64,000 nt of DNA, from assembly GCF_001428505.1 (NCBI RefSeq), contig NZ_LMHU01000001.1, positions 1,076,891-1,140,890 on the forward strand. The letters run 5' to 3'. Every line of letters begins with the position of its first letter. Within the stretch, counting starts at the first letter, position 1. This stretch comes from Terrabacter sp. Root181 (lineage in GTDB: Bacteria > Actinomycetota > Actinomycetes > Actinomycetales > Dermatophilaceae). A model generated the notes under the pieces. That model searched no databases, was not told where the DNA came from, and saw only the letters and a list, made by a program, of their open reading frames with translations. Of the stretch, positions 1-64,000 are shown piece after piece. Made by a program: the position numbers and the translations under genes.

Positions 1-472
1 CGAGCGTGCGGTCCGGCTCGGGGATCGCGTTGTGCAGCGGGCCCTCGAACGTCGTCGGGCCGGGCGTGGCCGGGTCCGTGTCCTGGTCGGGGTAGCGCGA
101 TTCGCGCTCGTTGCCGAACTCGGCGAGGATCACGAAGATCTTGTCGGTGCCCTCGCGGCTCAGCTCGACGTACTCGTCGGTGGGGCCCTTCCCGCCGGTC
201 GCGCCCTTGACCTTGACGACGGTGCTGTTGCCCTTCTTGACGGGCGTGGCGGTGCCGTTCAGCACCTGCTTGATCGCCGTCTCCTTGAGAGCGCGGCGCT
301 TGTCCTCCCTGGGGTTGGGGAGCTCGTCCGACCCCTTCTGGGCGGCGGCGTCGGCCGGCTGGTGGGCGACCCGGTCGACGGTCGGTTGGGCGCCGACCAT
401 GGGAGCGCCGACGGCGACCCCCATGCCGGCTGCGAGAGCGAGGCTGAGCAGCCCCCTGGACGTCCTGCGCAC
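1..472 (-). CDS. M6-family (immune inhibitor A-like) secreted metalloprotease, N-terminal part
   Basis: Only the first 157 codons are in the window; the rest runs off the left edge. The protein starts with a GTG preceded by a strong GAGGAGGA ribosome site. It has a short Arg-containing N-region, a hydrophobic stretch (LLSLALAAGMGVAVGA) and a plausible signal-peptidase site after VGAQ, so it should be exported. The following DELPNPREDKRRALKETAI and the segment IFVILAEFGNE match the propeptide and early catalytic region of actinobacterial immune-inhibitor-A peptidases. The zinc motif HExxH lies outside the window and could not be checked. Family assignment rests on the N-terminal pattern only. 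Confidence 0.75.
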   Translation of the reverse strand, partial: MRRTSRGLLSLALAAGMGVAVGAPMVGAQPTVDRVAHQPADAAAQKGSDELPNPREDKRRALKETAIKQVLNGTATPVKKGNSTVVKVKGATGGKGPTDEYVELSREGTDKIFVILAEFGNERESRYPDQDTDPATPGPTTFEGPLHNAIPEPDRTL

Positions 473-519
473 TGATCCTCCTCGACTGGCAGCCGTCGTC
501 GGCCGCCGGTCCGCGCGAT

Positions 520-546
520 GCGCGTGGCCCGATCCGGGTCACGCGC
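520..546. terminator. GC-rich hairpin between GDSL hydrolase and M6 protease genes
   Basis: A 7-bp outer stem (GCGCGTG/CACGCGC) encloses a CCCG/CGGG inner stem around ATC. It lies in the 294-bp gap downstream of the minus-strand ung-GDSL operon and upstream of the protease gene. No T-run follows on either strand, so a terminator role is only a suggestion. I see no gene in the gap. Confidence 0.35.
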
Positions 547-766
547 ACCAGTGGTGTCGGGTTGGGGCTCCCCCGAGCAACCCGAGAAGGAGAATGGCAG
601 GACGGACCGCTCCGCGCCAGAGGTTGGAGCCATCCATTTTCAGGAGATCCTCAGGTGGCGGGCAGGGTGTTCCGAAGAAGTGGTCGTATGCCGGGTGGTC
701 GACGGAGGATCCGGAGCCGTACTTGCCGGGCGCGTCCGCGTCCCGGCCCGAGCGTGTGACGCGGCG

Positions 767-1585
767 TCAGTCGAGGGGGGCGACGTCGGGGCGCTTGGCC
801 AGGCGGTGGTCGCCCGAGCTGCGCCCGGTGAGGCGGCGGTGGACCCACGGGCCGACGTACTCCTTGGCCCACTGCGCGTTGGCCTGCAGCGCCTCGCGGC
901 GGCCGATCGGGGGAGCAGGCTCGAGCGGGGTGGCCCAGTCGGTTTCGGTCGGCGTGTGGCCGAGGGCCTCGAGCGCGGCGAGGGCGACGCGGCGGTGGCC
1001 CTCGGTCGTCATGTGGATGCGGTCCTCGGACCACATCCGCCAGTCCCGGAGGGCGTGCAGGCCCCACTGGTCGATGACGTGGGCGCCGTTGCGACGGGCG
1101 ATGCTCCAGATGTTGGCGGTGTGGATCGCGGCGCGACCCCGGGTGGCCTTGACGAGCGGGGCGTCGGCCGGGTCGACCGGCGTGGCCATGAGGACGTCGG
1201 CCCCGGTCGCGCGGATGCGGGCGACGGCGGCCTCGAGCCGCGCGGCGAGGCCGTCGAGGTCGGCCTTCGGGCGCAGGATGTCGTTGCCGCCGCCGACGAT
1301 GCTGACCAGGTCGGGCTGGAGCGACAGGGCGTCCTCGAGCTGCGGGCCGACGACGTCGGCGAGCTTGCGGCCGCGCACGGCGAGGTTGGCGTAGCCGAAG
1401 TCGAGCCCCTCGCTGCGAGCGATCTCGGACAGGTGCGACGCGAGCCGGTCGGCCCAGCCGGCGAACTCGCCGTCGTGCCCGAACGTCGGGTCGTCGTCGC
1501 ACATGCCCTCGGTGAACGAGTCGCCGATCGCGACGAAGCGCGTCCAGACCGTGGGTCCGGAGCCGTCGGGTGCGGGCTGGGTCAT
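767..1585 (-). CDS. SGNH/GDSL-family hydrolase
   Basis: A 272-residue cytoplasmic esterase/lipase-type hydrolase without a signal peptide. SGNH blocks are clear: block I GDSFTEG near residue 20 (nucleophilic Ser), a Gly in the [10 protein letters not shown] segment, block III GGGNDI (Asn) near residue 95, and block [11 protein letters not shown] with the catalytic Asp/His pair near residue 200. The ATG start overlaps the stop of the upstream uracil-DNA glycosylase gene by four bases (ATGA), so the two are translationally coupled. The natural ester substrate cannot be told from sequence. Confidence 0.9.
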
Positions 1586-2265
1586 GTCAGCCTCCAGTCG
1601 ATGGGTGCCGCGCCCTGCTGGGCGAGGAGGTCGTTGGTGCGGCTGAAGGGCCGCGAGCCGAAGAAGCCGGAACGCGCCGAGAGCGGGGACGGGTGGGCCG
1701 ACTCGATGCGCGGCACGTCGCCGAGCATGGGGGCGAGGGACTGCGCCTGCCGTCCCCAGAGGATCGCGACCAGTGGTCCGCCGCGCTGGACGAGGGCCGA
1801 GATCGCCTGTGCCGTCACGGTTTCCCAGCCCTTGCCCTGGTGGCTGGCTGACGCGCCGGGCCGCACCGTGAGCACCCTGTTGAGCAGCATCACGCCGCGC
1901 TGGAACCACGGCGTCAGGTCGCCGTCGCCCGGCGTCGGGAGGCCGAGGTCGGTGCCGAGCTCCTGGTAGATGTTCTGCAGCGACCGGGGGACCGGGCGCA
2001 CGTCGGGCGCGACGCTGAAGCTCAGGCCCACCGGGTGACCGGGTGTCGGGTAGGGGTCCTGGCCGACCACGAGCACGCGCACGTCGGGCAGTGGCAGCGA
2101 GAAGGCGCGCAGCACGCGGTCGCCGGCCGGGAGGTAGCCGCGACCTGCCGCCACCTCCGCGCGCAGGAACTCCCCCATCGCGGTGATGGTGTCGGCGACC
2201 GGCTCGAGCGCCGGCACCCACGTCGGGTGGACGAGGTCGCTGAGGGGGCGGGCTGGCACGGCCAC
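1582..2265 (-). CDS. ung: uracil-DNA glycosylase, family 1
   Basis: A 227-residue base-excision-repair enzyme that removes uracil from DNA. The water-activating motif is GQDPYP (usually GQDPYH; the P variant is common in actinobacteria), followed by GLSFSV, the [10 protein letters not shown] region, LLNRVLTVR, and the DNA-intercalation motif AHPSPLSA with [12 protein letters not shown] near the C-terminus. Length matches the family. It is the first gene of a two-gene minus-strand operon with the GDSL hydrolase and starts 38 bp from the divergent nagA gene. Confidence 0.96.
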
Positions 2266-2303
2266 ACGCTACCCCTGTGCGGTGTGCGACAGAATCGACC
2301 CCG

Positions 2304-3482
2304 ATGAACCTCACACTGCGCGGACCCGCCCTCGTCGACGACACGGTGCTGCCCGACGTCCTCGTCCACGTCGACGGCGAGCGCATCACGGCCGTCACTC
2401 CACTCACGGCCGGCGCGGAGCCCCCGCCCGGCGCCGACGCGGCCGAGCGGGTGTCGGGGACGATGCTGCCTGCATACGTCGACATCCACTGCCACGGCGG
2501 CGGCGGCACGGCGTTCACCGACCTCCGCGACGACGCGGCCGCCGCTGCGGCCGAGCACCACCACGCGCACGGCTCGACGAGCCTCCTCGCGAGCCTCGTG
2601 ACGATGAGCTCCCGTGACCTCGAGCGGGGCGTCGCGATGCTCGCCGAGCTCGCCGACGACGGCGTCGTCGACGGGATCCACCTCGAGGGTCCGTGGCTGG
2701 CCGAGGCCCGCTGCGGCGCCCACGACCCGACGCTCCTGCGTGACCCCTCGCTCGCCGAGGTCGAGCGCCTCATCGAGCTCGGCCGCGGCCACATCCGCCA
2801 GGTGACGCTCGCCCCTGAGCGCGCTCACGGCCTCGACCTCGTCCGCTGGCTCACGTCGGCCGGCATCCACGCGGCAGTGGGTCACACGACGGCCACCTAC
2901 GCGCAGGTCGAGGCGGCGGTCGCGGCCGGCGCCGACCTCGCCACGCACCTCTTCAACGGCATGGACCCGTGGCACCATCGCACGCCGGGCGCCGTTGCGG
3001 CACTGATGCGTTCGGCCGCGCGCGGTCACGTCACGGTCGAGCTCATCGCCGACGGCGCGCACCTGTCGGACGACACCGTGCGCACGGTCCTCGACCTCGT
3101 CGGCGCCGACCACGTCGCCTTCGTCTCCGACGCCATGGCGGCGGCCGGCGTCGGAGACGGTGCCTACGTCCTCGGCGGCCTCTCGGTCGTCGTCGACCGC
3201 GGCATCGCCCGCCTCACCCGTGACCCCGACGGCACGACGCCCGGATCGATCGCCGGGGGCACGAGCCACGTCGCCGACATCGTGGCCCGGGCCGTTGCCG
3301 CCGGCGTCCCGATGGCGTATGCCGTCCGCCCCGCCACGCGCACGCCTGCCCGCGCGCTCGGGCTGGCCGACCGGGGGGCGCTCGCCGTGGGATCCCGCGC
3401 CGACGTGGTCGTCGTCGACGAGGCCGCCCGAGCGACCCGGGTCATGAGACGCGGGCGGTGGCTGGAGTCCCCGCTGCCCTAG
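2304..3482 (+). CDS. nagA: N-acetylglucosamine-6-phosphate deacetylase
   Basis: A 392-residue amidohydrolase that deacetylates GlcNAc-6-P in amino-sugar catabolism and cell-wall recycling. Visible family motifs in order: DIHCHGGGG (metal/phosphate region near residue 58), HLEGPWL (metal-binding Glu), AVGHTTATY, THLFNGMDPWHHRTPG, and FVSDAMAAAG with the catalytic Asp. The ATG at 2304 is chosen because homology starts there; an in-frame ATG 27 bp upstream would add an unrelated leader. No nagB or PTS genes are nearby. The HAD gene begins 9 bp after its stop, so they are probably co-transcribed. Confidence 0.95.
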   Translation: MNLTLRGPALVDDTVLPDVLVHVDGERITAVTPLTAGAEPPPGADAAERVSGTMLPAYVDIHCHGGGGTAFTDLRDDAAAAAAEHHHAHGSTSLLASLVTMSSRDLERGVAMLAELADDGVVDGIHLEGPWLAEARCGAHDPTLLRDPSLAEVERLIELGRGHIRQVTLAPERAHGLDLVRWLTSAGIHAAVGHTTATYAQVEAAVAAGADLATHLFNGMDPWHHRTPGAVAALMRSAARGHVTVELIADGAHLSDDTVRTVLDLVGADHVAFVSDAMAAAGVGDGAYVLGGLSVVVDRGIARLTRDPDGTTPGSIAGGTSHVADIVARAVAAGVPMAYAVRPATRTPARALGLADRGALAVGSRADVVVVDEAARATRVMRRGRWLESPLP

Positions 3483-3491
3483 GCTCGGCCG

Positions 3492-4139
3492 GTGACTTCT
3501 CCCCGCTGGTCCACCGCTGTCTTCGACCTCGACGGCACGCTGGCCGACACGATCAACCTCATCGTCGAGTCCTACCAGCACGCGTTCCGCACCGTCATCG
3601 GCCGCGAGGAGGACCCGGACGTGATCCGTTCGTGGATCGGCCGGCCCCTCATCGGCGCGTTCCGCGACCACTCGCCCGAGCACGCGGACGAGCTCTACGC
3701 GACCTACCTGCAGTGGAACGCCGACAACACCGAGCGCCTCATCCGCGGCTACGACGGCGTCGTCGAGGTGCTCGGCGACCTGCGCGCTGCGGGCGTCCAC
3801 GTCGGTGTCGCCACGTCGAAGCGGCGCGAGTCGGCCGAGCAGGCCATGGACATCCTCGGCATCAGCGAGCACGTCGACGTCCTCGTCGCGATGGAGGACA
3901 CCGAGCGGCACAAGCCCGACCCGACGCCGCTGCTGCTCGCGCTCGACCGGATGGGGCGCGGGTCCAACGACGCCGTCTACGTCGGTGACGCGGTCGTCGA
4001 CGTGCTCGCCGGCAAGGCCGCGGGCATGGACACCGTCGCCGTCACGTGGGGCGCGGGCCTGCCCGACGCCCTGCACGGCGTGCGGCCCACGGCCGTCGTG
4101 GCGACCGCCGGCGAGCTGCGCACCGCCCTCATCGGCTGA
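3492..4139 (+). CDS. HAD-superfamily phosphatase (phosphoglycolate phosphatase-like)
   Basis: A 215-residue haloacid-dehalogenase-type phosphatase. Motif I is FDLDGTLADT (nucleophile and acid/base Asp near residues 11 and 13), motif II VATSK, motif III Lys in RHKPDPTP, and motif IV YVGDAVVDVL. The helical cap between motifs I and II makes it a subclass I Gph/PpaX-like enzyme. A GTG start fits both spacing and homology. It follows nagA by 9 bp, so it may act on a sugar phosphate, but the substrate cannot be read from sequence. Confidence 0.9.
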   Translation: MTSPRWSTAVFDLDGTLADTINLIVESYQHAFRTVIGREEDPDVIRSWIGRPLIGAFRDHSPEHADELYATYLQWNADNTERLIRGYDGVVEVLGDLRAAGVHVGVATSKRRESAEQAMDILGISEHVDVLVAMEDTERHKPDPTPLLLALDRMGRGSNDAVYVGDAVVDVLAGKAAGMDTVAVTWGAGLPDALHGVRPTAVVATAGELRTALIG

Positions 4140-4192
4140 GGTCCTTGGGGGTCCCGGTCCGCACCTGACGGCCCGCAGGCTGCGTCCCAACG

Positions 4193-4262
4193 ACCGAACG
4201 CCGCGTTCGGTCGCGAACGCGCCGTCAGAACACCGAGCTCGACACCGAACGCGGCGTTCGGT
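4193..4262. promoter_or_regulatory. pair of 19-bp palindromes upstream of the PLP decarboxylase
   Basis: At 4193-4211 lies ACCGAACGC-C-GCGTTCGGT and at 4244-4262 its exact reverse complement ACCGAACGC-G-GCGTTCGGT. Each is a 9-1-9 palindrome, and the pair is spaced 51 bp centre to centre. They sit 55-125 bp before the decarboxylase start and behind the HAD gene. A dimeric regulator could bind both, or the arms could form one long stem. No T-tract follows, so a simple terminator is less likely. Confidence 0.55.
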
Positions 4263-4317
4263 GCGGAGGGGGTCGGAGGGGTCGGAGGCACCGGGTCGCA
4301 GGGCCTAGCATCTGTGC

Positions 4318-5679
4318 GTGCACAGCTTCGACAAGGACGCCGACCACGTCGCCGTCGACAAGGTCCTCAGCTACGCCCGCGAGCGACTGCTCATGGACCC
4401 GATCCCGCTCGACGGCGCGCAGCCCGAGGACTACCTCCGGGCCGCGGCCGGCCAGACCATCACCCCGCAGGGTCTCGGCTCGACGCGGGCGATGGAGCTC
4501 TTCGAGCACACCCTGGCGCCGGCCTGCCTCTCGACCGACCACCCCCGCTACCTCTCCTTCATCCCGTGCGCTCCGACGCGCGAGGCCGCGGCGTTCGACG
4601 TCGTCGTGGGCGCGTCATCGATCTACGGCGGGTCGTGGATGGAGGGCGCCGGCGCGGTCTACGCCGAGAACCAGGCCCTGCGCTGGATCAGTGACCTCGC
4701 CGGCCTGCCCGACTCGGCGGGCGGCGTCTTCGTGCCCGGTGGCACGGTGGGCAACCTGTCAGCGCTCGTCGTGGCACGGCATACGGCCAGGGCTCGCGCG
4801 AAGCAGGCGGGCACCGGCGCGCGCCCCTACCGGATCGCCGCGACGGACAACGCGCACTCGTCGGTCGTCTCGATGGCCGCGGTCATGGACGCCGAGGTCT
4901 GCGGCGTCCACGTCGACGAGAAGCTGCGCCTGACCGGTGCCGAGCTGCGCAGGACGCTGGAGGAGCACGGCGCCGAGACCTTCTTCGCCGTCGTCGCGAC
5001 GAGCGGCACGACGAACTTCGGTGTCGTGGACGACCTCGAGTCGGTCGCCGAGGTGTGCCGCGAGTACGGCCTGTGGCTGCACGTCGACGGTGCCTACGGC
5101 GGCGCCGGGCTCGCGGCCCCGTCGGTGCGCCACCTCTTCACCGGCATCGAGCACGCCGACTCCTTCATCGTCGACCCGCACAAGTGGCTCTTCGCGCCGT
5201 TCGACTGCTGCGCCCTCATCTACCGCGAGCCCGAGCTCGCACGGGTCGCGCACACGCAGGAGGCCGGCTACCTCGACGTCATCACGAAGTCGGCCGAGTG
5301 GAACCCGACCGACTACTCCATCGGCCTGACGCGGCGGGCCCGCGGCCTGCCGCTCTGGTACTCCCTCGCGGTCCACGGCACCGACGCCTACGTCGACGCC
5401 ATCGAGAGCACGCTCGAGGTGACGCGTTTCGCCGCCGACGAGATAGGGCGCCGCGACTACCTCGAGGCGGTGCGCGAGCCCGACCTCTCGGTCGTGGTCT
5501 TCCGGCGCCTCGGCTGGTCGCCCGAGGACTACCAGGCGTGGACCGACCGGCTACTCGCGCAGGAGTTCGCCTTCGTCGTGCCGACGACGTTCCGCGCGGA
5601 GACGCTGACGCGCTTCGCGATCGTCAACCCGCACACGACGAAGGAGGACGTCAACGCCATCCTCGATACGATGGCGTGA
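4318..5679 (+). CDS. pyridoxal-5'-phosphate-dependent group II decarboxylase
   Basis: A 453-residue fold-type-I decarboxylase of the aromatic-L-amino-acid/glutamate family. The Schiff-base lysine is Lys289 in DPHKWLF; His180 in DNAHSS stacks on PLP; Asp257 in HVDGAYGG contacts the pyridine nitrogen; VVATSGTTNFG is the conserved phosphate loop. The active-site Tyr loop region (WNPTDYSIGL) is present. Sequence does not settle whether the substrate is an aromatic amino acid, a branched one or another acid. It stands alone behind a palindromic upstream region (4193-4262), so it probably has its own regulator. Confidence 0.9.
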   Translation: MHSFDKDADHVAVDKVLSYARERLLMDPIPLDGAQPEDYLRAAAGQTITPQGLGSTRAMELFEHTLAPACLSTDHPRYLSFIPCAPTREAAAFDVVVGASSIYGGSWMEGAGAVYAENQALRWISDLAGLPDSAGGVFVPGGTVGNLSALVVARHTARARAKQAGTGARPYRIAATDNAHSSVVSMAAVMDAEVCGVHVDEKLRLTGAELRRTLEEHGAETFFAVVATSGTTNFGVVDDLESVAEVCREYGLWLHVDGAYGGAGLAAPSVRHLFTGIEHADSFIVDPHKWLFAPFDCCALIYREPELARVAHTQEAGYLDVITKSAEWNPTDYSIGLTRRARGLPLWYSLAVHGTDAYVDAIESTLEVTRFAADEIGRRDYLEAVREPDLSVVVFRRLGWSPEDYQAWTDRLLAQEFAFVVPTTFRAETLTRFAIVNPHTTKEDVNAILDTMA

Positions 5680-5806
5680 CGCACGGGGGACGCCGCACGA
5701 CCGGACGCGACGACGCGTCACGGGTGGGGCTCATGAGGCTGGTGGGACGCATGTTCCGGGCCTTCCGAGCGCCCCGCCGACGACATGCCGCGCCACGCCC
5801 GAGCTG

Positions 5807-5824
5807 AATGACACCCTTGTCATT
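5807..5824. promoter_or_regulatory. AATGACA-CCCT-TGTCATT dyad upstream of the DUF3263 gene
   Basis: A perfect 7-bp inverted repeat with a 4-bp centre, AT-rich in an otherwise very GC-rich gap. It lies 69 bp before the DUF3263 start and 128 bp after the decarboxylase stop. It could be an operator or a promoter-proximal hairpin; no T-run follows. Confidence 0.4.
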
Positions 5825-5892
5825 TCGGTCTAGGGTGTGACCGGAGCCAACGCACGACGTGAGACGCAGCACCACTCCAGCGAGACGGGGAC

Positions 5893-6192
5893 ATGAGCAC
5901 AGAACACGCCACGGCGCAGCCGCACCGCCACGAGTCCGAGGACGGCCTCAGTGCGCGTGACCTCGAGATCCTGGCGTTCGAGCGCCAGTGGTGGAAGTAC
6001 GCCGGCTCCAAGGAGCAGGCCATCAAGGAGCTCTTCGACATGAGCTCCACGCGGTACTACCAGGTGCTCAACGCGCTCCTCGACAGCCCGGAGGCCCTCG
6101 AGGCCGACCCGATGCTCATCAAGCGCCTGCGCCGCATGCGCGCGAGCCGCCAGCGGGCGCGCACGAGCCGCCGCCTCGGCATCAACGTCTGA
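5893..6192 (+). CDS. DUF3263 domain protein
   Basis: A 99-residue soluble basic protein found across actinobacteria. The region from LSARDLEILAFERQWW to RQRARTSRRLG matches DUF3263. The core, KEQAIKELFDMSSTRYYQV, looks like a helix-turn-helix, so a DNA-binding role is plausible but unproven. The first 20 residues are polar and variable. Start ATG is preceded by GACGGGGAC. It has its own upstream gap containing the AATGACA dyad. Confidence 0.85.
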   Translation: MSTEHATAQPHRHESEDGLSARDLEILAFERQWWKYAGSKEQAIKELFDMSSTRYYQVLNALLDSPEALEADPMLIKRLRRMRASRQRARTSRRLGINV

Positions 6193-6286
6193 CCCGTCCC
6201 TCACGTCGCCCGTCCCACCGATGGGCAGGTGGCCGCTCGAGCCGGTGATGCGGGCCCTCGCAACGCGCGCGTGGTTCACTTCCCTC

Positions 6287-6751
6287 ATGGCCGAGGTGAC
6301 GATCCGCCGCGCGTCGGCCGACGACGCCCTCATCGTCGCCGCGCTGCACCTGCAGTTCGCCCGCGAGCTGGGTATGCCGTCCGAGACTGGCTACCTCGAC
6401 CGTTTCGTCGACGCGTGGCTGGCCGAGCGGCCCGACCGGCCGACGTGGATCGCCGAGAGCCGCGGCGAGCACGCCGGCATCCTCGAGACCCGGCGCATCC
6501 ACGCGCTGCCGTGGCCCGGTCGCAAGGACGTCTCCTGGCTGCACGTCGGTGGCCTCTTCGTGGCCCCGGGCTGCCGTGACCGCGGCGTCGGCCGCGCCCT
6601 CACCGAGGCGATGATCGAGTGGTCGCGCACCACCGACGTCAAGTGGATCCGGCTCAACGCCCCCGACGACCGCGCGCAGGAGTTCTACGAGCGGCTCGGC
6701 TTCAGCTCGCCCGGTCGGCTCATGGAGTTCGACCTCCGGGAACCGCAGTGA
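6287..6751 (+). CDS. GNAT-family N-acetyltransferase
   Basis: A 154-residue acetyl-CoA-dependent acyltransferase. The core runs from VTIRRASADDALIVAALH (beta1/alpha1) to the acetyl-CoA pyrophosphate-binding signature CRDRGVGRAL, followed by the C-terminal LNAPDDRAQEFYERLGF strand-helix element typical of the fold. ATG at 6287 is preferred over in-frame upstream starts because the domain begins immediately after it. Its stop overlaps the GTG start of the P1 peptidase, so the two are coupled. The substrate is unknown. Confidence 0.88.
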   Translation: MAEVTIRRASADDALIVAALHLQFARELGMPSETGYLDRFVDAWLAERPDRPTWIAESRGEHAGILETRRIHALPWPGRKDVSWLHVGGLFVAPGCRDRGVGRALTEAMIEWSRTTDVKWIRLNAPDDRAQEFYERLGFSSPGRLMEFDLREPQ

Positions 6752-7818
6752 GCGGTGGCCCCTTCGTCGCGGCCCCCGGCCCGACCAACTCCCTCGTCGA
6801 CGTCTCCGGCGTGCGCGTCGGCCACTGCACCCGTGACGAGCCCGGGTGGCTCACAGGCGTCACCGTCGTGCTCGCGCCCGAGGGCGGTGCGGTCGCCGGC
6901 GTCGACGTGCGTGGCGGTGGCCCCGGCACGCGTGAGACCGACCTGCTCGACCCCCGCAACCTCGTCGACCGGATCAACGCCGTCGTCCTCGGCGGCGGGT
7001 CCGCCCTCGGCCTCGCCGCCGCCGACGGTGTCGTGGACGCCCTGCTCGACGACGGGATCGGCTGGCCGATGGGCGAGCCCGGACACGTCGTGCCGATCGT
7101 GCCGTCCGCGATCCTCTTCGACCTCGGACGGGGCGGCACGTGGGCCCATCGTCCGCGCGCGGAGGACGGGAGGGCGGCATACGCCAGTGCGTCGGCCTCG
7201 GCCGTCGCCCAGGGCTGCGTCGGCGCCGGGACCGGTGCGAAGGCGGGCGGCTTCAAGGGCGGCGTCGGCTCCGCGAGCATCGTGCTCGAGTCGGGTGCCA
7301 CCGTCGCAGCGCTCGTCGCCGTCAACGCCGTCGGCTCGGCCGTCGACCCTGCCACCGGGCTGCCGTATGCCGTGGGCCTGGGTCTCGGCGACGAGCTGGC
7401 CCACGTGGGTCGGCCGAGTGCGGCAGAGCTCGAGGAGTCCCGGGCCCGGGCCGAGGCGCTGCCCGCCAACACCGGCCGCCCGGGCCTCGCGACGACGATC
7501 GGGGTGATCGCGACGGACGCCACCCTGACCAAGGCCCAGTGCCAGAAGATGTCCGGCATCGGTCACGACGGCTTCGCGCGGGCGCTCAAGCCCGTGCACA
7601 CGCTCTTCGACGGCGACACCCTCTTCACGCTGGCGACGGGGGAGCGGCCGGCACCCGACCCGGTCGAGCAGACGCTGCTCATGGAGGCGGGCGCCGACTG
7701 CGTGGCGCGAGCGATCGTCCACGCGCTGCTGGCGGCGACGTCGGTCGACCGCTCCGCCGACGGCGGCGTGATGCTGCGCTCGTGGTCCGACGCGTTCCCG
7801 TCCGCGATCGCGCGCTGA
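6748..7818 (+). CDS. P1 (S58/DmpA) family peptidase
   Basis: A 356-residue Ntn-like autoprocessing aminopeptidase related to DmpA and BapA. Family blocks: LVDVSGVRVGHCT at the N-terminus, VVLGGGSALGLAAADGV, CVGAGTGAKAGGFKGG, VAVNAVG, and TTIGVIATDATLTKAQ, where self-cleavage before a Ser/Thr normally frees the nucleophile; the C-terminal FDGDTLFTLATG is also typical. No signal peptide is seen, so it should be cytoplasmic. The GTG start overlaps the GNAT stop by 4 bp. Physiological substrate (small N-terminal peptides or esters) is inferred from the family. Confidence 0.92.
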   Translation: MSGGPFVAAPGPTNSLVDVSGVRVGHCTRDEPGWLTGVTVVLAPEGGAVAGVDVRGGGPGTRETDLLDPRNLVDRINAVVLGGGSALGLAAADGVVDALLDDGIGWPMGEPGHVVPIVPSAILFDLGRGGTWAHRPRAEDGRAAYASASASAVAQGCVGAGTGAKAGGFKGGVGSASIVLESGATVAALVAVNAVGSAVDPATGLPYAVGLGLGDELAHVGRPSAAELEESRARAEALPANTGRPGLATTIGVIATDATLTKAQCQKMSGIGHDGFARALKPVHTLFDGDTLFTLATGERPAPDPVEQTLLMEAGADCVARAIVHALLAATSVDRSADGGVMLRSWSDAFPSAIAR

Positions 7819-7848
7819 CTCCGGGAGCCGGCGCGCTGAGACCCGGAG
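7819..7848. terminator. hairpin between convergent P1 peptidase and M48 genes
   Basis: CTCCGGG at 7819-7825 pairs with CCCGGAG at 7842-7848. It sits in the 33-bp space between two convergent stops and could end transcription from both sides. There is no T-run. Confidence 0.45.
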
Positions 7849-7851
7849 GGC

Positions 7852-9084
7852 TCAGTAGTAGGGATGGACCAGCTCGTCGGAGAGCTGACGGGTGAGCTCG
7901 CCCCGGAGACCGGCCAGCTCGCGGTCGGCGCCGTGCTGCACGTCGGAGGCGCCCATGGAGCGCTCCGCGGCGCGGGCCTCCGCGAGAGAGAGGCGCAGGT
8001 CGTCGCGGGGGTGGCTCGCGTCCCAGCGCAGGTCCTGCTCTCGCGCCCGCTGGCGTGCGGCCGCGACCTGCTGCGCCGTCGGGCCCGGACGCTCGCGCAC
8101 CGCCTCGAGGACCGCGAAGGGGTCCTCTCGCCGTCGCGCCCCCGCGGCGGCCAGCGTGTGGAGGCCGGGCAGGTTCTCGGTCGTGACGAGCAGACGCACG
8201 ACGGCGGACGTGCCTGCAACCTCGGCGGCCCGGAGGTCGGCGAGGTACTCGCGGCGCTGGGACTCGACGGCGGCGAGGCGCTCGAAGAGCAGGAGCAGGA
8301 GGGTTGCGGGCGCGGAGAGCACGCGGAGGACCAGTGAGCCGACAGCGTTCATGGTCGCCTCGGAGACATCGCGACGGTCGTCGACGAAGTCTGAGTAGGC
8401 GTCGTCGGGCAAGGGGGTCAGGAGCGTGGCGGCGCGACGCAGCACGCCGTGCGCGACGGCCGCCAGGTGGCTGAGGGCCGTGTCCCGGCCGCGGAGATGT
8501 CCCATCTCGTGGGCGAGCAGGGCGAGGCGCTCGTCGTCGGTGAGCAGGGTCCAGAGCGGTAGCCCGATCACGAGCGCCTGACGGCGCCCCCAGCCGATTC
8601 GAGCGACGCCCGCGTTGAACTCGATCGAGACGGCGATGAGGTCCGGGGCCGGCGTACCGACCGACTCGGCCACGGCTGCCACGAGGCGGTGGGTACTCGG
8701 ATAGTCATCGGCTGGCAGCAGTCGGACGTCCTCGAGCCGGTGGGGCCGTGGCGCGATGGCAACCACGATCAGCCAGCCGAGGACGACGGCGAACCAGCCG
8801 ATGACGTTCTTCGAGGCGACGGTGGCGATGACGAGCAGGACCAACGCGATGGCATACGAGGCGAGTACGAGCACCGAGATCGCGATGACGCCACGTGACG
8901 TGCGGGTCGAAGCCTGGGGGCGCTCGCCCCGACTCACCTGGGCGAGCAGGACGCCGTGGATCCGGGCCGAGGCCTGGTCGAGTGCCTCGACTCGCCGGCG
9001 GGCGAACCACGAGAGTCCAGGTCGCGGTGGGGCCGCGGCGGCGGTGGACGTGGGCGAGGACGAATGTGGGTGGAGCTCGGACAA
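7852..9084 (-). CDS. M48-family zinc metallopeptidase, membrane-anchored
   Basis: A HtpX/Ste24-type protease of about 410 residues. Two adjacent hydrophobic segments (GVIAISVLVLASYAIALVLL and the following VIGWFAVVLGWLIVVAIA) anchor it. The zinc motif is HEMGH in LLAHEMGHLRGRD, with a third-ligand Glu expected in the RREYLADLRAAE segment. The C-terminal 130 residues are Arg- and Ala-rich and charged. I chose the TTG at 9084, which has GAAGGG upstream, over a longer frame that would run unconserved into the divergent promoter region; the start is uncertain. Confidence 0.85.
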   Translation of the reverse strand: MSELHPHSSSPTSTAAAAPPRPGLSWFARRRVEALDQASARIHGVLLAQVSRGERPQASTRTSRGVIAISVLVLASYAIALVLLVIATVASKNVIGWFAVVLGWLIVVAIAPRPHRLEDVRLLPADDYPSTHRLVAAVAESVGTPAPDLIAVSIEFNAGVARIGWGRRQALVIGLPLWTLLTDDERLALLAHEMGHLRGRDTALSHLAAVAHGVLRRAATLLTPLPDDAYSDFVDDRRDVSEATMNAVGSLVLRVLSAPATLLLLLFERLAAVESQRREYLADLRAAEVAGTSAVVRLLVTTENLPGLHTLAAAGARRREDPFAVLEAVRERPGPTAQQVAAARQRAREQDLRWDASHPRDDLRLSLAEARAAERSMGASDVQHGADRELAGLRGELTRQLSDELVHPYY

Positions 9085-9373
9085 CGGACGGCCCTTCGGC
9101 GGTGGGTTGGTGCTCCGGATGCTACGGCTGCGTCGACCGTCGCGGGCTGCTTGCCCGGGCACGGTCGCGACGGGCCCCGCCACGAGGGCCAGAGCCGGGC
9201 CCACATCAGGGGCGCGGGCCGCAAGGTCGTGGAGCTCTCCCGGCACCTGGTGCCGAAGGATCTCATCGAGCCATCCCGCGGATCATCCACACCCCCTCGT
9301 CGGGGTGGCTCGTCAGCCACAGGCAGACGCCGCCGCTGTGCGGCATCCAGGATGCGCGGTCACGCTCGGAGGC

Positions 9374-10396
9374 ATGGACCTGTCGTGCGCGCACCGACTG
9401 CTCCGGTCGCAGGACGGGGTGATCTCGCGGTCGCAGGCCCTGGAGTGCGGCCTCGACGACAACGGCCTGGAGAGGCTGCTGCGCCGTCGAGAGCTGGCGC
9501 GGATCCACCCGGGCATCTACGTCGACCACACCGGGCCCGCCACGTGGTCGCAGCGCGCCTGGGCCGCCACGCTCTTCCACTGGCCCGCGGCGCTCGCCGG
9601 GCCGTCCGCGCTGCGGGCTCACGGTCTCAGGTCGTTCAACGGGGGAGGGCGCGCTGACGCGTGGATCGACAAGGGGATCCGTTTCGGACGCGTGGCCGAC
9701 GTGGACCCGGTCCATGTCGTCGTGGACGCGAGTCGACGGGTCGTGCCACCGAGTGGTGTCGTCGTGACCCGTCGGTCCGACTTCGAGAGTCGCGTCCTGC
9801 TCCACCTCGCGCCGCCGCGTCTCCGCCTCGACGAGGCCCTTCTCGACGTGGCGTCGAGCTGTCGAGGCGAGGCGGACGCCGTCGCCGTCCTGTCGGATGC
9901 GTGCCAGGAGGGAGCGACGACCGCCTCACGCCTTCGCGCCACGCTGGCCGCACGTGGGCGGTTGCCTCGGCGACGGCTCCTCCTGGCGATCCTGGACGAC
10001 ATCGCGAACGGGACGATGTCGGTCCTCGAACGGCGCTACCTCTCCGAGGTCGAGCGAGCGCACGGCCTGCCGACGGCGCGCCGGCAGGTCCGCGCCGTCA
10101 CGAGGTGGGGAGTGACCTACCGCGACGTCGAGTACCCGGAGCTCGGGGTCGTCGTGGAGCTCGACGGACGGTTCGTCCACGCAGGGCCGGCGCGCGAGTG
10201 GGCCGATCTCGAGCGCGACGTCGACGCCGCGAGCCGTGGTGATGCCACCCTGCGACTGGGTTGGTCCCACGTTCTCGAGCCCTGTCGCGCGAGTCTGCTG
10301 GTCGGGCAGCTCCTCCGATCCCGCGGCTGGGACGGCGAGCTCACGTCGTGCGGCCCGAGCTGCGGCGTGGCTCGGTCGAGGCATCGGGTCGCGTGA
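9374..10396 (+). CDS. AbiEi-type HTH plus DUF559 endonuclease-like domain protein
   Basis: A 340-residue protein. The N-terminus (LRSQDGVISRSQALECGLDD through HPGIYVDHTGP) is the winged-helix domain seen in type IV AbiEi antitoxins. The C-terminus carries the DUF559/Vsr-like PD-(D/E)xK pattern: YRDVEYPELGVVVELDGRF supplies the D/ExD residues, followed by ADLERDVDAA and a closing VLEPCRASLLVGQLLRSRGW helix. No AbiEii toxin gene is beside it. Such stand-alone proteins are frequent in actinobacteria and their role is unknown. Start ATG at 9374 fits the HTH; the upstream 289 bp is a divergent promoter region shared with the M48 gene. Confidence 0.8.
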   Translation: MDLSCAHRLLRSQDGVISRSQALECGLDDNGLERLLRRRELARIHPGIYVDHTGPATWSQRAWAATLFHWPAALAGPSALRAHGLRSFNGGGRADAWIDKGIRFGRVADVDPVHVVVDASRRVVPPSGVVVTRRSDFESRVLLHLAPPRLRLDEALLDVASSCRGEADAVAVLSDACQEGATTASRLRATLAARGRLPRRRLLLAILDDIANGTMSVLERRYLSEVERAHGLPTARRQVRAVTRWGVTYRDVEYPELGVVVELDGRFVHAGPAREWADLERDVDAASRGDATLRLGWSHVLEPCRASLLVGQLLRSRGWDGELTSCGPSCGVARSRHRVA

Positions 10397-10491
10397 GGGC
10401 CGTCTGCGTGGGCCGCAGGTCGTGGAGTGCAGTCGGCACCACGTGCTGGGAGAACTCCACCACCGGACCCGAGGCGCCCGTCGGCGCGGAG

Positions 10492-11385
10492 TCAGGGGGC
10501 GGGTGGGGTGAGGTGGTCCCAGCCCCGGCGGATCGCTGCACCCAGGTGGTCGAGCGGGTAGGGCAGGCGCGGGTCGGGCTCGCGCAGCGCCTCCTCGAGG
10601 GAGCCCGCACCGAGCCGGCGCTCGCGGATCACGGCCGCGACCGCGGCGATCTCGTCGCGCTGCCGGGCCACGAACGCGCCGTCGACCGGGCGTCCGTGTC
10701 CCGGCACGACGACGATGCGGTCAGCGGCCTGGACGAGGTGCGAGGTGAGTGTGTCGGCCCACTCGAGCGGCCAGCAGTCACTGCCGAACGACGGCTGGGC
10801 GCTCTCCTCGACGAGGTCACCGAGGAACATCGCGTCGGTGTCGGGCACGAGCACGGCGACGTCGCCGTCGGTGTGGCCGCGACCGGCATACGTCATCGTG
10901 ACCACGCGGTCACCGAGGTCGATGGTCGCGTTGGAGCCGAAGGTGCGGTCGGGCGCGCGCACGACGGTAGCCATGACCTCGGCGGCGTCGCGCTCGGTGT
11001 AGCCGTGCTCCGGACCGGCTCCCGGGTCGGCCCGGAAGGCGGCCTTGATCCGCTGGGCGTCTTCCTCGATCGTGCGCCCGACGTTGTCGTGCGCATGCAC
11101 CGTCGCGAGGTCGAAGGCGGCGTTGCCGAACGTGTGGTCGAAGTGGACGTGCGTGTTGACGACGTGGCGCACCTCGATGTCACGGCCGAGGCGCCGGACG
11201 TCGTCGAGCACCTGGCTGCCCTCGACGTCGCTCGCACGGGTGTCGATGACGACGGCGCCGTGGCGGCCGAGCACGAGTCCGACGTTGACGTCCCACTGCC
11301 GGTAGCGCGCGACGAAGACGCGATCGGCGACCTCGACGAAGCCCGTCGTCGTCGCCGTCGTGGCTCCCTCGGGCGGTGCGGTCAT
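10492..11385 (-). CDS. metallo-beta-lactamase-fold hydrolase
   Basis: A 297-residue MBL-fold enzyme. The dinuclear metal motif is NTHVHFDHTFGN (HxHxDH), with VVIDTRA before it, GRGHTDGD supplying the next His, FLGDLVEES the bridging Asp, and VVPGHGRP the last His. It resembles glyoxalase-II and quinoprotein-relay-associated hydrolases, but the substrate is not defined. The ATG at 11385 is preferred because AAGGG lies seven bases upstream; a GTG at 11409 is possible. It is convergent with the AbiEi-type gene. Confidence 0.88.
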   Translation of the reverse strand: MTAPPEGATTATTTGFVEVADRVFVARYRQWDVNVGLVLGRHGAVVIDTRASDVEGSQVLDDVRRLGRDIEVRHVVNTHVHFDHTFGNAAFDLATVHAHDNVGRTIEEDAQRIKAAFRADPGAGPEHGYTERDAAEVMATVVRAPDRTFGSNATIDLGDRVVTMTYAGRGHTDGDVAVLVPDTDAMFLGDLVEESAQPSFGSDCWPLEWADTLTSHLVQAADRIVVVPGHGRPVDGAFVARQRDEIAAVAAVIRERRLGAGSLEEALREPDPRLPYPLDHLGAAIRRGWDHLTPPAP

Positions 11386-11489
11386 GCCGCGACCCTTGGT
11401 GTGATCCACGTCTCGCCGAGCATGGGTCCACCGTAGCGGCCACGTCCTGAGGAGGCGTCCGGCGCCCGGTTCCTCTACGTTTGTGGACC

Positions 11490-12035
11490 ATGTCGACCGA
11501 GATCCACACCTCCACTCCCGGCTCGAAGTCCCGACGCAAGGTCGTCATCGCTGCCGTCCTCGCCTCGATCGCCCTGCTCTCGACCGGTGCCGTCGCCTTC
11601 TGGTCCGGCGACAGCTGGAGCGACGAGGCGATGTCGTCGGGCGGCTTCCCCGGACTGCCCGGGGGCGACTGGTCGAGCACGACCTCGGACGACGGCTGGG
11701 GCTCGGCAGACACCTCCACCGCCGCCACCAGCGGGGCCGGCGCGACCGGGGCGACCGGGGCCCGCCGACCCGGGACCACCCGACCGCGGGCTACCGCTGT
11801 CGTCGTCGAGCCGGCCTCCCACCCGACCTCGTCGGTCCCCACGACGACGGCGCCCGCTCCGTCGCCGAGCCAGGCCACCACGGCGCCCGCACCGAGCTCG
11901 ACCGCCGCCCCGAGCCCGAGGCCGACCAGGGGCAACCCGAAGCCGAAGCCGACCTCGACGAAGAAGCCCATCCCGACGCCCAGCCCCTCACCCACGTCGA
12001 GCGACGGCGGCTGCGTCCTGCTCGTCATCTGCTGA
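11490..12035 (+). CDS. exported Pro/Thr/Ser-rich protein of unknown function
   Basis: A 181-residue protein with a basic N-region (SKSRRK), one hydrophobic segment (VVIAAVLASIALLSTGAVAF) that is either a signal peptide or a membrane anchor, and a long low-complexity tail of Pro, Thr, Ser and Ala ending in GGCVLLVIC. The tail is typical of cell-wall-spanning linkers. No catalytic domain can be recognised. Two Cys flank a short hydrophobic C-terminus. GC-rich low-complexity frames can be spurious, but the start, signal segment and spacing to the HIT gene (46 bp) support a real gene. Confidence 0.65.
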   Translation: MSTEIHTSTPGSKSRRKVVIAAVLASIALLSTGAVAFWSGDSWSDEAMSSGGFPGLPGGDWSSTTSDDGWGSADTSTAATSGAGATGATGARRPGTTRPRATAVVVEPASHPTSSVPTTTAPAPSPSQATTAPAPSSTAAPSPRPTRGNPKPKPTSTKKPIPTPSPSPTSSDGGCVLLVIC

Positions 12036-12081
12036 GCCCCGCGGCCCGCCCGACCGTGCTCGGGCGTGAAAGCCTGTCGGC

Positions 12082-12507
12082 ATGGACTGCGTCTTCTGCT
12101 CGATCGTGGCGGGGGAGGTCCAGGCCGACGTCGTGCTCGACGAGCCGGACCTCGTCGCCTTCCTCGACCGCCGCCCCGTCTTCAAGGGCCACGTGCTGCT
12201 CGTGCCGCGCCGGCATGTCGACACCCTGCTCGACCTGCCCGCGGACCTGCACGCCACGCTGCTCGGGGCGACCCAGCGCCTCGCCGCGGCCGTCGTCGAG
12301 GCGCTCGGCGCGCAGGGCACGTTCGTCGCGGTGAACAACGTCGTGAGCCAGTCCGTGCCGCACCTGCACGTCCACGTCGTGCCACGGACCAAGGGCGACG
12401 GCCTGCGCGGTTTCTTCTGGCCGCGGACGACCTACGCGTCGCCGGAGGAGTCCGCCGCGCACGCGGCCCGGATCGCCACCGTGCTGGCACCGGCCGGGGA
12501 CGCCTGA
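12082..12507 (+). CDS. HIT-family nucleotide hydrolase/transferase
   Basis: A 141-residue histidine-triad protein. CVFCSIVAGE at the start carries the structural-zinc Cys pair common in Hint-like members; the active-site triad is HLHVHVVPR near residue 95. Members hydrolyse nucleoside phosphoramidates or dinucleotides. Length is usual for the family. It is monocistronic, ended by a hairpin at 12529-12546 just before the groEL control region. Confidence 0.93.
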   Translation: MDCVFCSIVAGEVQADVVLDEPDLVAFLDRRPVFKGHVLLVPRRHVDTLLDLPADLHATLLGATQRLAAAVVEALGAQGTFVAVNNVVSQSVPHLHVHVVPRTKGDGLRGFFWPRTTYASPEESAAHAARIATVLAPAGDA

Positions 12508-12528
12508 GCCGACCCCACGGCATACGCC

Positions 12529-12546
12529 CTCACCCGAGCGGGTGAG
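12529..12546. terminator. hairpin after the HIT gene
   Basis: CTCACCC-GAGC-GGGTGAG forms a perfect 7-bp stem with a 4-base loop, 21 bp after the HIT stop and 3 bp before the first CIRCE element. No T-run follows. Confidence 0.5.
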
Positions 12547-12549
12547 ACG

Positions 12550-12576
12550 TTTGCACTCTCACCCCGAGAGTGCCAA
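12550..12576 (+). promoter_or_regulatory. CIRCE element 1 (HrcA operator)
   Basis: TTTGCACTC-N9-GAGTGCCAA closely matches the CIRCE consensus TTAGCACTC-N9-GAGTGCTAA, with the correct 9-bp spacer. It lies 156 bp before groEL. HrcA repression lifted by heat shock is the established role of this element. Confidence 0.9.
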
Positions 12577-12584
12577 TAATGGCG

Positions 12585-12611
12585 TTAGCACTCTCCCTAG
12601 GGGAGTGACAG
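12585..12611 (+). promoter_or_regulatory. CIRCE element 2 (HrcA operator)
   Basis: TTAGCACTC-N9-GAGTGACAG has a perfect left arm and a degenerate right arm. It starts 9 bp after the end of the first element, so two HrcA dimers could bind side by side. The groEL start follows 120 bp later behind a GGGAGGAA ribosome site. Confidence 0.85.
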
Positions 12612-12653
12612 AAATGGGCCGTATGCCGAGGGGCTGGGTTCGCAGCTACATGA

Positions 12654-14363
<1,710 letters not shown>

Positions 14364-14397
14364 GCCCAACCGTCTGAGCAGCACCGCAGCACGTCGC

Positions 14398-14431
14398 AAG
14401 GGCGGCTCCTCCTCACGGGGGAGCCGCCCTT
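14398..14431 (+). terminator. groEL terminator
   Basis: A 12-bp perfect stem, AAGGGCGGCTCC pairing with GGAGCCGCCCTT, with a 10-base loop, 34 bp after the groEL stop. The downstream bases are not T-rich, which is common for actinobacterial hairpin terminators. Confidence 0.85.
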
Positions 14432-14467
14432 GGGCGTCTCGGGCGTCTCGGGCGTCCCGGGCGTCCC
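14432..14467. repeat. four tandem 9-bp repeats
   Basis: GGGCGTCTC twice, then GGGCGTCCC twice, directly after the groEL terminator and before the convergent WXG100 gene. The repeat is non-coding as far as I can see and may vary in copy number by slippage. Confidence 0.8.
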
Positions 14468-14522
14468 GGGGTCCCAGGCGCCCGTGAGGCAGAGCGGCGT
14501 ATGCCGTGTGCCCGCGAGGGAC

Positions 14523-14813
14523 TCAGCGGGCGAAGAGGGCGCGCGTCGCGTTCTCGTGCTCGGCATACGCCGAGGACGCCTTGAGGGTGAGGCGGCCGAC
14601 GTCGGCCAGCGCCTCGGTCATCTGGGCCCGGATGCGCTGGTAGTCGTGCATGACGCGCTCGAACTCGACCTTGGCCGGGCCCTGCCAGTCGGCGCCCATG
14701 CCGGCGAGGCGCCCGCGCAGCTCGGCGGTGCTCGACGTGATGGTGTCGGCGAGGCGGTTGATGTCGCCGGCCGCGGCGGCGATGCGTTCGGTGTCAACGA
14801 CGGAACGGGACAT
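14523..14813 (-). CDS. WXG100-family protein (ESAT-6-like)
   Basis: A 96-residue helical-hairpin protein. The turn motif W-x-G is Trp43-Gln-Gly in ADWQG, flanked by two amphipathic helices. The C-terminus YAEHENATRALF contains a Y-x-x-x-D/E-like pattern used by type VII secretion substrates. No partner WXG100 gene, EccC ATPase or other ESX component is in the window, so its secretion machinery must be elsewhere. ATG start; monocistronic and convergent with groEL. Confidence 0.88.
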   Translation of the reverse strand: MSRSVVDTERIAAAAGDINRLADTITSSTAELRGRLAGMGADWQGPAKVEFERVMHDYQRIRAQMTEALADVGRLTLKASSAYAEHENATRALFAR

Positions 14814-14952
14814 GGGTCTACTCCTCGATCGGTGGACCGGCCGGACGGCGGCCGCGTGCGTTCGAGGCTAGGTCGGGCGGAGGGGCGGCGGCGCGCGTCA
14901 TCCACAGGGGACCCGACGGCGTACGTGATGGGGCTGGCCTAGGCTCGGGGCC

Positions 14953-15741
14953 ATGACCGTGTGGATCGACCAGCCGATCTGGCCCGCCCACGGTCGGCTC
15001 TTCGCCCACCTCGTCAGCGACACCTCCTACGACGAGCTGCACGCCGTCGCCCGCGCCGCCCAGCTGCACCCGCGGTCGTTCGACGGCGACCACTACGACG
15101 TGCCGCAGGGACGGTGGCAGGACGCGGTCGACGCCGGCGCCACACCGACGGGCGGGGCCGACCTCGCGCGCCGGCTCAACGCGTCCGGCCTGCGGCTGCG
15201 CAAGCGCAAGCGCGACCGCGGGGTCCTCCGCATCCTCGACGTGTCGTTCCCCAACGGCTCGAGCGACGTCGACCTCGTGGCCTCCGACGACCCGATGGAC
15301 CCGGCCCGCGTGCTGGCGGCGATGGTCTTCGTCCGCGACCGGCGCGGCGACTTCGTCGTCGTGCACAGCGTGCGTCGCGGCGAGTGGGGCTCTCCCGGTG
15401 GGTGGCGCGAGGACGACGAGACACCGGTCGAGAACGCCGTGCGCGAGACGTTCGAGGAGACCGGACTCAGGCTGCGTCACCCGGACGTACTGCCTTGCGG
15501 CTACGAGCGGTTCACGCCTCGCACCGACGACAACCTCTTCGGTCGCGACAAGCCCTTCCTGCAGGTCTTCCGAACCCGGCTCGACGACGTGCGGCCGGAG
15601 CTCACCGACGGCGACGACGGCATCCACGAGACGCGCTGGGTGACGCCGCAGGAGTACGCCGAGCTCTGCGGCCACCTCTTCTGGTGGGCCCTCGCCGTCG
15701 AGGTCTTCCCGGACCTGCGCGGCTTCGCCCGCCCCCGCTGA
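14953..15741 (+). CDS. DUF4031-NUDIX fusion hydrolase
   Basis: A 262-residue two-domain protein. Residues 1-80 match DUF4031: WPAHGRLFAHLVSDTSYDEL and FDGDHYDVPQGRW. Residues 115-245 form a NUDIX fold with the metal-binding box beginning GGWREDDETPVENAVRETF and ending EETG. NUDIX enzymes cleave nucleoside diphosphates linked to another group; which one is unknown here. DUF4031 also occurs alone, and its fusion suggests a shared substrate. The ATG start is supported by the DUF4031 N-terminus. A long hairpin follows the stop. Confidence 0.9.
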   Translation: MTVWIDQPIWPAHGRLFAHLVSDTSYDELHAVARAAQLHPRSFDGDHYDVPQGRWQDAVDAGATPTGGADLARRLNASGLRLRKRKRDRGVLRILDVSFPNGSSDVDLVASDDPMDPARVLAAMVFVRDRRGDFVVVHSVRRGEWGSPGGWREDDETPVENAVRETFEETGLRLRHPDVLPCGYERFTPRTDDNLFGRDKPFLQVFRTRLDDVRPELTDGDDGIHETRWVTPQEYAELCGHLFWWALAVEVFPDLRGFARPR

Positions 15742-15746
15742 GACGC

Positions 15747-15780
15747 ACGTATGCCGCCCACCTGGGTGGACGGCATACGT
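15747..15780. terminator. bidirectional hairpin terminator
   Basis: ACGTATGCCG pairs with CGGCATACGT (10 bp), enclosing an inner CCACC/GGTGG stem after one mismatch. It sits between the convergent NUDIX and YajQ genes. Both arms carry the genome's over-represented GTATGCCG octamer. Confidence 0.8.
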
Positions 15781-15826
15781 GGTCTCTCGTGGTGGGTTCA
15801 CCTGTCGCCCAAGCGGACCCGCGCGC

Positions 15827-16321
15827 TCAACGCTGGTTCGTGAAGTTCAGCGCGACGTCGAGGTCGGCCTCACGCAGCATCCGCTGGACGGCCTGGAGGT
15901 CGTCGCGGGACTTGCTCGACACGCGCAGCTCGTCGCCCTGGATCTGGCTCTTGACGCCCTTGGGCCCCTCGTCGCGGATGAGCTTGTTGATCTTCTTCGC
16001 GTTCTCCTGCGAGATTCCCTCCTTGAGGGGCGCGTCGAGGTGGTACTCCTTGCCGGAGAGGCGCGGTCCGGCCTCGGGGACGTCGAGGTGCTTGAGGCTG
16101 ACCTTGCGCTTGACGAGGTGGGTCTGCACGACGTCGAGCACCGCGAGGCAGCGCTCCTCGGTGTTCGCCTTCATCTTGATGACGTCACCCGCGAGGTCGA
16201 CGGAGGCGCCGACGTTCTTGAAGTCGTAGCGCGTCGCGATCTCCTTGCTGGCGCTGTTGACCGCGTTCGCGATCTCCTGCTTGTCGAACTTGCTGACGAT
16301 GTCGAACGAGGAGTCGGCCAT
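15827..16321 (-). CDS. YajQ-family nucleotide-binding protein
   Basis: A 164-residue protein with two ferredoxin-like domains. It starts MADSSFDIVSKFDKQE and has the conserved EIATRYDFKNVGAS and KVSLKHLDVPEAGPRLSGKE segments and the C-terminal READLDVALNFTNQR. Family members bind RNA or cyclic di-GMP; the XC_3703 homologue is a c-di-GMP effector. Which ligand is used here is unknown. The gene is divergent from tRNA-Tyr, with 136 bp between. Confidence 0.95.
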   Translation of the reverse strand: MADSSFDIVSKFDKQEIANAVNSASKEIATRYDFKNVGASVDLAGDVIKMKANTEERCLAVLDVVQTHLVKRKVSLKHLDVPEAGPRLSGKEYHLDAPLKEGISQENAKKINKLIRDEGPKGVKSQIQGDELRVSSKSRDDLQAVQRMLREADLDVALNFTNQR

Positions 16322-16457
16322 CGGTGGGGTCCTTCCGGATGCTGTTGTCTGGTCTGTCGGGCGGGCGCTCGAGACGCGTGCGGACGCGACGAAAGCGCCG
16401 CCGCGGGCCCGATTTCGGACCGCGCCCGATCTCTTGCTATCCTTCCAGACGCACCAG

Positions 16458-16538
16458 GGCAGGTTGTCCGAGCGGCCAATGGAAACGGACTGTAAATCCG
16501 TCGCGAGAGCTACGAAGGTTCGAATCCTTCACCTGCCA
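16458..16538 (+). tRNA. tRNA-Tyr (GTA anticodon)
   Basis: The acceptor arms GGCAGGT (16458-16464) and ACCTGCC (16531-16537) pair, with discriminator A at 16538. The anticodon GTA is at 16492-16494 in the loop CTGTAAA closed by CGGA/TCCG. A long variable arm marks a class II tRNA as expected for bacterial tRNA-Tyr, and the T-arm is GAAGGTTCGAATCCTTC. The 3' CCA is not encoded. It has its own terminator and a neighbouring integrase remnant, so it served as an integration site. Confidence 0.96.
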
Positions 16539-16550
16539 CCCAGTGCTCAG

Positions 16551-16590
16551 AAGGGCCCCTGACCAGCGGAAACGCCGGTCGGGGGCCCTT
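16551..16590 (+). terminator. tRNA-Tyr terminator
   Basis: AAGGGCCCC (16551-16559) pairs with GGGGCCCTT (16582-16590), with an inner GACC/GGTC stem, and is followed by TCTGCT. It is a strong intrinsic terminator. Confidence 0.85.
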
Positions 16591-16636
16591 TCTGCTGTCT
16601 GGCGGCGGGGGCCCGCTGGTGGCCGACGACGGCTCT

Positions 16637-16831
16637 TTACGAGTGTCTGTGGGGAAATCTGCCGGGCTCGACGCAGAGATGGCTGCAGGACGCGTAGACG
16701 CGGAGGAGTACGTTCACGCTGTGTGCCGCCCGATCGGCGACCTGGGTGACGGGCGCACCCGCGTTGAGCCAGAGCGAGACCGCTGCGTGCCGCAGGTGGT
16801 ATGGCCGGGCCTTGGGTATGTACATGGCGTG
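16637..16831 (-). pseudogene. truncated tyrosine recombinase (phage/ICE integrase), C-terminal fragment
   Basis: About 65 codons on the minus strand encode the C-terminal catalytic core of an actinobacterial integrase: ARPYHLRHAAVSLWLNAG (box with Arg-His), APVTQVADRAAHSVNVLL (GHS-like box, here AHS) and RVYAS with the nucleophilic Tyr. An in-frame TGA at 16832-16834 cuts it off upstream, where the next gene starts on the other strand, so the N-terminal three quarters are gone. It points towards tRNA-Tyr, as integrases at a tRNA attachment site do. It cannot be active. Confidence 0.82.
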
Positions 16832-18013
16832 TCAACTCTGACGGGGCAGCGGCTGGGGCCGGCTCTTGACATCGATGCTCGCCTCACCGGCCTCGAGCGC
16901 ACCGTGGATCTGCTGCTGAACCTGACGCCGGTCAACGCGGCCGAGGCGTGGGTCGACTTCGAACGCAGTGACTATGGCAGCGCGCCGACGCTGCGGCTGC
17001 GGCCCCTGGACTTCGACCCGGACCTGGTGCGGCGTGATCTCTACGGGCTCGAGATCGAGAACGTCACGGATCCCGCACTCCACGCACTTCTGCGATCCAA
17101 GCGGGACGAGATAGCCAGACAGGTCACGGCTCTGGAGGATCGCGACACGTCGCGCTTCGTGTACGGGTCACTGCAGCTCTACGGGGGGATCACCCGGGTC
17201 TTGGCAGCGGATGCGGAAGAGCTGCTGCGGCTCATCCCCGCCCAGGTCCCCAGCGGGCGCAGCGTCACCGCCGGGGCTTTTGCGGAGGCCGCGCGTGCCG
17301 AGTTCCATCGATACGGCGCCCAGTACCCGGGCTTCCCCGTGAACGTCCAGGTGCGCGAGGACATCTCGGAGCTGATGGTGTCGTTCGGCCAGCTGCTCAT
17401 CCCCGAGGCCGCAGCGATCAGGGCTGACCGCGTCGAGGCGTTGCTGCACCATGAGGTCGGCACTCACGTCGTCACGTACCAGAACGGTGCCAGGCAAGCG
17501 CTGAAGCTCCTGACGATCGGCCTGCCGGGTTATGACGAGACCCAGGAGGGACTCGCCGTGCTGGCGGAGTACCTGGTCGGCGGGCTGGACCCCCGGCGGC
17601 TGCGGGTGCTCGCGGCGCGCGTCATCGCCATCGACCGGATGCTGCACGGAGCCGACTTCTTGGAGATCTTCGAGTCGCTGAGGGCGGACCATGGGATCCC
17701 GGCGCGGACCGCGTGGGCCATCGCCATTCGCGTCGTCGTCGCGGGCGGGTCCGTCAAGGACGCGATCTACCTCCGCGGGATCAGCCGCCTCCTCGACCTG
17801 CTCGCAGAGGGCGTCAACCTCGACGTCCTGTTCGTCGGCAAGCTCGCGGTCGACCACATTCCGCTGATCCAGGATCTGCTCGACCGCAAGGTGCTTGAAG
17901 CGCCATGGGTCCGTCCGCGCTGGCTCGACGTTCCCGGCGCGCAGGAACGGCTGGACGGCATACGCGCGGGCATGTCCGTCACCGACCTCTACGAAGGAGC
18001 CGTGCCCACATGA
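16829..18013 (+). CDS. DUF1704 / QEGLA-motif zinc metallopeptidase
   Basis: A 394-residue protein of the flavohemoglobin-expression-modulating QEGLA family (TIGR02421), homologous to eukaryotic MATCAP tyrosine carboxypeptidases. Family landmarks: TVDLLLNLTPVNAAEAW near residue 25; the zinc motif HExxxH (His208, Glu209, His213) in HHEVGTHVVTYQNG; and the name-giving QEGLA at 239-243, whose Glu is the third zinc ligand in relatives. GTG at 16829 is chosen because family similarity begins there; a longer frame from 16619 would overlap the integrase fragment. It overlaps the ATP-grasp start by 4 bp (ATGA). The predicted role is removal of a C-terminal residue or tag from a peptide. Confidence 0.88.
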   Translation: MSTLTGQRLGPALDIDARLTGLERTVDLLLNLTPVNAAEAWVDFERSDYGSAPTLRLRPLDFDPDLVRRDLYGLEIENVTDPALHALLRSKRDEIARQVTALEDRDTSRFVYGSLQLYGGITRVLAADAEELLRLIPAQVPSGRSVTAGAFAEAARAEFHRYGAQYPGFPVNVQVREDISELMVSFGQLLIPEAAAIRADRVEALLHHEVGTHVVTYQNGARQALKLLTIGLPGYDETQEGLAVLAEYLVGGLDPRRLRVLAARVIAIDRMLHGADFLEIFESLRADHGIPARTAWAIAIRVVVAGGSVKDAIYLRGISRLLDLLAEGVNLDVLFVGKLAVDHIPLIQDLLDRKVLEAPWVRPRWLDVPGAQERLDGIRAGMSVTDLYEGAVPT

Positions 18014-19008
18014 GACTTGCCTTCCTCGTCAACGACGTCGCCACGGAGATCGACGAGTACACGACCACCAGGCTGGCGAGAGCCGCCGCCCAGGGCGGCC
18101 ACGAGGTCTGGTACCTCGGCGTCGGCGACCTCGAGCTCGGAGAGCGAAACGGGCAGCTGCTCGGCCGGGCTCGGATCGCGACGCTCGAGGGCGGTGACAC
18201 GCTTCGAACGTTCATGGGCCGCGTCCAGGAGGGCGACGCCGAACGAATCGTGTTGGACGACCTCGACGCCGTGGTCCTGCGCAACGAGTCGATCGACGAC
18301 CTGCAGGAGCGCCCCTGGGCGAGCCCACTCGGCGCCGTCTTCGGCCAGATGCTCAAGGCCCGCGGCGTTGTGGTGGTCAACGACCCCATGTCCCTGATCC
18401 GCGCCACCAGCAAGCTGTACCTGGAGGAGTTCCCCGAGAAGATCCGACCCCGGTCACTGGTGACGCGCGACCCCGAGTCGATCGAGCGGTTCGTCCGCAT
18501 GGTGGGTCACTCCGTCGTCAAGCCGCTCTACGGAGCCAAGGGCCGAAACGTCTTCATGATCAAGGACGCCGACGAGACCAACCTCGCCCAGATGACCGAA
18601 GCGGTGCTGCAGGACGGCTACGCGATCGTCCAGGAGTTCATCGACGGGGGAGAGCGGGGAGATGCACGCATCTTCGTCCTCGAAGGACGCATCCTCGAGC
18701 GCGGTGGAAAGCTCGCGGCGTTCCGACGGGTGCCCACCGGCAACGACCCTCGAGCCAACATCAGCACGGGCGGGCGCTCCGTTCCCCTCGAGGTCAGCGA
18801 CGTCGAGCTCGCCGTCGTGGACGTGATGAGCGAGAAGCTCGTGGCAGACGGGATGTTCCTCGTGGGCATCGACGTGATCGGCGACAAGGTGGTCGAGATC
18901 AACGCCGAGAGCCCCGGAGGGATGCAGAGCGTCGAACGGCTCTACGACGTGGACGTCTGCCCCACCGTCATCGAGGCCTTGGAGCGCCGCACCCGGTCGA
19001 ACAGGTGA
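18010..19008 (+). CDS. ATP-grasp ligase (glutathione synthetase/RimK-like)
   Basis: A 332-residue protein. The N-terminal MRLAFLVNDVATEIDEYTT pre-ATP-grasp domain resembles GshB. The ATP-grasp body has a lysine in VVKPLYGAKGRNVF, the adenine/phosphate region IVQEFIDGG, DARIFVLEG, and the Mg-binding ending VVEINAESPGG. It should join a carboxylate to an amine through an acyl phosphate. Tight coupling to the DUF1704 gene suggests that one adds and the other removes the same residue. No second glutathione-pathway gene is near, and actinobacteria generally use mycothiol, so a true glutathione synthetase is unlikely. Confidence 0.88.
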   Translation: MRLAFLVNDVATEIDEYTTTRLARAAAQGGHEVWYLGVGDLELGERNGQLLGRARIATLEGGDTLRTFMGRVQEGDAERIVLDDLDAVVLRNESIDDLQERPWASPLGAVFGQMLKARGVVVVNDPMSLIRATSKLYLEEFPEKIRPRSLVTRDPESIERFVRMVGHSVVKPLYGAKGRNVFMIKDADETNLAQMTEAVLQDGYAIVQEFIDGGERGDARIFVLEGRILERGGKLAAFRRVPTGNDPRANISTGGRSVPLEVSDVELAVVDVMSEKLVADGMFLVGIDVIGDKVVEINAESPGGMQSVERLYDVDVCPTVIEALERRTRSNR

Positions 19009-19040
19009 CAAACCCTGTCGAACGCGAATGTGCCGCGCTC

Positions 19041-19238
19041 TCAAGCGAGCAGTTGGGCGTGGGTGACCTCAGCACCGCGAGCCGTGAGCATCTCAAGGAC
19101 TCCGAGGAACTCTTGACTGTCATGCACTTCCAGCGCGAAGACGGACAGGTCGCCGGTGCGCTGGGAGGCGATGGCATACGGCCAGAGGTCGTCGTGCTCG
19201 ATCTCGCCCACGACGACGACCTCTGCTCGCACAGGCAT
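19041..19238 (-). CDS. small hypothetical protein
   Basis: A 65-residue reading frame starting ATG and ending just before the convergent ATP-grasp gene. Codon third positions are strongly G/C and the sequence looks protein-like (GEIEHDDLWPYAIASQR, then VFALEVHDSQEFLGVLEML). The open frame continues 28 codons upstream without an ATG, so the true start may be earlier. I recognise no family. Confidence 0.45.
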   Translation of the reverse strand: MPVRAEVVVVGEIEHDDLWPYAIASQRTGDLSVFALEVHDSQEFLGVLEMLTARGAEVTHAQLLA

Positions 19239-19359
19239 CCGATACCCAGAGCACCGGGCCTCGAACCAACGAGCGTCGTCGCTGCACGTGGCAGTCGCTG
19301 AGTGGGGCTGTCACGCACTGAGAGCGTTGCAACCCCGAGAGGTATGGGTGCAGTCCGTG

Positions 19360-20889
19360 CTAGCCGGTCCAGCGCGGGATCTGTTTGCGGCTGAACCTGG
19401 TCCAGACCGTCTCGAACTCGGCCTCGGCACGTTCGGCACGAACCTGCTCCAGGGCGTGGAGCCGACCAAAGGAGAAGCTGTTGTCCCCGGCCAGATGCGC
19501 CTGCACTCCCAGCTCGCGCAGACGGCCGCGCGCGTTGACCGAGTCCTGGTGCGCGCCGAGCACCTTCTGCGCCTGTTTGGCGGACTTCGCGAGTGAACGA
19601 GCCCGCTTGCCCAGCGGGGGTACTGCGACCTCGGCTGCGTAGCGCAGGCGCTTGGCCTTCTTCCGGGCCTCGTGGAACGCCATGTCGCGGTGGGCGGCGT
19701 CCGGGGCGGCCTCGATCGCTCGCACCGCGCGACGAAGCCGCTTCAGGTCACGGGCCAGCAGACGCGGCATCATCGTGCGGGCCGACGTGTCCGCGTGCGG
19801 TCGCAGCGGCGGGCTGGCGACGAGAGTGTCGAGGGTGTCGAGCAGGTGCCAGTAGCGGTCACTGTCGAGTGCTTCGCGGGCCCCCACGAGCCCGGTCTGG
19901 TGATCAGCGCGCAGCTGGTCTTCGATGCGCGTCACGGCAGAGCCGATGACGAGCTCATCCGGCTCCGACGAGACCAGGGCGAGCAGGTGCTCACGTAGCA
20001 CGTGCGCGTCGCGCGCTGGCGCGAGCGACCGGCCGAGCCAGCGCAGCTCCTCCTGCACGGGATCGGTGTGGGTTCGGTCGAGGATCGGTCGGAAGGTGCT
20101 GAGCGCGGACCGCAGCCGCCGGGCGGCGATCCGAAGCCGGTGGACCGACTCGGGATGGCCGGCCCGCACCCCGGCGTCGTGCTCGTGCAGACGAGCGGTC
20201 TGTTCGGTCAGGTGCGCGGACAGCAGCTGGCCGGCGGTGCCCCTGGCGAGCTGCTTCTTCGATGGCCGGACCTGCTCGACGCCTGGGATCTCGCCCACGA
20301 CGCGACCCAGCTTCGACCCGGCGCTCGCCGGGACCGCGCCGGCAGCGAGCAGGACCGCGGTGACGGCTTCAAGCACTGAGGCAGGGCCTGCGTCGAGCTC
20401 GACCTCCCATTCCCTCCAGGTCTGGTCGGGTTCGTCGTCGCCGAGCAGCTGACCCAGCACCGCGTCGTCGCAGACCCGCGCGACCACTGCGCCCTCGGCA
20501 TCACGCAGGGCGTACTCACGCCGAGTCGTGTTCACGATGGCGATCGGTGCGAGGGGGCGGGCCCGTGCGATGGCGCCCACTCGCGTCCGTAGCTGGTCAG
20601 GCACGTCACCGCCTACAGGCCCGAGTGGCTCGCGTATCTCGGTCCTGGTGTCTGGTCCGGCAGGCAGCTTGAGGTGCCACCCCGCGTCCGTGCCGCCCGT
20701 GCGGCGCCGCAACGTGATTCGCGCGCGGGCGAGGTCGTAGTCCGGGGTGTCGAAGTAGACAGCTTCGAGCTGGAACTCGCCGGGTTGGTCGACCGAGGAC
20801 ACGCCCTCAGCGGAGGTGAGGTTCGGCAAGACGGTTCGTGTCTCGACGTCGAACTTTCGCTCTGTCTCGTCATGCTGCGAAGCGGCCAT
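19360..20889 (-). CDS. CYTH-CHAD domain protein
   Basis: A 509-residue fusion. Residues 1-200 form a CYTH triphosphate-tunnel domain with the signature ExExK in ETERKF near the N-terminus and alternating charged strands (TLRRRTGGT, WHLKLPAG, REYALRD). Residues 220-509 form a CHAD helical domain with conserved histidines and basic residues: VHRLRIAARRLRSAL, DAHVLREHL, FHEARKKAKRLRYAAE. CHAD domains bind polyphosphate and CYTH domains hydrolyse or bind inorganic triphosphate, so it probably localises to polyphosphate granules. The ATG at 20889 lies just before the CYTH motif. The EEP gene begins upstream on the same strand. Confidence 0.92.
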   Translation of the reverse strand: MAASQHDETERKFDVETRTVLPNLTSAEGVSSVDQPGEFQLEAVYFDTPDYDLARARITLRRRTGGTDAGWHLKLPAGPDTRTEIREPLGPVGGDVPDQLRTRVGAIARARPLAPIAIVNTTRREYALRDAEGAVVARVCDDAVLGQLLGDDEPDQTWREWEVELDAGPASVLEAVTAVLLAAGAVPASAGSKLGRVVGEIPGVEQVRPSKKQLARGTAGQLLSAHLTEQTARLHEHDAGVRAGHPESVHRLRIAARRLRSALSTFRPILDRTHTDPVQEELRWLGRSLAPARDAHVLREHLLALVSSEPDELVIGSAVTRIEDQLRADHQTGLVGAREALDSDRYWHLLDTLDTLVASPPLRPHADTSARTMMPRLLARDLKRLRRAVRAIEAAPDAAHRDMAFHEARKKAKRLRYAAEVAVPPLGKRARSLAKSAKQAQKVLGAHQDSVNARGRLRELGVQAHLAGDNSFSFGRLHALEQVRAERAEAEFETVWTRFSRKQIPRWTG

Positions 20890-20956
20890 GCTCCTGATCT
20901 TGACGCATCCTCGGTTGCCATGGGTGGCTTGCCCCGGCCCCGCTGGTGTCGTCCGC

Positions 20957-21733
20957 TCACGCAGGGTCGTGGAGCAGTTCGACGTCCACAGCCAGTGCCC
21001 GGTGGTCAGAGACGGGGAGCGCCACGGCCTCGCCTCGGTGGGTCCGTACGTTTCCACGCACGAGCACATGGTCGATCTGCTGGGTCGGTCCGGCCGCGGG
21101 GTAGGTCAGCAGCTGCACGCCCGATGTCATCCCCGTGAGGTGCGTCGCGCGCTCGGGTCCCATGTTGAGGTCACCCATGAGCAACACCGGTCCGGTGTCG
21201 TCGGCGATGTCGGCAACGAGGCGGCGCAGCTGACGGCCGTTCCACCAGTCGATGAACGACAGGTGCGTGTTCACCACCGTGACTTGCCCGCCGGGGGACT
21301 CGACATCTGCGACGACGGCGACCCGAGGCTCGTCGCGCACCAGCTCAGGGAGGCGGCGACCGGAGAAGCGCATCGGGACCCGCACCGGCACCGGTGCGAG
21401 CCGCACGACCCGCCACCCTCGCACGGGGAAGCGCGACAGGAGGGCGATGCCGTACGCGGCAGCGTCGGGCTGCTCCTCGCCGGTTGACGCGATCCAGGTC
21501 GCACCGGGGCTGCCGGACAGAGCCGCCACGAACCTGTGCTCCGGTGCCTCCATCGCCTCGGCGGCGATGGCCGTGAGGTCGGCGCGGTCCGAGCGGTGCT
21601 GGTTGTGGTCCACCTCCTGCATCGCCAGGACATCGACGTCGAGGCGGCGGATCGCCTCGCGGAATCCGACGAGATTGACGTGCTGGTCGGTCGGCACGCG
21701 TCCGTTGAGGATGTTGAACGTCGCGACTCTCAT
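20957..21733 (-). CDS. endonuclease/exonuclease/phosphatase-family hydrolase
   Basis: A 258-residue metal-dependent phosphoesterase. EEP motifs: VATFNILNG at residue 3, LAMQEVDHNQ (metal-binding Glu), VTVVNTHLSF (Asn-His), VLLMGDLNMG (Asp/Asn), and PVSDHRALAVDVEL (Asp-His). No signal peptide is visible. It could act on DNA, phospholipid head groups or inositol phosphates. It lies 67 bp upstream of the CYTH-CHAD gene on the same strand, so they are likely co-transcribed. Confidence 0.9.
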   Translation of the reverse strand: MRVATFNILNGRVPTDQHVNLVGFREAIRRLDVDVLAMQEVDHNQHRSDRADLTAIAAEAMEAPEHRFVAALSGSPGATWIASTGEEQPDAAAYGIALLSRFPVRGWRVVRLAPVPVRVPMRFSGRRLPELVRDEPRVAVVADVESPGGQVTVVNTHLSFIDWWNGRQLRRLVADIADDTGPVLLMGDLNMGPERATHLTGMTSGVQLLTYPAAGPTQQIDHVLVRGNVRTHRGEAVALPVSDHRALAVDVELLHDPA

Positions 21734-21814
21734 GACAGGCTCCTACCCGCCGGCCCGTCGGCGCACGCGAATGCGGGCTGTCGGCGCACGTGCTCGTGTG
21801 GGTAAACCAACACC

Positions 21815-22369
21815 ATGGGAGTGGACGACGCGCCGGACCTTCGGGAGGCGCTCAAGACCGTGGCCGTGGCACTGAAGCGGGCCGGCGTGCCGTTCGCGCT
21901 GATGGGTGGCTATGCGGCATGGGCCCGTGGAGGGCCGGAACCCGACCACGACGTGGACTTCCTCGTCGCGGACGAGGACGCGGACCTTGTGGCCCAGCAC
22001 CTGGCTGACGAAGGGCTCGATGTCGTGCAGCCGCCGGAGGACTGGCTGTTCAAGGTCTACGCCGACGGGGCCATGGTCGACATCATCCACGGACCGGTCG
22101 GCGGGGCCGTGCACCGTGCGGAGGTCCAGCGCGCGACGGCCATGGATGTCCTGTCGGTCGAGATGCCAGTGCTCGAGGCCACAGAGCTGCTCGTGCACAA
22201 GCTGAACGCGCTCGACGAACACTACTGCGATCTCGCCAAGGTCCTTCCGGTCACACGGGCCCTGCGAGAACAGGTCGACTGGGACCGCGTCGGGCGTGAG
22301 ACCGCGGGCAACGACTTCGCCGTCACCGTGCTCTTCCTGCTTCGACGGCTGGACATCATCTCCGGCTGA
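21815..22369 (+). CDS. nucleotidyltransferase-fold protein
   Basis: A 184-residue protein with a minimal polymerase-beta-type fold: GGYAAWARGGPEPDHDVDFLV holds the GG and DxD metal motif near residues 31-50, with VDIIHGP as the third-acid region. The helical C-terminus includes LEATELLVHKLNAL. The pattern resembles AbiEii/MNT-like and kanamycin-nucleotidyltransferase-like families. No obvious partner (HEPN, AbiEi) is adjacent. It is transcribed divergently from the EEP/CHAD pair. Confidence 0.8.
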   Translation: MGVDDAPDLREALKTVAVALKRAGVPFALMGGYAAWARGGPEPDHDVDFLVADEDADLVAQHLADEGLDVVQPPEDWLFKVYADGAMVDIIHGPVGGAVHRAEVQRATAMDVLSVEMPVLEATELLVHKLNALDEHYCDLAKVLPVTRALREQVDWDRVGRETAGNDFAVTVLFLLRRLDIISG

Positions 22370-22492
22370 CCGTGTCAGGCGAGGGGCTCCTCCAACGTCC
22401 ATCCCTCCCGGTGCCCCTCCTCGTGTACGAGGTGGGGCTAGGCCGCGGCGTGGGATCCGAAGGCTGCCGCGCGGGGAGCTCAACCCGACTGC

Positions 22493-22774
22493 TCAACCGT
22501 TGCGCAGCGACCCCGACCGGTGCGGGCCGCGAATCCTCCGCTGCAGGCGCAGGTCGTCACGAAGACCGGGCGGCATCGGCAGCCCGCGTCGAACCAGCTC
22601 GGCGGCATATCTCTCCGTGGCGTCGAGCAGCGCGCCCCGAGCGGCCATCAGAAGAGCCGCATCGACCCGCCCGGACCGCAGGACTCGCACGTCTGCCTGA
22701 GCTGCGTGGACGAGCGACATCAGTTCCGACAGCTGCGGTGCGGCTGGTGGCACGACCGGCGGATCGGTCCGCAT
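22493..22774 (-). CDS. small hypothetical protein
   Basis: A predicted 93-residue, mainly helical protein starting ATG. The middle (QLSELMSLVHAAQADVRVL through LLDATERYAAELV) could form two amphipathic helices, with a basic tail. I recognise no family. G/C-ending codons and a plausible start support it; the frame extends upstream in unconvincing sequence. Confidence 0.5.
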   Translation of the reverse strand: MRTDPPVVPPAAPQLSELMSLVHAAQADVRVLRSGRVDAALLMAARGALLDATERYAAELVRRGLPMPPGLRDDLRLQRRIRGPHRSGSLRNG

Positions 22775-23000
22775 CGCTGACTCCGGTCTGTCGCCGCACG
22801 GTGCGCCGACCTCATTCCCGAACCCTACGCCCGCTGAACATCGCCGGGCCCGTGCTGGCCCTCGAGGAAGGGGCGACCGATCCACGTCTCGCGAGCATCA
22901 GGACGGGGAACCCGAGGGCTGGAGGAGGAGCGGGTCGCCACCACGGGCGTCACAATGGACCTGTGCACGACTGCCAGGTGCGCGGCGGAGGGTGAAGGAC

Positions 23001-23186
23001 ATGTCCACGAGCTCAAGCCCCGACTCGGGCCGGTCCCTACCGGACTGGGCTCTGGGGCAAGCGATGAACGACCTGGACGACGACGACACCGCCGGCCGCG
23101 ACGAACGGGCGCAGGAACTCGTGCAGGACTTCGAAGACGAACGGCACGACGAGGATGACGACGCGGACGAGGGAGGCGAGGGCTGA
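23001..23186 (+). CDS. small acidic protein
   Basis: A 61-residue, strongly acidic, Asp/Glu-rich protein with no Cys and no hydrophobic segment (DLDDDDTAG and DEDDDADEGGE stretches). The ATG follows GGAGGGTGAAGGAC; a GTG nine bases upstream is an alternative start. It precedes the phospholipase-D-like gene by 52 bp and may share its transcript. Function unknown. Confidence 0.5.
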   Translation: MSTSSSPDSGRSLPDWALGQAMNDLDDDDTAGRDERAQELVQDFEDERHDEDDDADEGGEG

Positions 23187-23238
23187 CCCAGCCCGCGACG
23201 CCGGCCCTCCGGCGTCGTGAGTGCGGCATGCTCGGAGC

Positions 23239-24816
23239 ATGACCGACCCTGCTGACTGGTTGCTGACCCGGGCCGAGCGGGGCAACCCCTCCACCCGGGT
23301 GGACGACCTGCACGGCCCTTTGGCCTGGTCCGAGGGCAACCACGTCCGTCCGCTCATCCACGGCGCGACGTACTTCCGAGAGCTGTACGACGCGGTGGAG
23401 GCGACGGGGCCGGGTGACCTGGTCCTCTTCACCGACTGGCAGGGCGATGCCGACGAACGGCTCACCGGGGAGCCCGGCAGCGAGGTGGTCGAGGTGCTCG
23501 CACGCGCGGACCGGCGCGGGGTCGTCGTCCGCGGGCTGGTGTGGCGGTCGCACGTCGACCAGACCGGATTCTTCGCGACCGAGAACCGCCACCTCGGTGA
23601 GCAGCTGCAGCGCCGGGGCGCCGAGGTGCTGCTCGACATGCGGGTGCGCGCCGGCGGGTCCCACCACCAGAAGTTCGTCGTGATCCGCCACCACCAGGAC
23701 CCAGGCCGCGACGTGGCCTTCGTCGGCGGTATCGACGTGGCCCACAACCGGCGCGATGACGCCACGCACCAGGGTGATCCGCAGCCCCAGCCCCTCAGCG
23801 AGGAGTACGGCCCACGCCCGCCGTGGCACGACGTCCAGGTGGCGATCCAGGGGCCGGCGGTCCACGACGTGGAGACGGTGTTCAGGGAGCGTTGGGGCGA
23901 CCCGGCCCCGCTGTCGCGCGCTCCGTGGCGTCGGCTGGCCGACAGGGCTCGCGGCCTGGACAGCACGCCCGCCCGCCTTCCCGGACAGTGGCCTCCGCCG
24001 CCGCTCGCAGGTGACCACGTCGTGCAGCTCCTGCGGACCTACCCCGACCTGGGCCGGGGCCGCGACTATCCCTTCGCCAGGGGTGGAGAACGCAGCGTCG
24101 CCCGCGGCTACGCCAAGGCAGTCCGGCGGGCCGAGCGCCTCGTCTACGTCGAGGACCAGTACTTCTGGGGGCATGACGTCGCGCGGGTCTTCGACGAGCA
24201 GCTCCGGAGGCAGCCGGACCTCCACGTGGTCGTCGTCATCCCGCTGGTCCCCGACCTGGCCGGTGTCAACCGCGTGCCGCAGCTGCTCGGCCGTCACCGC
24301 GCGATCGGGCGGCTGACGGAGGTCGCTCCCGGCCGCGTGACGGCGTACGGCCTGGTGAACCACGCCGACGTCCCCGTCTACGTCCACGCGAAGGTCTGCA
24401 TCGTCGACGACACGTGGGCGAGCACCGGCTCCGACAACTTCAGCCGTCGCTCCTGGACGCACGACTCGGAGCTCACGGCCGTCGTGCTCGACGAGTCCTA
24501 CGCCCGCGACCTGCGTCTCACCCTTGCCGCCGAGCACCTCGACCGGCTCGACGACGTGCGCGACCGCGGCCTCGAGGCGACGATGGGCGACTGCCTGGAT
24601 CCTGCCGACATGGTCGAGGTCTATGCCGACCATGCCGCGCGGCTCGACGCGTGGCTTGCCGCCGGGAGCCACGGGTCGCGACCGCCGGGGCGGCTGCGCC
24701 GGCTGCCTCTGCCGCAGCTCACGGCCCGGCAGCGGCGTTGGGCCACGCTCCCGCTCGACGTGATCCAGGATCCCGACGGGCGACCGCCGGCGTTGCGCAA
24801 GGACGAGCGCTACTGA
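23239..24816 (+). CDS. phospholipase D-family protein
   Basis: A 525-residue protein with two HKD repeats. HKD-1 is HHQKFVVI (HxK) followed by FVGGIDV near residues 142-165; HKD-2 is VHAKVCIVDDTWASTGSDN near residues 375-393. This is the full bilobal active site of a PLD enzyme, which cleaves or transfers a phosphatidyl group through a phosphohistidine. No signal peptide is present, so it probably acts on the inner membrane face or on another phosphodiester. The ATG at 23239 starts the conserved TDPADWLLTRAERGNP segment. A perfect 15-bp hairpin follows. Confidence 0.92.
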   Translation: MTDPADWLLTRAERGNPSTRVDDLHGPLAWSEGNHVRPLIHGATYFRELYDAVEATGPGDLVLFTDWQGDADERLTGEPGSEVVEVLARADRRGVVVRGLVWRSHVDQTGFFATENRHLGEQLQRRGAEVLLDMRVRAGGSHHQKFVVIRHHQDPGRDVAFVGGIDVAHNRRDDATHQGDPQPQPLSEEYGPRPPWHDVQVAIQGPAVHDVETVFRERWGDPAPLSRAPWRRLADRARGLDSTPARLPGQWPPPPLAGDHVVQLLRTYPDLGRGRDYPFARGGERSVARGYAKAVRRAERLVYVEDQYFWGHDVARVFDEQLRRQPDLHVVVVIPLVPDLAGVNRVPQLLGRHRAIGRLTEVAPGRVTAYGLVNHADVPVYVHAKVCIVDDTWASTGSDNFSRRSWTHDSELTAVVLDESYARDLRLTLAAEHLDRLDDVRDRGLEATMGDCLDPADMVEVYADHAARLDAWLAAGSHGSRPPGRLRRLPLPQLTARQRRWATLPLDVIQDPDGRPPALRKDERY

Positions 24817-25246
24817 GACCCCGCCTCGCGACCCCGGCCGTCGTGGCCGCGACGGCTGTCCGGTCGGGCCGACCGGAGGCCAGGTGTCTCCGAAGCCAGC
24901 GGTGCCCCGGTCCCCGGCGCCCCTCCACGAGGCCGGGGACCGGGGCGATCGCGGCACTCGACGGCCGGACGAGCCGGTGCGCTGCGGCATACCCCCTGAC
25001 CGACCCGTGCCGTCGCGCAACCGGATGGAACCCCTGATCCGGGCCGTCGGTGACCTGCGAGCCATCGACCGGCCATGCCCACTATCAGCCCTGGCGTGGC
25101 CGCGGGGTATCCGCCGGAGGGGGAGTGGGCGGGTCGTTCGCCGGCGGAGCCGACCTGCGTGAAAGCGGCCGCACGCGGGTCGAGGGCGTTCTACGGTGGC
25201 CACCTCGCCCGAGGTGGGACGAGCGCGTTGCAGGAGGGGGTGCACG
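24817..25246. other. 430-bp gap between PLD and GAF-LuxR genes
   Basis: No convincing gene is present. It holds the long hairpin at 24904-24946, one copy of the CGGCATAC octamer at 24985-24992, and presumably the promoter of the LuxR gene, whose ribosome site CAGGAGGGGG lies just before 25247. Confidence 0.6.
24904..24946. terminator. perfect 15-bp hairpin after PLD gene
   Basis: GCCCCGGTCCCCGGC pairs without mismatch with GCCGGGGACCGGGGC around a 13-base loop, 88 bp after the PLD stop. No T-run follows. Confidence 0.7.
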
Positions 25247-26224
25247 ATGACGCTCAGCGACCTGACGATCCGGGCCCTGCGCCATGCCGACCAGGTCATG
25301 CACGAGGCGGACCGCAGCGACGTCTTCACCGTCTACGACGCCTGCCGGGCGGCCGTCGGGGCCATCACCAGACTCGACGACTTCTACGTCGCCCTCGTGC
25401 ACGAGCAGGACCGCGAGCTGTCCTACCCGTACGTCTTCAGCAACGGGCGCTACCTCGAGACCGGAACGCTTGCCTACGGCCCGAGCGGGGTCGTGGCCTG
25501 GGTGCTCGCCTCGCACCGGCCCTATCGCTACCGGGACGACGGTGGTGCCCTGCTCAACCGGGGAGTGCGGTTCGGCGACGGGCAGCTCTCCGCCGACGCC
25601 GTCGTCGTGCCGATGCTCGGCGTCGACGGGGTGGTGGGCCTGTTGGGTGCGTTGTCGGACACCCCGGACGTCATGACCGACGAGGTCGTGACGGCGCTGA
25701 CCTGGCTCGCGGCGCTGGTGCTCGACCGGATCCATGCGGCCAGCCCGGGTCGGCGTCTCAACCTCGGGGCGGTCTACCCGGAGCTCTCGGACGACGGGCG
25801 TGCCGGCACCCTGATGGCGGTCAACCAGGCGTCCTCGGCGCTGACCCGCCTGGCGCTCGACATCGAGGAGACGGCCGAGGAGCTGCCGCCGGACGCAGAC
25901 GACGGCGCTCGCGACCGGCTCGCCCTGCTCAGCCGACGCTGCTTCGAGGTGCAGGCTGCCCTCATGACCCGTCTCGGCGGCCGCGCCGAGACGGCCCGCG
26001 GGAGGAGTCCGGTGACCGACCCGCTCGAGGGGCTGTCCGCGCGGGAGCGGGAGGTCGTCGCCCTCGTCATCGGCCCGGACGGCGACCCGGGCAACGCAGG
26101 GATCGCGGCCGCCCTCGACATCGGCACCGCGACCGTGAAGACGCACGTCGCCTCGGTGCTCGCGAAGCTCGGGCTCCAGCACCGCAGCGAGCTGCGCTGG
26201 CTGGTGCGCCACGGGCCCGGCTGA
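25247..26224 (+). CDS. GAF-domain LuxR-type transcription regulator
   Basis: A 325-residue regulator. Residues 20-165 resemble a GAF sensory domain (DVFTVYDACRAAVGAI, YPYVFSNGRYLETG, VVPMLGVDGVVGLLGAL). A linker helix follows, and residues 258-320 form a LuxR/FixJ helix-turn-helix (GLSAREREVVALVIG, NAGIAAALDIGTATVKTH). It has no receiver domain, so a small molecule or redox signal is more likely than phosphorylation. It is preceded by a very strong ribosome site. Target genes are unknown; the PLD gene upstream and the minus-strand small gene downstream are candidates only. Confidence 0.85.
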   Translation: MTLSDLTIRALRHADQVMHEADRSDVFTVYDACRAAVGAITRLDDFYVALVHEQDRELSYPYVFSNGRYLETGTLAYGPSGVVAWVLASHRPYRYRDDGGALLNRGVRFGDGQLSADAVVVPMLGVDGVVGLLGALSDTPDVMTDEVVTALTWLAALVLDRIHAASPGRRLNLGAVYPELSDDGRAGTLMAVNQASSALTRLALDIEETAEELPPDADDGARDRLALLSRRCFEVQAALMTRLGGRAETARGRSPVTDPLEGLSAREREVVALVIGPDGDPGNAGIAAALDIGTATVKTHVASVLAKLGLQHRSELRWLVRHGPG

Positions 26225-26270
26225 GGGACCGCGCGGTCGTCCGCGCGCGGTCGTCCTCGTGGTCGTCGAC

Positions 26271-26555
26271 CTAGCGGAGGTCCTCCTCGCTGACGCCGAG
26301 ACGCACCTTGCCCTTGCTGGGGCAGTCGTCGGCGTGCGCGAGCGCGTCCTTGCGGGCCTTGTCGCGGGCTCGTCGCGCGGGGCCCGTCCAGTCGCAGCTC
26401 TTGCAGTAGCCGAGCACGAACGAGCCGTCCTCCTGGGTCGTGTCCGCGTCGACGCGCTCGAGGGTTGCGTGGTGCTTGTTGCCCTCGCCGTCCTTCACGG
26501 TCAGCTCGTCACCGCGACGCCTGAAGAACCGCGGGCCACCCCCAGACTTCGCCAT
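26271..26555 (-). CDS. small protein with Cys motif, unknown function
   Basis: A 94-residue basic protein. GYCKSCDWTGPARR contains a CxxC, and a third Cys with nearby His occurs in ALAHADDCPSKGK, which suggests a treble-clef or ribbon zinc site. The N-terminus GGGPRFFRRRGDEL is basic. The ATG at 26555 starts the coherent sequence. It is convergent with the GAF-LuxR gene. I cannot name a family. Confidence 0.65.
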   Translation of the reverse strand: MAKSGGGPRFFRRRGDELTVKDGEGNKHHATLERVDADTTQEDGSFVLGYCKSCDWTGPARRARDKARKDALAHADDCPSKGKVRLGVSEEDLR

Positions 26556-26664
26556 GGCGTCATCGTCGCCTGCTTCACGGCCGGGCACCAGTGGCCGTTC
26601 AGCGAACGGATGGTGTGCCACGTGACCCAGCCCGTCATGAGGTGCCGGCGCCCCCGTGATCGGA

Positions 26665-27387
26665 TCATCGTGTGGACGCGATGGCAACGACGCCCGGTTC
26701 AACCGCATCACCGTCCGCGAGAGTCGCGATCCTGCCGTCGGTGAGCTCGATGACCGCGTCGGCGGTGGCGAGGTGCTCGTGGTCGTGGGTGACCATCACC
26801 GTCGTGAGGTTGCGGTCGGTGGTCAGCTCACGCAGCAGGTCGAGCACGGCCTCTCCGCGGTGGCGGTCCAGGGCGCTCGTGGGTTCATCGACCAGCAGCA
26901 GGGACGGCTGGTTCATCAGGCCTCGAGCGATCGTGACACGTTGACGTTGTCCGCCGGAGAGCTGGCTGGGGCGCTTGTCTGCCTGGGGGACGAGTCCCAC
27001 CGCGCCAAGCAGGTCCATGGCCTGGATCCGGGCGGCATCGATGTCCCTCCCGGCGATGTGGGCGATCACGAGCAGCTGGTCCAGGGCCGTGAGTGAGGCA
27101 AGCAGGTTGGAGGTCTGGAACACGATGCCGATCCCCTCCCGTCGCGCCTTCGCGGTCTCGGTGCGACTGAGCTGGGCGAGGTCGCGCCCGTTGAGCAGGA
27201 CGCGCCCGGAGTCGGGGGTGATCAGTGTGGCCGCCACAGCGAGCAGGCTGGACTTGCCTGAGCCGGAAGGCCCGACGATCGCGGTGAGGGTGCCGGGTTC
27301 GGCGGTGAGACTGACGTGGTCGAGGGCGGTGAGGCGCTGCTCGCCGTCCGGGTAGGTGAGGGTGACGTCGTCGATGTGGAGGGTCAT
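26665..27387 (-). CDS. ABC transporter ATP-binding protein (MacB/LolD type)
   Basis: A 240-residue nucleotide-binding subunit. Walker A is GPSGSGKSS near residue 39, Q-loop VFQTSNL, signature LSGGQRQR, Walker B LLLVDEPTSAL, H-loop VTHDH. The QRLTALDHVSL N-terminal pattern and the partner permease place it with MacB/FtsE-like mechanotransmission transporters. Its start overlaps the permease stop on the minus strand (ATGA), so it is the second gene of a two-gene operon. Likely role: export of, or resistance to, a membrane-active compound. Confidence 0.94.
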   Translation of the reverse strand: MTLHIDDVTLTYPDGEQRLTALDHVSLTAEPGTLTAIVGPSGSGKSSLLAVAATLITPDSGRVLLNGRDLAQLSRTETAKARREGIGIVFQTSNLLASLTALDQLLVIAHIAGRDIDAARIQAMDLLGAVGLVPQADKRPSQLSGGQRQRVTIARGLMNQPSLLLVDEPTSALDRHRGEAVLDLLRELTTDRNLTTVMVTHDHEHLATADAVIELTDGRIATLADGDAVEPGVVAIASTR

Positions 27388-28481
27388 CGTGCACTTCCCA
27401 GGGCAGTGAGGGGGTCGACGGAGGTGACGGTGCGCAGCGAGACCGCCGCACCGACGAGGCCGAGCAGGATCATCACCGCGCTGGGGAACAGCAGGGTGGG
27501 CAGGGCCAGGACGAACGGGACGGCGGTGCCGGCGAAGGCTCTGATGGCTGCCCCGATCGCGGACGCGGCTGCGGTGCCGAGGGCCGTGCCGATGGCGAGC
27601 AGCGCCAGCGCCTGACCGAGTGCGTCCTTGAGCAGGTAGCCCGTGGAGGCACCGACGGCCTTGAGGATGGCGATCTCGCCGCTGCGCTGGACGGTCCAGA
27701 CCGTGAAGAAGGCGCCGATGACCAGGGCGGAGATCGCGAACAGCAGGACGCGCATGAGCTGCAGGGACCCGTTCTCGGAGGTGTAGGAGCCGATCCCGGA
27801 GAGCGACTCGGCCACCGTGAGGGTGCGGGTACCGAGGGCTTGGTCGGCGGCGGCGAGATCGGCTCCGCCGGTGGTGGTGAGGGCGATGACGGTGGCGTTG
27901 CCCGGCGTCAGCCCGGAGGATGGCGCGTTCTCGGTGGCCGCCCAGATCACCGGGGCGTGCGAGAACTCGTCATCGCCGGAGACGGCCTCCACGGTGACGA
28001 GCTGACCCGTCAGCTCGATCTGGTCACCCGCGGCGACCTCGAGCGAGGCGGCGGCCTTCGAGGACAGGACGACCCGGTCGGTGCCGACTCGCGGTGCCAG
28101 CGCGGAACCGGCCGGGACGGCGAACACCGCTACAGCGGCGCTGCGCCCGCTCCCGCTCCCGCTCCCGCTCCCGCTCCCGCTGGCACGGGTCATCGCGATG
28201 CGGACCGGATCGGCGCTGACCACGCCGTCCACGGAGGCCCACTCCTGCTGGACGGAGGGGGTGATCGAGGACTCGGTGAAGGCCAGCTTCTGTCCCTCGG
28301 CCGGGGCTGAGAACACGAGGTGGTCGGCGGGCAGGTCGGTGATGGCGGAGGTGTTGCCCCGCGCGAGTCCGGCGGTCAGGCCGGACAGCAGGACAACGAG
28401 CATGGTGATGAGGGTGACGACGGCCCCCATCAGCGCGAACCGCCCCTTGGCATGGCGGAGATCTCGGATGGCGACGAACAC
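27384..28481 (-). CDS. FtsX-like ABC transporter permease
   Basis: A 365-residue MacB/FtsX-type permease: one N-terminal helix (ALMGAVVTLITMLVVLLSGL), a large extracytoplasmic domain of about 200 residues, then three C-terminal helices (LLFAISALVIGAFFTVW, ALGQALALLAIGTALG, SAVMILLGLVGAAVSL). The GTG at 28481 is preceded by GGAAAGGA. Inside the extracytoplasmic domain is an odd (Gly-Ser)n run encoded by a hexamer tandem repeat. It is divergent from a two-component system that may sense the same agent. Confidence 0.9.
   Translation of the reverse strand: MFVAIRDLRHAKGRFALMGAVVTLITMLVVLLSGLTAGLARGNTSAITDLPADHLVFSAPAEGQKLAFTESSITPSVQQEWASVDGVVSADPVRIAMTRASGSGSGSGSGSGRSAAVAVFAVPAGSALAPRVGTDRVVLSSKAAASLEVAAGDQIELTGQLVTVEAVSGDDEFSHAPVIWAATENAPSSGLTPGNATVIALTTTGGADLAAADQALGTRTLTVAESLSGIGSYTSENGSLQLMRVLLFAISALVIGAFFTVWTVQRSGEIAILKAVGASTGYLLKDALGQALALLAIGTALGTAAASAIGAAIRAFAGTAVPFVLALPTLLFPSAVMILLGLVGAAVSLRTVTSVDPLTALGSAR
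28149..28181. repeat. hexanucleotide tandem repeat coding for Gly-Ser
   Basis: Five GCTCCC units plus a partial unit on the plus strand, read as alternating Gly and Ser in the permease on the minus strand. Being in units of six, copy changes would keep frame but alter linker length. Confidence 0.9.
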
Positions 28482-28710
28482 GCCGGTGGCTTCCTTTCCA
28501 CGGTGTCCCGGCTCGTGCACGCCCGCCCGTGGGCTCCAGCGCTCGGATGACCGGCGCGCCGCGGTTGCGGCGCCACAGGCAACGTTCCTCGATCCGCACG
28601 CTCGCGGCATCGGGCGTGAGTACGGATCCGCGCGATCAAGAGATGCAGTGGCCGTTCAACCCTTTGATGGATGCGCCACCTCGCGTCGGCGCCATAGGCT
28701 CTCCAGCGAC

Positions 28711-29976
28711 ATGATCCACGGTGCCCGGAGCCAGCCCCATCACGATGCGGCCACCCGCCGGTGGGAACCGACCCCGGTGCCGGCCCTGCTGCGAGCGGGG
28801 TTGCACCTGCTGGTCGGCGCACTGCTCGTCCTCGTGGCCGGGCGCAGCGCCTCCGACCAGGCTCCCGGCTGGCCGTGGGTCGTGGCATTCGCTGCTCTCG
28901 TGGGAGTCGTCTATGCGGTCGGAGCCAGGTCGGCGGTCGTCGCCGGGTCCCAGCTCGCGGCCGGCGCCTGGCTCGCGCTGTTGCTCTCGGCCTGGGTCGC
29001 CCTGCTGATCCTGACCCCGGAGGCCGTCTACCTGGCGTTCCCCTGGTTCTTGCTGCTGCTGCACCTCCTGCCGCCGCGGCAAGGGCTCGCAGCAGTCGCC
29101 GTCGTGACCCTGGTGTCGGTCGCCGGGTTCGGCTGGCACCAGGAGACGTTCACGGCTGCAATGGCGATCGGACCCGTGCTGGGAGCCGTTGTCCCGATCG
29201 CCACCGTCTTCGGCTACCAGGCGTTGCAGGCCGAGTCGGAGCAGCGACGGCAGCTGATCGTCGAGCTCGACCGCACCCGCACCGAGCTGGCCGCCGCCCA
29301 ACACCGTGCGGGCGTTCTCGACGAGCGAGAACGCCTGGCTCGGGAGATCCACGACACCCTCGCCCAAGGCCTGTCCAGCATCCAGCTGCTCCTGCAAGCG
29401 GCCTCCCGCTCCCTGGACCCCGACCGCGAGGTCGACCCGGCCCGGGCGGCGGTCCTCGTCGAGCAGGCCCGCGTCGCCGCGAAGGACAACCTGGCAGAGG
29501 CCCGCCGCGTCGTCCGCGCCCTGACCCCGGGCGACCTCGAAAGCTCAACCCTGCCGGCGGCTCTGCAGCGACTGTGCGACACGACCGCCTCCCGGACCGG
29601 CATCGACGTCGTCTTCCACGACGAGGGTCCGGCGACCGCCGTGGCCAAGCCCGTGGAGGTCGCCCTGCTCCGGATCGCCCAGGGCGCGCTCGGTAACGCC
29701 GCGCAGCACTCGCGAGCCACCCGCGCCGATGTCACCCTGACCATCATGGACAGCGAGGTGACCCTCGACATCGTCGACAACGGGATCGGCTTCGCCACCG
29801 ACGCGCCCGCCGCCGACAAGCCCGGCAGTGGGGGCTATGGCCTCGGGTCCATGCGCTCTCGGACTGCCGAGCTCGGCGGCACGCTGACGGTCGAGTCCCA
29901 ACCCGGCCGCGGCACAGCGGTATCGGTTCATCTCGACCGGGTCAGCGCGACCCCAGCCACCGGTGAGCGCCAGTGA
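28711..29976 (+). CDS. sensor histidine kinase (NarL/LiaS family)
   Basis: A 421-residue membrane kinase. Five or six hydrophobic segments occupy residues 20-170 with no large outer domain. A coiled linker (QRRQLIVELDRTRTELA) leads to the HisKA_3 box REIHDTLAQGLSSIQ with the phosphorylated His, and to an HATPase domain with GNAAQHSRA, DNGIGF and GYGLGSMRSRTAEL. It partners with the response regulator, whose start overlaps its stop. The ATG at 28711 follows a weak ribosome site. The divergent ABC genes suggest sensing of membrane stress through an intramembrane sensor. Confidence 0.93.
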   Translation: MIHGARSQPHHDAATRRWEPTPVPALLRAGLHLLVGALLVLVAGRSASDQAPGWPWVVAFAALVGVVYAVGARSAVVAGSQLAAGAWLALLLSAWVALLILTPEAVYLAFPWFLLLLHLLPPRQGLAAVAVVTLVSVAGFGWHQETFTAAMAIGPVLGAVVPIATVFGYQALQAESEQRRQLIVELDRTRTELAAAQHRAGVLDERERLAREIHDTLAQGLSSIQLLLQAASRSLDPDREVDPARAAVLVEQARVAAKDNLAEARRVVRALTPGDLESSTLPAALQRLCDTTASRTGIDVVFHDEGPATAVAKPVEVALLRIAQGALGNAAQHSRATRADVTLTIMDSEVTLDIVDNGIGFATDAPAADKPGSGGYGLGSMRSRTAELGGTLTVESQPGRGTAVSVHLDRVSATPATGERQ

Positions 29977-30617
29977 CTGCGATCCGTCTCCTTCTTGCCG
30001 ACGACCATCCGGTGGTGCGCGCGGGACTGCGCGCCGTCCTGGAGTCCGAGCCGGACATCGCGGTCGTCGACGACGTCGACACCGCAGAGGCTGCGGTCGA
30101 GCGTGCCGGCCGCGGTGACATCGACGTCGTCCTGATGGACCTCCAGTTCGGCACCGGCCTGAGTGGCAGCGCCGCGACCCGGCAGATCACCATGGCGCCG
30201 GCCGCTCCACGCGTCATCATCCTGACCACCTACGACACCGACGCCGACATCATCGCTGCCGTCGAGGCAGGCGCCTGCGGCTACCTGCTCAAGGACGCTC
30301 CACCGGATGAGCTCAGTGCGGCCGTGCGTACGGCCGCAGCGGGGCAGTCGGCCCTCGCGCCCGCCATCGCCGGCCGCCTCATCGAGCGGATCCGCATCCC
30401 GTCACAGGCATTGAGCACCCGGGAGACCGATGTGTTGGTCCTCGTGGCGGCGGGCAGGTCGAACCAACAGATCGCGTCCGAGCTCTTCGTGTCCCAGGCC
30501 ACCGTCAAGTCACACCTCGTGCACATCTTCGCCAAGCTCGACGTGGACTCACGAACCGCCGCGGTGGCCGTGGCCGTCCAGCGAGGACTGATTCGCCGGA
30601 GCGATCGCCCACGGTAG
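29973..30617 (+). CDS. NarL/LuxR-family response regulator
   Basis: A 214-residue regulator. The receiver domain (residues 1-120) has the acidic pocket ADDHP, the phospho-acceptor Asp in VVLMDLQFG near residue 54, the TT switch in ILTTYD and Lys in LLKDAPPD. Residues 148-210 form a LuxR HTH (LSTRETDVLVLVAAGRSNQQ through ATVKSHLVHIFAKL). The GTG start overlaps the kinase stop by 4 bp. It likely controls the divergent ABC exporter operon and perhaps the lipoprotein that follows. Confidence 0.94.
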   Translation: MTAIRLLLADDHPVVRAGLRAVLESEPDIAVVDDVDTAEAAVERAGRGDIDVVLMDLQFGTGLSGSAATRQITMAPAAPRVIILTTYDTDADIIAAVEAGACGYLLKDAPPDELSAAVRTAAAGQSALAPAIAGRLIERIRIPSQALSTRETDVLVLVAAGRSNQQIASELFVSQATVKSHLVHIFAKLDVDSRTAAVAVAVQRGLIRRSDRPR

Positions 30618-30671
30618 ACAGATCATCGGCACCACCCGGACACTGACACCGACGGCCGCAGAGGAGGAGAC

Positions 30672-31073
30672 GTGTCCCGCTTCGGATTGACTGCCCTGGC
30701 TCTCCTTGTCGTCGTCGCGACCTCCGGCTGCGCCGTCAGCGACGGATCCGGCGGCGCGGCGGATGCCACGAGCACCCCCCGGGCCGCCGAACCCACGAGC
30801 GGTGTCGACCCCGAGGCTCTCGCGATCGCTGATCTCGCTGCCCTGACAGGCGTCGACCCTGCCGACATCGACGTGGTCACCCACGAGCGGGTCACGTGGC
30901 CCGACGGCTCGCTCGGCTGTCCCAAGCCGGGCTACTCGTACACGCAGGCGCTGGTCGACGGCTATCGCATCGTGTTGCGTGCCGGGGCCGAGGAGTACGT
31001 CTACCACGGAGCAGACGGGCAAAAGCCCTTCCGCTGCGTCCAGACCGGCTCCAACGGGGCAGTCGGCGGCTGA
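30672..31073 (+). CDS. predicted lipoprotein
   Basis: A 133-residue secreted lipoprotein: signal LTALALLVVVATSGC with a lipobox Cys at residue 20, then a Ser/Thr/Ala-rich linker. The folded part contains ERVTWPDGSLGCPKPGYSYT and VDGYRIVLRAG, a pattern recurring in actinobacterial lipoproteins of unknown function; two further Cys could form a disulfide. The GTG start has GAGGAGGAGA upstream. It follows the response regulator by 54 bp and may be part of its regulon. Confidence 0.82.
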   Translation: MSRFGLTALALLVVVATSGCAVSDGSGGAADATSTPRAAEPTSGVDPEALAIADLAALTGVDPADIDVVTHERVTWPDGSLGCPKPGYSYTQALVDGYRIVLRAGAEEYVYHGADGQKPFRCVQTGSNGAVGG

Positions 31074-31080
31074 GTCCGCG

Positions 31081-31962
31081 TCACGAGGTCGGCGCACGCG
31101 CCGTCTCGAGCGCGCGGCGGGCGCTGGTGGCGGCGCGCAGAAGCGCCGCACCGACCGGCAGCGACCGGTGCTCGTCGGAGAGGATCTCGACACCCCACGG
31201 CCCGGCCCAGCCGGCGGACCTCAGGGCCGCGATCATGCCCGCGAGGTCGAAGCTGCCCTCGCCGCAGTACCGGCGGCGGTGGACGGTGTCCTCGAAGAGG
31301 GAGCCGACCACCTGTGGGTCCGCGTCGTTCAGCTCGACCCCGATGATGCGTTCGAGCGGCACCGTCGCCAGGTCCGACGGTGGCGTCCCGGCGCGGGCGA
31401 TGTGCCAGGTGTCGATGATGACGCCGCCCGCCGGGTGCCCGGCCTCGGTGACCAGTCGCAGCCCCTCCTCGAGCGATGCGACGTTGGACCACGGGAAGAA
31501 CTCGATCCCGAGGCGGGCGCCCACGTCCTGCGCCTGGGCGGCGAGCTCGGCGAACCGTGCAGCCCAGAGGCTGCGGTCCCACGGCGCGTTGTCGCCGTCG
31601 GGGGTGACCTTGAGGTGGCGGGCACCCAAGGTCTCCGCGGCCTCGAGGAGTGCCCGGCGCACGCGGTCGGACTCGTGTCGGTGGGCTCCATCGTCCCACC
31701 AGTACGGGATGCCCTCCAGCTCGAGGTGGGTGATCCCGCTGTCGGTGAGCAGGGCGCGAATCCCCTTGAGGCCGTATGCCGTCACGGCCGCAGGGAGGTC
31801 GTCGGAGAGGAGGCCGAAGCCTGGGTACCCGGCGGCCGACGCGGCCTCGACGCGCTCGCGCAGGGTGAGCGGGCTGCGCAGGTCGGCGCGGTCGGAGGCG
31901 GCGTCCCCGGCACTCGTCCAGCACGTGGCGAGGAGGTCGTCGGGTGCGGATCGGGACGTCAT
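31081..31962 (-). CDS. sugar phosphate isomerase/epimerase (TIM barrel)
   Basis: A 293-residue xylose-isomerase-like TIM-barrel protein. Metal-site features are IEFFPWSN (Glu), VIIDTWHIARAG (Asp, His), GVELNDADP and WGVEIL (Glu), the typical order for IolE/IolI/Hyi-type enzymes. It is the last gene of a minus-strand operon with two Gfo/Idh/MocA dehydrogenases, and overlaps the middle gene by 4 bp. This context points to sugar or inositol-like catabolism. Confidence 0.9.
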   Translation of the reverse strand: MTSRSAPDDLLATCWTSAGDAASDRADLRSPLTLRERVEAASAAGYPGFGLLSDDLPAAVTAYGLKGIRALLTDSGITHLELEGIPYWWDDGAHRHESDRVRRALLEAAETLGARHLKVTPDGDNAPWDRSLWAARFAELAAQAQDVGARLGIEFFPWSNVASLEEGLRLVTEAGHPAGGVIIDTWHIARAGTPPSDLATVPLERIIGVELNDADPQVVGSLFEDTVHRRRYCGEGSFDLAGMIAALRSAGWAGPWGVEILSDEHRSLPVGAALLRAATSARRALETARAPTS

Positions 31963-33008
31963 CGGACGGCCCTCTCGGGGTCGACGTGCGTGGGTCGGGG
32001 GCCCAGGCCCACCGCCTCGTAGCACTGGTCGATGAGGCGCATCGTCAGCACGGCGTCGTCGGCGTCGGGACGGGCCGGGGTGCCGGTGCGGATCGCCGTC
32101 GTGAGGGCCTCGAGCTGGTAGGTGTACGAGGAGCGTCGACCGAGGTGCTCGGTGCGGGTGCCGGCTGCGGTGGTGACGACGAGCCGGTCGTCGTGGTGGG
32201 GGTTGACGAAGTCGGTGATGACCGCCTCGCCGGCGGTGCCGACGAGGCGATGGCTCATCTCGTGGTGGTCGCTCGCCATGCTGCAGCCGGCGGTCCCGGT
32301 GACGCCGTCGGGGAACTCCAGCTCCGCGGTGAGCCACTCGTCGACCCCCGGGTGACCGCTCCGCTCACCGCCGGTCGCGCTGACCAGAGCAGGCTCGCCG
32401 CCGGCGAACGGGGCGAGCAGGCGCAGGGTGTGCAGGCTGTAGCAGCCGAGGTCCATGAGGGCCCCGCCGCCGAGCTCGAAGGACCATCGAGGGTCTGACG
32501 GAGCGGGAGCCGGCATGTCCATGACGGTCTCGACGTGTCGCAGCTCGCCGATCTCGCCGCTCGCGAGGATGGCGTGGAGTCGCGCGACGAGTGGGTGCCA
32601 GAGGTAGTGGAAGCCCTCGAAGAACTGTCGGTCGCTCCGGCGCGCGGCCGCAGCGACGGTCTCGGCCTCGGCCGCGTTGCTCGCGGACGGCTTCTCGGTG
32701 AAGACGTGCTTGCCGGCGCCCAGCGTGGAGAGGTTCCACGGCCCGTGGAGGCTGTTGGCCAGCGGGTTGTAGACCACCTCCACCTCGGGGTCCTCGATGA
32801 CGTCGAGGTAGGAGTCGTGGACCCGTTCGACGCCATGGGCCTGCGCGAACGCGCTGGCCCTGGAGCGGTCGCGAGCGGCGACGGCGACGAGTCGGGCACC
32901 GGTGATCCTCGCGGGTTTCACGAGGGCGAGCTCGGTGATGCGTGCGGCCCCGAGGATGCCGAGGCGCAGCGGCTCCGTGGCCGGCATCTCGCCGGTCGAG
33001 CCCGTCAT
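31959..33008 (-). CDS. Gfo/Idh/MocA-family NAD(P)-dependent oxidoreductase
   Basis: A 349-residue dehydrogenase: N-terminal Rossmann motif LGILGAARITELALVKPA, the conserved EKP in FTEKPSASN, and the C-terminal substrate domain beginning FEGFHYLWHP. The segment GGGALMDLGCYSLHTLRLL carries the catalytic Asp/His region. Close in style to glucose-fructose oxidoreductase and D-xylose dehydrogenase. Both ends overlap neighbours by 4 bp, so it is firmly within the operon. Substrate unknown. Confidence 0.93.
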   Translation of the reverse strand: MTGSTGEMPATEPLRLGILGAARITELALVKPARITGARLVAVAARDRSRASAFAQAHGVERVHDSYLDVIEDPEVEVVYNPLANSLHGPWNLSTLGAGKHVFTEKPSASNAAEAETVAAAARRSDRQFFEGFHYLWHPLVARLHAILASGEIGELRHVETVMDMPAPAPSDPRWSFELGGGALMDLGCYSLHTLRLLAPFAGGEPALVSATGGERSGHPGVDEWLTAELEFPDGVTGTAGCSMASDHHEMSHRLVGTAGEAVITDFVNPHHDDRLVVTTAAGTRTEHLGRRSSYTYQLEALTTAIRTGTPARPDADDAVLTMRLIDQCYEAVGLGPRPTHVDPERAVR

Positions 33009-34009
33009 GGGAGCCGGACCTCGTCGATCCGCACGGGGCGGTGCTCGCGCAGGGACAGGGCGGCGGCTTCGGCGATGTAGGCCACGGCGAGGGCGTCATC
33101 GACCGTGCACGGCGAGCTCCGCTCTCCCGCAACGACATCCGTGAACGCCTGCAGCTCGGCGCGGAAGGCAGCCGTGAGCCGGTCCATGAAGAAGGTGGCC
33201 GGCGGTCCGGCGGGCCAGGTCGCTCCCGGCTCGAGGTTGCGCAGGGGAGTCGTGTCGCTCCACCCGGCTGCGACGCTGTCCTCGGTCCCGTGCAGCTCGA
33301 GGCGCACGTCGTAGCCGCGCGGGTTGTAGCGGGTGTTCGACACGACCGCGGTGGCGCCGTCGTCGAAGGTCAGCAGGGTGGCCGCCGTGGCGACGTCGCC
33401 GAGCTCGGCGAAGAAGTCCGCGCCCCGTGCGCTCCCGGTGGCGTACACCTCGACGACCTCCCGGCCGGTCACCCAGCGGACGGTGTCGAAGTCGTGCACG
33501 CTGCAGTCGCGGAAGATCCCGCCGGAGGTCTCGATGTACGCGCGCGGTGCGGGCGACGGGTCCAGCGTGGTCGACCGCACCGTGTGGACCCAGCCGAGCT
33601 CGCCGGACTCGACAGCGGACCGGGCGGCGCTGAAGGCGGGGTCGAAGCGGCGCGGGTAGCCGACCTGCACCGGTGTCCCGCGTTCGGTCACGTGGCGGGC
33701 GATCGCCACGGCCTCGGCGAGGTCGCCCGACAACGGCTTCTCGCAGAAGACCGGCACCCCTGCCTCGACGCCGGCCCGGATCAGCTCGGTGTGCGCGTCG
33801 GTGGCCGCGGCGATGACGATGGCGTCGACACCGCCGGCCAAGAGGCTCGCGGGCGAGTCGGCCACGTCGGCGCCGACCCGCTCCGCGACGGCTCTCGTCG
33901 CGGCCGGGACGACGTCCGTCACGACGAGGGAGTCGACGGCGGGCAGCCGGGACAGGGTGTCGGCGTGGAACGAGCCGATTCGACCGAGACCGATCAGGCC
34001 AAGGCGCAT
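33005..34009 (-). CDS. inositol 2-dehydrogenase-like oxidoreductase
   Basis: A 334-residue Gfo/Idh/MocA enzyme. Rossmann motif LGLIGLGRIGSFHADTL, EKP motif in FCEKPLSGDL, VGYPRRFDPAFSAA, and the catalytic pattern GGIFRDCSVHDFDTVRWV (Asp...His). This arrangement matches IolG-type inositol dehydrogenases best, though related scyllo-inositol or other polyol enzymes are possible. First gene of the three-gene operon, 174 bp downstream of the LacI regulator on the same strand. Confidence 0.9.
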   Translation of the reverse strand: MRLGLIGLGRIGSFHADTLSRLPAVDSLVVTDVVPAATRAVAERVGADVADSPASLLAGGVDAIVIAAATDAHTELIRAGVEAGVPVFCEKPLSGDLAEAVAIARHVTERGTPVQVGYPRRFDPAFSAARSAVESGELGWVHTVRSTTLDPSPAPRAYIETSGGIFRDCSVHDFDTVRWVTGREVVEVYATGSARGADFFAELGDVATAATLLTFDDGATAVVSNTRYNPRGYDVRLELHGTEDSVAAGWSDTTPLRNLEPGATWPAGPPATFFMDRLTAAFRAELQAFTDVVAGERSSPCTVDDALAVAYIAEAAALSLREHRPVRIDEVRLP

Positions 34010-34183
34010 GGGTTCTCCTCGGGGCGGGTGCGAGTGCCACGACCCCGCGCACCCGATCCGCCGAGGCGACCGAGGACGTCGTGGTCCCGGTTGATGACCC
34101 CAGCGTGGGGCTCCTCGCGGCGGCGTGGCGCCGGCCGAACCCCTCAATAAGCCCTCAGTACCGCAGCCCGCCCGCGCCGGTCG

Positions 34184-35236
34184 TCAGTGGGCGTGGATCC
34201 GCGGAGGGATGTTGTATGCCGTCACGACCTCGACGTGGGCCGCGACCGAGGTGGGGGCGCCGGGCACGAGGCGGTGGGCGCGCATGACCTGGCGCACGCC
34301 GGCCCGCATGTCCGCGTGGAGGTCGTGGTGCAGCACGGCGGTGAGCACCCCGGAGCGCAGCAGGTCGAGGTTGTCCTCGTCGAGGTCGTGGGCGACGAAG
34401 ACGACCGGCGTGAGGCCGGCCGTGGTGAACGCACCGGCGATGGCGCGGTTGCCGCCGCCGACCGAGTAGACCGCACGCACGTCCGGCTGCGAGCGGAGCA
34501 GATCGGCGATCAGGGCGCCCATCGTGGCGTCGAGCCCGTCGCTGTCGGAGATCGTGTGGACGCGCCGGTCGGGGTCGAGGCGGGAGAGGGTGGCCGTGAA
34601 GGCGTCGGCCCGCTCGCGCTCACCGAAGAAGAACGACCGGCTCAGCGTGAGCAGCACGTCGCCGGGCCGGTCGCCGAGCACCTGCGACACGAGGTAGGCG
34701 GCCGTGGCGCCGGCCGCGGCGTTGTCGAGCCCGACGTAGGCGACCCGTGCGCTGTCATGCAGGTCGGTGACGAGCGTGACGACCGGGATGCCGCGTGCGG
34801 CGAGGCGCGCCACGGCGGACGCCACGGCGGGGTCGTCGGGTGCCTTGAGCACGACGCCGTGGCAGACCCGTCCTCGACGACCGAGGCCGTCGAGGACCTC
34901 GACGGCGGCGTCCACGTCGGCGTTCTCGCGCAGGTGGAAGCGCGCTCGCACCGTAGCGGGTCGCAGGGCCGGCAGCTCGTCCTCGAGGGCGGCGCGGACG
35001 GCCGAGCTGAAGCGCGACGGTGCCTGGACCACGACGTCGAGCAGGAGGGTCCGTGCCGCGAGCCGAAGCTGGGTCTGCTGGCGGTCGAGGTCGAGCACGG
35101 CCTGCTCGACCGCGCGCACGGCCCGGGCGCTCGCCCCCGGACGGCCGTGGAGCACCCGGTCGATCGTCGCCTCCGACAGGCCGGACTGCTCGGCGATGTC
35201 GCGCACACGGTGCGACCTGGTTCGGTGCGGGGCCAT
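34184..35236 (-). CDS. LacI-family transcription regulator
   Basis: A 350-residue repressor. The HTH is at residues 10-45 (VRDIAEQSGLSEATIDRVLH) followed by a hinge helix; the periplasmic-binding-like domain has VVVQAPSRF, GVVLKAPDDPAV, VAYVGLDNAAAG and VYSVGGGNRAIAG. It resembles regulators of ribose or inositol-type uptake. It lies between the dehydrogenase operon and the divergent PhyH-like gene and probably controls both. The first residues MAPHRTRSHR make ATG 35236 the natural start. Confidence 0.9.
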   Translation of the reverse strand: MAPHRTRSHRVRDIAEQSGLSEATIDRVLHGRPGASARAVRAVEQAVLDLDRQQTQLRLAARTLLLDVVVQAPSRFSSAVRAALEDELPALRPATVRARFHLRENADVDAAVEVLDGLGRRGRVCHGVVLKAPDDPAVASAVARLAARGIPVVTLVTDLHDSARVAYVGLDNAAAGATAAYLVSQVLGDRPGDVLLTLSRSFFFGERERADAFTATLSRLDPDRRVHTISDSDGLDATMGALIADLLRSQPDVRAVYSVGGGNRAIAGAFTTAGLTPVVFVAHDLDEDNLDLLRSGVLTAVLHHDLHADMRAGVRQVMRAHRLVPGAPTSVAAHVEVVTAYNIPPRIHAH

Positions 35237-35418
35237 GCGCACGAGAGTAGTCCGGACACCCCTTCCACTGAGGTGTTTCTGAGGTCTTCCGGTCCCTCGA
35301 CGACCACCGCTCCGACCGCATCCTTGAGGCACTGGCCACGACCGCACCTGCGGTGCAGGCCCACCCGCACCACTACCGATCACCCCTGATCACCGTCGAT
35401 CCGCCCGAGGAGGGCACC

Positions 35419-36600
35419 ATGACCATCACGCCGACCAGCGCACGCACCGGCTGGATCCGTCCCGAGGACGCTCGGCTGTCCGACCTGCTCGCCGTGCTCG
35501 ACGAGACGACCGACCTCGCCGACTACCCGCACGCGACCCGGGTCGAGCAGGAGGTCCTCGTCTACGACTGGGCCACCCTCCGGCATACGGCCGCGGACGA
35601 CGCGACGAGGGGCGACGTGCAGGCCGAGCTCGCGCGAGCCCTCTCCGACGGGCCCGGAATCGTCGTGCTGGCAGGCGCTTTCGGGGCCGAGCCCCTCGAC
35701 CGCGCGACCGCCGCCTTCGAGCGGATGATCGCCGAGCAGCGCGCGAGCGGCACGGCTGCCGGCGACCACTTCGCCAAGCCTGGAGCGAACGACCGCATCT
35801 GGAACGCCCTCGAGAAGCTCGCCGTGGCCGACCCCGGGGCCTTCGTCGACTACTACGCCAACGACGCCCTCGCGCTCGCCGCGCAGGCCTGGCTCGGCCC
35901 GGGCTACCAGGTCACCTCGCAGCTCAACCTCGTCAACCCCGGCGGCGCCGGCCAGACGGTGCACCGCGACTACCACCTCGGCTTCCAGTCGGCCGAGACG
36001 TGCGCGCGGTACCCGGCGCACGTGCACGCCCTCTCGCAGGTGCTGACGCTGCAGGGCGCCGTCGCCCACGTCGACATGCCCGTCGAGTCCGGGCCGACGC
36101 TCTACCTGCCGCACAGCCAGAAGTACACGCACGGCTACGTCGCCTACCAGCAGCCCGAGTTCCAGGCGTACTTCGTGGCCCACCACGTGCAGCTGCCGCT
36201 CTCGGCCGGGGACGCCGTGTTCTTCAACCCCGCACTCCTGCATGCTGCCGGCACCAACCACACGACCGACGTGCGCCGCATGGCGAACCTGCTGCAGGTC
36301 AGCTCGGCGTTCGGTCGGGCGATGGAGACCGTCGACCGGGCGCGCGTCGTGGAGGCCGTCCACCCGGCCCTCGTGGCGGCCCGTGCCGCCGGGATGCCGC
36401 CGCGCGAGGTCGCCAACGTCGTCGCCGCGAGCGCCGAGGGCTACGCGTTCCCGACGAACCTCGACCGGGACCAGCCCATCGACGGCATGTCGCCGCGGAC
36501 GCAGGCCGAGCTCGTCACCGACTCCCTGGCCGCCGACGTGCCTCTGGCCGAGCTTCGCGACGGCCTGTCGCGCCAGCAGTCGGGCCGCGAGAGCCACTGA
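35419..36600 (+). CDS. phytanoyl-CoA dioxygenase-family protein
   Basis: A 393-residue Fe(II)/2-oxoglutarate oxygenase-like protein. Iron-ligand candidates are His and Asp in VHRDYHLGF and the distal His in LLHAAGTNHT, followed by the 2-oxoglutarate-binding Arg in DVRRM. The start ATG follows GAGGAGGGC. The gene is divergent from lacI with a 182-bp shared control region, so it is probably in the same regulon as the dehydrogenases. Substrate unknown; the family hydroxylates lipids, small metabolites or natural products. Confidence 0.85.
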   Translation: MTITPTSARTGWIRPEDARLSDLLAVLDETTDLADYPHATRVEQEVLVYDWATLRHTAADDATRGDVQAELARALSDGPGIVVLAGAFGAEPLDRATAAFERMIAEQRASGTAAGDHFAKPGANDRIWNALEKLAVADPGAFVDYYANDALALAAQAWLGPGYQVTSQLNLVNPGGAGQTVHRDYHLGFQSAETCARYPAHVHALSQVLTLQGAVAHVDMPVESGPTLYLPHSQKYTHGYVAYQQPEFQAYFVAHHVQLPLSAGDAVFFNPALLHAAGTNHTTDVRRMANLLQVSSAFGRAMETVDRARVVEAVHPALVAARAAGMPPREVANVVAASAEGYAFPTNLDRDQPIDGMSPRTQAELVTDSLAADVPLAELRDGLSRQQSGRESH

Positions 36601-36764
36601 ACCGGCCTGCGGCTCAGGGGCGCCCGCGGGTCGTCGACGAGTCGCAGCAAAGACACGGTGTCGAAAACGCCCCACGCGAGGCCTGCACGTGGTTGGGTAC
36701 CGTCGCGCCCATCGGCGCCGCTCCGCAGCCGCGGTGACCCACCTTCCATATCTGGAGGCAACTC

Positions 36765-37151
36765 GTGTCGTTCGTCGACGCCATCAAGACCGTCCTGTCC
36801 AAGTACGCCACCTTCTCCGGCCGCGCCCGTCGCTCCGAGTACTGGTTCTGGGCGCTGGCGGCGGCCATCGTCGGCATCATCGCCAATGTCATCGACCAGG
36901 CGATGGGTGCGAAGCCGGGTCAGGTCGGCGTCCTGTCCGGCATCGTCGCGCTCGCCCTGCTCCTGCCCAACCTCGCGGTCATGGCTCGTCGCCTGCACGA
37001 CACGAGCCGTAGCGCCTGGTGGATCCTCATCGGCCTCGTCCCGTTCGTGGGCGCCATCGTCCTGATCGTCTTCGCGGTCCAGGACAGCCACGGCGACAAC
37101 CAGTACGGCCCGTCGCCCAAGGCCGTCGGCAGCGCGCCCTCCTACAGCTGA
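36765..37151 (+). CDS. DUF805 membrane protein
   Basis: A 128-residue inner-membrane protein. GRARRSEYWFW is the DUF805 hallmark, followed by three or four hydrophobic segments (ALAAAIVGIIANVI, VLSGIVALALLLPNLAVM, WWILIGLVPFVGAIVLIVF), the loop ARRLHDTSRSAWW, and the tail GDNQYGPSP. GTG start with CTGGAGGCAA upstream. Monocistronic with a strong terminator. The biological role of the family is not known. Confidence 0.92.
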   Translation: MSFVDAIKTVLSKYATFSGRARRSEYWFWALAAAIVGIIANVIDQAMGAKPGQVGVLSGIVALALLLPNLAVMARRLHDTSRSAWWILIGLVPFVGAIVLIVFAVQDSHGDNQYGPSPKAVGSAPSYS

Positions 37152-37160
37152 CGGTCCACC

Positions 37161-37198
37161 GAGAGGCCCCGTTCCGCGCTCGCGGGGCGGGGCCTCTC
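37161..37198 (+). terminator. DUF805 terminator
   Basis: GAGAGGCCCCG pairs with CGGGGCCTCTC (11 bp) around a 16-base loop, 9 bp after the stop. Confidence 0.8.
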
Positions 37199-37276
37199 GT
37201 GTGCGGTGCTCGCAGTACCGTGGACCACGAGGCAGCCCTGACCGTTCGACCCCACAGATCCGGAGACCCCAGCACC

Positions 37277-37492
37277 GTGACGTCGCAGCCCGACTGGAGA
37301 AGCGGAACCCCACACCCCACCGGCGGCTACGACAAGGTGATCGTCGCCCGCGGGGACACGCTCTACTTCACGGCAGCGCGGCTGCACCGGCTCGACGGGC
37401 CGGCCGTCGAGGCCGAGGACGGCAGCGTGCAGTACTGGGTCCACGGCAAGCGGATGACGGAGCAGGAGTACCACGACCGCCCCGCGACGTGA
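37277..37492 (+). CDS. small protein with DGPA...YWVHGK repeat-like motif
   Basis: A 71-residue protein. RLDGPAVEAEDGSVQYWVHG resembles the single units of MORN-like or phage-associated repeats found in short bacterial proteins. GTG start; the frame stays open upstream without a better start. It converges with lsr2 over a 6-bp hairpin (CGCCGG/CCGGCG, 37495-37515). Function unknown. Confidence 0.65.
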   Translation: MTSQPDWRSGTPHPTGGYDKVIVARGDTLYFTAARLHRLDGPAVEAEDGSVQYWVHGKRMTEQEYHDRPAT

Positions 37493-37516
37493 GACGCCGG
37501 AGGGCGGAGCCGGCGG

Positions 37517-37861
37517 CTACCGGTGGGCGGCGTCGTACGCGGAGACGACCGACTGCGGGATGCGTCCCCTCGCGGGTGCGTGGTGCCCCACCTCGGCCGC
37601 CCAGGCGCGGATCAGCGCGTTGCGGGACTCGCCCACGGCGGGAAGCACCGTCGTCAGGCGCGTGGGTCCGGTGTGCGTCCGTCGTTCGTCGCCGGCGCGC
37701 CGTGCCTTCTCCACCCACGCGTCCAGCGTCGAGCGGAGTGCCTCGGCGTGGGCCTCGGAGAGGTCGATCTCGAAGGTGTCACCGTCGATCCCGAAGGTGA
37801 CCGTCTCCGCGGCCTCCGTGCCGTCGAGGTCGTCGACGAGGGAGACGATGGTCCGGCGCAT
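37517..37861 (-). CDS. lsr2: Lsr2-family nucleoid-associated protein
   Basis: A 114-residue xenogeneic silencer that bridges AT-rich DNA. The N-terminal dimerisation domain is RRTIVSLVDDLDGTEAAETV through YEIDLS-like FEIDLSEAHAEAL; the C-terminal AT-hook-like domain includes IRAWAAEVGHHAPARGRIP with the RGR minor-groove motif. The charged linker contains DERRTHTG. Length and layout are standard for actinobacterial Lsr2. Confidence 0.95.
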   Translation of the reverse strand: MRRTIVSLVDDLDGTEAAETVTFGIDGDTFEIDLSEAHAEALRSTLDAWVEKARRAGDERRTHTGPTRLTTVLPAVGESRNALIRAWAAEVGHHAPARGRIPQSVVSAYDAAHR

Positions 37862-37913
37862 GGCTCGAGCGTAGTGGGCGCCGGACCGTGGTCGGACCCA
37901 CCCTCCCGTCTGT

Positions 37914-37932
37914 GTAAGGTAAGCCTTACCTA
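37914..37932 (+). promoter_or_regulatory. iron box (IdeR/DtxR-type operator)
   Basis: GTAAGGTAAGCCTTACCTA contains the perfect palindrome AGGTAAG-C-CTTACCT and matches the IdeR/DtxR 19-bp consensus TTAGGTTAGCCTAACCTAA well. It lies 58 bp before the iron-ABC binding-protein gene, so iron repletion should repress import. Confidence 0.88.
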
Positions 37933-37989
37933 CTCAGGCGTGCCTCGGACGAGCCCGGCACGCCTTTCCGGATCACGAAGGCAGCTCAC

Positions 37990-39030
37990 ATGACCTCCCG
38001 CCCCCATACCTCCATCGGCGTCGCCATCGCGGCGGCCGGTGCCCTCGCCCTGACGGCCTGCGGCTCCGGTTCGTCCGCGGACGGCGGCTCGAGCGCCGGC
38101 ACGGGCAGCATCACCGTCTACAACGCGCAGCACGAGAGCCTCACCAAGGAGTGGGTCGACGCGTTCACGAAGCAGACCGGCATCGAGGTGACCGTGCGCA
38201 ACGGCGACGACACCGAGATGTCCAACCAGATCATGCAGGAGGGCGCGGCATCGCCGGCCGACGTCTTCCTCACCGAGAACAGCCCCGCCATGACGCAGGT
38301 CGAGAACGCCGGGCTCTTCGCCGACGTCGACCAGGCCACCCTCGCCCAGGTTCCAGCCGGCTTCCGCCCGTCCACGGGCAAGTGGACGGGCATCGCGGCC
38401 CGCTCGACGGTCCTCGTCTACGACAAGCGGACGATCCAGGAGAACCAGCTCCCCGCCTCGATGCTCGACCTCGCCAGGCCGGAGTGGAAGGGCCGCTGGG
38501 CCGCGTCGCCGTCCGGCGCCGACTTCCAGGCCATCGTCTCGGCCCTGCTCGAGCTCAAGGGCGAGGCCGTCACGAACGACTGGCTGACCGCGATGAAGAC
38601 CAACGCCAAGGCCTACAAGGGCAACAGCACCGCGATGAAGGCGGTCAACTCCGGCGAGGTCGAGACCGCGCTGATCTACCACTACTACTACTACGGCGAC
38701 CAGGCCAAGACGGGCGAGAACTCGGCCAACGTCGGCACCCACTACTTCAGGAACCAGGACCCGGGCGCCTTCGTCTCGGTCTCCGGCGGTGGCGTGCTGA
38801 AGTCGTCGAAGAATGCCGCTGCCGCTCAGTCCTTCCTGAAGTTCGTCACCGGCAAGGCCGGCCAGGAGGTGCTGCAGAAGGGCACCTCCTTCGAGTACGC
38901 CGTCGGCTCCGACGTGCCGTCGAACCCGGCGCTCGTGCCCCTGAAGGACCTCCAGGCCCCGACGGTCGACCCCGCCCAGCTCAACTCCGCCACGGTCACC
39001 GATCTGATGACCAAGGCGGGTCTGCTGTAG
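37990..39030 (+). CDS. iron(III) ABC transporter substrate-binding lipoprotein
   Basis: A 346-residue FbpA/FutA-type binding protein. Signal with lipobox ALALTACGS (Cys at 24), then the mature start [19 protein letters not shown]. The iron-binding tyrosines of this family sit in the YHYYYYGDQ region and elsewhere in the hinge. Followed by the permease and ATPase genes in one operon behind an iron box, which supports ferric-iron import. Spacing to the permease is 7 bp. Confidence 0.93.
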
Positions 39031-39037
39031 TTCTCGG

Positions 39038-40654
39038 GTGACCACCGACCTCACCGGACCGGGCGCGCACCGCGCGACCGGCGCCGGCACGGCTCTCACG
39101 CCGGGCCCGGGCACCCGCCCGGGTCCGGCGTCCGGGCGTCGGCGGCCGCCCGTCCTGGCGGTCATCGCCGTGCTCATCGCTCTCTTCTCGCTCGTGCCCC
39201 TCGGCTACGTCATCGCAATGACGGTGGCGACGGGATGGGATGCCGCGGTCGCCCTGATCTTCCGGGCGCGGGTCGGCGAGCTGCTGCTCAACACGATCCT
39301 GCTCATGTTCTTCTCGATTCCCCTGTGCCTCGCCCTCGGAGTCGGTGGCGCGTGGCTCGTCGAGCGAACGAGCTTGCGCGGCAACAGGTTCTGGGCGCTC
39401 GCGCTGGCGGCGCCGCTCGCCATCCCGGCGTTCGTCAACAGCTACGGCTGGGTGTCGGCCGTCCCGTCCCTCGCCGGCCTCTCGGCCGGCGTGCTCATCT
39501 CGGTGCTGTCGTACTTCCCGCTCGTCTACATCCCAGCTGCGGCGACCCTGAGCCGCCTCGACCCGTCGCTCGAGGAGTCGGCGGCCTCGCTCGGGCTCGG
39601 GCCGTGGCAGGTCTTCCGACGGGTCGTGCTCCCACAGCTGAGGCTCGCGATGACCGGGGGCGCGCTGCTCGTCGGCCTCCACCTGCTGGCCGAGTACGGC
39701 GCCTTCGCGATGATCCGGTTCGACACCTTCACGACGGCGATCATGGTGCAGTACCAGTCGACCTTCAACGGCGCCGCCGGCAACATGCTCGCCAGCGTGC
39801 TCGTCGTCCTGTGCCTCCTGCTGCTCGTCGCCGAGGTGCGCAGTCGCGGCACCGCTCGCTACGCCCGCGTCGGCTCCGGCGGGCAGGCCGCCCCGGGGCG
39901 TATGCCGCTGGGCGGGCTCCACGTGCCGGCGCAGCTCGCGCTGCTGCTCCTCGTCGTGCTCGCCGTCGGCGTCCCGATGTGGTTCGTGCTCCGGTGGGTG
40001 GTGCTCGGCGGCTCGGAGATCTGGGTGCCCGAGGAGATCATCCCGGCCCTGCTCCAGACGCTGCTGTACGGCGTGGCCGGTGCGGCCGCGACGACACTCG
40101 TGGCCTTCCCGATGGCCTTCCTCGCCGTGCGGCGCCCGAGCTGGTTCACCCGCTCGCTCGAGCTGTCCAACTACATCACGAGCTCGATGCCCGGCATCGT
40201 CGTCGGCCTCGCCTTCGTCACCGTGAGCATCCGGTTCCTGCCGGCGTTCTACCAGACGGCCGTCGTCCTCGTCGCCGCCTACGTGCTGCTCTTCCTGCCC
40301 CGTGCCCTCGTCAGCCTGCGCTCGGGGCTCGCGCAGGCTCCGCGCGAGCTCGAGGAGGCGGCCCAGGCGCTCGGTGTGCGCCCCTTCGGCGCCTTCGTCC
40401 GGGTGACGCTCAGGCTCACGGCACCGGCGGCGGCCGGAGGGGCGGCGCTCGTGTTCCTCGCCATCGTCAACGAGCTGACGGCGACCCTGCTGCTCGCCCC
40501 GAACGGCACCACCACGCTCGCGACGGAGTTCTGGGCCAAGAGCAGCGAGATCGACTACGCCGGCGCCGCGCCGTACGCCCTCCTCATGGTCGTGCTCTCG
40601 GCGCCGATGACCTACCTGCTCTTCCAGCAGTCGAAGAAAGCGGCCGGACAATGA
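39038..40654 (+). CDS. iron(III) ABC transporter permease
   Basis: A 538-residue fused permease with two six-helix halves, as in FbpB. EAA-type loops are visible in both halves: [20 protein letters not shown] and [21 protein letters not shown] basic, Pro/Gly-rich cytoplasmic N-terminus precedes the first helix [23 protein letters not shown] start; its stop overlaps the ATPase start (ATGA). It carries ferric iron delivered by the binding protein. Confidence 0.94.
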
Positions 40655-41853
40655 CCACGACATCCCCGTCGACCCCCAGCCCACGGGTCGGCTACCACGA
40701 CCCGTCGGCGCGGGGCCGCCTCGAGGTCAGCGGCCTGACCAAGAGCTTCGGCCCGCAGCAGGTGCTGCGCGGCGTCACGCTGTCGGTCGACCCCGGCAGC
40801 ACCACCGCGATCGTCGGCCCGTCGGGCTCGGGCAAGACCACCCTGCTGCGGCTCATCGCCGGCTTCGAGCGTGCCGACGCGGGCGCGGTGACCCTGAGCG
40901 GGCGTGCGCTCGCGAGCGCCGACGCCTGGGTCCCGGCGCACCACCGCGACGTCGGCTACGTCGCCCAGGACGGCGCCCTCTTCCCGCACCTGACCGTCGG
41001 CCAGAACATCGCCTTCGGCATCGACACCTCGGCCCTGTCCGGTGGCCGCAAGGCCGCACGGGCACGAGTCGCCGAGCTGCTCGAGATGGTCTCGCTGGAC
41101 AGCGCGCTCGCGGCACGGCGCCCGCACGAGATCTCGGGTGGGCAGCAACAGCGCGTGGCGCTCGCGCGGGCCCTCGCCCGTGAGCCGGAGCTGATGCTCC
41201 TCGACGAGTCGTTCTCGGCCCTCGACGCGGGCCTGCGGGTGGCGACCCGACGCACCGTGGCCAAGGTGCTCCGCGACGCCGGCATCACGACCGTCCTCGT
41301 GACCCACGACCAGGCGGAGGCGCTCAGCTTCGCCGACCAGGTCGCCGTGATGCGCGACGGCCTGCTCGCGCAGGTCGACAGCCCGCTCGAGGTCTACACT
41401 CGGCCGGTCGACCGCGCCACGGCCGAGTTCCTCGGTGACGCGGTGATGCTCGAGGCGTGGGTCGACGGCGATACCGCCACGTGCTCGCTCGGGGCCGTCC
41501 CGGTCGCGAAGACGTCGCTGCGCGGCCGCGTCCAGCTCATGCTCCGGCCGGAGCAGATCCGCGTCGACGAGCACGGCCCGATCCGCGGCGTCGTCGTCGA
41601 CACCGACTACTTCGGCCCCGAGAGCACGGTCCGGCTCGAGCTGACGTCGAGCCGCGAACCCGGTTGCGAGACATCGGCGCTCGCGCGAGGTGGCGAGATC
41701 ATCAGCATCCGCCACTCGAACGCGTTCATCGCCGCCAAGGGCACCGAGCTGCGGCTGCGCATCGAGGGCGAGGCCATCGCCTTCCCCGCCCTCCTGCCGA
41801 AGTCCCCGTCGTCCCCGTCGTCGCCGACGTCCCCGACGTCCCCGGGCGCCTGA
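40651..41853 (+). CDS. iron(III) ABC transporter ATP-binding protein
   Basis: A 400-residue ATPase of the FbpC/PotA type. Walker [10 protein letters not shown] near residue 59, signature ISGGQQQR, Walker [13 protein letters not shown]-loop VTHDQ. A C-terminal TOBE-like domain (from [10 protein letters not shown], with [11 protein letters not shown]) follows. The extreme C-terminus is a Ser-Pro repeat ([16 protein letters not shown]), encoded by a short tandem repeat and probably unstructured. Last gene of the iron operon. Confidence 0.94.
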
Positions 41854-41883
41854 CCGCCGATCGCCCCCTGGTTCCCGCAGCCC

Positions 41884-43281
41884 TCAAGGCATCGGCACCG
41901 GGACGTCGGTGCCGCCCTGCGGGGTGACGCGTCCGCGCACCCGCACGACGCTCGGCATGGGCACGAAGCCACCGGCCAGGAGGGCCTCGCCCTGGCGGAA
42001 GCGCGCCGCCTGCGCGATCAGCCCGCGGGGGACGAAGCCGAACACGGACGCGAGCTGCTCGAGGTCGTCGCGTGAGTTCATCCTCATCAGGGTGAGGTTG
42101 TCGCACTGCGACACGATCCCGGGGTGCACCTTGGACGGGCGCTGGGTCGACAGGAGCAGCCACAGCCCGTACTTGCGGCCCTCGGCGGCGATCTGGATCA
42201 GACGGTCGCGCACCGCGACCCCGAGCGGGGTCTCCGGGTCGGGCGGGCACAGGTTGTGCGCCTCGTCGACGACGATGAGCAGCGGGCGACGCTCCCCGCG
42301 GCGGGCCCAGAGGTCGTCGAGGACGGCGAGGGCGACGGCGAGCTGCTCCTCGGACCGGTCGTAGCCGCCGAGGTCGAGCACGGTTGCCGCCGGTCGGCGG
42401 GCGATGACCTCGGTCGCAGGGGTCGCGCCGAACGCCCACGTCTTCGTCCACTCGACGACACCGAGGTTCTCGAGGCGCTGGGCCAGGGCCTCGGCGTCCG
42501 GGTCCCCGAGCGAGCGCAGGTAGGGCACGATCTGTCCGGCCTCGACGGTGTTGAACTCGCCGTCGAAGAGGCGCAGGAGCGCGTTGTACTCAGCGCGGTC
42601 GACCACCGGGTCCAGCCGCAGCACCGCGGCCTTGGCCCGCGACGTCAGCTCGGTGAAGCGCACGCGCAGCGGTGAGTCGGGGTCGTCGGGCCGCAGGACG
42701 ACGACCTCGCGCTCCTGCAGCGCGCGTGCCTGGTCCGAGCCCGGCTCGACGGCCTGCTCGTGCAGCCGCACGAAGTCGCTGTTGGGGTCGAAGACGACCA
42801 TGGGCAGCCGGGTCGTGACGAGGATGCGCTCGAGGAGCACGCCGAGGGCGTACGTCTTGCCGGAGCCGCTCTGGCCGCACCAGAAGGTGTGCCGGTTGAG
42901 TCGGTTGGGCACGAGGGCGACGCCGACCGAGTCCTGGCCGGCGAGCTGGCCGAGGTGCAGCTCCGGGTCGGTGCCCGACAGGAGGCGATGGACGGCGTCG
43001 GGGCGCGTCGGGCGTACCGCGACGTCGTGCCAGGCGGCGTCCGCCGGCCGCGCCTGCGCACCGGAGCCGACCTGCACCAGCGTACCGGTCGCCGCGAAGC
43101 CGAGGCCGTCGCTCGAGACGTCCTCGACGAAGGCGAGCACACCGTCCTCGCCGTCCAGCTCGAGGTAGTCGCCCGCCAACGGACGCTCGCTCGCCGGGCC
43201 CCGAGCCACGAACGACCTCCCGTCCGTGGACTCCAGGTGGGTGGCGACAGGCGCTGGCTCGACCTCGGCGTTCGCAGTCAT
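41884..43281 (-). CDS. HerA-like (DUF87) ATPase
   Basis: A 465-residue P-loop ATPase of the HerA/FtsK branch. An N-terminal beta-rich HAS-barrel-like domain (residues 20-100) precedes Walker A CGQSGSGKT near residue 150; Walker B is LLIVVDEAHN near residue 330, with the Arg-containing RKYGLWLLLSTQRPSKV and the C-terminal FVPRGLIAQAARFRQGEAL. Such proteins are DNA translocases; archaeal relatives pair with NurA nuclease, which is not found here. It is divergent from the Abhydrolase_9 gene. Confidence 0.9.
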   Translation of the reverse strand: MTANAEVEPAPVATHLESTDGRSFVARGPASERPLAGDYLELDGEDGVLAFVEDVSSDGLGFAATGTLVQVGSGAQARPADAAWHDVAVRPTRPDAVHRLLSGTDPELHLGQLAGQDSVGVALVPNRLNRHTFWCGQSGSGKTYALGVLLERILVTTRLPMVVFDPNSDFVRLHEQAVEPGSDQARALQEREVVVLRPDDPDSPLRVRFTELTSRAKAAVLRLDPVVDRAEYNALLRLFDGEFNTVEAGQIVPYLRSLGDPDAEALAQRLENLGVVEWTKTWAFGATPATEVIARRPAATVLDLGGYDRSEEQLAVALAVLDDLWARRGERRPLLIVVDEAHNLCPPDPETPLGVAVRDRLIQIAAEGRKYGLWLLLSTQRPSKVHPGIVSQCDNLTLMRMNSRDDLEQLASVFGFVPRGLIAQAARFRQGEALLAGGFVPMPSVVRVRGRVTPQGGTDVPVPMP

Positions 43282-43366
43282 GGACCCATGATGCTCACCC
43301 CCGGCCCGCGTGGGCACCCCTTGGCGCAGAAGGCCTCCCGTCCCGCACGAAGATCACCCTTGAGGG

Positions 43367-45424
43367 GTGACCGCAACGACTCCCGACGTGACCATGCTCG
43401 GAGCAGGAGCGGGCGCGACGTCAGGTCGGTCCGCGACCGGTCGAGCGCCGGGAGGGCCCATGGAGCAGTCTGACTTCGTCCACACAGGACAGAAGGTCGG
43501 CCTCGTCATGGCCTCCTTCGTGACGCCGTCGACCCTCGCGCCGTCGTTGTCGAAACGCTCGTGGGCCGACCAGGGCATCATCACCGGACTCTCGAGCGGG
43601 TCGAGCTACCTGCTCGCCCTCACGGCACAGGACGTCATCGACGTCGTCGCCGGGGCGGCGGCGTCGTGGGTCGTGTTCCCCGACGCGTGGTCCGAGGACC
43701 GGCGCCGTTCGGCGGCTGCCCTGGGCTGCGAGCTGGCGATGGCGCCGCTGGGACTCGGCCTCGCGGCCTACCTCGACCGGCGGGGTGTCGCCACGGCCAG
43801 GGAGGGCGTCCTGCGGCAGGGCGCCTGGCGGATGGGATCCGCGGCCCTCTGTGGCTCGGTCCTCATCGGCGCCACCGCCGGGGTGCGCCGGCTCGACCGG
43901 GCCATCGGCGCCGACGGGCGCCTCGCGGCGCTGCCCCTGTCGATCCCCGTCGGCCTGGCGACGTCTGCCGTCCTCGAGCGGACCCGGCGGACCGGCTCGG
44001 AAGCCGGGCTCGACACGGTCGACGACGTGCCCACGCTCAAGGGTCTCGCCGCCGGCGGCGGCGTGCTCGCGGTCCTCTACGGGGCCGGCTGGGTCGAACG
44101 ATGGACCGCCGAGCAGGTGCGGCGCCTCGCCCCGGGCCAGACGCCCGGTGCCGGGCTCGCCTGGCAGCTGGCCTCGCACGCCGTCTTCGTGGCCGGGGCC
44201 GGCGTCGTCGTCAGTGCCCTCTGGACCCGCGCCATGCAGCGCATCGAGGCCGTGACGACCACGGTGGACCCGTGGATGCGCGCGGCACCCGGCGTCTGGA
44301 CCGATCCGATGACCAGTGGCGACCCGGCGAGCCTGGTGTCGTGGGACTCCCTCGGGCGTGAGGGCCGGCGGCACGCCGTCACCTACGTGCGACCCGCGCC
44401 CGTAGCCAACCCGCAGGCCCTCCCCGACGGCAGGACACCGCCCGACCTGTCCATCGCGACGGTCATGGGCGAGCCCGCCCGCGCCCACCCCGTCCAGGTG
44501 TTCGTCGGCCTCGACAGCGCACCGACCCCCACCGAGCGCGTCGAGCTCGCGATCGCCGAGATGGACCGGACCGACGCGTGGTCCCGGTCGATGCTCATGC
44601 TCGTGTCTCCGACCGGGACGGGCTACGTCAACTACGTCGCCATCGCCGCCGCGCAGTACCTCACCCGCGGTGACGTCGCGAGCGTCACGATGCAGTACTC
44701 CAAGCGCCCGTCGCCGCTCTCGCTCGGCAAGGTCCGCGACGCCCGCCAGCAGAACCGGCTGCTCTGGCTGCGCATCCTCGAGCGGGTGCGCGCCATGCCC
44801 CCGGACGAGCGGCCCGAGGTCGTGCTCTTCGGCGAGTCGCTCGGTGCGCACACGAGCCAGGACGTGCTGCTCGGCTGGGGGACCCTCGGCCCGCAGGCGC
44901 TCGGCATAGACCGGGCCCTGTGGATCGGGACGCCCGGCGGCAGCAAGTGGATGCACGAGGTCACCGGCGCCCCGCGGCCCGACGTCGACACGAGCCTCGT
45001 CGCCGTCGTCAACGACCACGAGCAGCTCGTGGCCCTGGGCCAGGAGGCACGGGACCGGCTGCGCTACGTGCTGCTCAGCCACGACAACGACGGCGTGACG
45101 AAGTTCGGTCCCGACCTGCTCAACCGCAGACCGCCCTGGCTCGGACCCGGCCGCCCGCGTCGCGAGGACGTGACGCTGCGGTCACCACGCGGCATACCTG
45201 CAGGGATGCGGTGGCGTCCCGTCACGACGTTCTTCCAGACCCTCATCGACATGAAGAACGCCCAGCTGCCGGGCGAGTTCAGGGCCTGGGCCCACGACTA
45301 CCGGGCCGACCTGCCGGAGTTCGTCCGCGACGTCTACGGCCTCGAGTGCACCGACGAGCAGATGCAGGCCATCCAGGCCGCGGTCCGCGTCCGCGAGGAG
45401 CTCCGCGAAGGGGTCTTCGCCTGA
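43367..45424 (+). CDS. alpha/beta-hydrolase family membrane protein (Abhydrolase_9)
   Basis: A 685-residue protein. Residues 40-300 contain several hydrophobic helices (Abhydrolase_9_N type), and residues 330-680 form the catalytic domain with HAVTYVRPAP, the nucleophile elbow FGESLGAH and a downstream LLSHDNDGVTKFGPDLL carrying the Asp/His region. Known from mycobacteria and other actinobacteria with unknown lipid-related function. GTG start. The following DUF7144-type gene lies 98 bp on and may be co-transcribed. Confidence 0.88.
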   Translation: MTATTPDVTMLGAGAGATSGRSATGRAPGGPMEQSDFVHTGQKVGLVMASFVTPSTLAPSLSKRSWADQGIITGLSSGSSYLLALTAQDVIDVVAGAAASWVVFPDAWSEDRRRSAAALGCELAMAPLGLGLAAYLDRRGVATAREGVLRQGAWRMGSAALCGSVLIGATAGVRRLDRAIGADGRLAALPLSIPVGLATSAVLERTRRTGSEAGLDTVDDVPTLKGLAAGGGVLAVLYGAGWVERWTAEQVRRLAPGQTPGAGLAWQLASHAVFVAGAGVVVSALWTRAMQRIEAVTTTVDPWMRAAPGVWTDPMTSGDPASLVSWDSLGREGRRHAVTYVRPAPVANPQALPDGRTPPDLSIATVMGEPARAHPVQVFVGLDSAPTPTERVELAIAEMDRTDAWSRSMLMLVSPTGTGYVNYVAIAAAQYLTRGDVASVTMQYSKRPSPLSLGKVRDARQQNRLLWLRILERVRAMPPDERPEVVLFGESLGAHTSQDVLLGWGTLGPQALGIDRALWIGTPGGSKWMHEVTGAPRPDVDTSLVAVVNDHEQLVALGQEARDRLRYVLLSHDNDGVTKFGPDLLNRRPPWLGPGRPRREDVTLRSPRGIPAGMRWRPVTTFFQTLIDMKNAQLPGEFRAWAHDYRADLPEFVRDVYGLECTDEQMQAIQAAVRVREELREGVFA

Positions 45425-45522
45425 GGTCCCCACCGACAGCACCACCAGATCGACCCCAGACCTGGCGCAGAAACCGCCAGAACCAACCACAACCAGGCAC
45501 CACCAACCGAACGGAGAACGCC

Positions 45523-45942
45523 ATGGCCGGCGCCACCCCCACCGCTCCCACCCGTCGCGCGCGCACGCTCTGGGCGGCCGGTGCGAGCACGTTCGCCGCG
45601 ACGATCATGCTCGTCGTCGGCGTGTTCCAGTTCATCGAGGGCCTCATCGCCGTCGTCAACGGCAACGACTTCCTCGTCAAGACGCCGAACTACCTCTTCA
45701 CCTTCAACGCGACGGCGTGGGGATGGTTCCACATGATCATCGGCCTGTGCGCGGCCGTCGCCGGCGGGTTCATCTTCACCGGCAACGTCCTGGCCCGGTC
45801 GGTCGGCGTCGCGCTCGCCGTGCTCTCGGCGCTCGCGAACTTCCTCTGGCTGCCGTACTACCCGCTCTGGGGGATCGTCATCATCGCCCTCGACGTGCTC
45901 GTCATCTGGGGACTGACCTCGGTCGACCTCAGCGATCTCTGA
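45523..45942 (+). CDS. DUF7144-type four-helix membrane protein
   Basis: A 139-residue membrane protein with four hydrophobic segments: FAATIMLVVGVFQFIEGLIAV, the loop NYLFTFNATAWGWFHMIIG, AVAGGFIFTGN, then VALAVLSALANFLWLPYYPLW and IIALDVLVIW. The FQFIEGLIA and WGWFHMIIG motifs are typical of the actinobacterial DUF7144 family. Its stop is 10 bp from the convergent TetR gene. Function unknown. Confidence 0.85.
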   Translation: MAGATPTAPTRRARTLWAAGASTFAATIMLVVGVFQFIEGLIAVVNGNDFLVKTPNYLFTFNATAWGWFHMIIGLCAAVAGGFIFTGNVLARSVGVALAVLSALANFLWLPYYPLWGIVIIALDVLVIWGLTSVDLSDL

Positions 45943-45952
45943 CCGGGTGCGC

Positions 45953-46513
45953 TCAGGCTCGGGACAGCCAGGCAGGCCCGAGCTCGAGCAGCTCGGCGCG
46001 CAGTGTCTCGTCGTCGACGTCGTCGAGCTTCGGGTCGATGCCGGCCGCGGCGACGCCGGCACCGACGACGGAGACGGCGATGCGGCGGCGCAGGTCGGGC
46101 GTGGGGCCGAGCAGCAGTGAGGTCAGTCGTCCGACGAGCGAGGTGAGGTCGTCGTGGGCCGCCATGATGCGCTCGACCTCGGGGTCGCGCATGAGCGCCG
46201 CGACGACCTTGCGGTGGCCGATCATGAGGTCGACGAGCCCGCGCAGCGCCGCCATCGCCGCCCCGTCGGGGGTGGGCAGCGACTCCGCTGCGGTGACGAA
46301 GGCCGTCATGTCGACGAGCGCCTCCTCGAGGACGGCGAGGACGATGTCCTCCTTGGCGTGGAACTGGTAGTAGACGGCGGCCTTCGTGACCCCGAGGTCG
46401 TCGGCGATCATCTGCAGCGACGTGCCGCTGACCCCGTGCACGGCGAAGAGCTCGACGGCGGCGTCGATGACGCGCCGCCGGCCGTGGCCCCGCGGGGCCT
46501 GGGGTCGAGCCAT
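45953..46513 (-). CDS. TetR-family transcription regulator
   Basis: A 186-residue repressor. The N-terminal HTH (residues 12-58) reads VIDAAVELFAVHGVSGTSLQ then TKAAVYYQFHAKEDIVLAVL. The C-terminal domain is helical, with an unknown ligand. It is divergent from the MMPL transporter, with two copies of a CCGATCGG palindrome in the gap, so it most likely represses the transporter and itself. Confidence 0.94.
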   Translation of the reverse strand: MARPQAPRGHGRRRVIDAAVELFAVHGVSGTSLQMIADDLGVTKAAVYYQFHAKEDIVLAVLEEALVDMTAFVTAAESLPTPDGAAMAALRGLVDLMIGHRKVVAALMRDPEVERIMAAHDDLTSLVGRLTSLLLGPTPDLRRRIAVSVVGAGVAAAGIDPKLDDVDDETLRAELLELGPAWLSRA

Positions 46514-46634
46514 GGTCGCCTCCGTCGCGTCGGGTGTCGGGGACCGGTGTCGTATGCCGTGTGCTGGCGGCCGTGCCCACCGGGCGAGCCGCTGGGGCCC
46601 GCTGGGAGGTGGTGCGCGTCACCCTAGCGGAGCT

Positions 46635-46672
46635 AGCCGATCGGCTTGTCAGTCACTTAGCCGATCGGTTAA
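46635..46672. promoter_or_regulatory. two palindromic TetR operator candidates
   Basis: AGCCGATCGGCT at 46635-46646 and TTAGCCGATCGGTTAA at 46657-46672 share the core CCGATCGG, 24 bp apart (about two helical turns). They lie between tetR (start 46513) and the MMPL gene (46783). A third partial TTGATCGGAC follows. Confidence 0.8.
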
Positions 46673-46782
46673 CTTTGATCGGACGGTCAGCGACGCCCGG
46701 TCGATCCGCACCACCACCTCGAGCTCGCGCCCCCGTCGCGGCGAGCCACTGCGAGCCACTTCGAGCCCCTGGAGTCACCCCG

Positions 46783-48999
46783 ATGGCCACCCTGCTCTAC
46801 CGGATCGGACGCTTCGCGTTCGGACGTCGCGGCGTCGTCGCGTCTGCCTGGTTCGTCCTGCTCGCCGTGCTCGCCGGGGTGCTGCTGGCACTCGGCAGCG
46901 CACCGACCTCGAGCGTCACGATCCCCGGCACCGAGTCCCAGCGCGCGCTCGAGGCGCTCGCACAGGAGTTCCCGCAGGCGAGCGGCGCGTCCGGCACCGT
47001 CGTCGTCCGGGCGCCGGAGGGGCAGACCCTCGTGGCGCCCGCCTCCAAGGCCGTCGTCGACGACGTCGTGGCGCGGGCCTCGAAGGTCCCCGGGGTCGTC
47101 GGCGCGCTGAGCCCGTTCGACACCAAGGCGATCAGCCAGGACGGGCGCTACGGCCTCGTCACCGTGCAGTTCGACCGGACGGCCGACGAGCTCAGCGCCG
47201 ACCAGCGCGCCGCCTACGAGGCCCTCGGCGAGGACGCCCCGGCCGGGTGGACGGTGGCCGCGGGCGGCGAGCCCCTGCTCGCCACCCCCGAGATCGGCTC
47301 GACCGAGGGCATCGGTGTGCTCGTGGCTCTCGTGGTGCTCGTCATCACCTTCGGCTCGCTCGTCGCGGCCGGCATGACGATGGTCAACGCGCTCGTCGGC
47401 GTGGGCGTCGGCATGATCGGCCTGCTCATCGTCGGGCACGCCGTCGAGCTCTCGAGCGTCACGCCGGTGCTGGCCCTCATGCTGGGTCTCGCCGTCGGCA
47501 TCGACTACTCGCTCTTCATCACCTCGCGCTACCGGCACAACCTCGCCCTCGGCCTCGAGCGCCAGGAGGCCGCCGCCCGGGCCGTGGGCACCGCGGGCAC
47601 CGCCGTGGTCTTCGCCGGCCTGACGGTGATCATCGCCCTTGCGGGTCTGTCCGTCGTCGGCATCCCGTTCCTGACCGCGATGGGTCTCGCCGCCGCCGGG
47701 ACCGTCCTCGTCGCCGTCCTCGTGGCGGTGACGCTGCTGCCGGCCCTGCTCGGCTTCGCGGGCGACCGCGTGCTGTCCCGACGCCAGCGTCGGGCCGACC
47801 GCGACGAGGGGTTCGGGACCGACCTCGACGAGCGTGCCGGCAACCGCGGCTTCGCCTGGGGCCGGTTCACGGTCCGCCACCGCGTGCCGGTGCTCGTCGC
47901 CGGCGTCGTGCTCCTCGGCGCGGTCGCCCTCCCGGCCGCCGACATGCGTCTCGCCCTGCCCGACGACGGCACCGCGCCGGTCACGAGCAGCAAGCGCGTG
48001 GCGTACGACCTCATCTCCGAGGGCTTCGGCGAGGGCTTCAACGGCAGGCTCGTCATGGTCGTCCACGGCGACACCCCGCAGCAGGCGCAGCAGGCCGCGG
48101 CCGGCGCCGCGAAGGCCGCCTCCGCCCTGCCGGGCGTGCTCGCGGTCGCACCCGGGCAGACGAGCGCCGACGGGCGGACCACGATCCTCGCCGTCATCCC
48201 GAAGTCGGGGCCGACCGCCCAGGCGACCGTCGACCTCGTGCGCGACCTGCGCTCGTCGCTCGCCGTGACGTCCGCGGCCACCGGCGCCGAGATCTCCGTC
48301 ACCGGTGTCACGGCCGTCGGCGTCGACGTGTCCGACAAGCTGTCCGCCGCTCTTCCCATCTACCTGCTCGTCGTCGTCGGGCTCGGCTTCGTGCTGCTCA
48401 TGCTGATGTTCCGCTCGCTGCTCGTGCCGCTCAAGGCGACGCTCGGCTTCCTGCTGACGATCGGCGCGGCGTTCGGCGCGACGGTCGCGATCTTCCAGTG
48501 GGGGTGGCTGTCGTCGCTCGTCGGGCTCGACACCGCGGGTCCGCTCGTCAGCTTCCTCCCCATCCTGCTCATCGGCATCCTGTTCGGTCTCGCGATGGAC
48601 TACGAGGTCTTCCTCGTCTCGCGGATGCGCGAGGACTTCGTGCACGGCGAGACCGCGCGTGAGGCGGTCGTCGCGGGCGTGGGCCACGGCGCACGCGTCG
48701 TCGTCGCGGCGGCGCTCATCATGATGTCGGTCTTCGCCGGCTTCGTCCTCGTCGAGGACCCGATCATCAAGTCGATGGGCTTCGCGCTCGCGTTCGGTGT
48801 CGCCGTCGACGCCTTCGTCGTGCGCCTGTCGCTCGTGCCGGCCGTCATGTCGTTCCTCGGCGACAAGGCGTGGTGGCTGCCGCGCTGGCTCGACCGGGCG
48901 ATGCCCGACGTCGACATCGAGGGCGAGAAGCTCCGTCCCACAGGCGGATCCGCCGGCGCCACGGTCACGGACCCGCCGGTCGCCCAGCCCGCTCCCTGA
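46783..48999 (+). CDS. MMPL-family RND transporter
   Basis: A 738-residue protein with 12 predicted transmembrane helices in two repeats, each with a large extracytoplasmic loop. The first repeat includes the MMPL core GLAVGIDYSLFITSRYR; the second has LFGLAMDYEVFLVSRMRE. The two Asp-Tyr pairs in these segments are the proton-relay residues of the family. ATG at 46783 follows an SD-poor region. Under TetR control, so probably exports a lipid or a toxic hydrophobic compound. Confidence 0.93.
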   Translation: MATLLYRIGRFAFGRRGVVASAWFVLLAVLAGVLLALGSAPTSSVTIPGTESQRALEALAQEFPQASGASGTVVVRAPEGQTLVAPASKAVVDDVVARASKVPGVVGALSPFDTKAISQDGRYGLVTVQFDRTADELSADQRAAYEALGEDAPAGWTVAAGGEPLLATPEIGSTEGIGVLVALVVLVITFGSLVAAGMTMVNALVGVGVGMIGLLIVGHAVELSSVTPVLALMLGLAVGIDYSLFITSRYRHNLALGLERQEAAARAVGTAGTAVVFAGLTVIIALAGLSVVGIPFLTAMGLAAAGTVLVAVLVAVTLLPALLGFAGDRVLSRRQRRADRDEGFGTDLDERAGNRGFAWGRFTVRHRVPVLVAGVVLLGAVALPAADMRLALPDDGTAPVTSSKRVAYDLISEGFGEGFNGRLVMVVHGDTPQQAQQAAAGAAKAASALPGVLAVAPGQTSADGRTTILAVIPKSGPTAQATVDLVRDLRSSLAVTSAATGAEISVTGVTAVGVDVSDKLSAALPIYLLVVVGLGFVLLMLMFRSLLVPLKATLGFLLTIGAAFGATVAIFQWGWLSSLVGLDTAGPLVSFLPILLIGILFGLAMDYEVFLVSRMREDFVHGETAREAVVAGVGHGARVVVAAALIMMSVFAGFVLVEDPIIKSMGFALAFGVAVDAFVVRLSLVPAVMSFLGDKAWWLPRWLDRAMPDVDIEGEKLRPTGGSAGATVTDPPVAQPAP

Positions 49000-49006
49000 C
49001 GTCGCC

Positions 49007-49050
49007 GACCCCGGATGCCGTGGGGGAGAGGGGGCGCGGCATCCGGGGTC
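49007..49050. terminator. bidirectional terminator between MMPL and DUF202 genes
   Basis: GACCCCGGATGCCG pairs perfectly with CGGCATCCGGGGTC (14 bp) around a 16-base loop, between convergent genes. Confidence 0.85.
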
Positions 49051-49056
49051 GCGGCG

Positions 49057-49398
49057 TCAGCGGAGCGCGATCACGAGGACGAGGACCAGGGCCGAGACCG
49101 CGACGACCCCCGCGGTGGCGGCCGTGCGGGCCAGCGTCGGGGCGGCGACGGCTCGGGGGTCGCGGCCGTCACCGGTGCGCAGCAGGCGGCGGCCGTCGCG
49201 GTAGCGGCGTCGTGCCGTCAGGGCGAGGTCGGCGCTCCACACCAGGCCGAGTCCCGCCACGGCATACCCCGTCGGTCCGAGCTGCTGCGGGAGCACGCGC
49301 AGGCCGATGAGCGAGCCGACGGCGACCGAGAGCGCCGTGCGCCGCCAGGCGAGCGACGTGCGCTCCGCCTGCAGACCGGGGTCGGCGGGGGAGGTCAC
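49057..49398 (-). CDS. DUF202 membrane protein
   Basis: A 113-residue protein with the DUF202 hallmark QAERTSLAWRRTALSVAVG followed by three hydrophobic helices. The GTG start overlaps the stop of the upstream DUF202 gene (GTGA). The two DUF202 proteins probably act together, as such pairs are common. Function of the family is not established. Confidence 0.88.
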   Translation of the reverse strand: MTSPADPGLQAERTSLAWRRTALSVAVGSLIGLRVLPQQLGPTGYAVAGLGLVWSADLALTARRRYRDGRRLLRTGDGRDPRAVAAPTLARTAATAGVVAVSALVLVLVIALR

Positions 49399-49760
49399 AG
49401 CAGCAGCCCGACGACGACGGCGAGGGCGACGAGCCCGAGCAGCACCGCGATCGGCAGCTTGAGCCCCGAGGACGGCAGGGGCGCGAGGTGACGCATCGCG
49501 CGCTCGGTGCGCACCCACGAGAGCCAGGCCTGCGCCGTCGCGGCGATGCCGGCGAGCACGAGCAGGACGGAGATCGTGACCCGCAGCCACTCGGTCACGG
49601 GCAGCTGCAGGGCCTCGACGGCGAGCCCCGCCGCCACGAAGGCCAGGCCGGTGCGGATCCATGCGAGGAAGGTGCGCTCGTTGGCGAGGCTGAAGCGGGG
49701 GTCCGGGTCCTCGCCCTCCTCGAAGACGGAGCGTGGGAAACGTCCGCGGTCCTCGGCCAT
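49395..49760 (-). CDS. DUF202 (YidH-like) membrane protein
   Basis: A 121-residue inner-membrane protein. After an acidic N-terminus comes FSLANERTFLAWIRTGLAFV, the DUF202 signature, then two further helices (VTISVLLVLAGIAATAQAWL and LPIAVLLGLVALAVVVGLLL). The ATG at 49760 starts the coherent sequence; a longer frame upstream is not similar. First gene of the DUF202 pair. Confidence 0.9.
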   Translation of the reverse strand: MAEDRGRFPRSVFEEGEDPDPRFSLANERTFLAWIRTGLAFVAAGLAVEALQLPVTEWLRVTISVLLVLAGIAATAQAWLSWVRTERAMRHLAPLPSSGLKLPIAVLLGLVALAVVVGLLL

Positions 49761-49854
49761 CGGTGCGTCGTCCTCCTCCTCGACCACCCCTGCGCTCGCA
49801 GGGGTGCACCGATCATCCTCCCGCGGCAGGGCGACCGGCCGCTGCGGCACGCGC

Positions 49855-49889
49855 GTGAGCCCGCCCCGGTCGTGGCGGGGCGGGCTCAC
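49855..49889. terminator. hairpin downstream of the SRPBCC gene
   Basis: GTGAGCCCGCCCC pairs with GGGGCGGGCTCAC (13 bp) around a 9-base loop. It follows the minus-strand SRPBCC gene by 16 bp. A second small CCCGGGCT/AGCCCGGG hairpin overlaps that gene's stop region. Confidence 0.8.
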
Positions 49890-49904
49890 GTGACCACCCC
49901 GGGC

Positions 49905-50399
49905 TCAGCCCGGGAGGGCGACCGTGCCGGCGAGGGCGGCGTCGAGCTTGTCCTGGCCCTCGAAGGAGTTGGGCCGACCGGCCCCGGACTCGACGAGCGA
50001 GCGCAGGCTGCCGAGGACGTACTGGCCCCAGGCCGTGTGGCACACCTCGTAGCACTCCTGCTCGGGCGAGAGCCCCACGTGGGTGAAGCGGACGCGGGTC
50101 CCGTCGTCGGTCTCGGACACCTCGAAGGTGACGGTCGTGCCCTTCCACTCCTCGTGGTCCTCGGTGAAGGACAGCCACGCGTCGAGCACCAGCCAGCTGA
50201 CCCTCCGGTGGGGCTCGAGCTCGGTGATCCGGAACGTCGACCAGTGGATGTCGGGCACGGAGTAGGAGAACTCCGCCCCGAGGCGGTCGGTGGGCCCCTC
50301 GATCGTGCCCGACCACCAGGCGCGGACGTCGGTGATGGCGGCGAAGGCCTGCTCGGGCGTCTGGTCGACGGTGAACGACAAGGTGAGGTCGGTGCTCAT
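49905..50399 (-). CDS. SRPBCC/AHSA1-domain protein
   Basis: A 164-residue START-like-fold protein: LTLSFTVDQTPEQAFAAITD at the start, RAWWSGTIEG, and the closing pattern YVLGSLRSLVESGAG typical of activator-of-Hsp90-like (AHSA1) and polyketide-cyclase-like proteins. It is divergent from the HxlR-type regulator with palindromes between, a standard AHSA1/regulator pairing. Ligand unknown. Confidence 0.88.
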   Translation of the reverse strand: MSTDLTLSFTVDQTPEQAFAAITDVRAWWSGTIEGPTDRLGAEFSYSVPDIHWSTFRITELEPHRRVSWLVLDAWLSFTEDHEEWKGTTVTFEVSETDDGTRVRFTHVGLSPEQECYEVCHTAWGQYVLGSLRSLVESGAGRPNSFEGQDKLDAALAGTVALPG

Positions 50400-50444
50400 G
50401 GTCCTGCTCCCATCCATCGGTGCCGTCACCCGGTGGTGACAGTC

Positions 50445-50493
50445 ACTTGCATCATGCAAGTCACTGTAGGACCGGGTGCTTTCATGATGCAAG
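50445..50493. promoter_or_regulatory. palindromic operator for the HxlR-type regulator
   Basis: ACTTGCAT-C-ATGCAAGT (50445-50461) is a perfect 8-1-8 palindrome. Its inner 11-mer CTTGCATCATG (50446-50456) recurs inverted as CATGATGCAAG at 50483-50493. The pair lies between the divergent SRPBCC and regulator genes, overlapping the likely promoters. Confidence 0.8.
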
Positions 50494-50513
50494 CACTTGG
50501 GTAGGATGGGTTC

Positions 50514-51002
50514 GTGCTCGGCAGGACGTACGACCAGCAGGTGTGCTCCATCGCCCGCGCCCTCGAGGTGGTGGGCGAGCGGTGGAGCCTGCTCATCGTG
50601 CGCGACGCGCTCTTCGCCGGGGTGACCCGCTTCAGCGACTTCCAGCACAACCTCGGCGTCGCCACCAACATCCTCAAGGCCCGCCTCGACGCGTTCGTCG
50701 AGACGGGCGTCATGGAGCGGCGCCGCTACTCCGAGCGCCCCGAGCAGTTCGAGTACGTCCTGACCGACAAGGGCCGCGACCTGGCGCCCGCGCTCATCGC
50801 GCTGACCCAGTGGGGCGACCGCTGGGCGGCCCCCGACGGGCCGCCGATCCTCTACCGCCACGACACGTGCGGCGACGCCGTCACCCAGGCCGTCGTCTGT
50901 GCCACGTGCGGCCCGGTGGACGCCGACGACGTGCGGGTGCAGCCGGGCCCGGGCATGCCCCAGGAGTACCTCGCGCAGCGCCGGCCACGCCCGACCGGCT
51001 GA
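50514..51002 (+). CDS. HxlR-family (winged-helix) transcription regulator
   Basis: A 162-residue regulator with the HxlR/DUF24 pattern: CSIARALEVVGERWSLLIVR (redox-capable Cys near residue 11), FSDFQHNLGVATNILKARLD and TDKGRDLAPALIALTQWGD. C-terminal Cys in DTCGD and CATCG form two further Cys pairs, a possible zinc or redox site. GTG start. Divergent from the SRPBCC gene and probably autoregulated through the TTGCATCATGCAA palindrome. Confidence 0.9.
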   Translation: MLGRTYDQQVCSIARALEVVGERWSLLIVRDALFAGVTRFSDFQHNLGVATNILKARLDAFVETGVMERRRYSERPEQFEYVLTDKGRDLAPALIALTQWGDRWAAPDGPPILYRHDTCGDAVTQAVVCATCGPVDADDVRVQPGPGMPQEYLAQRRPRPTG

Positions 51003-51103
51003 GGCCCGCTCGCTTCAGGCTCGCCGGGTCATGCGGATCACGGGAGAGGTGTTCGTCGTCACGACCCTCGCCCCCGACGCCCCGAGTGCCTAGGTTGGGA
51101 CCC

Positions 51104-51943
51104 ATGACGCAGGTTCCGACACGCACCCTCGGCGACGGCACGACCCTCCCCGCCACCGGCTTCGGCACGTACCCCCTCACGGGGGAGGACGGCATACGCG
51201 CCATGGTGACCGCGCTCGAGGCCGGCTACCGGCTGCTCGACACGGCCGTCAACTACGGCAACGAGGCGGAGGTGGGCGAGGCGATCCGCCGGTCCGGCGT
51301 GCCCCGCGACGAGATCGTCGTCCAGACGAAGGTGCCCGGCCGCGACCACGCGTACGACCGCGCCATCGCCTCCGTCGAGGAGTCGCTCGAGCGCCTCGGC
51401 CTCGAGCGGGTGGACGTCGCGCTCATCCACTGGCCCAACCCGAGCGTTGGCCTGTACGTCGACGCCTACCGCGCGCTCGTCGAGTGCCGCGAGCGCGGGC
51501 TCGTGCGGTCCGTCGGCGTCAGCAACTTCACCGAGCAGCACCTCGCCGACGTCATCGAGGCCACCGGCGTGACGCCGGCGCTCAACCAGGTCGAGCTGCA
51601 CCCGCTCTTCCCGCAGGACCGCCTACGGGCGGTGCACGAACGCCTCGGCATCGTCACCGAGGCGTGGAGCCCGCTCGGCAAGCGCAACGCGCCCTTCGCC
51701 GCCGACCCGGTGGCCGCGGCCGCCGAGGCGCACGGCGTCGAGCCGGCGCAGGCGATACTGCGCTGGCACGTGCAGCTCGGAGTGGTTCCGCTGCCGAAGT
51801 CGTCGGACGCCGAGCGGCAGCGCGCCAACCTCGACGTCTTCGGTTTCGAGCTGAGCCAGGACGAGGTCGCCGCGATCTCCGCCCTCGGGCGTGAGGACGG
51901 GCGTCTCTTCGGCGGCGACCCGAACACGCACGAGGAGATGTGA
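51104..51943 (+). CDS. aldo/keto reductase
   Basis: A 279-residue NADPH-dependent TIM-barrel oxidoreductase. Catalytic tetrad: Asp and Tyr in LLDTAVNYGNE near residues 46-52, Lys in VQTKVPG, His in ALIHWPN. NADPH-binding elements include VGVSNFTEQHL and VPLPKSSDAERQRANL. Close to 2,5-diketo-D-gluconate reductases in style, but broad substrate range is normal. Monocistronic; its stop is 17 bp before the convergent arsR. Confidence 0.93.
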   Translation: MTQVPTRTLGDGTTLPATGFGTYPLTGEDGIRAMVTALEAGYRLLDTAVNYGNEAEVGEAIRRSGVPRDEIVVQTKVPGRDHAYDRAIASVEESLERLGLERVDVALIHWPNPSVGLYVDAYRALVECRERGLVRSVGVSNFTEQHLADVIEATGVTPALNQVELHPLFPQDRLRAVHERLGIVTEAWSPLGKRNAPFAADPVAAAAEAHGVEPAQAILRWHVQLGVVPLPKSSDAERQRANLDVFGFELSQDEVAAISALGREDGRLFGGDPNTHEEM

Positions 51944-51959
51944 GGCGCGAGCCGTCGAC

Positions 51960-52304
51960 CTAGGCCAGGAAGCCGCGCACGGCGGCGAGCTGCTCGACGT
52001 CGAGCCGGAACCAGGCCCAGCTGCCCCGGCGTTCTCGGCTGAGGATGCCGGCGTCGACGAGGGTCTTGAGGTGGTGGCTGACCGTCGGCTGCGACACCTG
52101 GACGGCCTCGGTCATGTCGCACACGCACGCCTCGCGGCCGGGCGAGGCGCTGATGATGCTGAGCAGCTGGAGGCGCACCGGGTCGGCGAGCGCCTTGAGC
52201 AGCGCTGCCCGGCGGTCGGCCTCCGTGCGGTCGAGGGGCTCGACGGGCGCAGTGCCGCAGGCGGAGATCTCCTGCGGGGTGGTGCTCAGCGTGGTCACGC
52301 TCAC
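51960..52304 (-). CDS. arsR: ArsR-family metalloid-responsive repressor
   Basis: A 114-residue winged-helix repressor. The HTH is VQVSQPTVSHHLKTLVDAGI. Arsenite-binding candidates are Cys60 and Cys62 in ACVCD plus Cys16 near the N-terminus. GTG start with GGAGGG upstream. Divergent from acr3, with a TTGACA-containing operator-like motif (52345-52360) in the gap. It should dissociate when As(III) or Sb(III) binds and so derepress the ars operon. Confidence 0.92.
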   Translation of the reverse strand: MSVTTLSTTPQEISACGTAPVEPLDRTEADRRAALLKALADPVRLQLLSIISASPGREACVCDMTEAVQVSQPTVSHHLKTLVDAGILSRERRGSWAWFRLDVEQLAAVRGFLA

Positions 52305-52344
52305 GGGTTCACCCTCCGTTCACCGGCATCGACGATGATCCATA

Positions 52345-52360
52345 TTGACACACACCGATG
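52345..52360 (+). promoter_or_regulatory. ars operator-like motif / candidate -35 box
   Basis: TTGACACACACCGATG matches 12 of 16 bases with each half of the tandem repeat upstream of the second arsR (57521-57552). TTGACA is also a perfect sigma-70-type -35 hexamer directed at acr3. Confidence 0.6.
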
Positions 52361-52431
52361 AGGCTGCAACGTTGGAGTATCGACCACCGTCGATGCGTCT
52401 GGCAGTGACCCCGCCCGTTCGAAGGACTCCG

Positions 52432-53601
52432 GTGACCAACCCGCCCAGCCCCAGCGCCCCGCCCGAGACCACACCCGGGAGCATGTCCGGAGGCACGCCC
52501 GCGCCGCATGACCCCGTGGCGGCGAAGCTCTCGACGCTCGACCGCTTCCTGCCGGTGTGGATCGGGCTGGCCATGCTGGCCGGCCTGCTGCTCGGGCGTC
52601 TCGTCCCCGGGCTCGGCGACGGCCTCGCGCGCGTGGAGGTCGACGGCGTCTCGCTGCCGATCGCCCTCGGCCTGCTCGTCATGATGTATCCCGTCCTCGC
52701 CAAGGTCCGCTACGACCGGCTTGACTCGGTGACCGGCGACAAGCGCCTCCTGCTGAGCTCGCTGTTCCTCAACTGGGTCCTCGGACCGGCCCTGATGTTC
52801 GCCCTGGCGTGGATCTTCCTGCCCGACCTGCCCGCCTACCGCACCGGCCTCATCATCGTCGGGCTCGCCCGCTGCATCGCCATGGTCATCATCTGGAACG
52901 ACCTCGCGTGCGGGGATCGCGAGGCGGCCGCGGTGCTCGTCGCGATCAACTCCGTCTTCCAGGTCGTGGCCTTCGCCGGGCTGGGGTGGTTCTACCTCTC
53001 GGTGCTGCCCGGGTGGCTCGGCCTCGAGCAGACCGGCATCGACGCGTCGACGTGGGACATCGCCCGGTCCGTGCTCATCTTCCTCGGCATCCCGCTGCTG
53101 GCAGGTTTCCTGTCCCGCCGTATCGGGGAGCGGGCGCGTGGGCGGGACTGGTACGAGACGAAGTTCATCCCGAGGGTCGCCCCCTGGGCGCTCTACGGCC
53201 TGCTCTTCACGATCGTCATCCTCTTCGCCCTCCAGGGTGAGGCCATCACCTCGCAGCCGCTCGACGTCGTGCGCATCGCGCTGCCCCTGCTCGTCTACTT
53301 CGCCCTGATGTGGGGCGGCGGCTTCGGGCTCGGAGCGGGCCTCGGACTCGGCTACGAGCGCACGGCGACGCTCGCGTTCACGGCGGCGGGCAACAACTTC
53401 GAGCTGGCGATCGCCGTGGCCATCGCGACCTTCGGCGCGGCCTCCGGGCAGGCCCTCGCCGGCGTCGTCGGCCCCCTCATCGAGGTCCCGGCCCTCGTCG
53501 CGCTGGTCTACGTCAGCCTCGCCCTGCGCAAGCGCTTCACCGCTCGGCCCGGCAGTCCGGGCGCGCCGCTCACGCAGGCTGCCGGGTCGCGCCATGCCTG
53601 A
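52432..53601 (+). CDS. acr3: Acr3-family arsenite efflux transporter
   Basis: A 389-residue membrane exporter with ten hydrophobic helices. The transport Cys is Cys148 in VGLARCIAMVIIWND, and a conserved Glu occurs in AAGNNFELAIAVAIATFG, both diagnostic of Acr3 (often named ArsB in actinobacteria). It moves arsenite using the proton gradient, and can be powered by ArsA. GTG at 52432, behind GAAGGA, is preferred over earlier in-frame starts inside the promoter motif. First gene of the forward ars operon. Confidence 0.93.
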   Translation: MTNPPSPSAPPETTPGSMSGGTPAPHDPVAAKLSTLDRFLPVWIGLAMLAGLLLGRLVPGLGDGLARVEVDGVSLPIALGLLVMMYPVLAKVRYDRLDSVTGDKRLLLSSLFLNWVLGPALMFALAWIFLPDLPAYRTGLIIVGLARCIAMVIIWNDLACGDREAAAVLVAINSVFQVVAFAGLGWFYLSVLPGWLGLEQTGIDASTWDIARSVLIFLGIPLLAGFLSRRIGERARGRDWYETKFIPRVAPWALYGLLFTIVILFALQGEAITSQPLDVVRIALPLLVYFALMWGGGFGLGAGLGLGYERTATLAFTAAGNNFELAIAVAIATFGAASGQALAGVVGPLIEVPALVALVYVSLALRKRFTARPGSPGAPLTQAAGSRHA

Positions 53602-53625
53602 CCTGCCGGCGCACGAGTCCGCACC

Positions 53626-55434
53626 GTGCTGATGCCTCGCCTGCCGTTCCTCGACGACCTGCCGCGGTTCCTCTTCTTCACCGGCAAGGGCGGCGTCGGC
53701 AAGACCTCGCTGGCCTGCGCCACGGCGGTACGCCTCGCGGGGCAGGGCAAGCGGGTCCTGCTGACGAGCACCGACCCGGCCTCGAACGTCGGACAGGTCT
53801 TCGGGGTCGGCATCGGCAACACGATCACACCGGTGCCGACCGTCCCGGGCCTGGACGCCCTCGAGATCGACCCTCAGCAGGCGGTCGACGCGTACCGTGC
53901 CACCATCATCGACCCGGTGCGCGACCTGCTGCCCGCGGCGGAGATCTCCGCGATGACGGAACAGCTGTCCGGTGCGTGCACGACCGAGATCGCCTCGTTC
54001 AACGAGTTCGCGTCGTTGCTCGCCGACGAGTCCGCCACCGCTGCGTACGACCACGTCCTCTTCGACACCGCGCCCACGGGGCACACCGTGCGACTGCTGC
54101 AGCTGCCGGGGGAGTGGACCACCTACCTGTCCGACGGCAAGGGCGACGTGTCGTGCCTCGGACCCGTGGCCGGCCTGGATCGTCGGCGCCACGACTATGC
54201 CGGCGCTCTGGCCGCGCTGACGGACCCCACGCGTACCCGCCTCGTGCTCGTGACGCGTCCGCAGGGGTCCTCGATCCGCGAGGCCGCGAGGACGTACGCG
54301 GAGCTGCACGAGCTGGGCATGACGAACGCCCACCTCGTCGTGAACGGTGTCATGCCGGCGTATGCCGTCTCAGGCACCCCCGCGGACGAGCTGGCCCAAG
54401 CGGTCCGTGTCCGTGAGGAAGCCGCCCTCGAAGCCGTCCCCGACGCCCTGGCGGCGCTGCCTCGGACGACCGTGCCGCTGCTGGCCGTCAACACCGTGGG
54501 CCTGCCCGCGCTCCGGGCCCTTTTCGACCCCGGGGCGCGGTCCCAGCCGGCACCCGACGCTGAGATCGCCTCGCTGCCCGCGGGCTTCACAGGCCTGCGA
54601 CATCTCGTGGACGAGGTCGAGAGCGACGGTCACGGGCTCGTCATGTGCATGGGCAAGGGCGGGGTCGGCAAGACCACCGTCGCCGCTGCGCTCGCACTCG
54701 AGCTCGCCTCCAGGGGCCACGAGGTGCTGCTCACGACGACCGACCCGGCGGCACACCTGAACGAGACCCTGCAGGCCGAGGCCCCGCACCTCACCGTCGA
54801 GCGCATCGACCCCGAGGTGGCGATCGAGGGCTATCGCACCCGGGTCATGGCGAGCAAGGGCAAGGCCCTGGATGATGCCGGTCGAGCCGTGCTGGCCGAG
54901 GACCTCAAGTCGCCGTGCACCGACGAGGTCGCGGTCTTCCAGCAGTTCTCCCACGTCGTGTTCCGAGCCCGGAAGCAGTTCGTCGTGCTCGACACCGCGC
55001 CGACCGGGCACACCTTGCTCCTGCTCGACGCGACCGGCTCGTACCACCGTGAGATCACCCGGCAGATGAGCGAGGGCGCGCACTTCGTGACCCCGCTCAT
55101 GCGGCTGCAGGACCCGGCCCAGACCAAGGTCGTCATCGTCAGCCTTCCCGAGACGACCCCGGTGCTCGAGGCCGAGGAGCTGCAGGACGACCTCGTCCGG
55201 GCCGGCATCACCCCCTGGGCCTGGGTCGTCAACGGCAGCCTGGCCGCGGCAGGGCCGAGCTCGCCGTTCCTGCAGGCCCGCGCCCACGCCGAGGCGGAGC
55301 CGCTCACCCGCGTGACGGAGCTCTGCCAGCGCGTGGCCGTCCTGCCGCTGCTGGCCAGCGAACCCGTCGGCGCCGCAGCGCTGTCCGAGCTCACCCGTCC
55401 CCTCACGGAAGGCAACCTGGTCGATGCGCACTGA
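53626..55434 (+). CDS. arsA: arsenical pump-driving ATPase ArsA
   Basis: A 602-residue ATPase with two homologous halves. Each half has a deviant P-loop: GKGGVGKTS at residues 20-28 and GKGGVGKTT at 343-351, and each has DTAPTGHT. The three metalloid-binding cysteines known from E. coli ArsA are present in SGACTTE, DVSCLGP and SPCTDEV. It lies 24 bp after acr3 and overlaps the arsC start. The metallochaperone ArsD, normally paired with ArsA, is absent from the window. GTG at 53626; an ATG six bases later is an alternative. Confidence 0.95.
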   Translation: MLMPRLPFLDDLPRFLFFTGKGGVGKTSLACATAVRLAGQGKRVLLTSTDPASNVGQVFGVGIGNTITPVPTVPGLDALEIDPQQAVDAYRATIIDPVRDLLPAAEISAMTEQLSGACTTEIASFNEFASLLADESATAAYDHVLFDTAPTGHTVRLLQLPGEWTTYLSDGKGDVSCLGPVAGLDRRRHDYAGALAALTDPTRTRLVLVTRPQGSSIREAARTYAELHELGMTNAHLVVNGVMPAYAVSGTPADELAQAVRVREEAALEAVPDALAALPRTTVPLLAVNTVGLPALRALFDPGARSQPAPDAEIASLPAGFTGLRHLVDEVESDGHGLVMCMGKGGVGKTTVAAALALELASRGHEVLLTTTDPAAHLNETLQAEAPHLTVERIDPEVAIEGYRTRVMASKGKALDDAGRAVLAEDLKSPCTDEVAVFQQFSHVVFRARKQFVVLDTAPTGHTLLLLDATGSYHREITRQMSEGAHFVTPLMRLQDPAQTKVVIVSLPETTPVLEAEELQDDLVRAGITPWAWVVNGSLAAAGPSSPFLQARAHAEAEPLTRVTELCQRVAVLPLLASEPVGAAALSELTRPLTEGNLVDAH

Positions 55435-56050
55435 CACTCCCGCCGGCGGACCCGACTACGACCGGATCGTCGAGGACCTGACGTACAAGTACGACGGGGT
55501 CTTCTCCAAGGAGTCGGTGGCGCAGGCCGTCGCAGATGCCCGAGCCGCCCTCGAGCCGGTGTCCAGGATCCCCACGTACCTGCCGATCCTCACCGCCAGG
55601 TACGCCACCACTCAGCTGACGGCGGCCGCTCAGGCCGAGGGTCGGATCACCAAGCAGGTCCCTGAGCTGCTCTTCGTCTGCGTCCACAACGCGGGGCGGT
55701 CCCAGATCGCCGCGGCACTGGCCCAGCACCTGTCCGGCGGTCGTGTCCACGTCCGCTCGGCCGGCTCAGCCCCTGTCGGTGAGGTCAACGCCACCGCCAT
55801 CGCCGTCCTCAAGGAGCGCGGGATCGATCTCTCCGAGGCCTACCCGAAGCCGCTGTCGGACGACGTCGTACGCGCCGCGGACGTCGTCATCACGATGGGC
55901 TGCGGCGACGCCTGCCCGATCCTGCCGGGCAAGCGGTACGAGGACTGGGACGTCGTCGACCCCTCCGGCCAGCCCATCGAGACCGTCCGCGACATCCGCG
56001 ACGACATCCAGGGCCGCGTCACCCGGCTGCTCCGCGACCTCGGCATCTGA
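55424..56050 (+). CDS. arsC: arsenate reductase (LMW-PTPase fold) with N-terminal helical domain
   Basis: A 208-residue protein. Residues 1-75 form an extra three-helix-like region (DYDRIVEDLTYKYDGVFSKE, then ALEPVSRIPTYLPILTARYA), known from actinobacterial ArsC/DUF3562-like fusions. The phosphatase-fold domain follows: P-loop Cys86 in CVHNAGRSQ, SAGSAPVG, and the second Cys in GCGDACP. It should reduce arsenate to arsenite using a thiol relay (thioredoxin or mycothiol). It overlaps the 3' end of arsA by 11 bp, so translation is coupled. Confidence 0.92.
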   Translation: MRTDTPAGGPDYDRIVEDLTYKYDGVFSKESVAQAVADARAALEPVSRIPTYLPILTARYATTQLTAAAQAEGRITKQVPELLFVCVHNAGRSQIAAALAQHLSGGRVHVRSAGSAPVGEVNATAIAVLKERGIDLSEAYPKPLSDDVVRAADVVITMGCGDACPILPGKRYEDWDVVDPSGQPIETVRDIRDDIQGRVTRLLRDLGI

Positions 56051-56080
56051 CCCTCCCCCACCCTCGACCCAGGAGCACTC

Positions 56081-56497
56081 ATGACCGACAAGCCGTCCGT
56101 CCTGTTCGTCTGCATCCACAACGCCGGCCGCTCCCAGATGGCCGCCGCCTACCTCGCCCACCTCTCCGGCGGCGCCGTCGAGGTCCGCTCTGCGGGATCC
56201 GCTCCCGCCGACCAGGTCAACCCCTCGGCTGTTGCCGCCATGGCCGAGGAGGGCATCGACATCACCGCCGAGACCCCCAAGATCCTCACGACAGAGGCGG
56301 TCAAGGAGTCCGACGTCGTTATCACCATGGGGTGCGGCGACACGTGCCCGATCTTCCCCGGCAAGCGCTACGAGGACTGGGAGCTCACGGACCCCGCCGG
56401 CAAGGGCATCGAAGCGGTGCGGCCCATCCGTGACGGGATCAAGCAGCGCATCCTCGGCCTGCTCGAGTCCCTGGACGTCACGCCGGTCAACGCCTGA
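56081..56497 (+). CDS. arsC: arsenate reductase (LMW-PTPase fold)
   Basis: A 138-residue single-domain reductase. Nucleophile Cys11 in CIHNAGRSQ, SAGSAPADQ, and a resolving Cys in GCGDTCPIFPG. It is about half identical by eye to the C-terminal domain of the preceding gene and probably arose by duplication. In Corynebacterium, ArsC1/ArsC2-type enzymes form an arsenate-mycothiol adduct that mycoredoxin reduces, and this enzyme may do the same. ATG start with CAGGAGCA upstream. Confidence 0.93.
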   Translation: MTDKPSVLFVCIHNAGRSQMAAAYLAHLSGGAVEVRSAGSAPADQVNPSAVAAMAEEGIDITAETPKILTTEAVKESDVVITMGCGDTCPIFPGKRYEDWELTDPAGKGIEAVRPIRDGIKQRILGLLESLDVTPVNA

Positions 56498-56574
56498 CGC
56501 GACGCGGTCGGCTGGCGCGGCCATCGGCGAGGGACTCCCTTCCGCGATCGTGCTCACCGCGCGAGACTGGTCCC

Positions 56575-57120
56575 ATGGCCCCTCCCACGGCCCCCCTGGC
56601 ATCGACCGAACGCCAGCGCATCCACGCTGATCTGGACAGAGTTCGTGCCGACTTCCGAGACCTGGTCGCCGGCGCCGGCCCGGACGATCTCCGTCGCTCC
56701 ACTCGTGGGACCCGGTGGACCAACGGTCAGCTGCTGTGGCACATGGCCTTCGGCTTCCTCATCGTGCGACGGCTGCTCCCGCTGGTGCGGATGTTCGGGC
56801 GGCTACCCGACGGGTTCAGTCGGGCCTTCGCGGCGATGCTCGACGCCGCGACGGGACCGTTCCACCACGTCAACTTCCTCGGGTCCGTCGGCGGCGCGCT
56901 CGTCTTCCGCGGTCCACGGCTCACCCGACAGCTCGACCACACCATCTCGCGGCTGCACCGCCGGCTCGACGCCGAGTCAGCTGAAGCGCTCGGTCGACGG
57001 ATGCACTTCCCGCTCGGCTGGGACCCCTTCTTCCGGGACACGATGACGCTGGCCGACGTGTACGCGTACGGCATGCAGCACTACGACTTCCACCGGAGGC
57101 AGCTCACGATCGAGCTGTAG
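56575..57120 (+). CDS. DinB-like (four-helix, possible thiol-transferase) protein
   Basis: A 181-residue DinB/YfiT-fold protein. The metal-ligand triad of the fold is visible as His56 in LLWHMAFGF and His169 and His173 in MQHYDFHRR. Many actinobacterial DinB proteins are mycothiol-dependent transferases or isomerases. Its position, 77 bp behind two arsenate reductases, suggests it helps form or resolve an arsenic-mycothiol adduct; that is an inference. The second arsR follows convergently. Confidence 0.82.
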   Translation: MAPPTAPLASTERQRIHADLDRVRADFRDLVAGAGPDDLRRSTRGTRWTNGQLLWHMAFGFLIVRRLLPLVRMFGRLPDGFSRAFAAMLDAATGPFHHVNFLGSVGGALVFRGPRLTRQLDHTISRLHRRLDAESAEALGRRMHFPLGWDPFFRDTMTLADVYAYGMQHYDFHRRQLTIEL

Positions 57121-57173
57121 CGGCGGCCCCCCGGGTCCGAGCCCGAGGGCGTCGTGGGCTGCTGCCGGCCGGA

Positions 57174-57527
57174 TCAGGCGCTGACCGGCGCGAGCAGCTC
57201 GGCCATGACGGCGAGGACGTCGGGATCAACCCGGTAGTACACCCAGCTCCCACGTCGTTCGGACTCGAGCAGCCCGGCCTCGCGCAGCTTCCTGAGGTGG
57301 TGGGAGACGGTCGGCTGCGAGACGCCGACGTCCTGGATGTCGCACACACAGGCCTCGCCACCCTCGGCGGAGGCGATGTTGGAGAACAGCCTCAGTCGCA
57401 CGGGGTCGCCCAGCGCCTTGAACATGACCGCCACGCGCTCCGCATCCGTCTCGCTGATCGGGGAGCGTGCCAGCGGTGCGCAGCAGGCTGCGCCGGTGAC
57501 GTCGACGACGGGCAGTGGATTTGACAT
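57174..57527 (-). CDS. arsR: ArsR-family arsenic-responsive repressor (CgArsR type)
   Basis: A 117-residue winged-helix repressor. It has Cys15-Cys16 (GAACCAP) and Cys60/Cys62 in ACVCD, matching the Corynebacterium glutamicum ArsR type, in which an N-terminal Cys pair plus a later Cys bind As(III). The HTH is VGVSQPTVSHHLRKLREAGL. The start ATG at 57527 lies inside the first of two operator-like repeats, without room for a ribosome site, so it may be translated from a leaderless mRNA. Divergent from the ArsO-like gene. Confidence 0.93.
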   Translation of the reverse strand: MSNPLPVVDVTGAACCAPLARSPISETDAERVAVMFKALGDPVRLRLFSNIASAEGGEACVCDIQDVGVSQPTVSHHLRKLREAGLLESERRGSWVYYRVDPDVLAVMAELLAPVSA

Positions 57528-57552
57528 ACGTCTATGTTGACATCTGTCTATG
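57521..57552. promoter_or_regulatory. tandem 16-bp ArsR operator repeats
   Basis: TTGACATACGTCTATG (57521-57536) is followed directly by TTGACATCTGTCTATG (57537-57552), 14 of 16 bases identical. The repeats lie between the divergent arsR and flavoprotein genes, overlap the arsR start codon and contain TTGACA hexamers facing the flavoprotein gene. Confidence 0.82.
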
Positions 57553-57644
57553 CCAGTTGCAAGATGGCTGTGTCGACATCGACAACCATCGAAACCGCGT
57601 GGTTCCGCCCGGCGGCGGCACCCCGACCGAACCGGAGGCGTCAC

Positions 57645-59084
57645 GTGACCACCACGACCCCAGCACCCACCGACACCGCCGTGAGCGCTTCGCCATGGAC
57701 CGCCGCGCCCGTCGCTGTCATCGGCGCCGGCCCGATCGGTCTGGCCGCGGCGGCACACCTTCTCGAGCGGGGGCTCGAGCCGATCGTGCTCGAGCGCGGC
57801 GACCGTGCCGGCTCCGCCGTGGCGTCCTGGGGCCACGTGCGGCTCTTCTCCCGCTGGTCAGAGCTCGTCGACCCGGCCGCTCGACGCCTGCTCTCCCGCC
57901 TGGGCTGGGTCGAGCCCGACCCGAACCACTACCCGACCGGCGCCGAGTGGGCGCAGGAGTACCTCCAGCCGCTGGCCGACGCCCTCGGTGACCGCATCCG
58001 AACCGGCGCCACCGTGACCGGCGTCGCCCGGCGGGGCCGAGACCGGGTCGTCGACTCCGGCCGCGAGGAGCAGCCCTTCACCGTCCACGTGCGCCATGCA
58101 GACGGGCGAACGAGCCGGGTCACCGCCGGCGCCGTCGTCGACGCCTCCGGCACGTGGACGCGCCCGAACCCGCTCGGCAGCGACGGCTACCCGGCAGACG
58201 GGGAGCACGAGCCCGACGTCGCGGCCCACGTCTCCTACCGCGTCCCCGACGTCAGCAAGGCAGGCGATGTGGCGCGTTTCGGGGGACGGCGCACGGCAGT
58301 CGTCGGGTCGGGCCACTCCGCCCTCACGGCGCTGGTCGCCCTGGCCACCCTCGCCGAGAAGGTGCCCGGGACGAAGGCTGTCTGGGTCCTGCGCCGGGGG
58401 GCCGTCGGCAGCGCCTACGGCGGCGGCGACGCGGACGAGCTGCCCGCGCGCGGCGCCCTCGGCCTGCGCGCACGCGAGGCTGTCGCGGCAGGACACATCG
58501 AGGTCGTCACCGGGTTCCGGACGCAGGCCGTCGAGCCCGTCGGCAGCGGCGCTCTGGCCCTGGTCAGCGAGGACGGACGCCGCATCGACGGCCTCGACGA
58601 GGTCGTCGGACTGACCGGGTTCCGCCCGGACCACTCGATCATGTCGGAGCTGCGCCTGCGCCTCGACGACCGGCTCGAGGCGCCCGTCGGACTCGCGCCG
58701 CTCATCGACCCCAACGTCCACTCGTGCGGCACCGTCTACCCGCACGGCGCCCGCGAGCTGGCCCAGGACGAGCAGGACGTCTACGTGGTCGGGATGAAGG
58801 CCTACGGCCGCGCGCCGACCTTCCTGGCGCTGACCGGCTACGAGCAGGTCCGCTCCGTGGCGGCCGCGCTGGCCGGTGACCACGAGTCCGCCTCACGCGT
58901 GGAGCTGACGCTCCCGGAGACGGGGGTCTGCGGCGGGGCGGGCCTGTTCGACGATCCGGACGCGACCACGGCCGACGGCGACGCGGGGCAGGTCGGCGGC
59001 TGCTGCGCACCCGCCGTCCCGCAGCTCGTCCAGATCGGCGCCCCGTCCAGCAGCGGGGGTGCGTGCGGACCCACCGGATGCTGA
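57645..59084 (+). CDS. arsO: ArsO-like flavin-dependent monooxygenase/oxidoreductase
   Basis: A 479-residue FAD/NAD(P) enzyme. The FAD Rossmann motif is VIGAGPIGLAAAAHLLERG near residue 26; the NAD(P) site is AVVGSGHSALTALVAL near residue 225. The middle has VVDASGTWTRPNPLG. Enzymes of this type lie in ars operons (ArsO) and are proposed to act in organoarsenical or arsenite metabolism. The C-terminus is Cys-rich (GGCCAPA, GGACGPTGC), a possible metalloid-binding tail. GTG start with CCGGAGGCG upstream. It overlaps the MFS gene. Confidence 0.82.
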   Translation: MTTTTPAPTDTAVSASPWTAAPVAVIGAGPIGLAAAAHLLERGLEPIVLERGDRAGSAVASWGHVRLFSRWSELVDPAARRLLSRLGWVEPDPNHYPTGAEWAQEYLQPLADALGDRIRTGATVTGVARRGRDRVVDSGREEQPFTVHVRHADGRTSRVTAGAVVDASGTWTRPNPLGSDGYPADGEHEPDVAAHVSYRVPDVSKAGDVARFGGRRTAVVGSGHSALTALVALATLAEKVPGTKAVWVLRRGAVGSAYGGGDADELPARGALGLRAREAVAAGHIEVVTGFRTQAVEPVGSGALALVSEDGRRIDGLDEVVGLTGFRPDHSIMSELRLRLDDRLEAPVGLAPLIDPNVHSCGTVYPHGARELAQDEQDVYVVGMKAYGRAPTFLALTGYEQVRSVAAALAGDHESASRVELTLPETGVCGGAGLFDDPDATTADGDAGQVGGCCAPAVPQLVQIGAPSSSGGACGPTGC

Positions 59085-60340
59085 CCCCTCTCGCCGACGA
59101 CGACGGCCCGGCGAGCACGGCGACGTCGAGGGCCCGCTCCGGCGTCGCCGTCGCCACGGCGTCAGGCCTTCTGCACCGTCCCCGCTGGGCGCTCCCGGCG
59201 CTGTGCATCACCCAAGTCGTCGGCTGGGGCGTGCTCTACTACGCCTTCCCCGTCATGCTGCCCGCCCTCACGCACGACACCGGCTGGCCCGCGACGACCA
59301 CGACCGCGGCGTTCTCCGCCGCGCTCGTCGTCTCGGCCCTCGTCGGCATCCCGGTCGGACGCCTCATCGACAGGGCCGGACCGCGCCGGCTGATGACGGC
59401 AGGCTCGCTGCTCGGCGCCACCGGGTTCGCCGTCATCGCCGTCGCCCCGAACCTGCTCGTGTTCACGTTCGGATGGATGCTGACCGGTATCGCGATGGCA
59501 GCGACCTTCTACCAGCCTGCTTTCGCCGCACTCACGCGCTGGTACGGCCATGACCGGGTCCGGGCCCTGACCATCCTCACCCTCGCCGGCGGCCTCGCCA
59601 GCACCGTGTTCGCCCCGATCACGGCGACACTCACCGACCACCTCGGGTGGCGTCACGCCACCCTCGCGCTCGCCGGCGTCGTCCTGGTCATCGCGGCACC
59701 GCTGCACGCCGTGGGTCTCCGGGGCCCGTGGCCACCGCACCCTCCCGACCATGCGTCGAGATCGGTCACGGCCGTCGCACTCAGTGCTCGCGCCATCACC
59801 ACGAGCCGGCCCTTCCTCCAGCTGGCCGTCGCGCTCACGCTGTCCGGGTTCGCGATGTACGCCGTCGTGTTCGGGCTCATCCCGCTGCTCACCGAACGCG
59901 GTGCCTCCACGTCCCAAGCCGCGTGGGCGCTCGGGCTCGGAGGCCTGGGGCAGACCATGGGCCGCCTGCTCTACGCGCCTCTCGCGGCGCGCACCAGCAC
60001 GCGGACGCGCACCGCCGTCCTCATCCTCGCCGGGGGCGTGACGACCGCGCTCCTCGCGTCCCTTGCCGGGCCGATCTGGCTCGTCACCCTCGTGGCCATG
60101 GGCGCCGGGATGGTCCGCGGCAACCTCACGCTCCTGCAGGCGACCGCCGTCACCGATCGGTGGGGGACTCGTGCGTACGGACGTCTGACCGCGACCCTGG
60201 CAGCCCCGGTGACGATCGCGTCGGCGACGGCGCCGTGGGTCGGAGCCGCCCTCGCAGGACAGCTCGGGGGGTACCCGGCCTTCTTCTGGGTGCTTGCGGC
60301 GATCTCGGCCGGTGCAGCCTGCATCGTGTCGTTCACGTGA
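59078..60340 (+). CDS. MFS transporter of the ars cluster
   Basis: A 420-residue major-facilitator protein with 12 hydrophobic helices. Motif-A-like sequence occurs in the loop after the second helix (GIPVGRLIDRAGPRRLM) and again in the second half. It starts inside the stop region of the ArsO-like gene (ATGCTGA), so they are translationally coupled. ArsO/MFS pairs are proposed to export arsenicals; the substrate cannot be told from sequence. The ATG at 59078 is preferred over a GTG at 59063. Confidence 0.85.
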   Translation: MLTPLADDDGPASTATSRARSGVAVATASGLLHRPRWALPALCITQVVGWGVLYYAFPVMLPALTHDTGWPATTTTAAFSAALVVSALVGIPVGRLIDRAGPRRLMTAGSLLGATGFAVIAVAPNLLVFTFGWMLTGIAMAATFYQPAFAALTRWYGHDRVRALTILTLAGGLASTVFAPITATLTDHLGWRHATLALAGVVLVIAAPLHAVGLRGPWPPHPPDHASRSVTAVALSARAITTSRPFLQLAVALTLSGFAMYAVVFGLIPLLTERGASTSQAAWALGLGGLGQTMGRLLYAPLAARTSTRTRTAVLILAGGVTTALLASLAGPIWLVTLVAMGAGMVRGNLTLLQATAVTDRWGTRAYGRLTATLAAPVTIASATAPWVGAALAGQLGGYPAFFWVLAAISAGAACIVSFT

Positions 60341-60369
60341 CACAGGTCGCGGAGTCTCCCGGACGTGCG

Positions 60370-60489
60370 TCAGTCGCGCGGCTCCTCGTCGTCGTCCCAG
60401 TGACACGTGCACGAACACGTGTGGTCCACCGTGCCGTTCGCCGGGCACCTCTTGTGCCAGCCGTTCTCGCACTCCGCGCTCATGGACAT
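60370..60489 (-). CDS. 39-residue Cys/His-rich small protein
   Basis: The protein has CENGWHKRC near the N-terminus and CSCTCHWDDDEEP near the C-terminus: five Cys and three His in 39 residues, ending in an acidic tail. ATG 60489 has AAGGGG eight bases upstream; a second ATG is two codons on. The pattern suggests a zinc- or metalloid-binding miniature protein. It converges with the ars MFS gene. Real coding is supported by the start site and motif spacing, not by recognised homology. Confidence 0.6.
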   Translation of the reverse strand: MSMSAECENGWHKRCPANGTVDHTCSCTCHWDDDEEPRD

Positions 60490-60830
60490 CCGCTCACCCC
60501 TTGATGAGGTCTCCCTCTCCCACCGGCCGACCGCTCCGTGGCGGTCTACGACGCACCGGAGTCGCGTCCGGCCACTCGGCCCGGCAACCGGCGTTCAGCC
60601 GGTGGACGCACCCACGAGGAAACGCCTCAATCCTGAACGACGGCTGGGGGCAGGGGTACGGTGAAGCCGGGCCGAGCGGCCGGTCACCGCGGTGGTCGGT
60701 GGTCGAGCGTCCAGCCCGGATCGTGTCGCCTGCGTGACCCCCTCACGAAAGTGCACCGTGATGCCCCTCCCAGCATGGCCCGTCCCCAGCAGCCAGAGCC
60801 CTGAGCCCCCAGACCCCTCCGGGCGACCGG
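60490..60830. other. 341-bp gap without a gene
   Basis: No convincing reading frame or RNA gene is visible. It should hold the promoters of the small Cys-rich gene (leftward) and of the LAL regulator (rightward). Confidence 0.5.
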
Positions 60831-63800
60831 GTGGGTCGTCCGGCGAGGGCTGACGCCGTGCACTCGGGGACGGCGCGGGCCACCGACGAGCACGTCGGTG
60901 GCCGCCGCTCCGCCGCCTGCCGGCCCTCGCCCAAGCACCGTCCGCCGGGCCTCACGGTCCGGACGGTGCGCCGTGCCGCGATCCCGGCGCCGGTGCCACT
61001 GGCCTCCGCGACCGAGCGGGCCCGCGGCACTCTCGTGCTCGTCGCAGGCTCGGTCGGCACGGGGAAGACGACCCTGCTCGCGGACTGGTCGGAGGCGCTC
61101 GAAGGGCGCGGCGACCTCGTCGGCTGGGCGTCCCTCGACCGCGAGGACAACGACCCTCAGGTCATGGCCGAGACCCTTCTCGGTGCCGTCCGTGCGGCCG
61201 TCGGACCCCACGTCCCCGCGATCGACGAGGAGACGGTCCCGAGCCGGGTGGGGCACGCCTTCGTCTCGCGCCTCATCGGTCTCGCCGGCGAGGCTCCCAC
61301 GGACACGTGGCTCGTCCTCGACGACCTGCACCTCGTCCGCGACCCGCGCTGCGTCGAGCTCGTCGGGCTGATCGTCCGCTGGGCGCCGCCGTACCTGCAC
61401 GTGGTCATCGGCACGCGTGCCGACCCCGGTCTGCGCCTGGCGCGGCTGCGTCTGGAGGAGCGCCTGGTCGAGGTGCGGGAGCACCAGCTCCGCTTCTCCG
61501 TCGACGACACGCGAGAGCTGTTGTCCCGACACGACCTCGACCTCGACGACGGGCAGGTGCGCCACCTGCAGGAGCTCACCGAGGGCTGGGCCGCGGGCGT
61601 CGCCCTCGCGGCCGTCTCGCTGGCGCGCGGTCGTGACGCCGAGGGGTTCCTGCGCGAGTTCGCGCGGAGCCACCGTGCGATGTCGGGCTACCTCGTCGAG
61701 GAGGTGCTCGCGAGCCTCGACGAGTCGACGCGGGACTTCCTCGTCTCGACCTCGGTCCTCGAGGACCTAACACCCGAGCTCGCCGCAGCCGTCACCGGGC
61801 GCGACGACGCGGGTGCGCTGCTCGAGGCGCTCTCGTCCGACAACGCCATGGTCACCGTCGACCGGGTCGGGCCCCCGACCTACCGCTACCACGTGCTCCT
61901 GCGCAGCTACCTCGGCGCGATGCTCGAGTCCCGGAGCCTCCGGGGCGCCCGAGAGGTCCATGCGCGCGCGGCCCAGTGGTATGCCGCCCACGACGTCCCC
62001 GGGCAGGCGTTGCGTCACGCCGAGGCGGCCGGTGACCTCGGCCTCATGAGCGACGTCATCCACCACCACGCCCTCCACCTGCTCCTCGACGGCCGGGCCG
62101 CCGACGTCGAGGCCGCGGTGCGCACGGTCCACGAGGGTGACCCGGTCATGACGGCGGTCGCAGCGCTCGCGAGCCTCGACCTGTCCGATCCGGTGTCCGC
62201 CCGGGTGCAGTTGGCGTCGCTGGCGACCCAGCCGGGGACGTGGCTCGCGGGCGCGACCGATGGCGACCCCGCGTCCGCCGACCCCGCGGGCCGCGACCCC
62301 GGAGTGCTTCCCCTCGAGCGCCTCCTGTCCGTCGGCCTGCGCTGGCTCTCCTTCGTCGGTGACGACGCCGGGCACCGCCGCACCGAGAGCCCGCCCGAGC
62401 ACCTGGGAGTCCAGCCCACCGGGGACGAGAGGGTCACCGACGGCCTGGCCGCAGAGCTCTCCTCCACGTTGCGGACCTGGTCGGTCGGCCGTCCCGCACC
62501 AGGCGCGGTCACGCTCCCGGGCGTCGACCTCCCGACGAGCCCGTATGCCGCAGAAGGCCTCCCGAGGCGCGGTCGGCCGGCGGGGCGCGTCCCGCACGCG
62601 CGGACCGACCTGACCCTGCTCGACGAGCTGACGAGCGGAGGTGTCCTGCTCGGTGCCGGCCGGCTCGACGAGGCGCGGGCGGCCTACGGCGCCGCCCTGG
62701 TGACCGCCCGCGACGCCGGCCACGTCCTGTCGGCCCTGCAGGCCATGGTCGGCCTCGCCTCGGTCGCCGCCGGCCAGGAAGACCTCGTCCACATGAGGGC
62801 GTGGTCCGAGCAGGTGCTCGCCGACGCCCAGGGCACGCCCTGGGCGATGTCGCCGCGGCTCCTTCCCGCCCACGTCCTGGCGGCGTGGGGTGCCTTCCAC
62901 GTCTTCGACGCCGAGACCGCTCGCGAGCGCAACCGCACCGCCCTCGAGCTCGTCGCCGCGGTCACGGCGGTCCCGCCCGTCGCGGGGGCTCCCGACCTGG
63001 ACCTGGTGGACGGCCCCGACGCGACCTCCACGGCGGCGCGCGGCCTGGAGCAGCTGGCGCGACTCGCGAGGATGCTCCAGGCGCACCTCGACCTCGACGC
63101 GGCGGCGGCCGAACCGGGTGCCCGCCAGGACGTCGCGACCCGCGTCATGGCCGACGCCCGGGCCGTCAGCCGCCTGTCGATGACCCCGGCGATGGCGGTC
63201 GCGGAGCTCTCCAGAGCCCATCTCGTGGTGCTGCTGGCAGGCTTCCCACGGCTGGCCATCGAGATCGAGCAGCTGTGCGCGGCCCTGCCCGGCAGCCAGG
63301 TCGAGACCGCGGTGATGACGTCGGTCCGCCACCTCAGGGCCGGCGAGGACGTCGCGGCCCGGACGGCCGCCGCCCCCCTGCTGTCCCTCGACCCCGCGAG
63401 CCTGCCGCTTCGGCCCGCGGTCACGGCGCACCTGGTCAAGGCGGTGGTCGCCCACCGCAACGCGCAGCCGACGGTGGCCCACGAGGGCCTCGTCGTCGCC
63501 CTGACCCGCGCCGCGCCGCAGCGCGCCCTGCGGATGGTCCTCGAGCTCGCGCCCGAGGTCGCCGACGTGCTCGCCGTCGGGGCCGGGCGGTTCGGTGAGC
63601 TCGAGCCGTTCGCCCTCGTGCTGCGCGAGCACGCGCTGGAGGCTCCGGTGCCGCCGACCGAGCCCCTGCTCGACGTGGCGCTCAGTGCGCGCGAGCTGAG
63701 CCTGCTGCGTGAGCTCCCGTCGCTGCTCACCGTCGCCGAGATCGCCGACGCCCGTGCCGTGAGCCGCAACACCGTCAAGACACAGCTGCGCTCGCTCTTC

Positions 63801-63866
63801 CAGAAGCTCGGCGTGGGCTCGCGTCGCGATGCCGTGGCCGCGGCCCGTCGGCTCGGGCTCCTCTAG
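60831..63866 (+). CDS. large LuxR-family (LAL/MalT-like) ATPase regulator
   Basis: A 1011-residue STAND-ATPase regulator. After about 55 variable residues, the NTPase domain has Walker A GSVGTGKTT near residue 73 and Walker B WLVLDDLHLV near residue 160, then GTRADPGLRLARLRL and the winged helix GWAAGVALAAVSLARG, a long TPR-like helical region, and a C-terminal LuxR HTH (ALSARELSLLRELPSLLT then SRNTVKTQLRSLFQKLG). It is a ligand-controlled activator of the MalT type. GTG at 60831 is the first in-frame start; later starts are possible because the N-terminus is not conserved. Confidence 0.9.
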   Translation: MGRPARADAVHSGTARATDEHVGGRRSAACRPSPKHRPPGLTVRTVRRAAIPAPVPLASATERARGTLVLVAGSVGTGKTTLLADWSEALEGRGDLVGWASLDREDNDPQVMAETLLGAVRAAVGPHVPAIDEETVPSRVGHAFVSRLIGLAGEAPTDTWLVLDDLHLVRDPRCVELVGLIVRWAPPYLHVVIGTRADPGLRLARLRLEERLVEVREHQLRFSVDDTRELLSRHDLDLDDGQVRHLQELTEGWAAGVALAAVSLARGRDAEGFLREFARSHRAMSGYLVEEVLASLDESTRDFLVSTSVLEDLTPELAAAVTGRDDAGALLEALSSDNAMVTVDRVGPPTYRYHVLLRSYLGAMLESRSLRGAREVHARAAQWYAAHDVPGQALRHAEAAGDLGLMSDVIHHHALHLLLDGRAADVEAAVRTVHEGDPVMTAVAALASLDLSDPVSARVQLASLATQPGTWLAGATDGDPASADPAGRDPGVLPLERLLSVGLRWLSFVGDDAGHRRTESPPEHLGVQPTGDERVTDGLAAELSSTLRTWSVGRPAPGAVTLPGVDLPTSPYAAEGLPRRGRPAGRVPHARTDLTLLDELTSGGVLLGAGRLDEARAAYGAALVTARDAGHVLSALQAMVGLASVAAGQEDLVHMRAWSEQVLADAQGTPWAMSPRLLPAHVLAAWGAFHVFDAETARERNRTALELVAAVTAVPPVAGAPDLDLVDGPDATSTAARGLEQLARLARMLQAHLDLDAAAAEPGARQDVATRVMADARAVSRLSMTPAMAVAELSRAHLVVLLAGFPRLAIEIEQLCAALPGSQVETAVMTSVRHLRAGEDVAARTAAAPLLSLDPASLPLRPAVTAHLVKAVVAHRNAQPTVAHEGLVVALTRAAPQRALRMVLELAPEVADVLAVGAGRFGELEPFALVLREHALEAPVPPTEPLLDVALSARELSLLRELPSLLTVAEIADARAVSRNTVKTQLRSLFQKLGVGSRRDAVAAARRLGLL

Positions 63867-63873
63867 GTCGCGG

Positions 63874-63892
63874 GTCACCCGCCCGGGGTGAC
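63874..63892 (+). terminator. hairpin after the LAL regulator
   Basis: GTCACCC pairs with GGGTGAC (7 bp) around GCCCG, 8 bp after the stop. Confidence 0.6.
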
Positions 63893-63966
63893 GCCACGAC
63901 CCGCCGAGCGCGGCACGATCGGACCAGGAGCCATCGGCATCCGGTTCGACCCACGAAGGGGGCGGC

Positions 63967-64000
63967 GTGCGCTACGAGTTCATCCTGGCCGAGCAGGTCC
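63967..64000 (+). CDS. start of a further gene, cut by the window end
   Basis: A GTG preceded by GAAGGGGGC begins a frame reading VRYEFILAEQV. Only 11 codons are visible, too few to name a function. Confidence 0.5.
   Translation, partial: MRYEFILAEQV

Follow-up and report, generated by a model that had tools for sequence, protein, structure and literature searches.

A high-copy octamer of Terrabacter and other Dermatophilaceae as a candidate DNA-uptake word

Results

The window, by which we mean the whole stretch of 64,000 nucleotides that was analysed, has a G+C content of 71.8% and holds 26 copies of the octamer GTATGCCG/CGGCATAC, 14 of them read as GTATGCCG and 12 as CGGCATAC (exact count). 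The heptamer GGCATAC/GTATGCC is present 28 times, 14 on each strand, in agreement with the first-pass annotation, which had arrived by eye at about 28 heptamers and 26 octamers, some 14 each way. The sites are given below; the strand is the one that reads GTATGCCG, and the congener status comes from alignment to up to seven congeners.

686..693, +, octamer GTATGCCG (exact count)
2470..2477, -, one-base variant CTGCATAC; full octamer here in 5/7 congeners
3317..3324, +, octamer, intact in 7/7 aligned congeners
4777..4784, -, octamer, intact in 3/7 congeners, CGGCACAC in the other 4
6372..6379, +, octamer, intact in 6/7 congeners
7175..7182, -, octamer, intact in 6/7 congeners
7365..7372, +, octamer, intact in 6/7 congeners
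10884..10891, -, octamer, intact in 6/7 congeners
12518..12525, -, octamer, intact in 5/6 congeners aligned at the site
12621..12628, +, octamer, intact in 6/7 congeners
14499..14506, +, octamer, intact in 2/4 congeners aligned at the site
14561..14568, -, octamer, intact in 0/7 aligned congeners
15741..15785, no strand, terminator-like hairpin from two inverted octamers (gene calls, alignment, folding)
15749..15756, +, octamer, left arm of the hairpin
15771..15778, -, octamer, right arm of the hairpin
17956..17963, -, octamer in frame, Gly-Ile(ATA) (gene calls)
24985..24992, -, octamer (exact count)
31774..31781, +, octamer (exact count)
34214..34221, +, octamer (exact count)
35581..35588, -, octamer (exact count)
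39900..39907, +, octamer (exact count)
45190..45197, -, octamer in frame, Gly-Ile(ATA) (gene calls)
46552..46559, +, octamer (exact count)
49260..49267, -, octamer (exact count)
51190..51197, -, octamer in frame, Gly-Ile(ATA) (gene calls)
54360..54367, +, octamer (exact count)
61979..61986, +, octamer (exact count)
62543..62550, +, octamer (exact count)

Against the 26 copies observed in the window, 0.97 are expected under a Markov model of order 2 and 1.25 under order 3. A 704-kb sample of the same Terrabacter genome, window included, has 282 copies as compared to 15.6 expected at order 3, and the octamer is the top-ranked 8-mer of that sample. The whole 4.94-Mb genome contains 2,231 octamers (1096 + 1135 by strand) and 250 copies (126 + 124) of the reversed word, which bears out the over-representation claimed from the window. 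Equal enrichment of many unrelated GC-matched words, raised beforehand as a way in which the claim might fail, was not seen: among the 7,063 pairs of words that have five G/C and are expected at least once, 10 are enriched five-fold or more at order 3; six of these were listed, five being the octamer itself or words overlapping it, and the sixth being present in 10 copies. The one-mismatch neighbours of the octamer occur at just 0–2.2 times expectation, which implies that there is no large cloud of variants around it, and a gradual decay via near-miss words was rejected.

The picture is different with the Markov models of order 5 and 6 that had been proposed for this count. They predict 187 and 271 copies in the 704-kb sample, as compared to the 282 observed, and 19.0 and 25.5 in the window, as compared to 26, and hence little or no enrichment. 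We read this as an artefact and such models as uninformative here, since a model of that order is built from the word itself; 28 of the 29 GCATAC/GTATGC hexamers in the window sit inside the heptamer. Two kinds of control do not depend on model order: the word read in reverse, and relatives with a comparable G+C but few copies, namely G083 (72.4% G+C, 23 copies), G161 (71.1%, 25) and G093 (74.3%, 7), their G+C being estimated from 40-kb samples.

The octamer is equally frequent on both strands, and its orientation does not follow GC skew (76:63 where the skew is negative, 52:45 where it is positive and 25:21 in neutral stretches). The suggested comparison with oriC/dif was made in this way, local GC skew standing in as a weak proxy for replication direction, and no polarity of the Chi or KOPS kind was seen; the test is soft because the skew is weak in the Terrabacter genome. 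Octamers were found in nearly every sampled stretch, on average some 2.0 kb apart and spaced almost at random (coefficient of variation 0.92), and the counts per 20 kb vary more than a Poisson process would give (variance/mean 1.65, 32 stretches). They are more numerous in stretches of higher G+C (rho 0.62 for the 32 stretches, 0.58 without L019), and a 20-kb stretch at 63% G+C that bears an IS110 element has a single octamer. Both observations are what a tagged native backbone would lead one to expect; the stretches with few sites are not all mobile DNA (L018, L104). The octamer itself, with 5 of 8 positions G/C, is AT-richer than the genome, yet denser where G+C is higher.

The octamer overrides synonymous codon choice. 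In 608 crude gene calls, tyrosine in the context G-TAx-GCC-G is encoded by TAT and TAC in a ratio of 118:45, as compared to 18:129 for TAx-GCC with exactly one flanking G, 7:88 with none, and 127:3,319 where the next codon is not GCC. The rare codons are to a large extent found inside the octamer, 24 of 41 ATA and 118 of 270 TAT, and the three ATA codons pointed out at 17957, 45191 and 51191 are all in frame with independent gene calls. It is conceivable that a plain codon-pair or dipeptide bias for Tyr-Ala in a high-GC genome produces such a word, as x-Tyr-Ala-x is encoded at 118 of the 214 genic sites. However, a preference for TAT is seen only where the octamer is complete, the word is used in all six frames and at intergenic sites, and relatives at similar G+C hold just 7–25 copies. 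The TAT/TAC contrast thus rules this bias out as far as crude gene calls allow, and we find it hardly credible.

Two hairpins had been noted in the window, at 15749 and 15772. A hairpin with its arms at 15749 and 15771 is real (-30.8 kcal/mol, z -4.06). By gene calls it is situated between two genes that converge on it, 14953–15741 (+) and 15827–16321 (-), and both of its octamers are intact in 5 of 7 congeners. In 25 genomes, inverted pairs with a gap of 4–24 bases were found 1,209 times in hairpin order and 680 times in the other order, or 1,004 and 646 times when G049 is excluded; the hairpin order was the commoner in 20 genomes and the other order in 5. Of 46 distinct hairpin pairs examined, crude gene calls place 40 between genes, 18 of these between convergent ones.

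Conservation, also put forward earlier as a check, turned out to be somewhat above background. At the 13 sites for which one or more of seven congeners could be aligned, 59 of 81 homologous octamers (73%) are intact, as compared to 44–55% of all 8-mers and 156 of 257 (61%) AT-matched words with TAT/ATA, a modest excess. The variant CTGCATAC at 2470..2477 is probably a recent loss in this genome, since the aligned position is intact in 5 of 7 congeners.

The octamer was found to be enriched in one family only within the sampled order. It occurs in 400–4,724 copies in 106 of 186 genomes of Dermatophilaceae (sensu GTDB), including all nine Terrabacter genomes (1,423–2,358 copies), and the count does not exceed 177 in any of the 272 genomes sampled from 18 other families. 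Some of the octamer-poor relatives instead carry thousands of copies of a close variant, CGGCATCC or CGGCGTAC, and one genome carries CGTAGACC. Thus, G178 has 3,949 CGGCATCC as compared to 40 CGGCATAC, G089 has 4,185 CGGCGTAC as compared to 74, and G008 has 1,183 CGTAGACC as compared to 37 (234–315 in four sister species). The dialect can switch within a genus, as in g33, where G084 has 1,463 CGGCGTAC and G085 has 3,681 CGGCATAC, and two can be found in one genome (G036, 1,217 CGGCATAC and 2,195 CGGCATCC). There are at least four dialects, and some of them possibly arose more than once.

The Terrabacter genome encodes comEA, comEC and dprA together with a TadA-type locus. No gene was found that tracks the word, since those compared are present also in word-free relatives: comEC in 179 of 184 Dermatophilaceae genomes, T2SSE-family ATPases in all 55 genomes, word-bearing and word-free alike, a homologue of the Terrabacter TadA-type ATPase in all four word-free genomes compared, and a ComEA that by eye is similar with and without the word in 22 genomes among the matches listed. 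Accordingly, neither the presence of comEC, nor T2SSE-family ATPases, nor the ComEA sequence correlated with the word. The ComEC tree had 22 coded and 16 named rows, with stops in the named rows written X, and did not include G008. When one tad locus was compared across 12 genomes, no gene of the Terrabacter locus was present in all word-bearing and in none of the four word-free genomes, and no ComP-like reader was found there.

Discussion

The codon override, the counts in the genome and the genus, and the conservation somewhat above background all support the view of the first-pass annotation that the octamer is an actively maintained DNA signal. It had left the choice between a modification site, an uptake or recombination signal and a HIP1-like motif. 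Because of the lineage dialects and the mostly intergenic hairpin pairs we infer an uptake signal: the word is rather likely to be the recognition tag, with core GTATGCCG, of a self-preferring system for DNA uptake by natural transformation in Dermatophilaceae, similar to DUS and USS. The broader proposal, that this is a third and independently evolved DNA-uptake-sequence system, the first in a Gram-positive phylum, with a family-wide exchange network of at least four dialects, perhaps Tad-type pili, and a code of sexual isolation among environmental actinobacteria, we hold to be evenly balanced.

The Pasteurellaceae USS word itself is, we presume, unrelated to the word described here. Uptake sequences are published for Neisseriaceae and Pasteurellaceae, and one account considers them convergent and independently evolved (PMC12616744). 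Passages on Neisseriaceae describe DUS dialects, their co-occurrence and inverted DUS terminators (PMC3630211), and the likeness extends to a short, non-palindromic, high-copy word with dialects of one or a few bases, two in a genome, inverted pairs as terminators, and conservation above the surroundings (PMC3630211, PMC2397512). For Pasteurellaceae, hundreds or thousands of motifs, inverted-repeat terminators and variant types are likewise described (PMC12616744). The same traits are seen here: hundreds or thousands of copies, on either strand, far above chance by models of order 2–3 and against the reversed word, dialects, frequent inverted pairs in terminator positions as judged by crude gene calls, a modestly higher conservation, and genes for transformation. 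Thousands of copies, dialects and hairpin terminators taken together follow the published DUS/USS pattern. In contrast to Neisseria DUS, the word lacks the 5'-CTG-3' core required there, it belongs to another phylum with a Gram-positive envelope, and no ComP-like reader was found for it in the locus compared. For the USS of Pasteurellaceae, experiments on uptake support the role of the word (PMC7811141). Within Actinomycetota, Micrococcus luteus similarly has comEA/comEC and Tad loci, and its transformation requires Flp/Tad pili; the main text of that study uses "uptake sequence" 0 times and mentions no uptake word (PMC4322843). Full-text literature searches, in which subscription journals are thinly covered and which are weak evidence of absence, gave, among the papers listed, no account of this word or of any Actinomycetota uptake sequence, and no uptake or transformation result for Dermatophilaceae.

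The main rival is a HIP1-like word tied to DNA modification, either through an orphan methyltransferase or through a function in mismatch repair or chromosome structure that uses the mark; selection or repair bias would then maintain the word, and the dialects would follow changes of enzyme. The cyanobacterial HIP1 is also an over-represented octamer with flank extensions and lineage derivatives that replace it, and is described as almost coextensive with CGATCG methyltransferases (PMC4390886). All four dialects (GTATGCCG, GTACGCCG, GGATGCCG and GTAGACC) retain the A found at position 3 of GTATGCCG, which makes a shared methylated A possible. However, HIP1 is the palindrome GCGATCGC and our word is not palindromic, and the surplus of pairs in hairpin order, most of them between genes, is a trait of DUS and USS, so we regard this explanation as unlikely.

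Chi words are short, over-represented and different between lineages, as is the octamer, and one of their two orientations prevails with respect to replication. If the octamer acted like Chi, as a recombination signal recognised by a nuclease-helicase of RecBCD/AddAB type, it should show this bias, but none was seen (1096 vs 1135 by strand, and local GC skew, a soft test with a weak proxy), and we find this reading quite improbable. Chi as a class is also named among over-represented words (PMC4390886). A site for chromosome architecture or segregation, similar to KOPS, parS, matS or the sites of NAPs, would fit a word present in nearly every sampled stretch with near-random spacing. It would not be expected to lack polarity, to form terminator-like hairpins or to turn over its dialects, and seems very improbable.

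If the word is an uptake tag, a component of the uptake machinery that binds DNA, perhaps a minor pilin of the Tad pilus or another surface protein, would recognise it on either strand, ComEA/ComEC would import one strand of the tagged outside DNA, and DprA and RecA would recombine it. As tagged DNA would be taken up more often, word-bearing alleles could spread by biased conversion to about one per 2 kb, and a change in the specificity of the reader would make the genome respell the word into a new dialect. Inverted pairs may secondarily have become transcription terminators. Uptake, reader, drive and terminator activity are in this sense what we infer for the word. If true, this would be the third case, in a Gram-positive family that is distant and rich in G+C, and would mean that self-tagging evolves repeatedly; natural competence would be predicted in many environmental genera, and the 106 word-rich genomes with their switches of dialect within genera would be material for finding the reader by comparison.

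The flanks of the word have weaker preferences, which vary between lineages. In Terrabacter, a C is preferred before the core GTATGCCG and TC, CC or TG after it, giving the consensus C-GTATGCCG-TC, and the following two positions have next to no preference. GCCGTC is shared with GCCGTCTGAA of Neisseria DUS, but as no preference extends beyond it we treat this as chance and not as kinship.

Abundance and codon use

The window holds 28 copies of the heptamer GGCATAC/GTATGCC and 26 of the octamer CGGCATAC/GTATGCCG (12 and 14 by strand), in agreement with the first-pass annotation, which tallied about 28 and 26 by eye; about one octamer is expected from a Markov model of order 2 or order 3. The window is positions 1076891–1140890 of contig C1 in a genome of 4,939,208 bases, which contains 1,096 + 1,135 octamers by strand, as compared to 126 + 124 for the control, the word read backwards. 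In 704 kb of the same genome it ranks first among the octamers at order 3, with 282 observed and 15.6 expected. At orders 5 and 6 the expectation in this sample rises to 187 and 271, and the excess becomes smaller or disappears because the word feeds its own model. Against the reversed word the genome-wide excess stands (2,231 vs 250), and the claim of over-representation rests on the order-free controls.

Gene positions and codons were taken from 608 crude gene calls in the 704 kb. Genes contain 214 of the 282 sites, 65 are intergenic (46 expected) and 3 lie at gene edges. The core GTATGCCG is preceded by C in 70% and followed by T and then C in 56% and 63% of 138 sites in a Terrabacter sample. 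The most frequent reading frame of the octamer is Tyr-Ala. In the context G-TAx-GCC-G the Tyr codon is TAT 118 times and TAC 45 times; before GCC with exactly one flanking G the numbers are 18 and 129, with neither G 7 and 88, and before non-GCC codons 127 and 3,319. The octamer sets the Tyr codon choice in this frame, and therefore 118 of the 270 TAT and 24 of the 41 ATA codons sit within it, which bears out the earlier idea that the word is used at the cost of rare codons.

Other words were also enriched in this genome: the palindrome ATCGCGAT 5-fold at order 3 (94 vs 17.9, both strands, 704 kb), and in a 346-kb sample TTGTCCACA (12 vs 0.4 expected, both strands), which we take to resemble a DnaA box, and TTGCCCTTG (15 vs 0.8 expected).

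Distribution and conservation

Of 186 genomes of the Dermatophilaceae (as delimited by GTDB), 106 have at least 400 copies, a number of genomes tallied by eye from the table of counts, with a maximum of 4,724 in 4.2 Mb; the remaining 80 have 7–100 (63 genomes) or 111–394 copies (17). An order-wide draw of 297 genomes included 25 from this family, and the 272 others, from 18 families, all had at most 177. Outside the order three genomes only were counted, Kribbella (199), Nocardioides (66) and Jiangella (106), in 4.7–8.9 Mb. Matching counts of word and control identify Humibacillus, Intrasporangium, Arsenicicoccus, Ornithinimicrobium, Knoellia, Phycicoccus elongatus, Janibacter and Dermacoccus among the family members. 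Tetrasphaera species are assigned to the family in PMC9123174.

G114 is a species of g42 (Ornithinimicrobium, from the matching counts of its congeners), a genus that is word-rich apart from it. It has 50 copies only, and ranking over-represented words in 58 kb of it gave no replacement word. It is a natural loss that can be compared with sister species.

When seven congeners were aligned to positions 1–19500 of the window (88–91% identity), 59 of 81 homologous octamers were intact; the corresponding values are 44–55% for 8-mers overall and 156 of 257 for AT-matched 8-mers containing TAT or ATA. This is in line with the suggestion of a maintained signal. Single sites are gained and lost: site 14561 is present in this genome only, and site 2470 has probably been lost from it.

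Dialects

Over-represented words were ranked in 20–58 kb samples of 30 family genomes, 11 word-rich (at least 400 copies) and 19 word-poor. CGGCATAC was the top octamer in nine of the 11 and an overlapping octamer in G009; in G106 it ranked lower, with 8 copies. A related word appeared in six word-poor samples.

Related words in word-poor genomes, by sample ranking
CGGCATCC: G178, G017
CGGCGTAC or an overlapping word: G014, G089, G002
GGTCTAC: G008

Nothing resembling the word was seen in the other 13 samples (20–58 kb), among them G084, yet this genome is rich in CGGCGTAC by genome-wide count. Whole-genome counts of CGGCATCC exceed 2,000 in 7 of 184 genomes (maximum 4,480; others 241–1,336), and those of CGGCGTAC exceed 1,000 in 11 of 184 (maximum 4,185; others 33–870); because these backgrounds are not small, only the extremes are claimed as dialects. 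CGTAGACC has 1,183 copies in G008 and 234–315 in four congeners. Some genomes are mixed (G036, G037, G144, G147), and the bases after the core vary by lineage: CG in G049 (32 sites) and G142 (41), TG in G165 (18), CC in G009 (15). In a tree of one gene, ComEC (38 rows, 12 of 35 inner branches open), the starred branches force two changes each for CGGCATCC (2 rows) and CGGCGTAC (5 rows).

Two genera that lack the word were strongly enriched in CCCCCTTCG/CGAAGGGGG at order 2 in samples of 40 kb, 17 vs 0.9 expected in L035–L036 (G056, g27, Janibacter by a congener's count match) and 18 vs 1.2 in L041–L042 (G093, g36). It is possibly another signal, or a terminator or promoter element.

Inverted pairs

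Inverted pairs with a gap of 4–24 bases number 1,209 in hairpin order and 680 in the opposite order in 25 word-rich genomes (1,004 and 646 if G049 is left out). In 20 of the 25 the hairpin order is the commoner one, the exceptions being G100, G085, G046, G094 and G152. Position was read in a set of loci of which 25 had been chosen for containing a pair, and some of the pairs are homologous across congeners. Of the 46 hairpin pairs that differ in sequence, 40 are intergenic (18 between convergent genes, 21 between tandem genes and 1 between divergent genes); 3 others overlap the edge of a gene, and the last 3 are inside one. Their stems are perfect, 8–20 bp. Only three opposite-order pairs were met in these loci, two in genes and one at an edge. 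The hairpin in the window (15749–15778) lies between two convergent gene ends and has a predicted fold of -30.8 kcal/mol (z -4.06).

A putative uptake tag

In PMC3630211, PMC2397512 and PMC12616744 the uptake sequences of Neisseriaceae (DUS) and Pasteurellaceae (USS) are described as reaching thousands of copies, having dialects of one or a few bases that can be mixed in one genome, being better conserved than the DNA around them, and forming terminators as inverted pairs. The Dermatophilaceae word is like them in copy number, dialects, mixed genomes, conservation and inverted pairs, here putative terminators. Since each of these traits is reported for DUS/USS, the word would most likely be a DUS-like uptake tag, and we consider this probable. 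A methylation word like HIP1, the iterated octamer of cyanobacteria, ranks next and seems unlikely. The present data add strand symmetry and the codon override to these traits. No uptake experiment in Dermatophilaceae was found among the papers that literature searches listed.

Genes of transformation are present. In L089 of this genome comEC adjoins comEA, both above the Pfam cut-offs; of the NCBIfam models the ComEC N-terminal one is above its cut-off, and full-length ComEC and both ComEA models are below. This ComEC has 86% identity with its counterpart in Terrabacter sp. Root85, and the word and control counts of the Root85 genome are exactly those of G173, which belongs to the same genus as the window. 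L098 has dprA (above cut-off) next to a YifB/ComM-like ATPase of the Mg-chelatase type, the two genes together at 10716–13421, and with 14 sites it is the second richest of 32 sampled 20-kb stretches, with none inside either gene. In L156 the gene of a TadA-family ATPase (above cut-off) is accompanied by those of a T2SSF-domain protein and of a DUF4244 protein of 45 residues. Word-rich and word-free relatives were not told apart by comEC, T2SSE-family ATPases, ComEA or the TadA-type gene.

L019, on the second contig of this genome (27 kb, 63% G+C), encodes two transposases of the IS110 type, has a single octamer in 20 kb, and is likely mobile DNA without the tag. The window itself also contains:
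12786–14363, GroEL gene
52516–55434, arsenic block with an ACR3 efflux transporter and an ArsA ATPase
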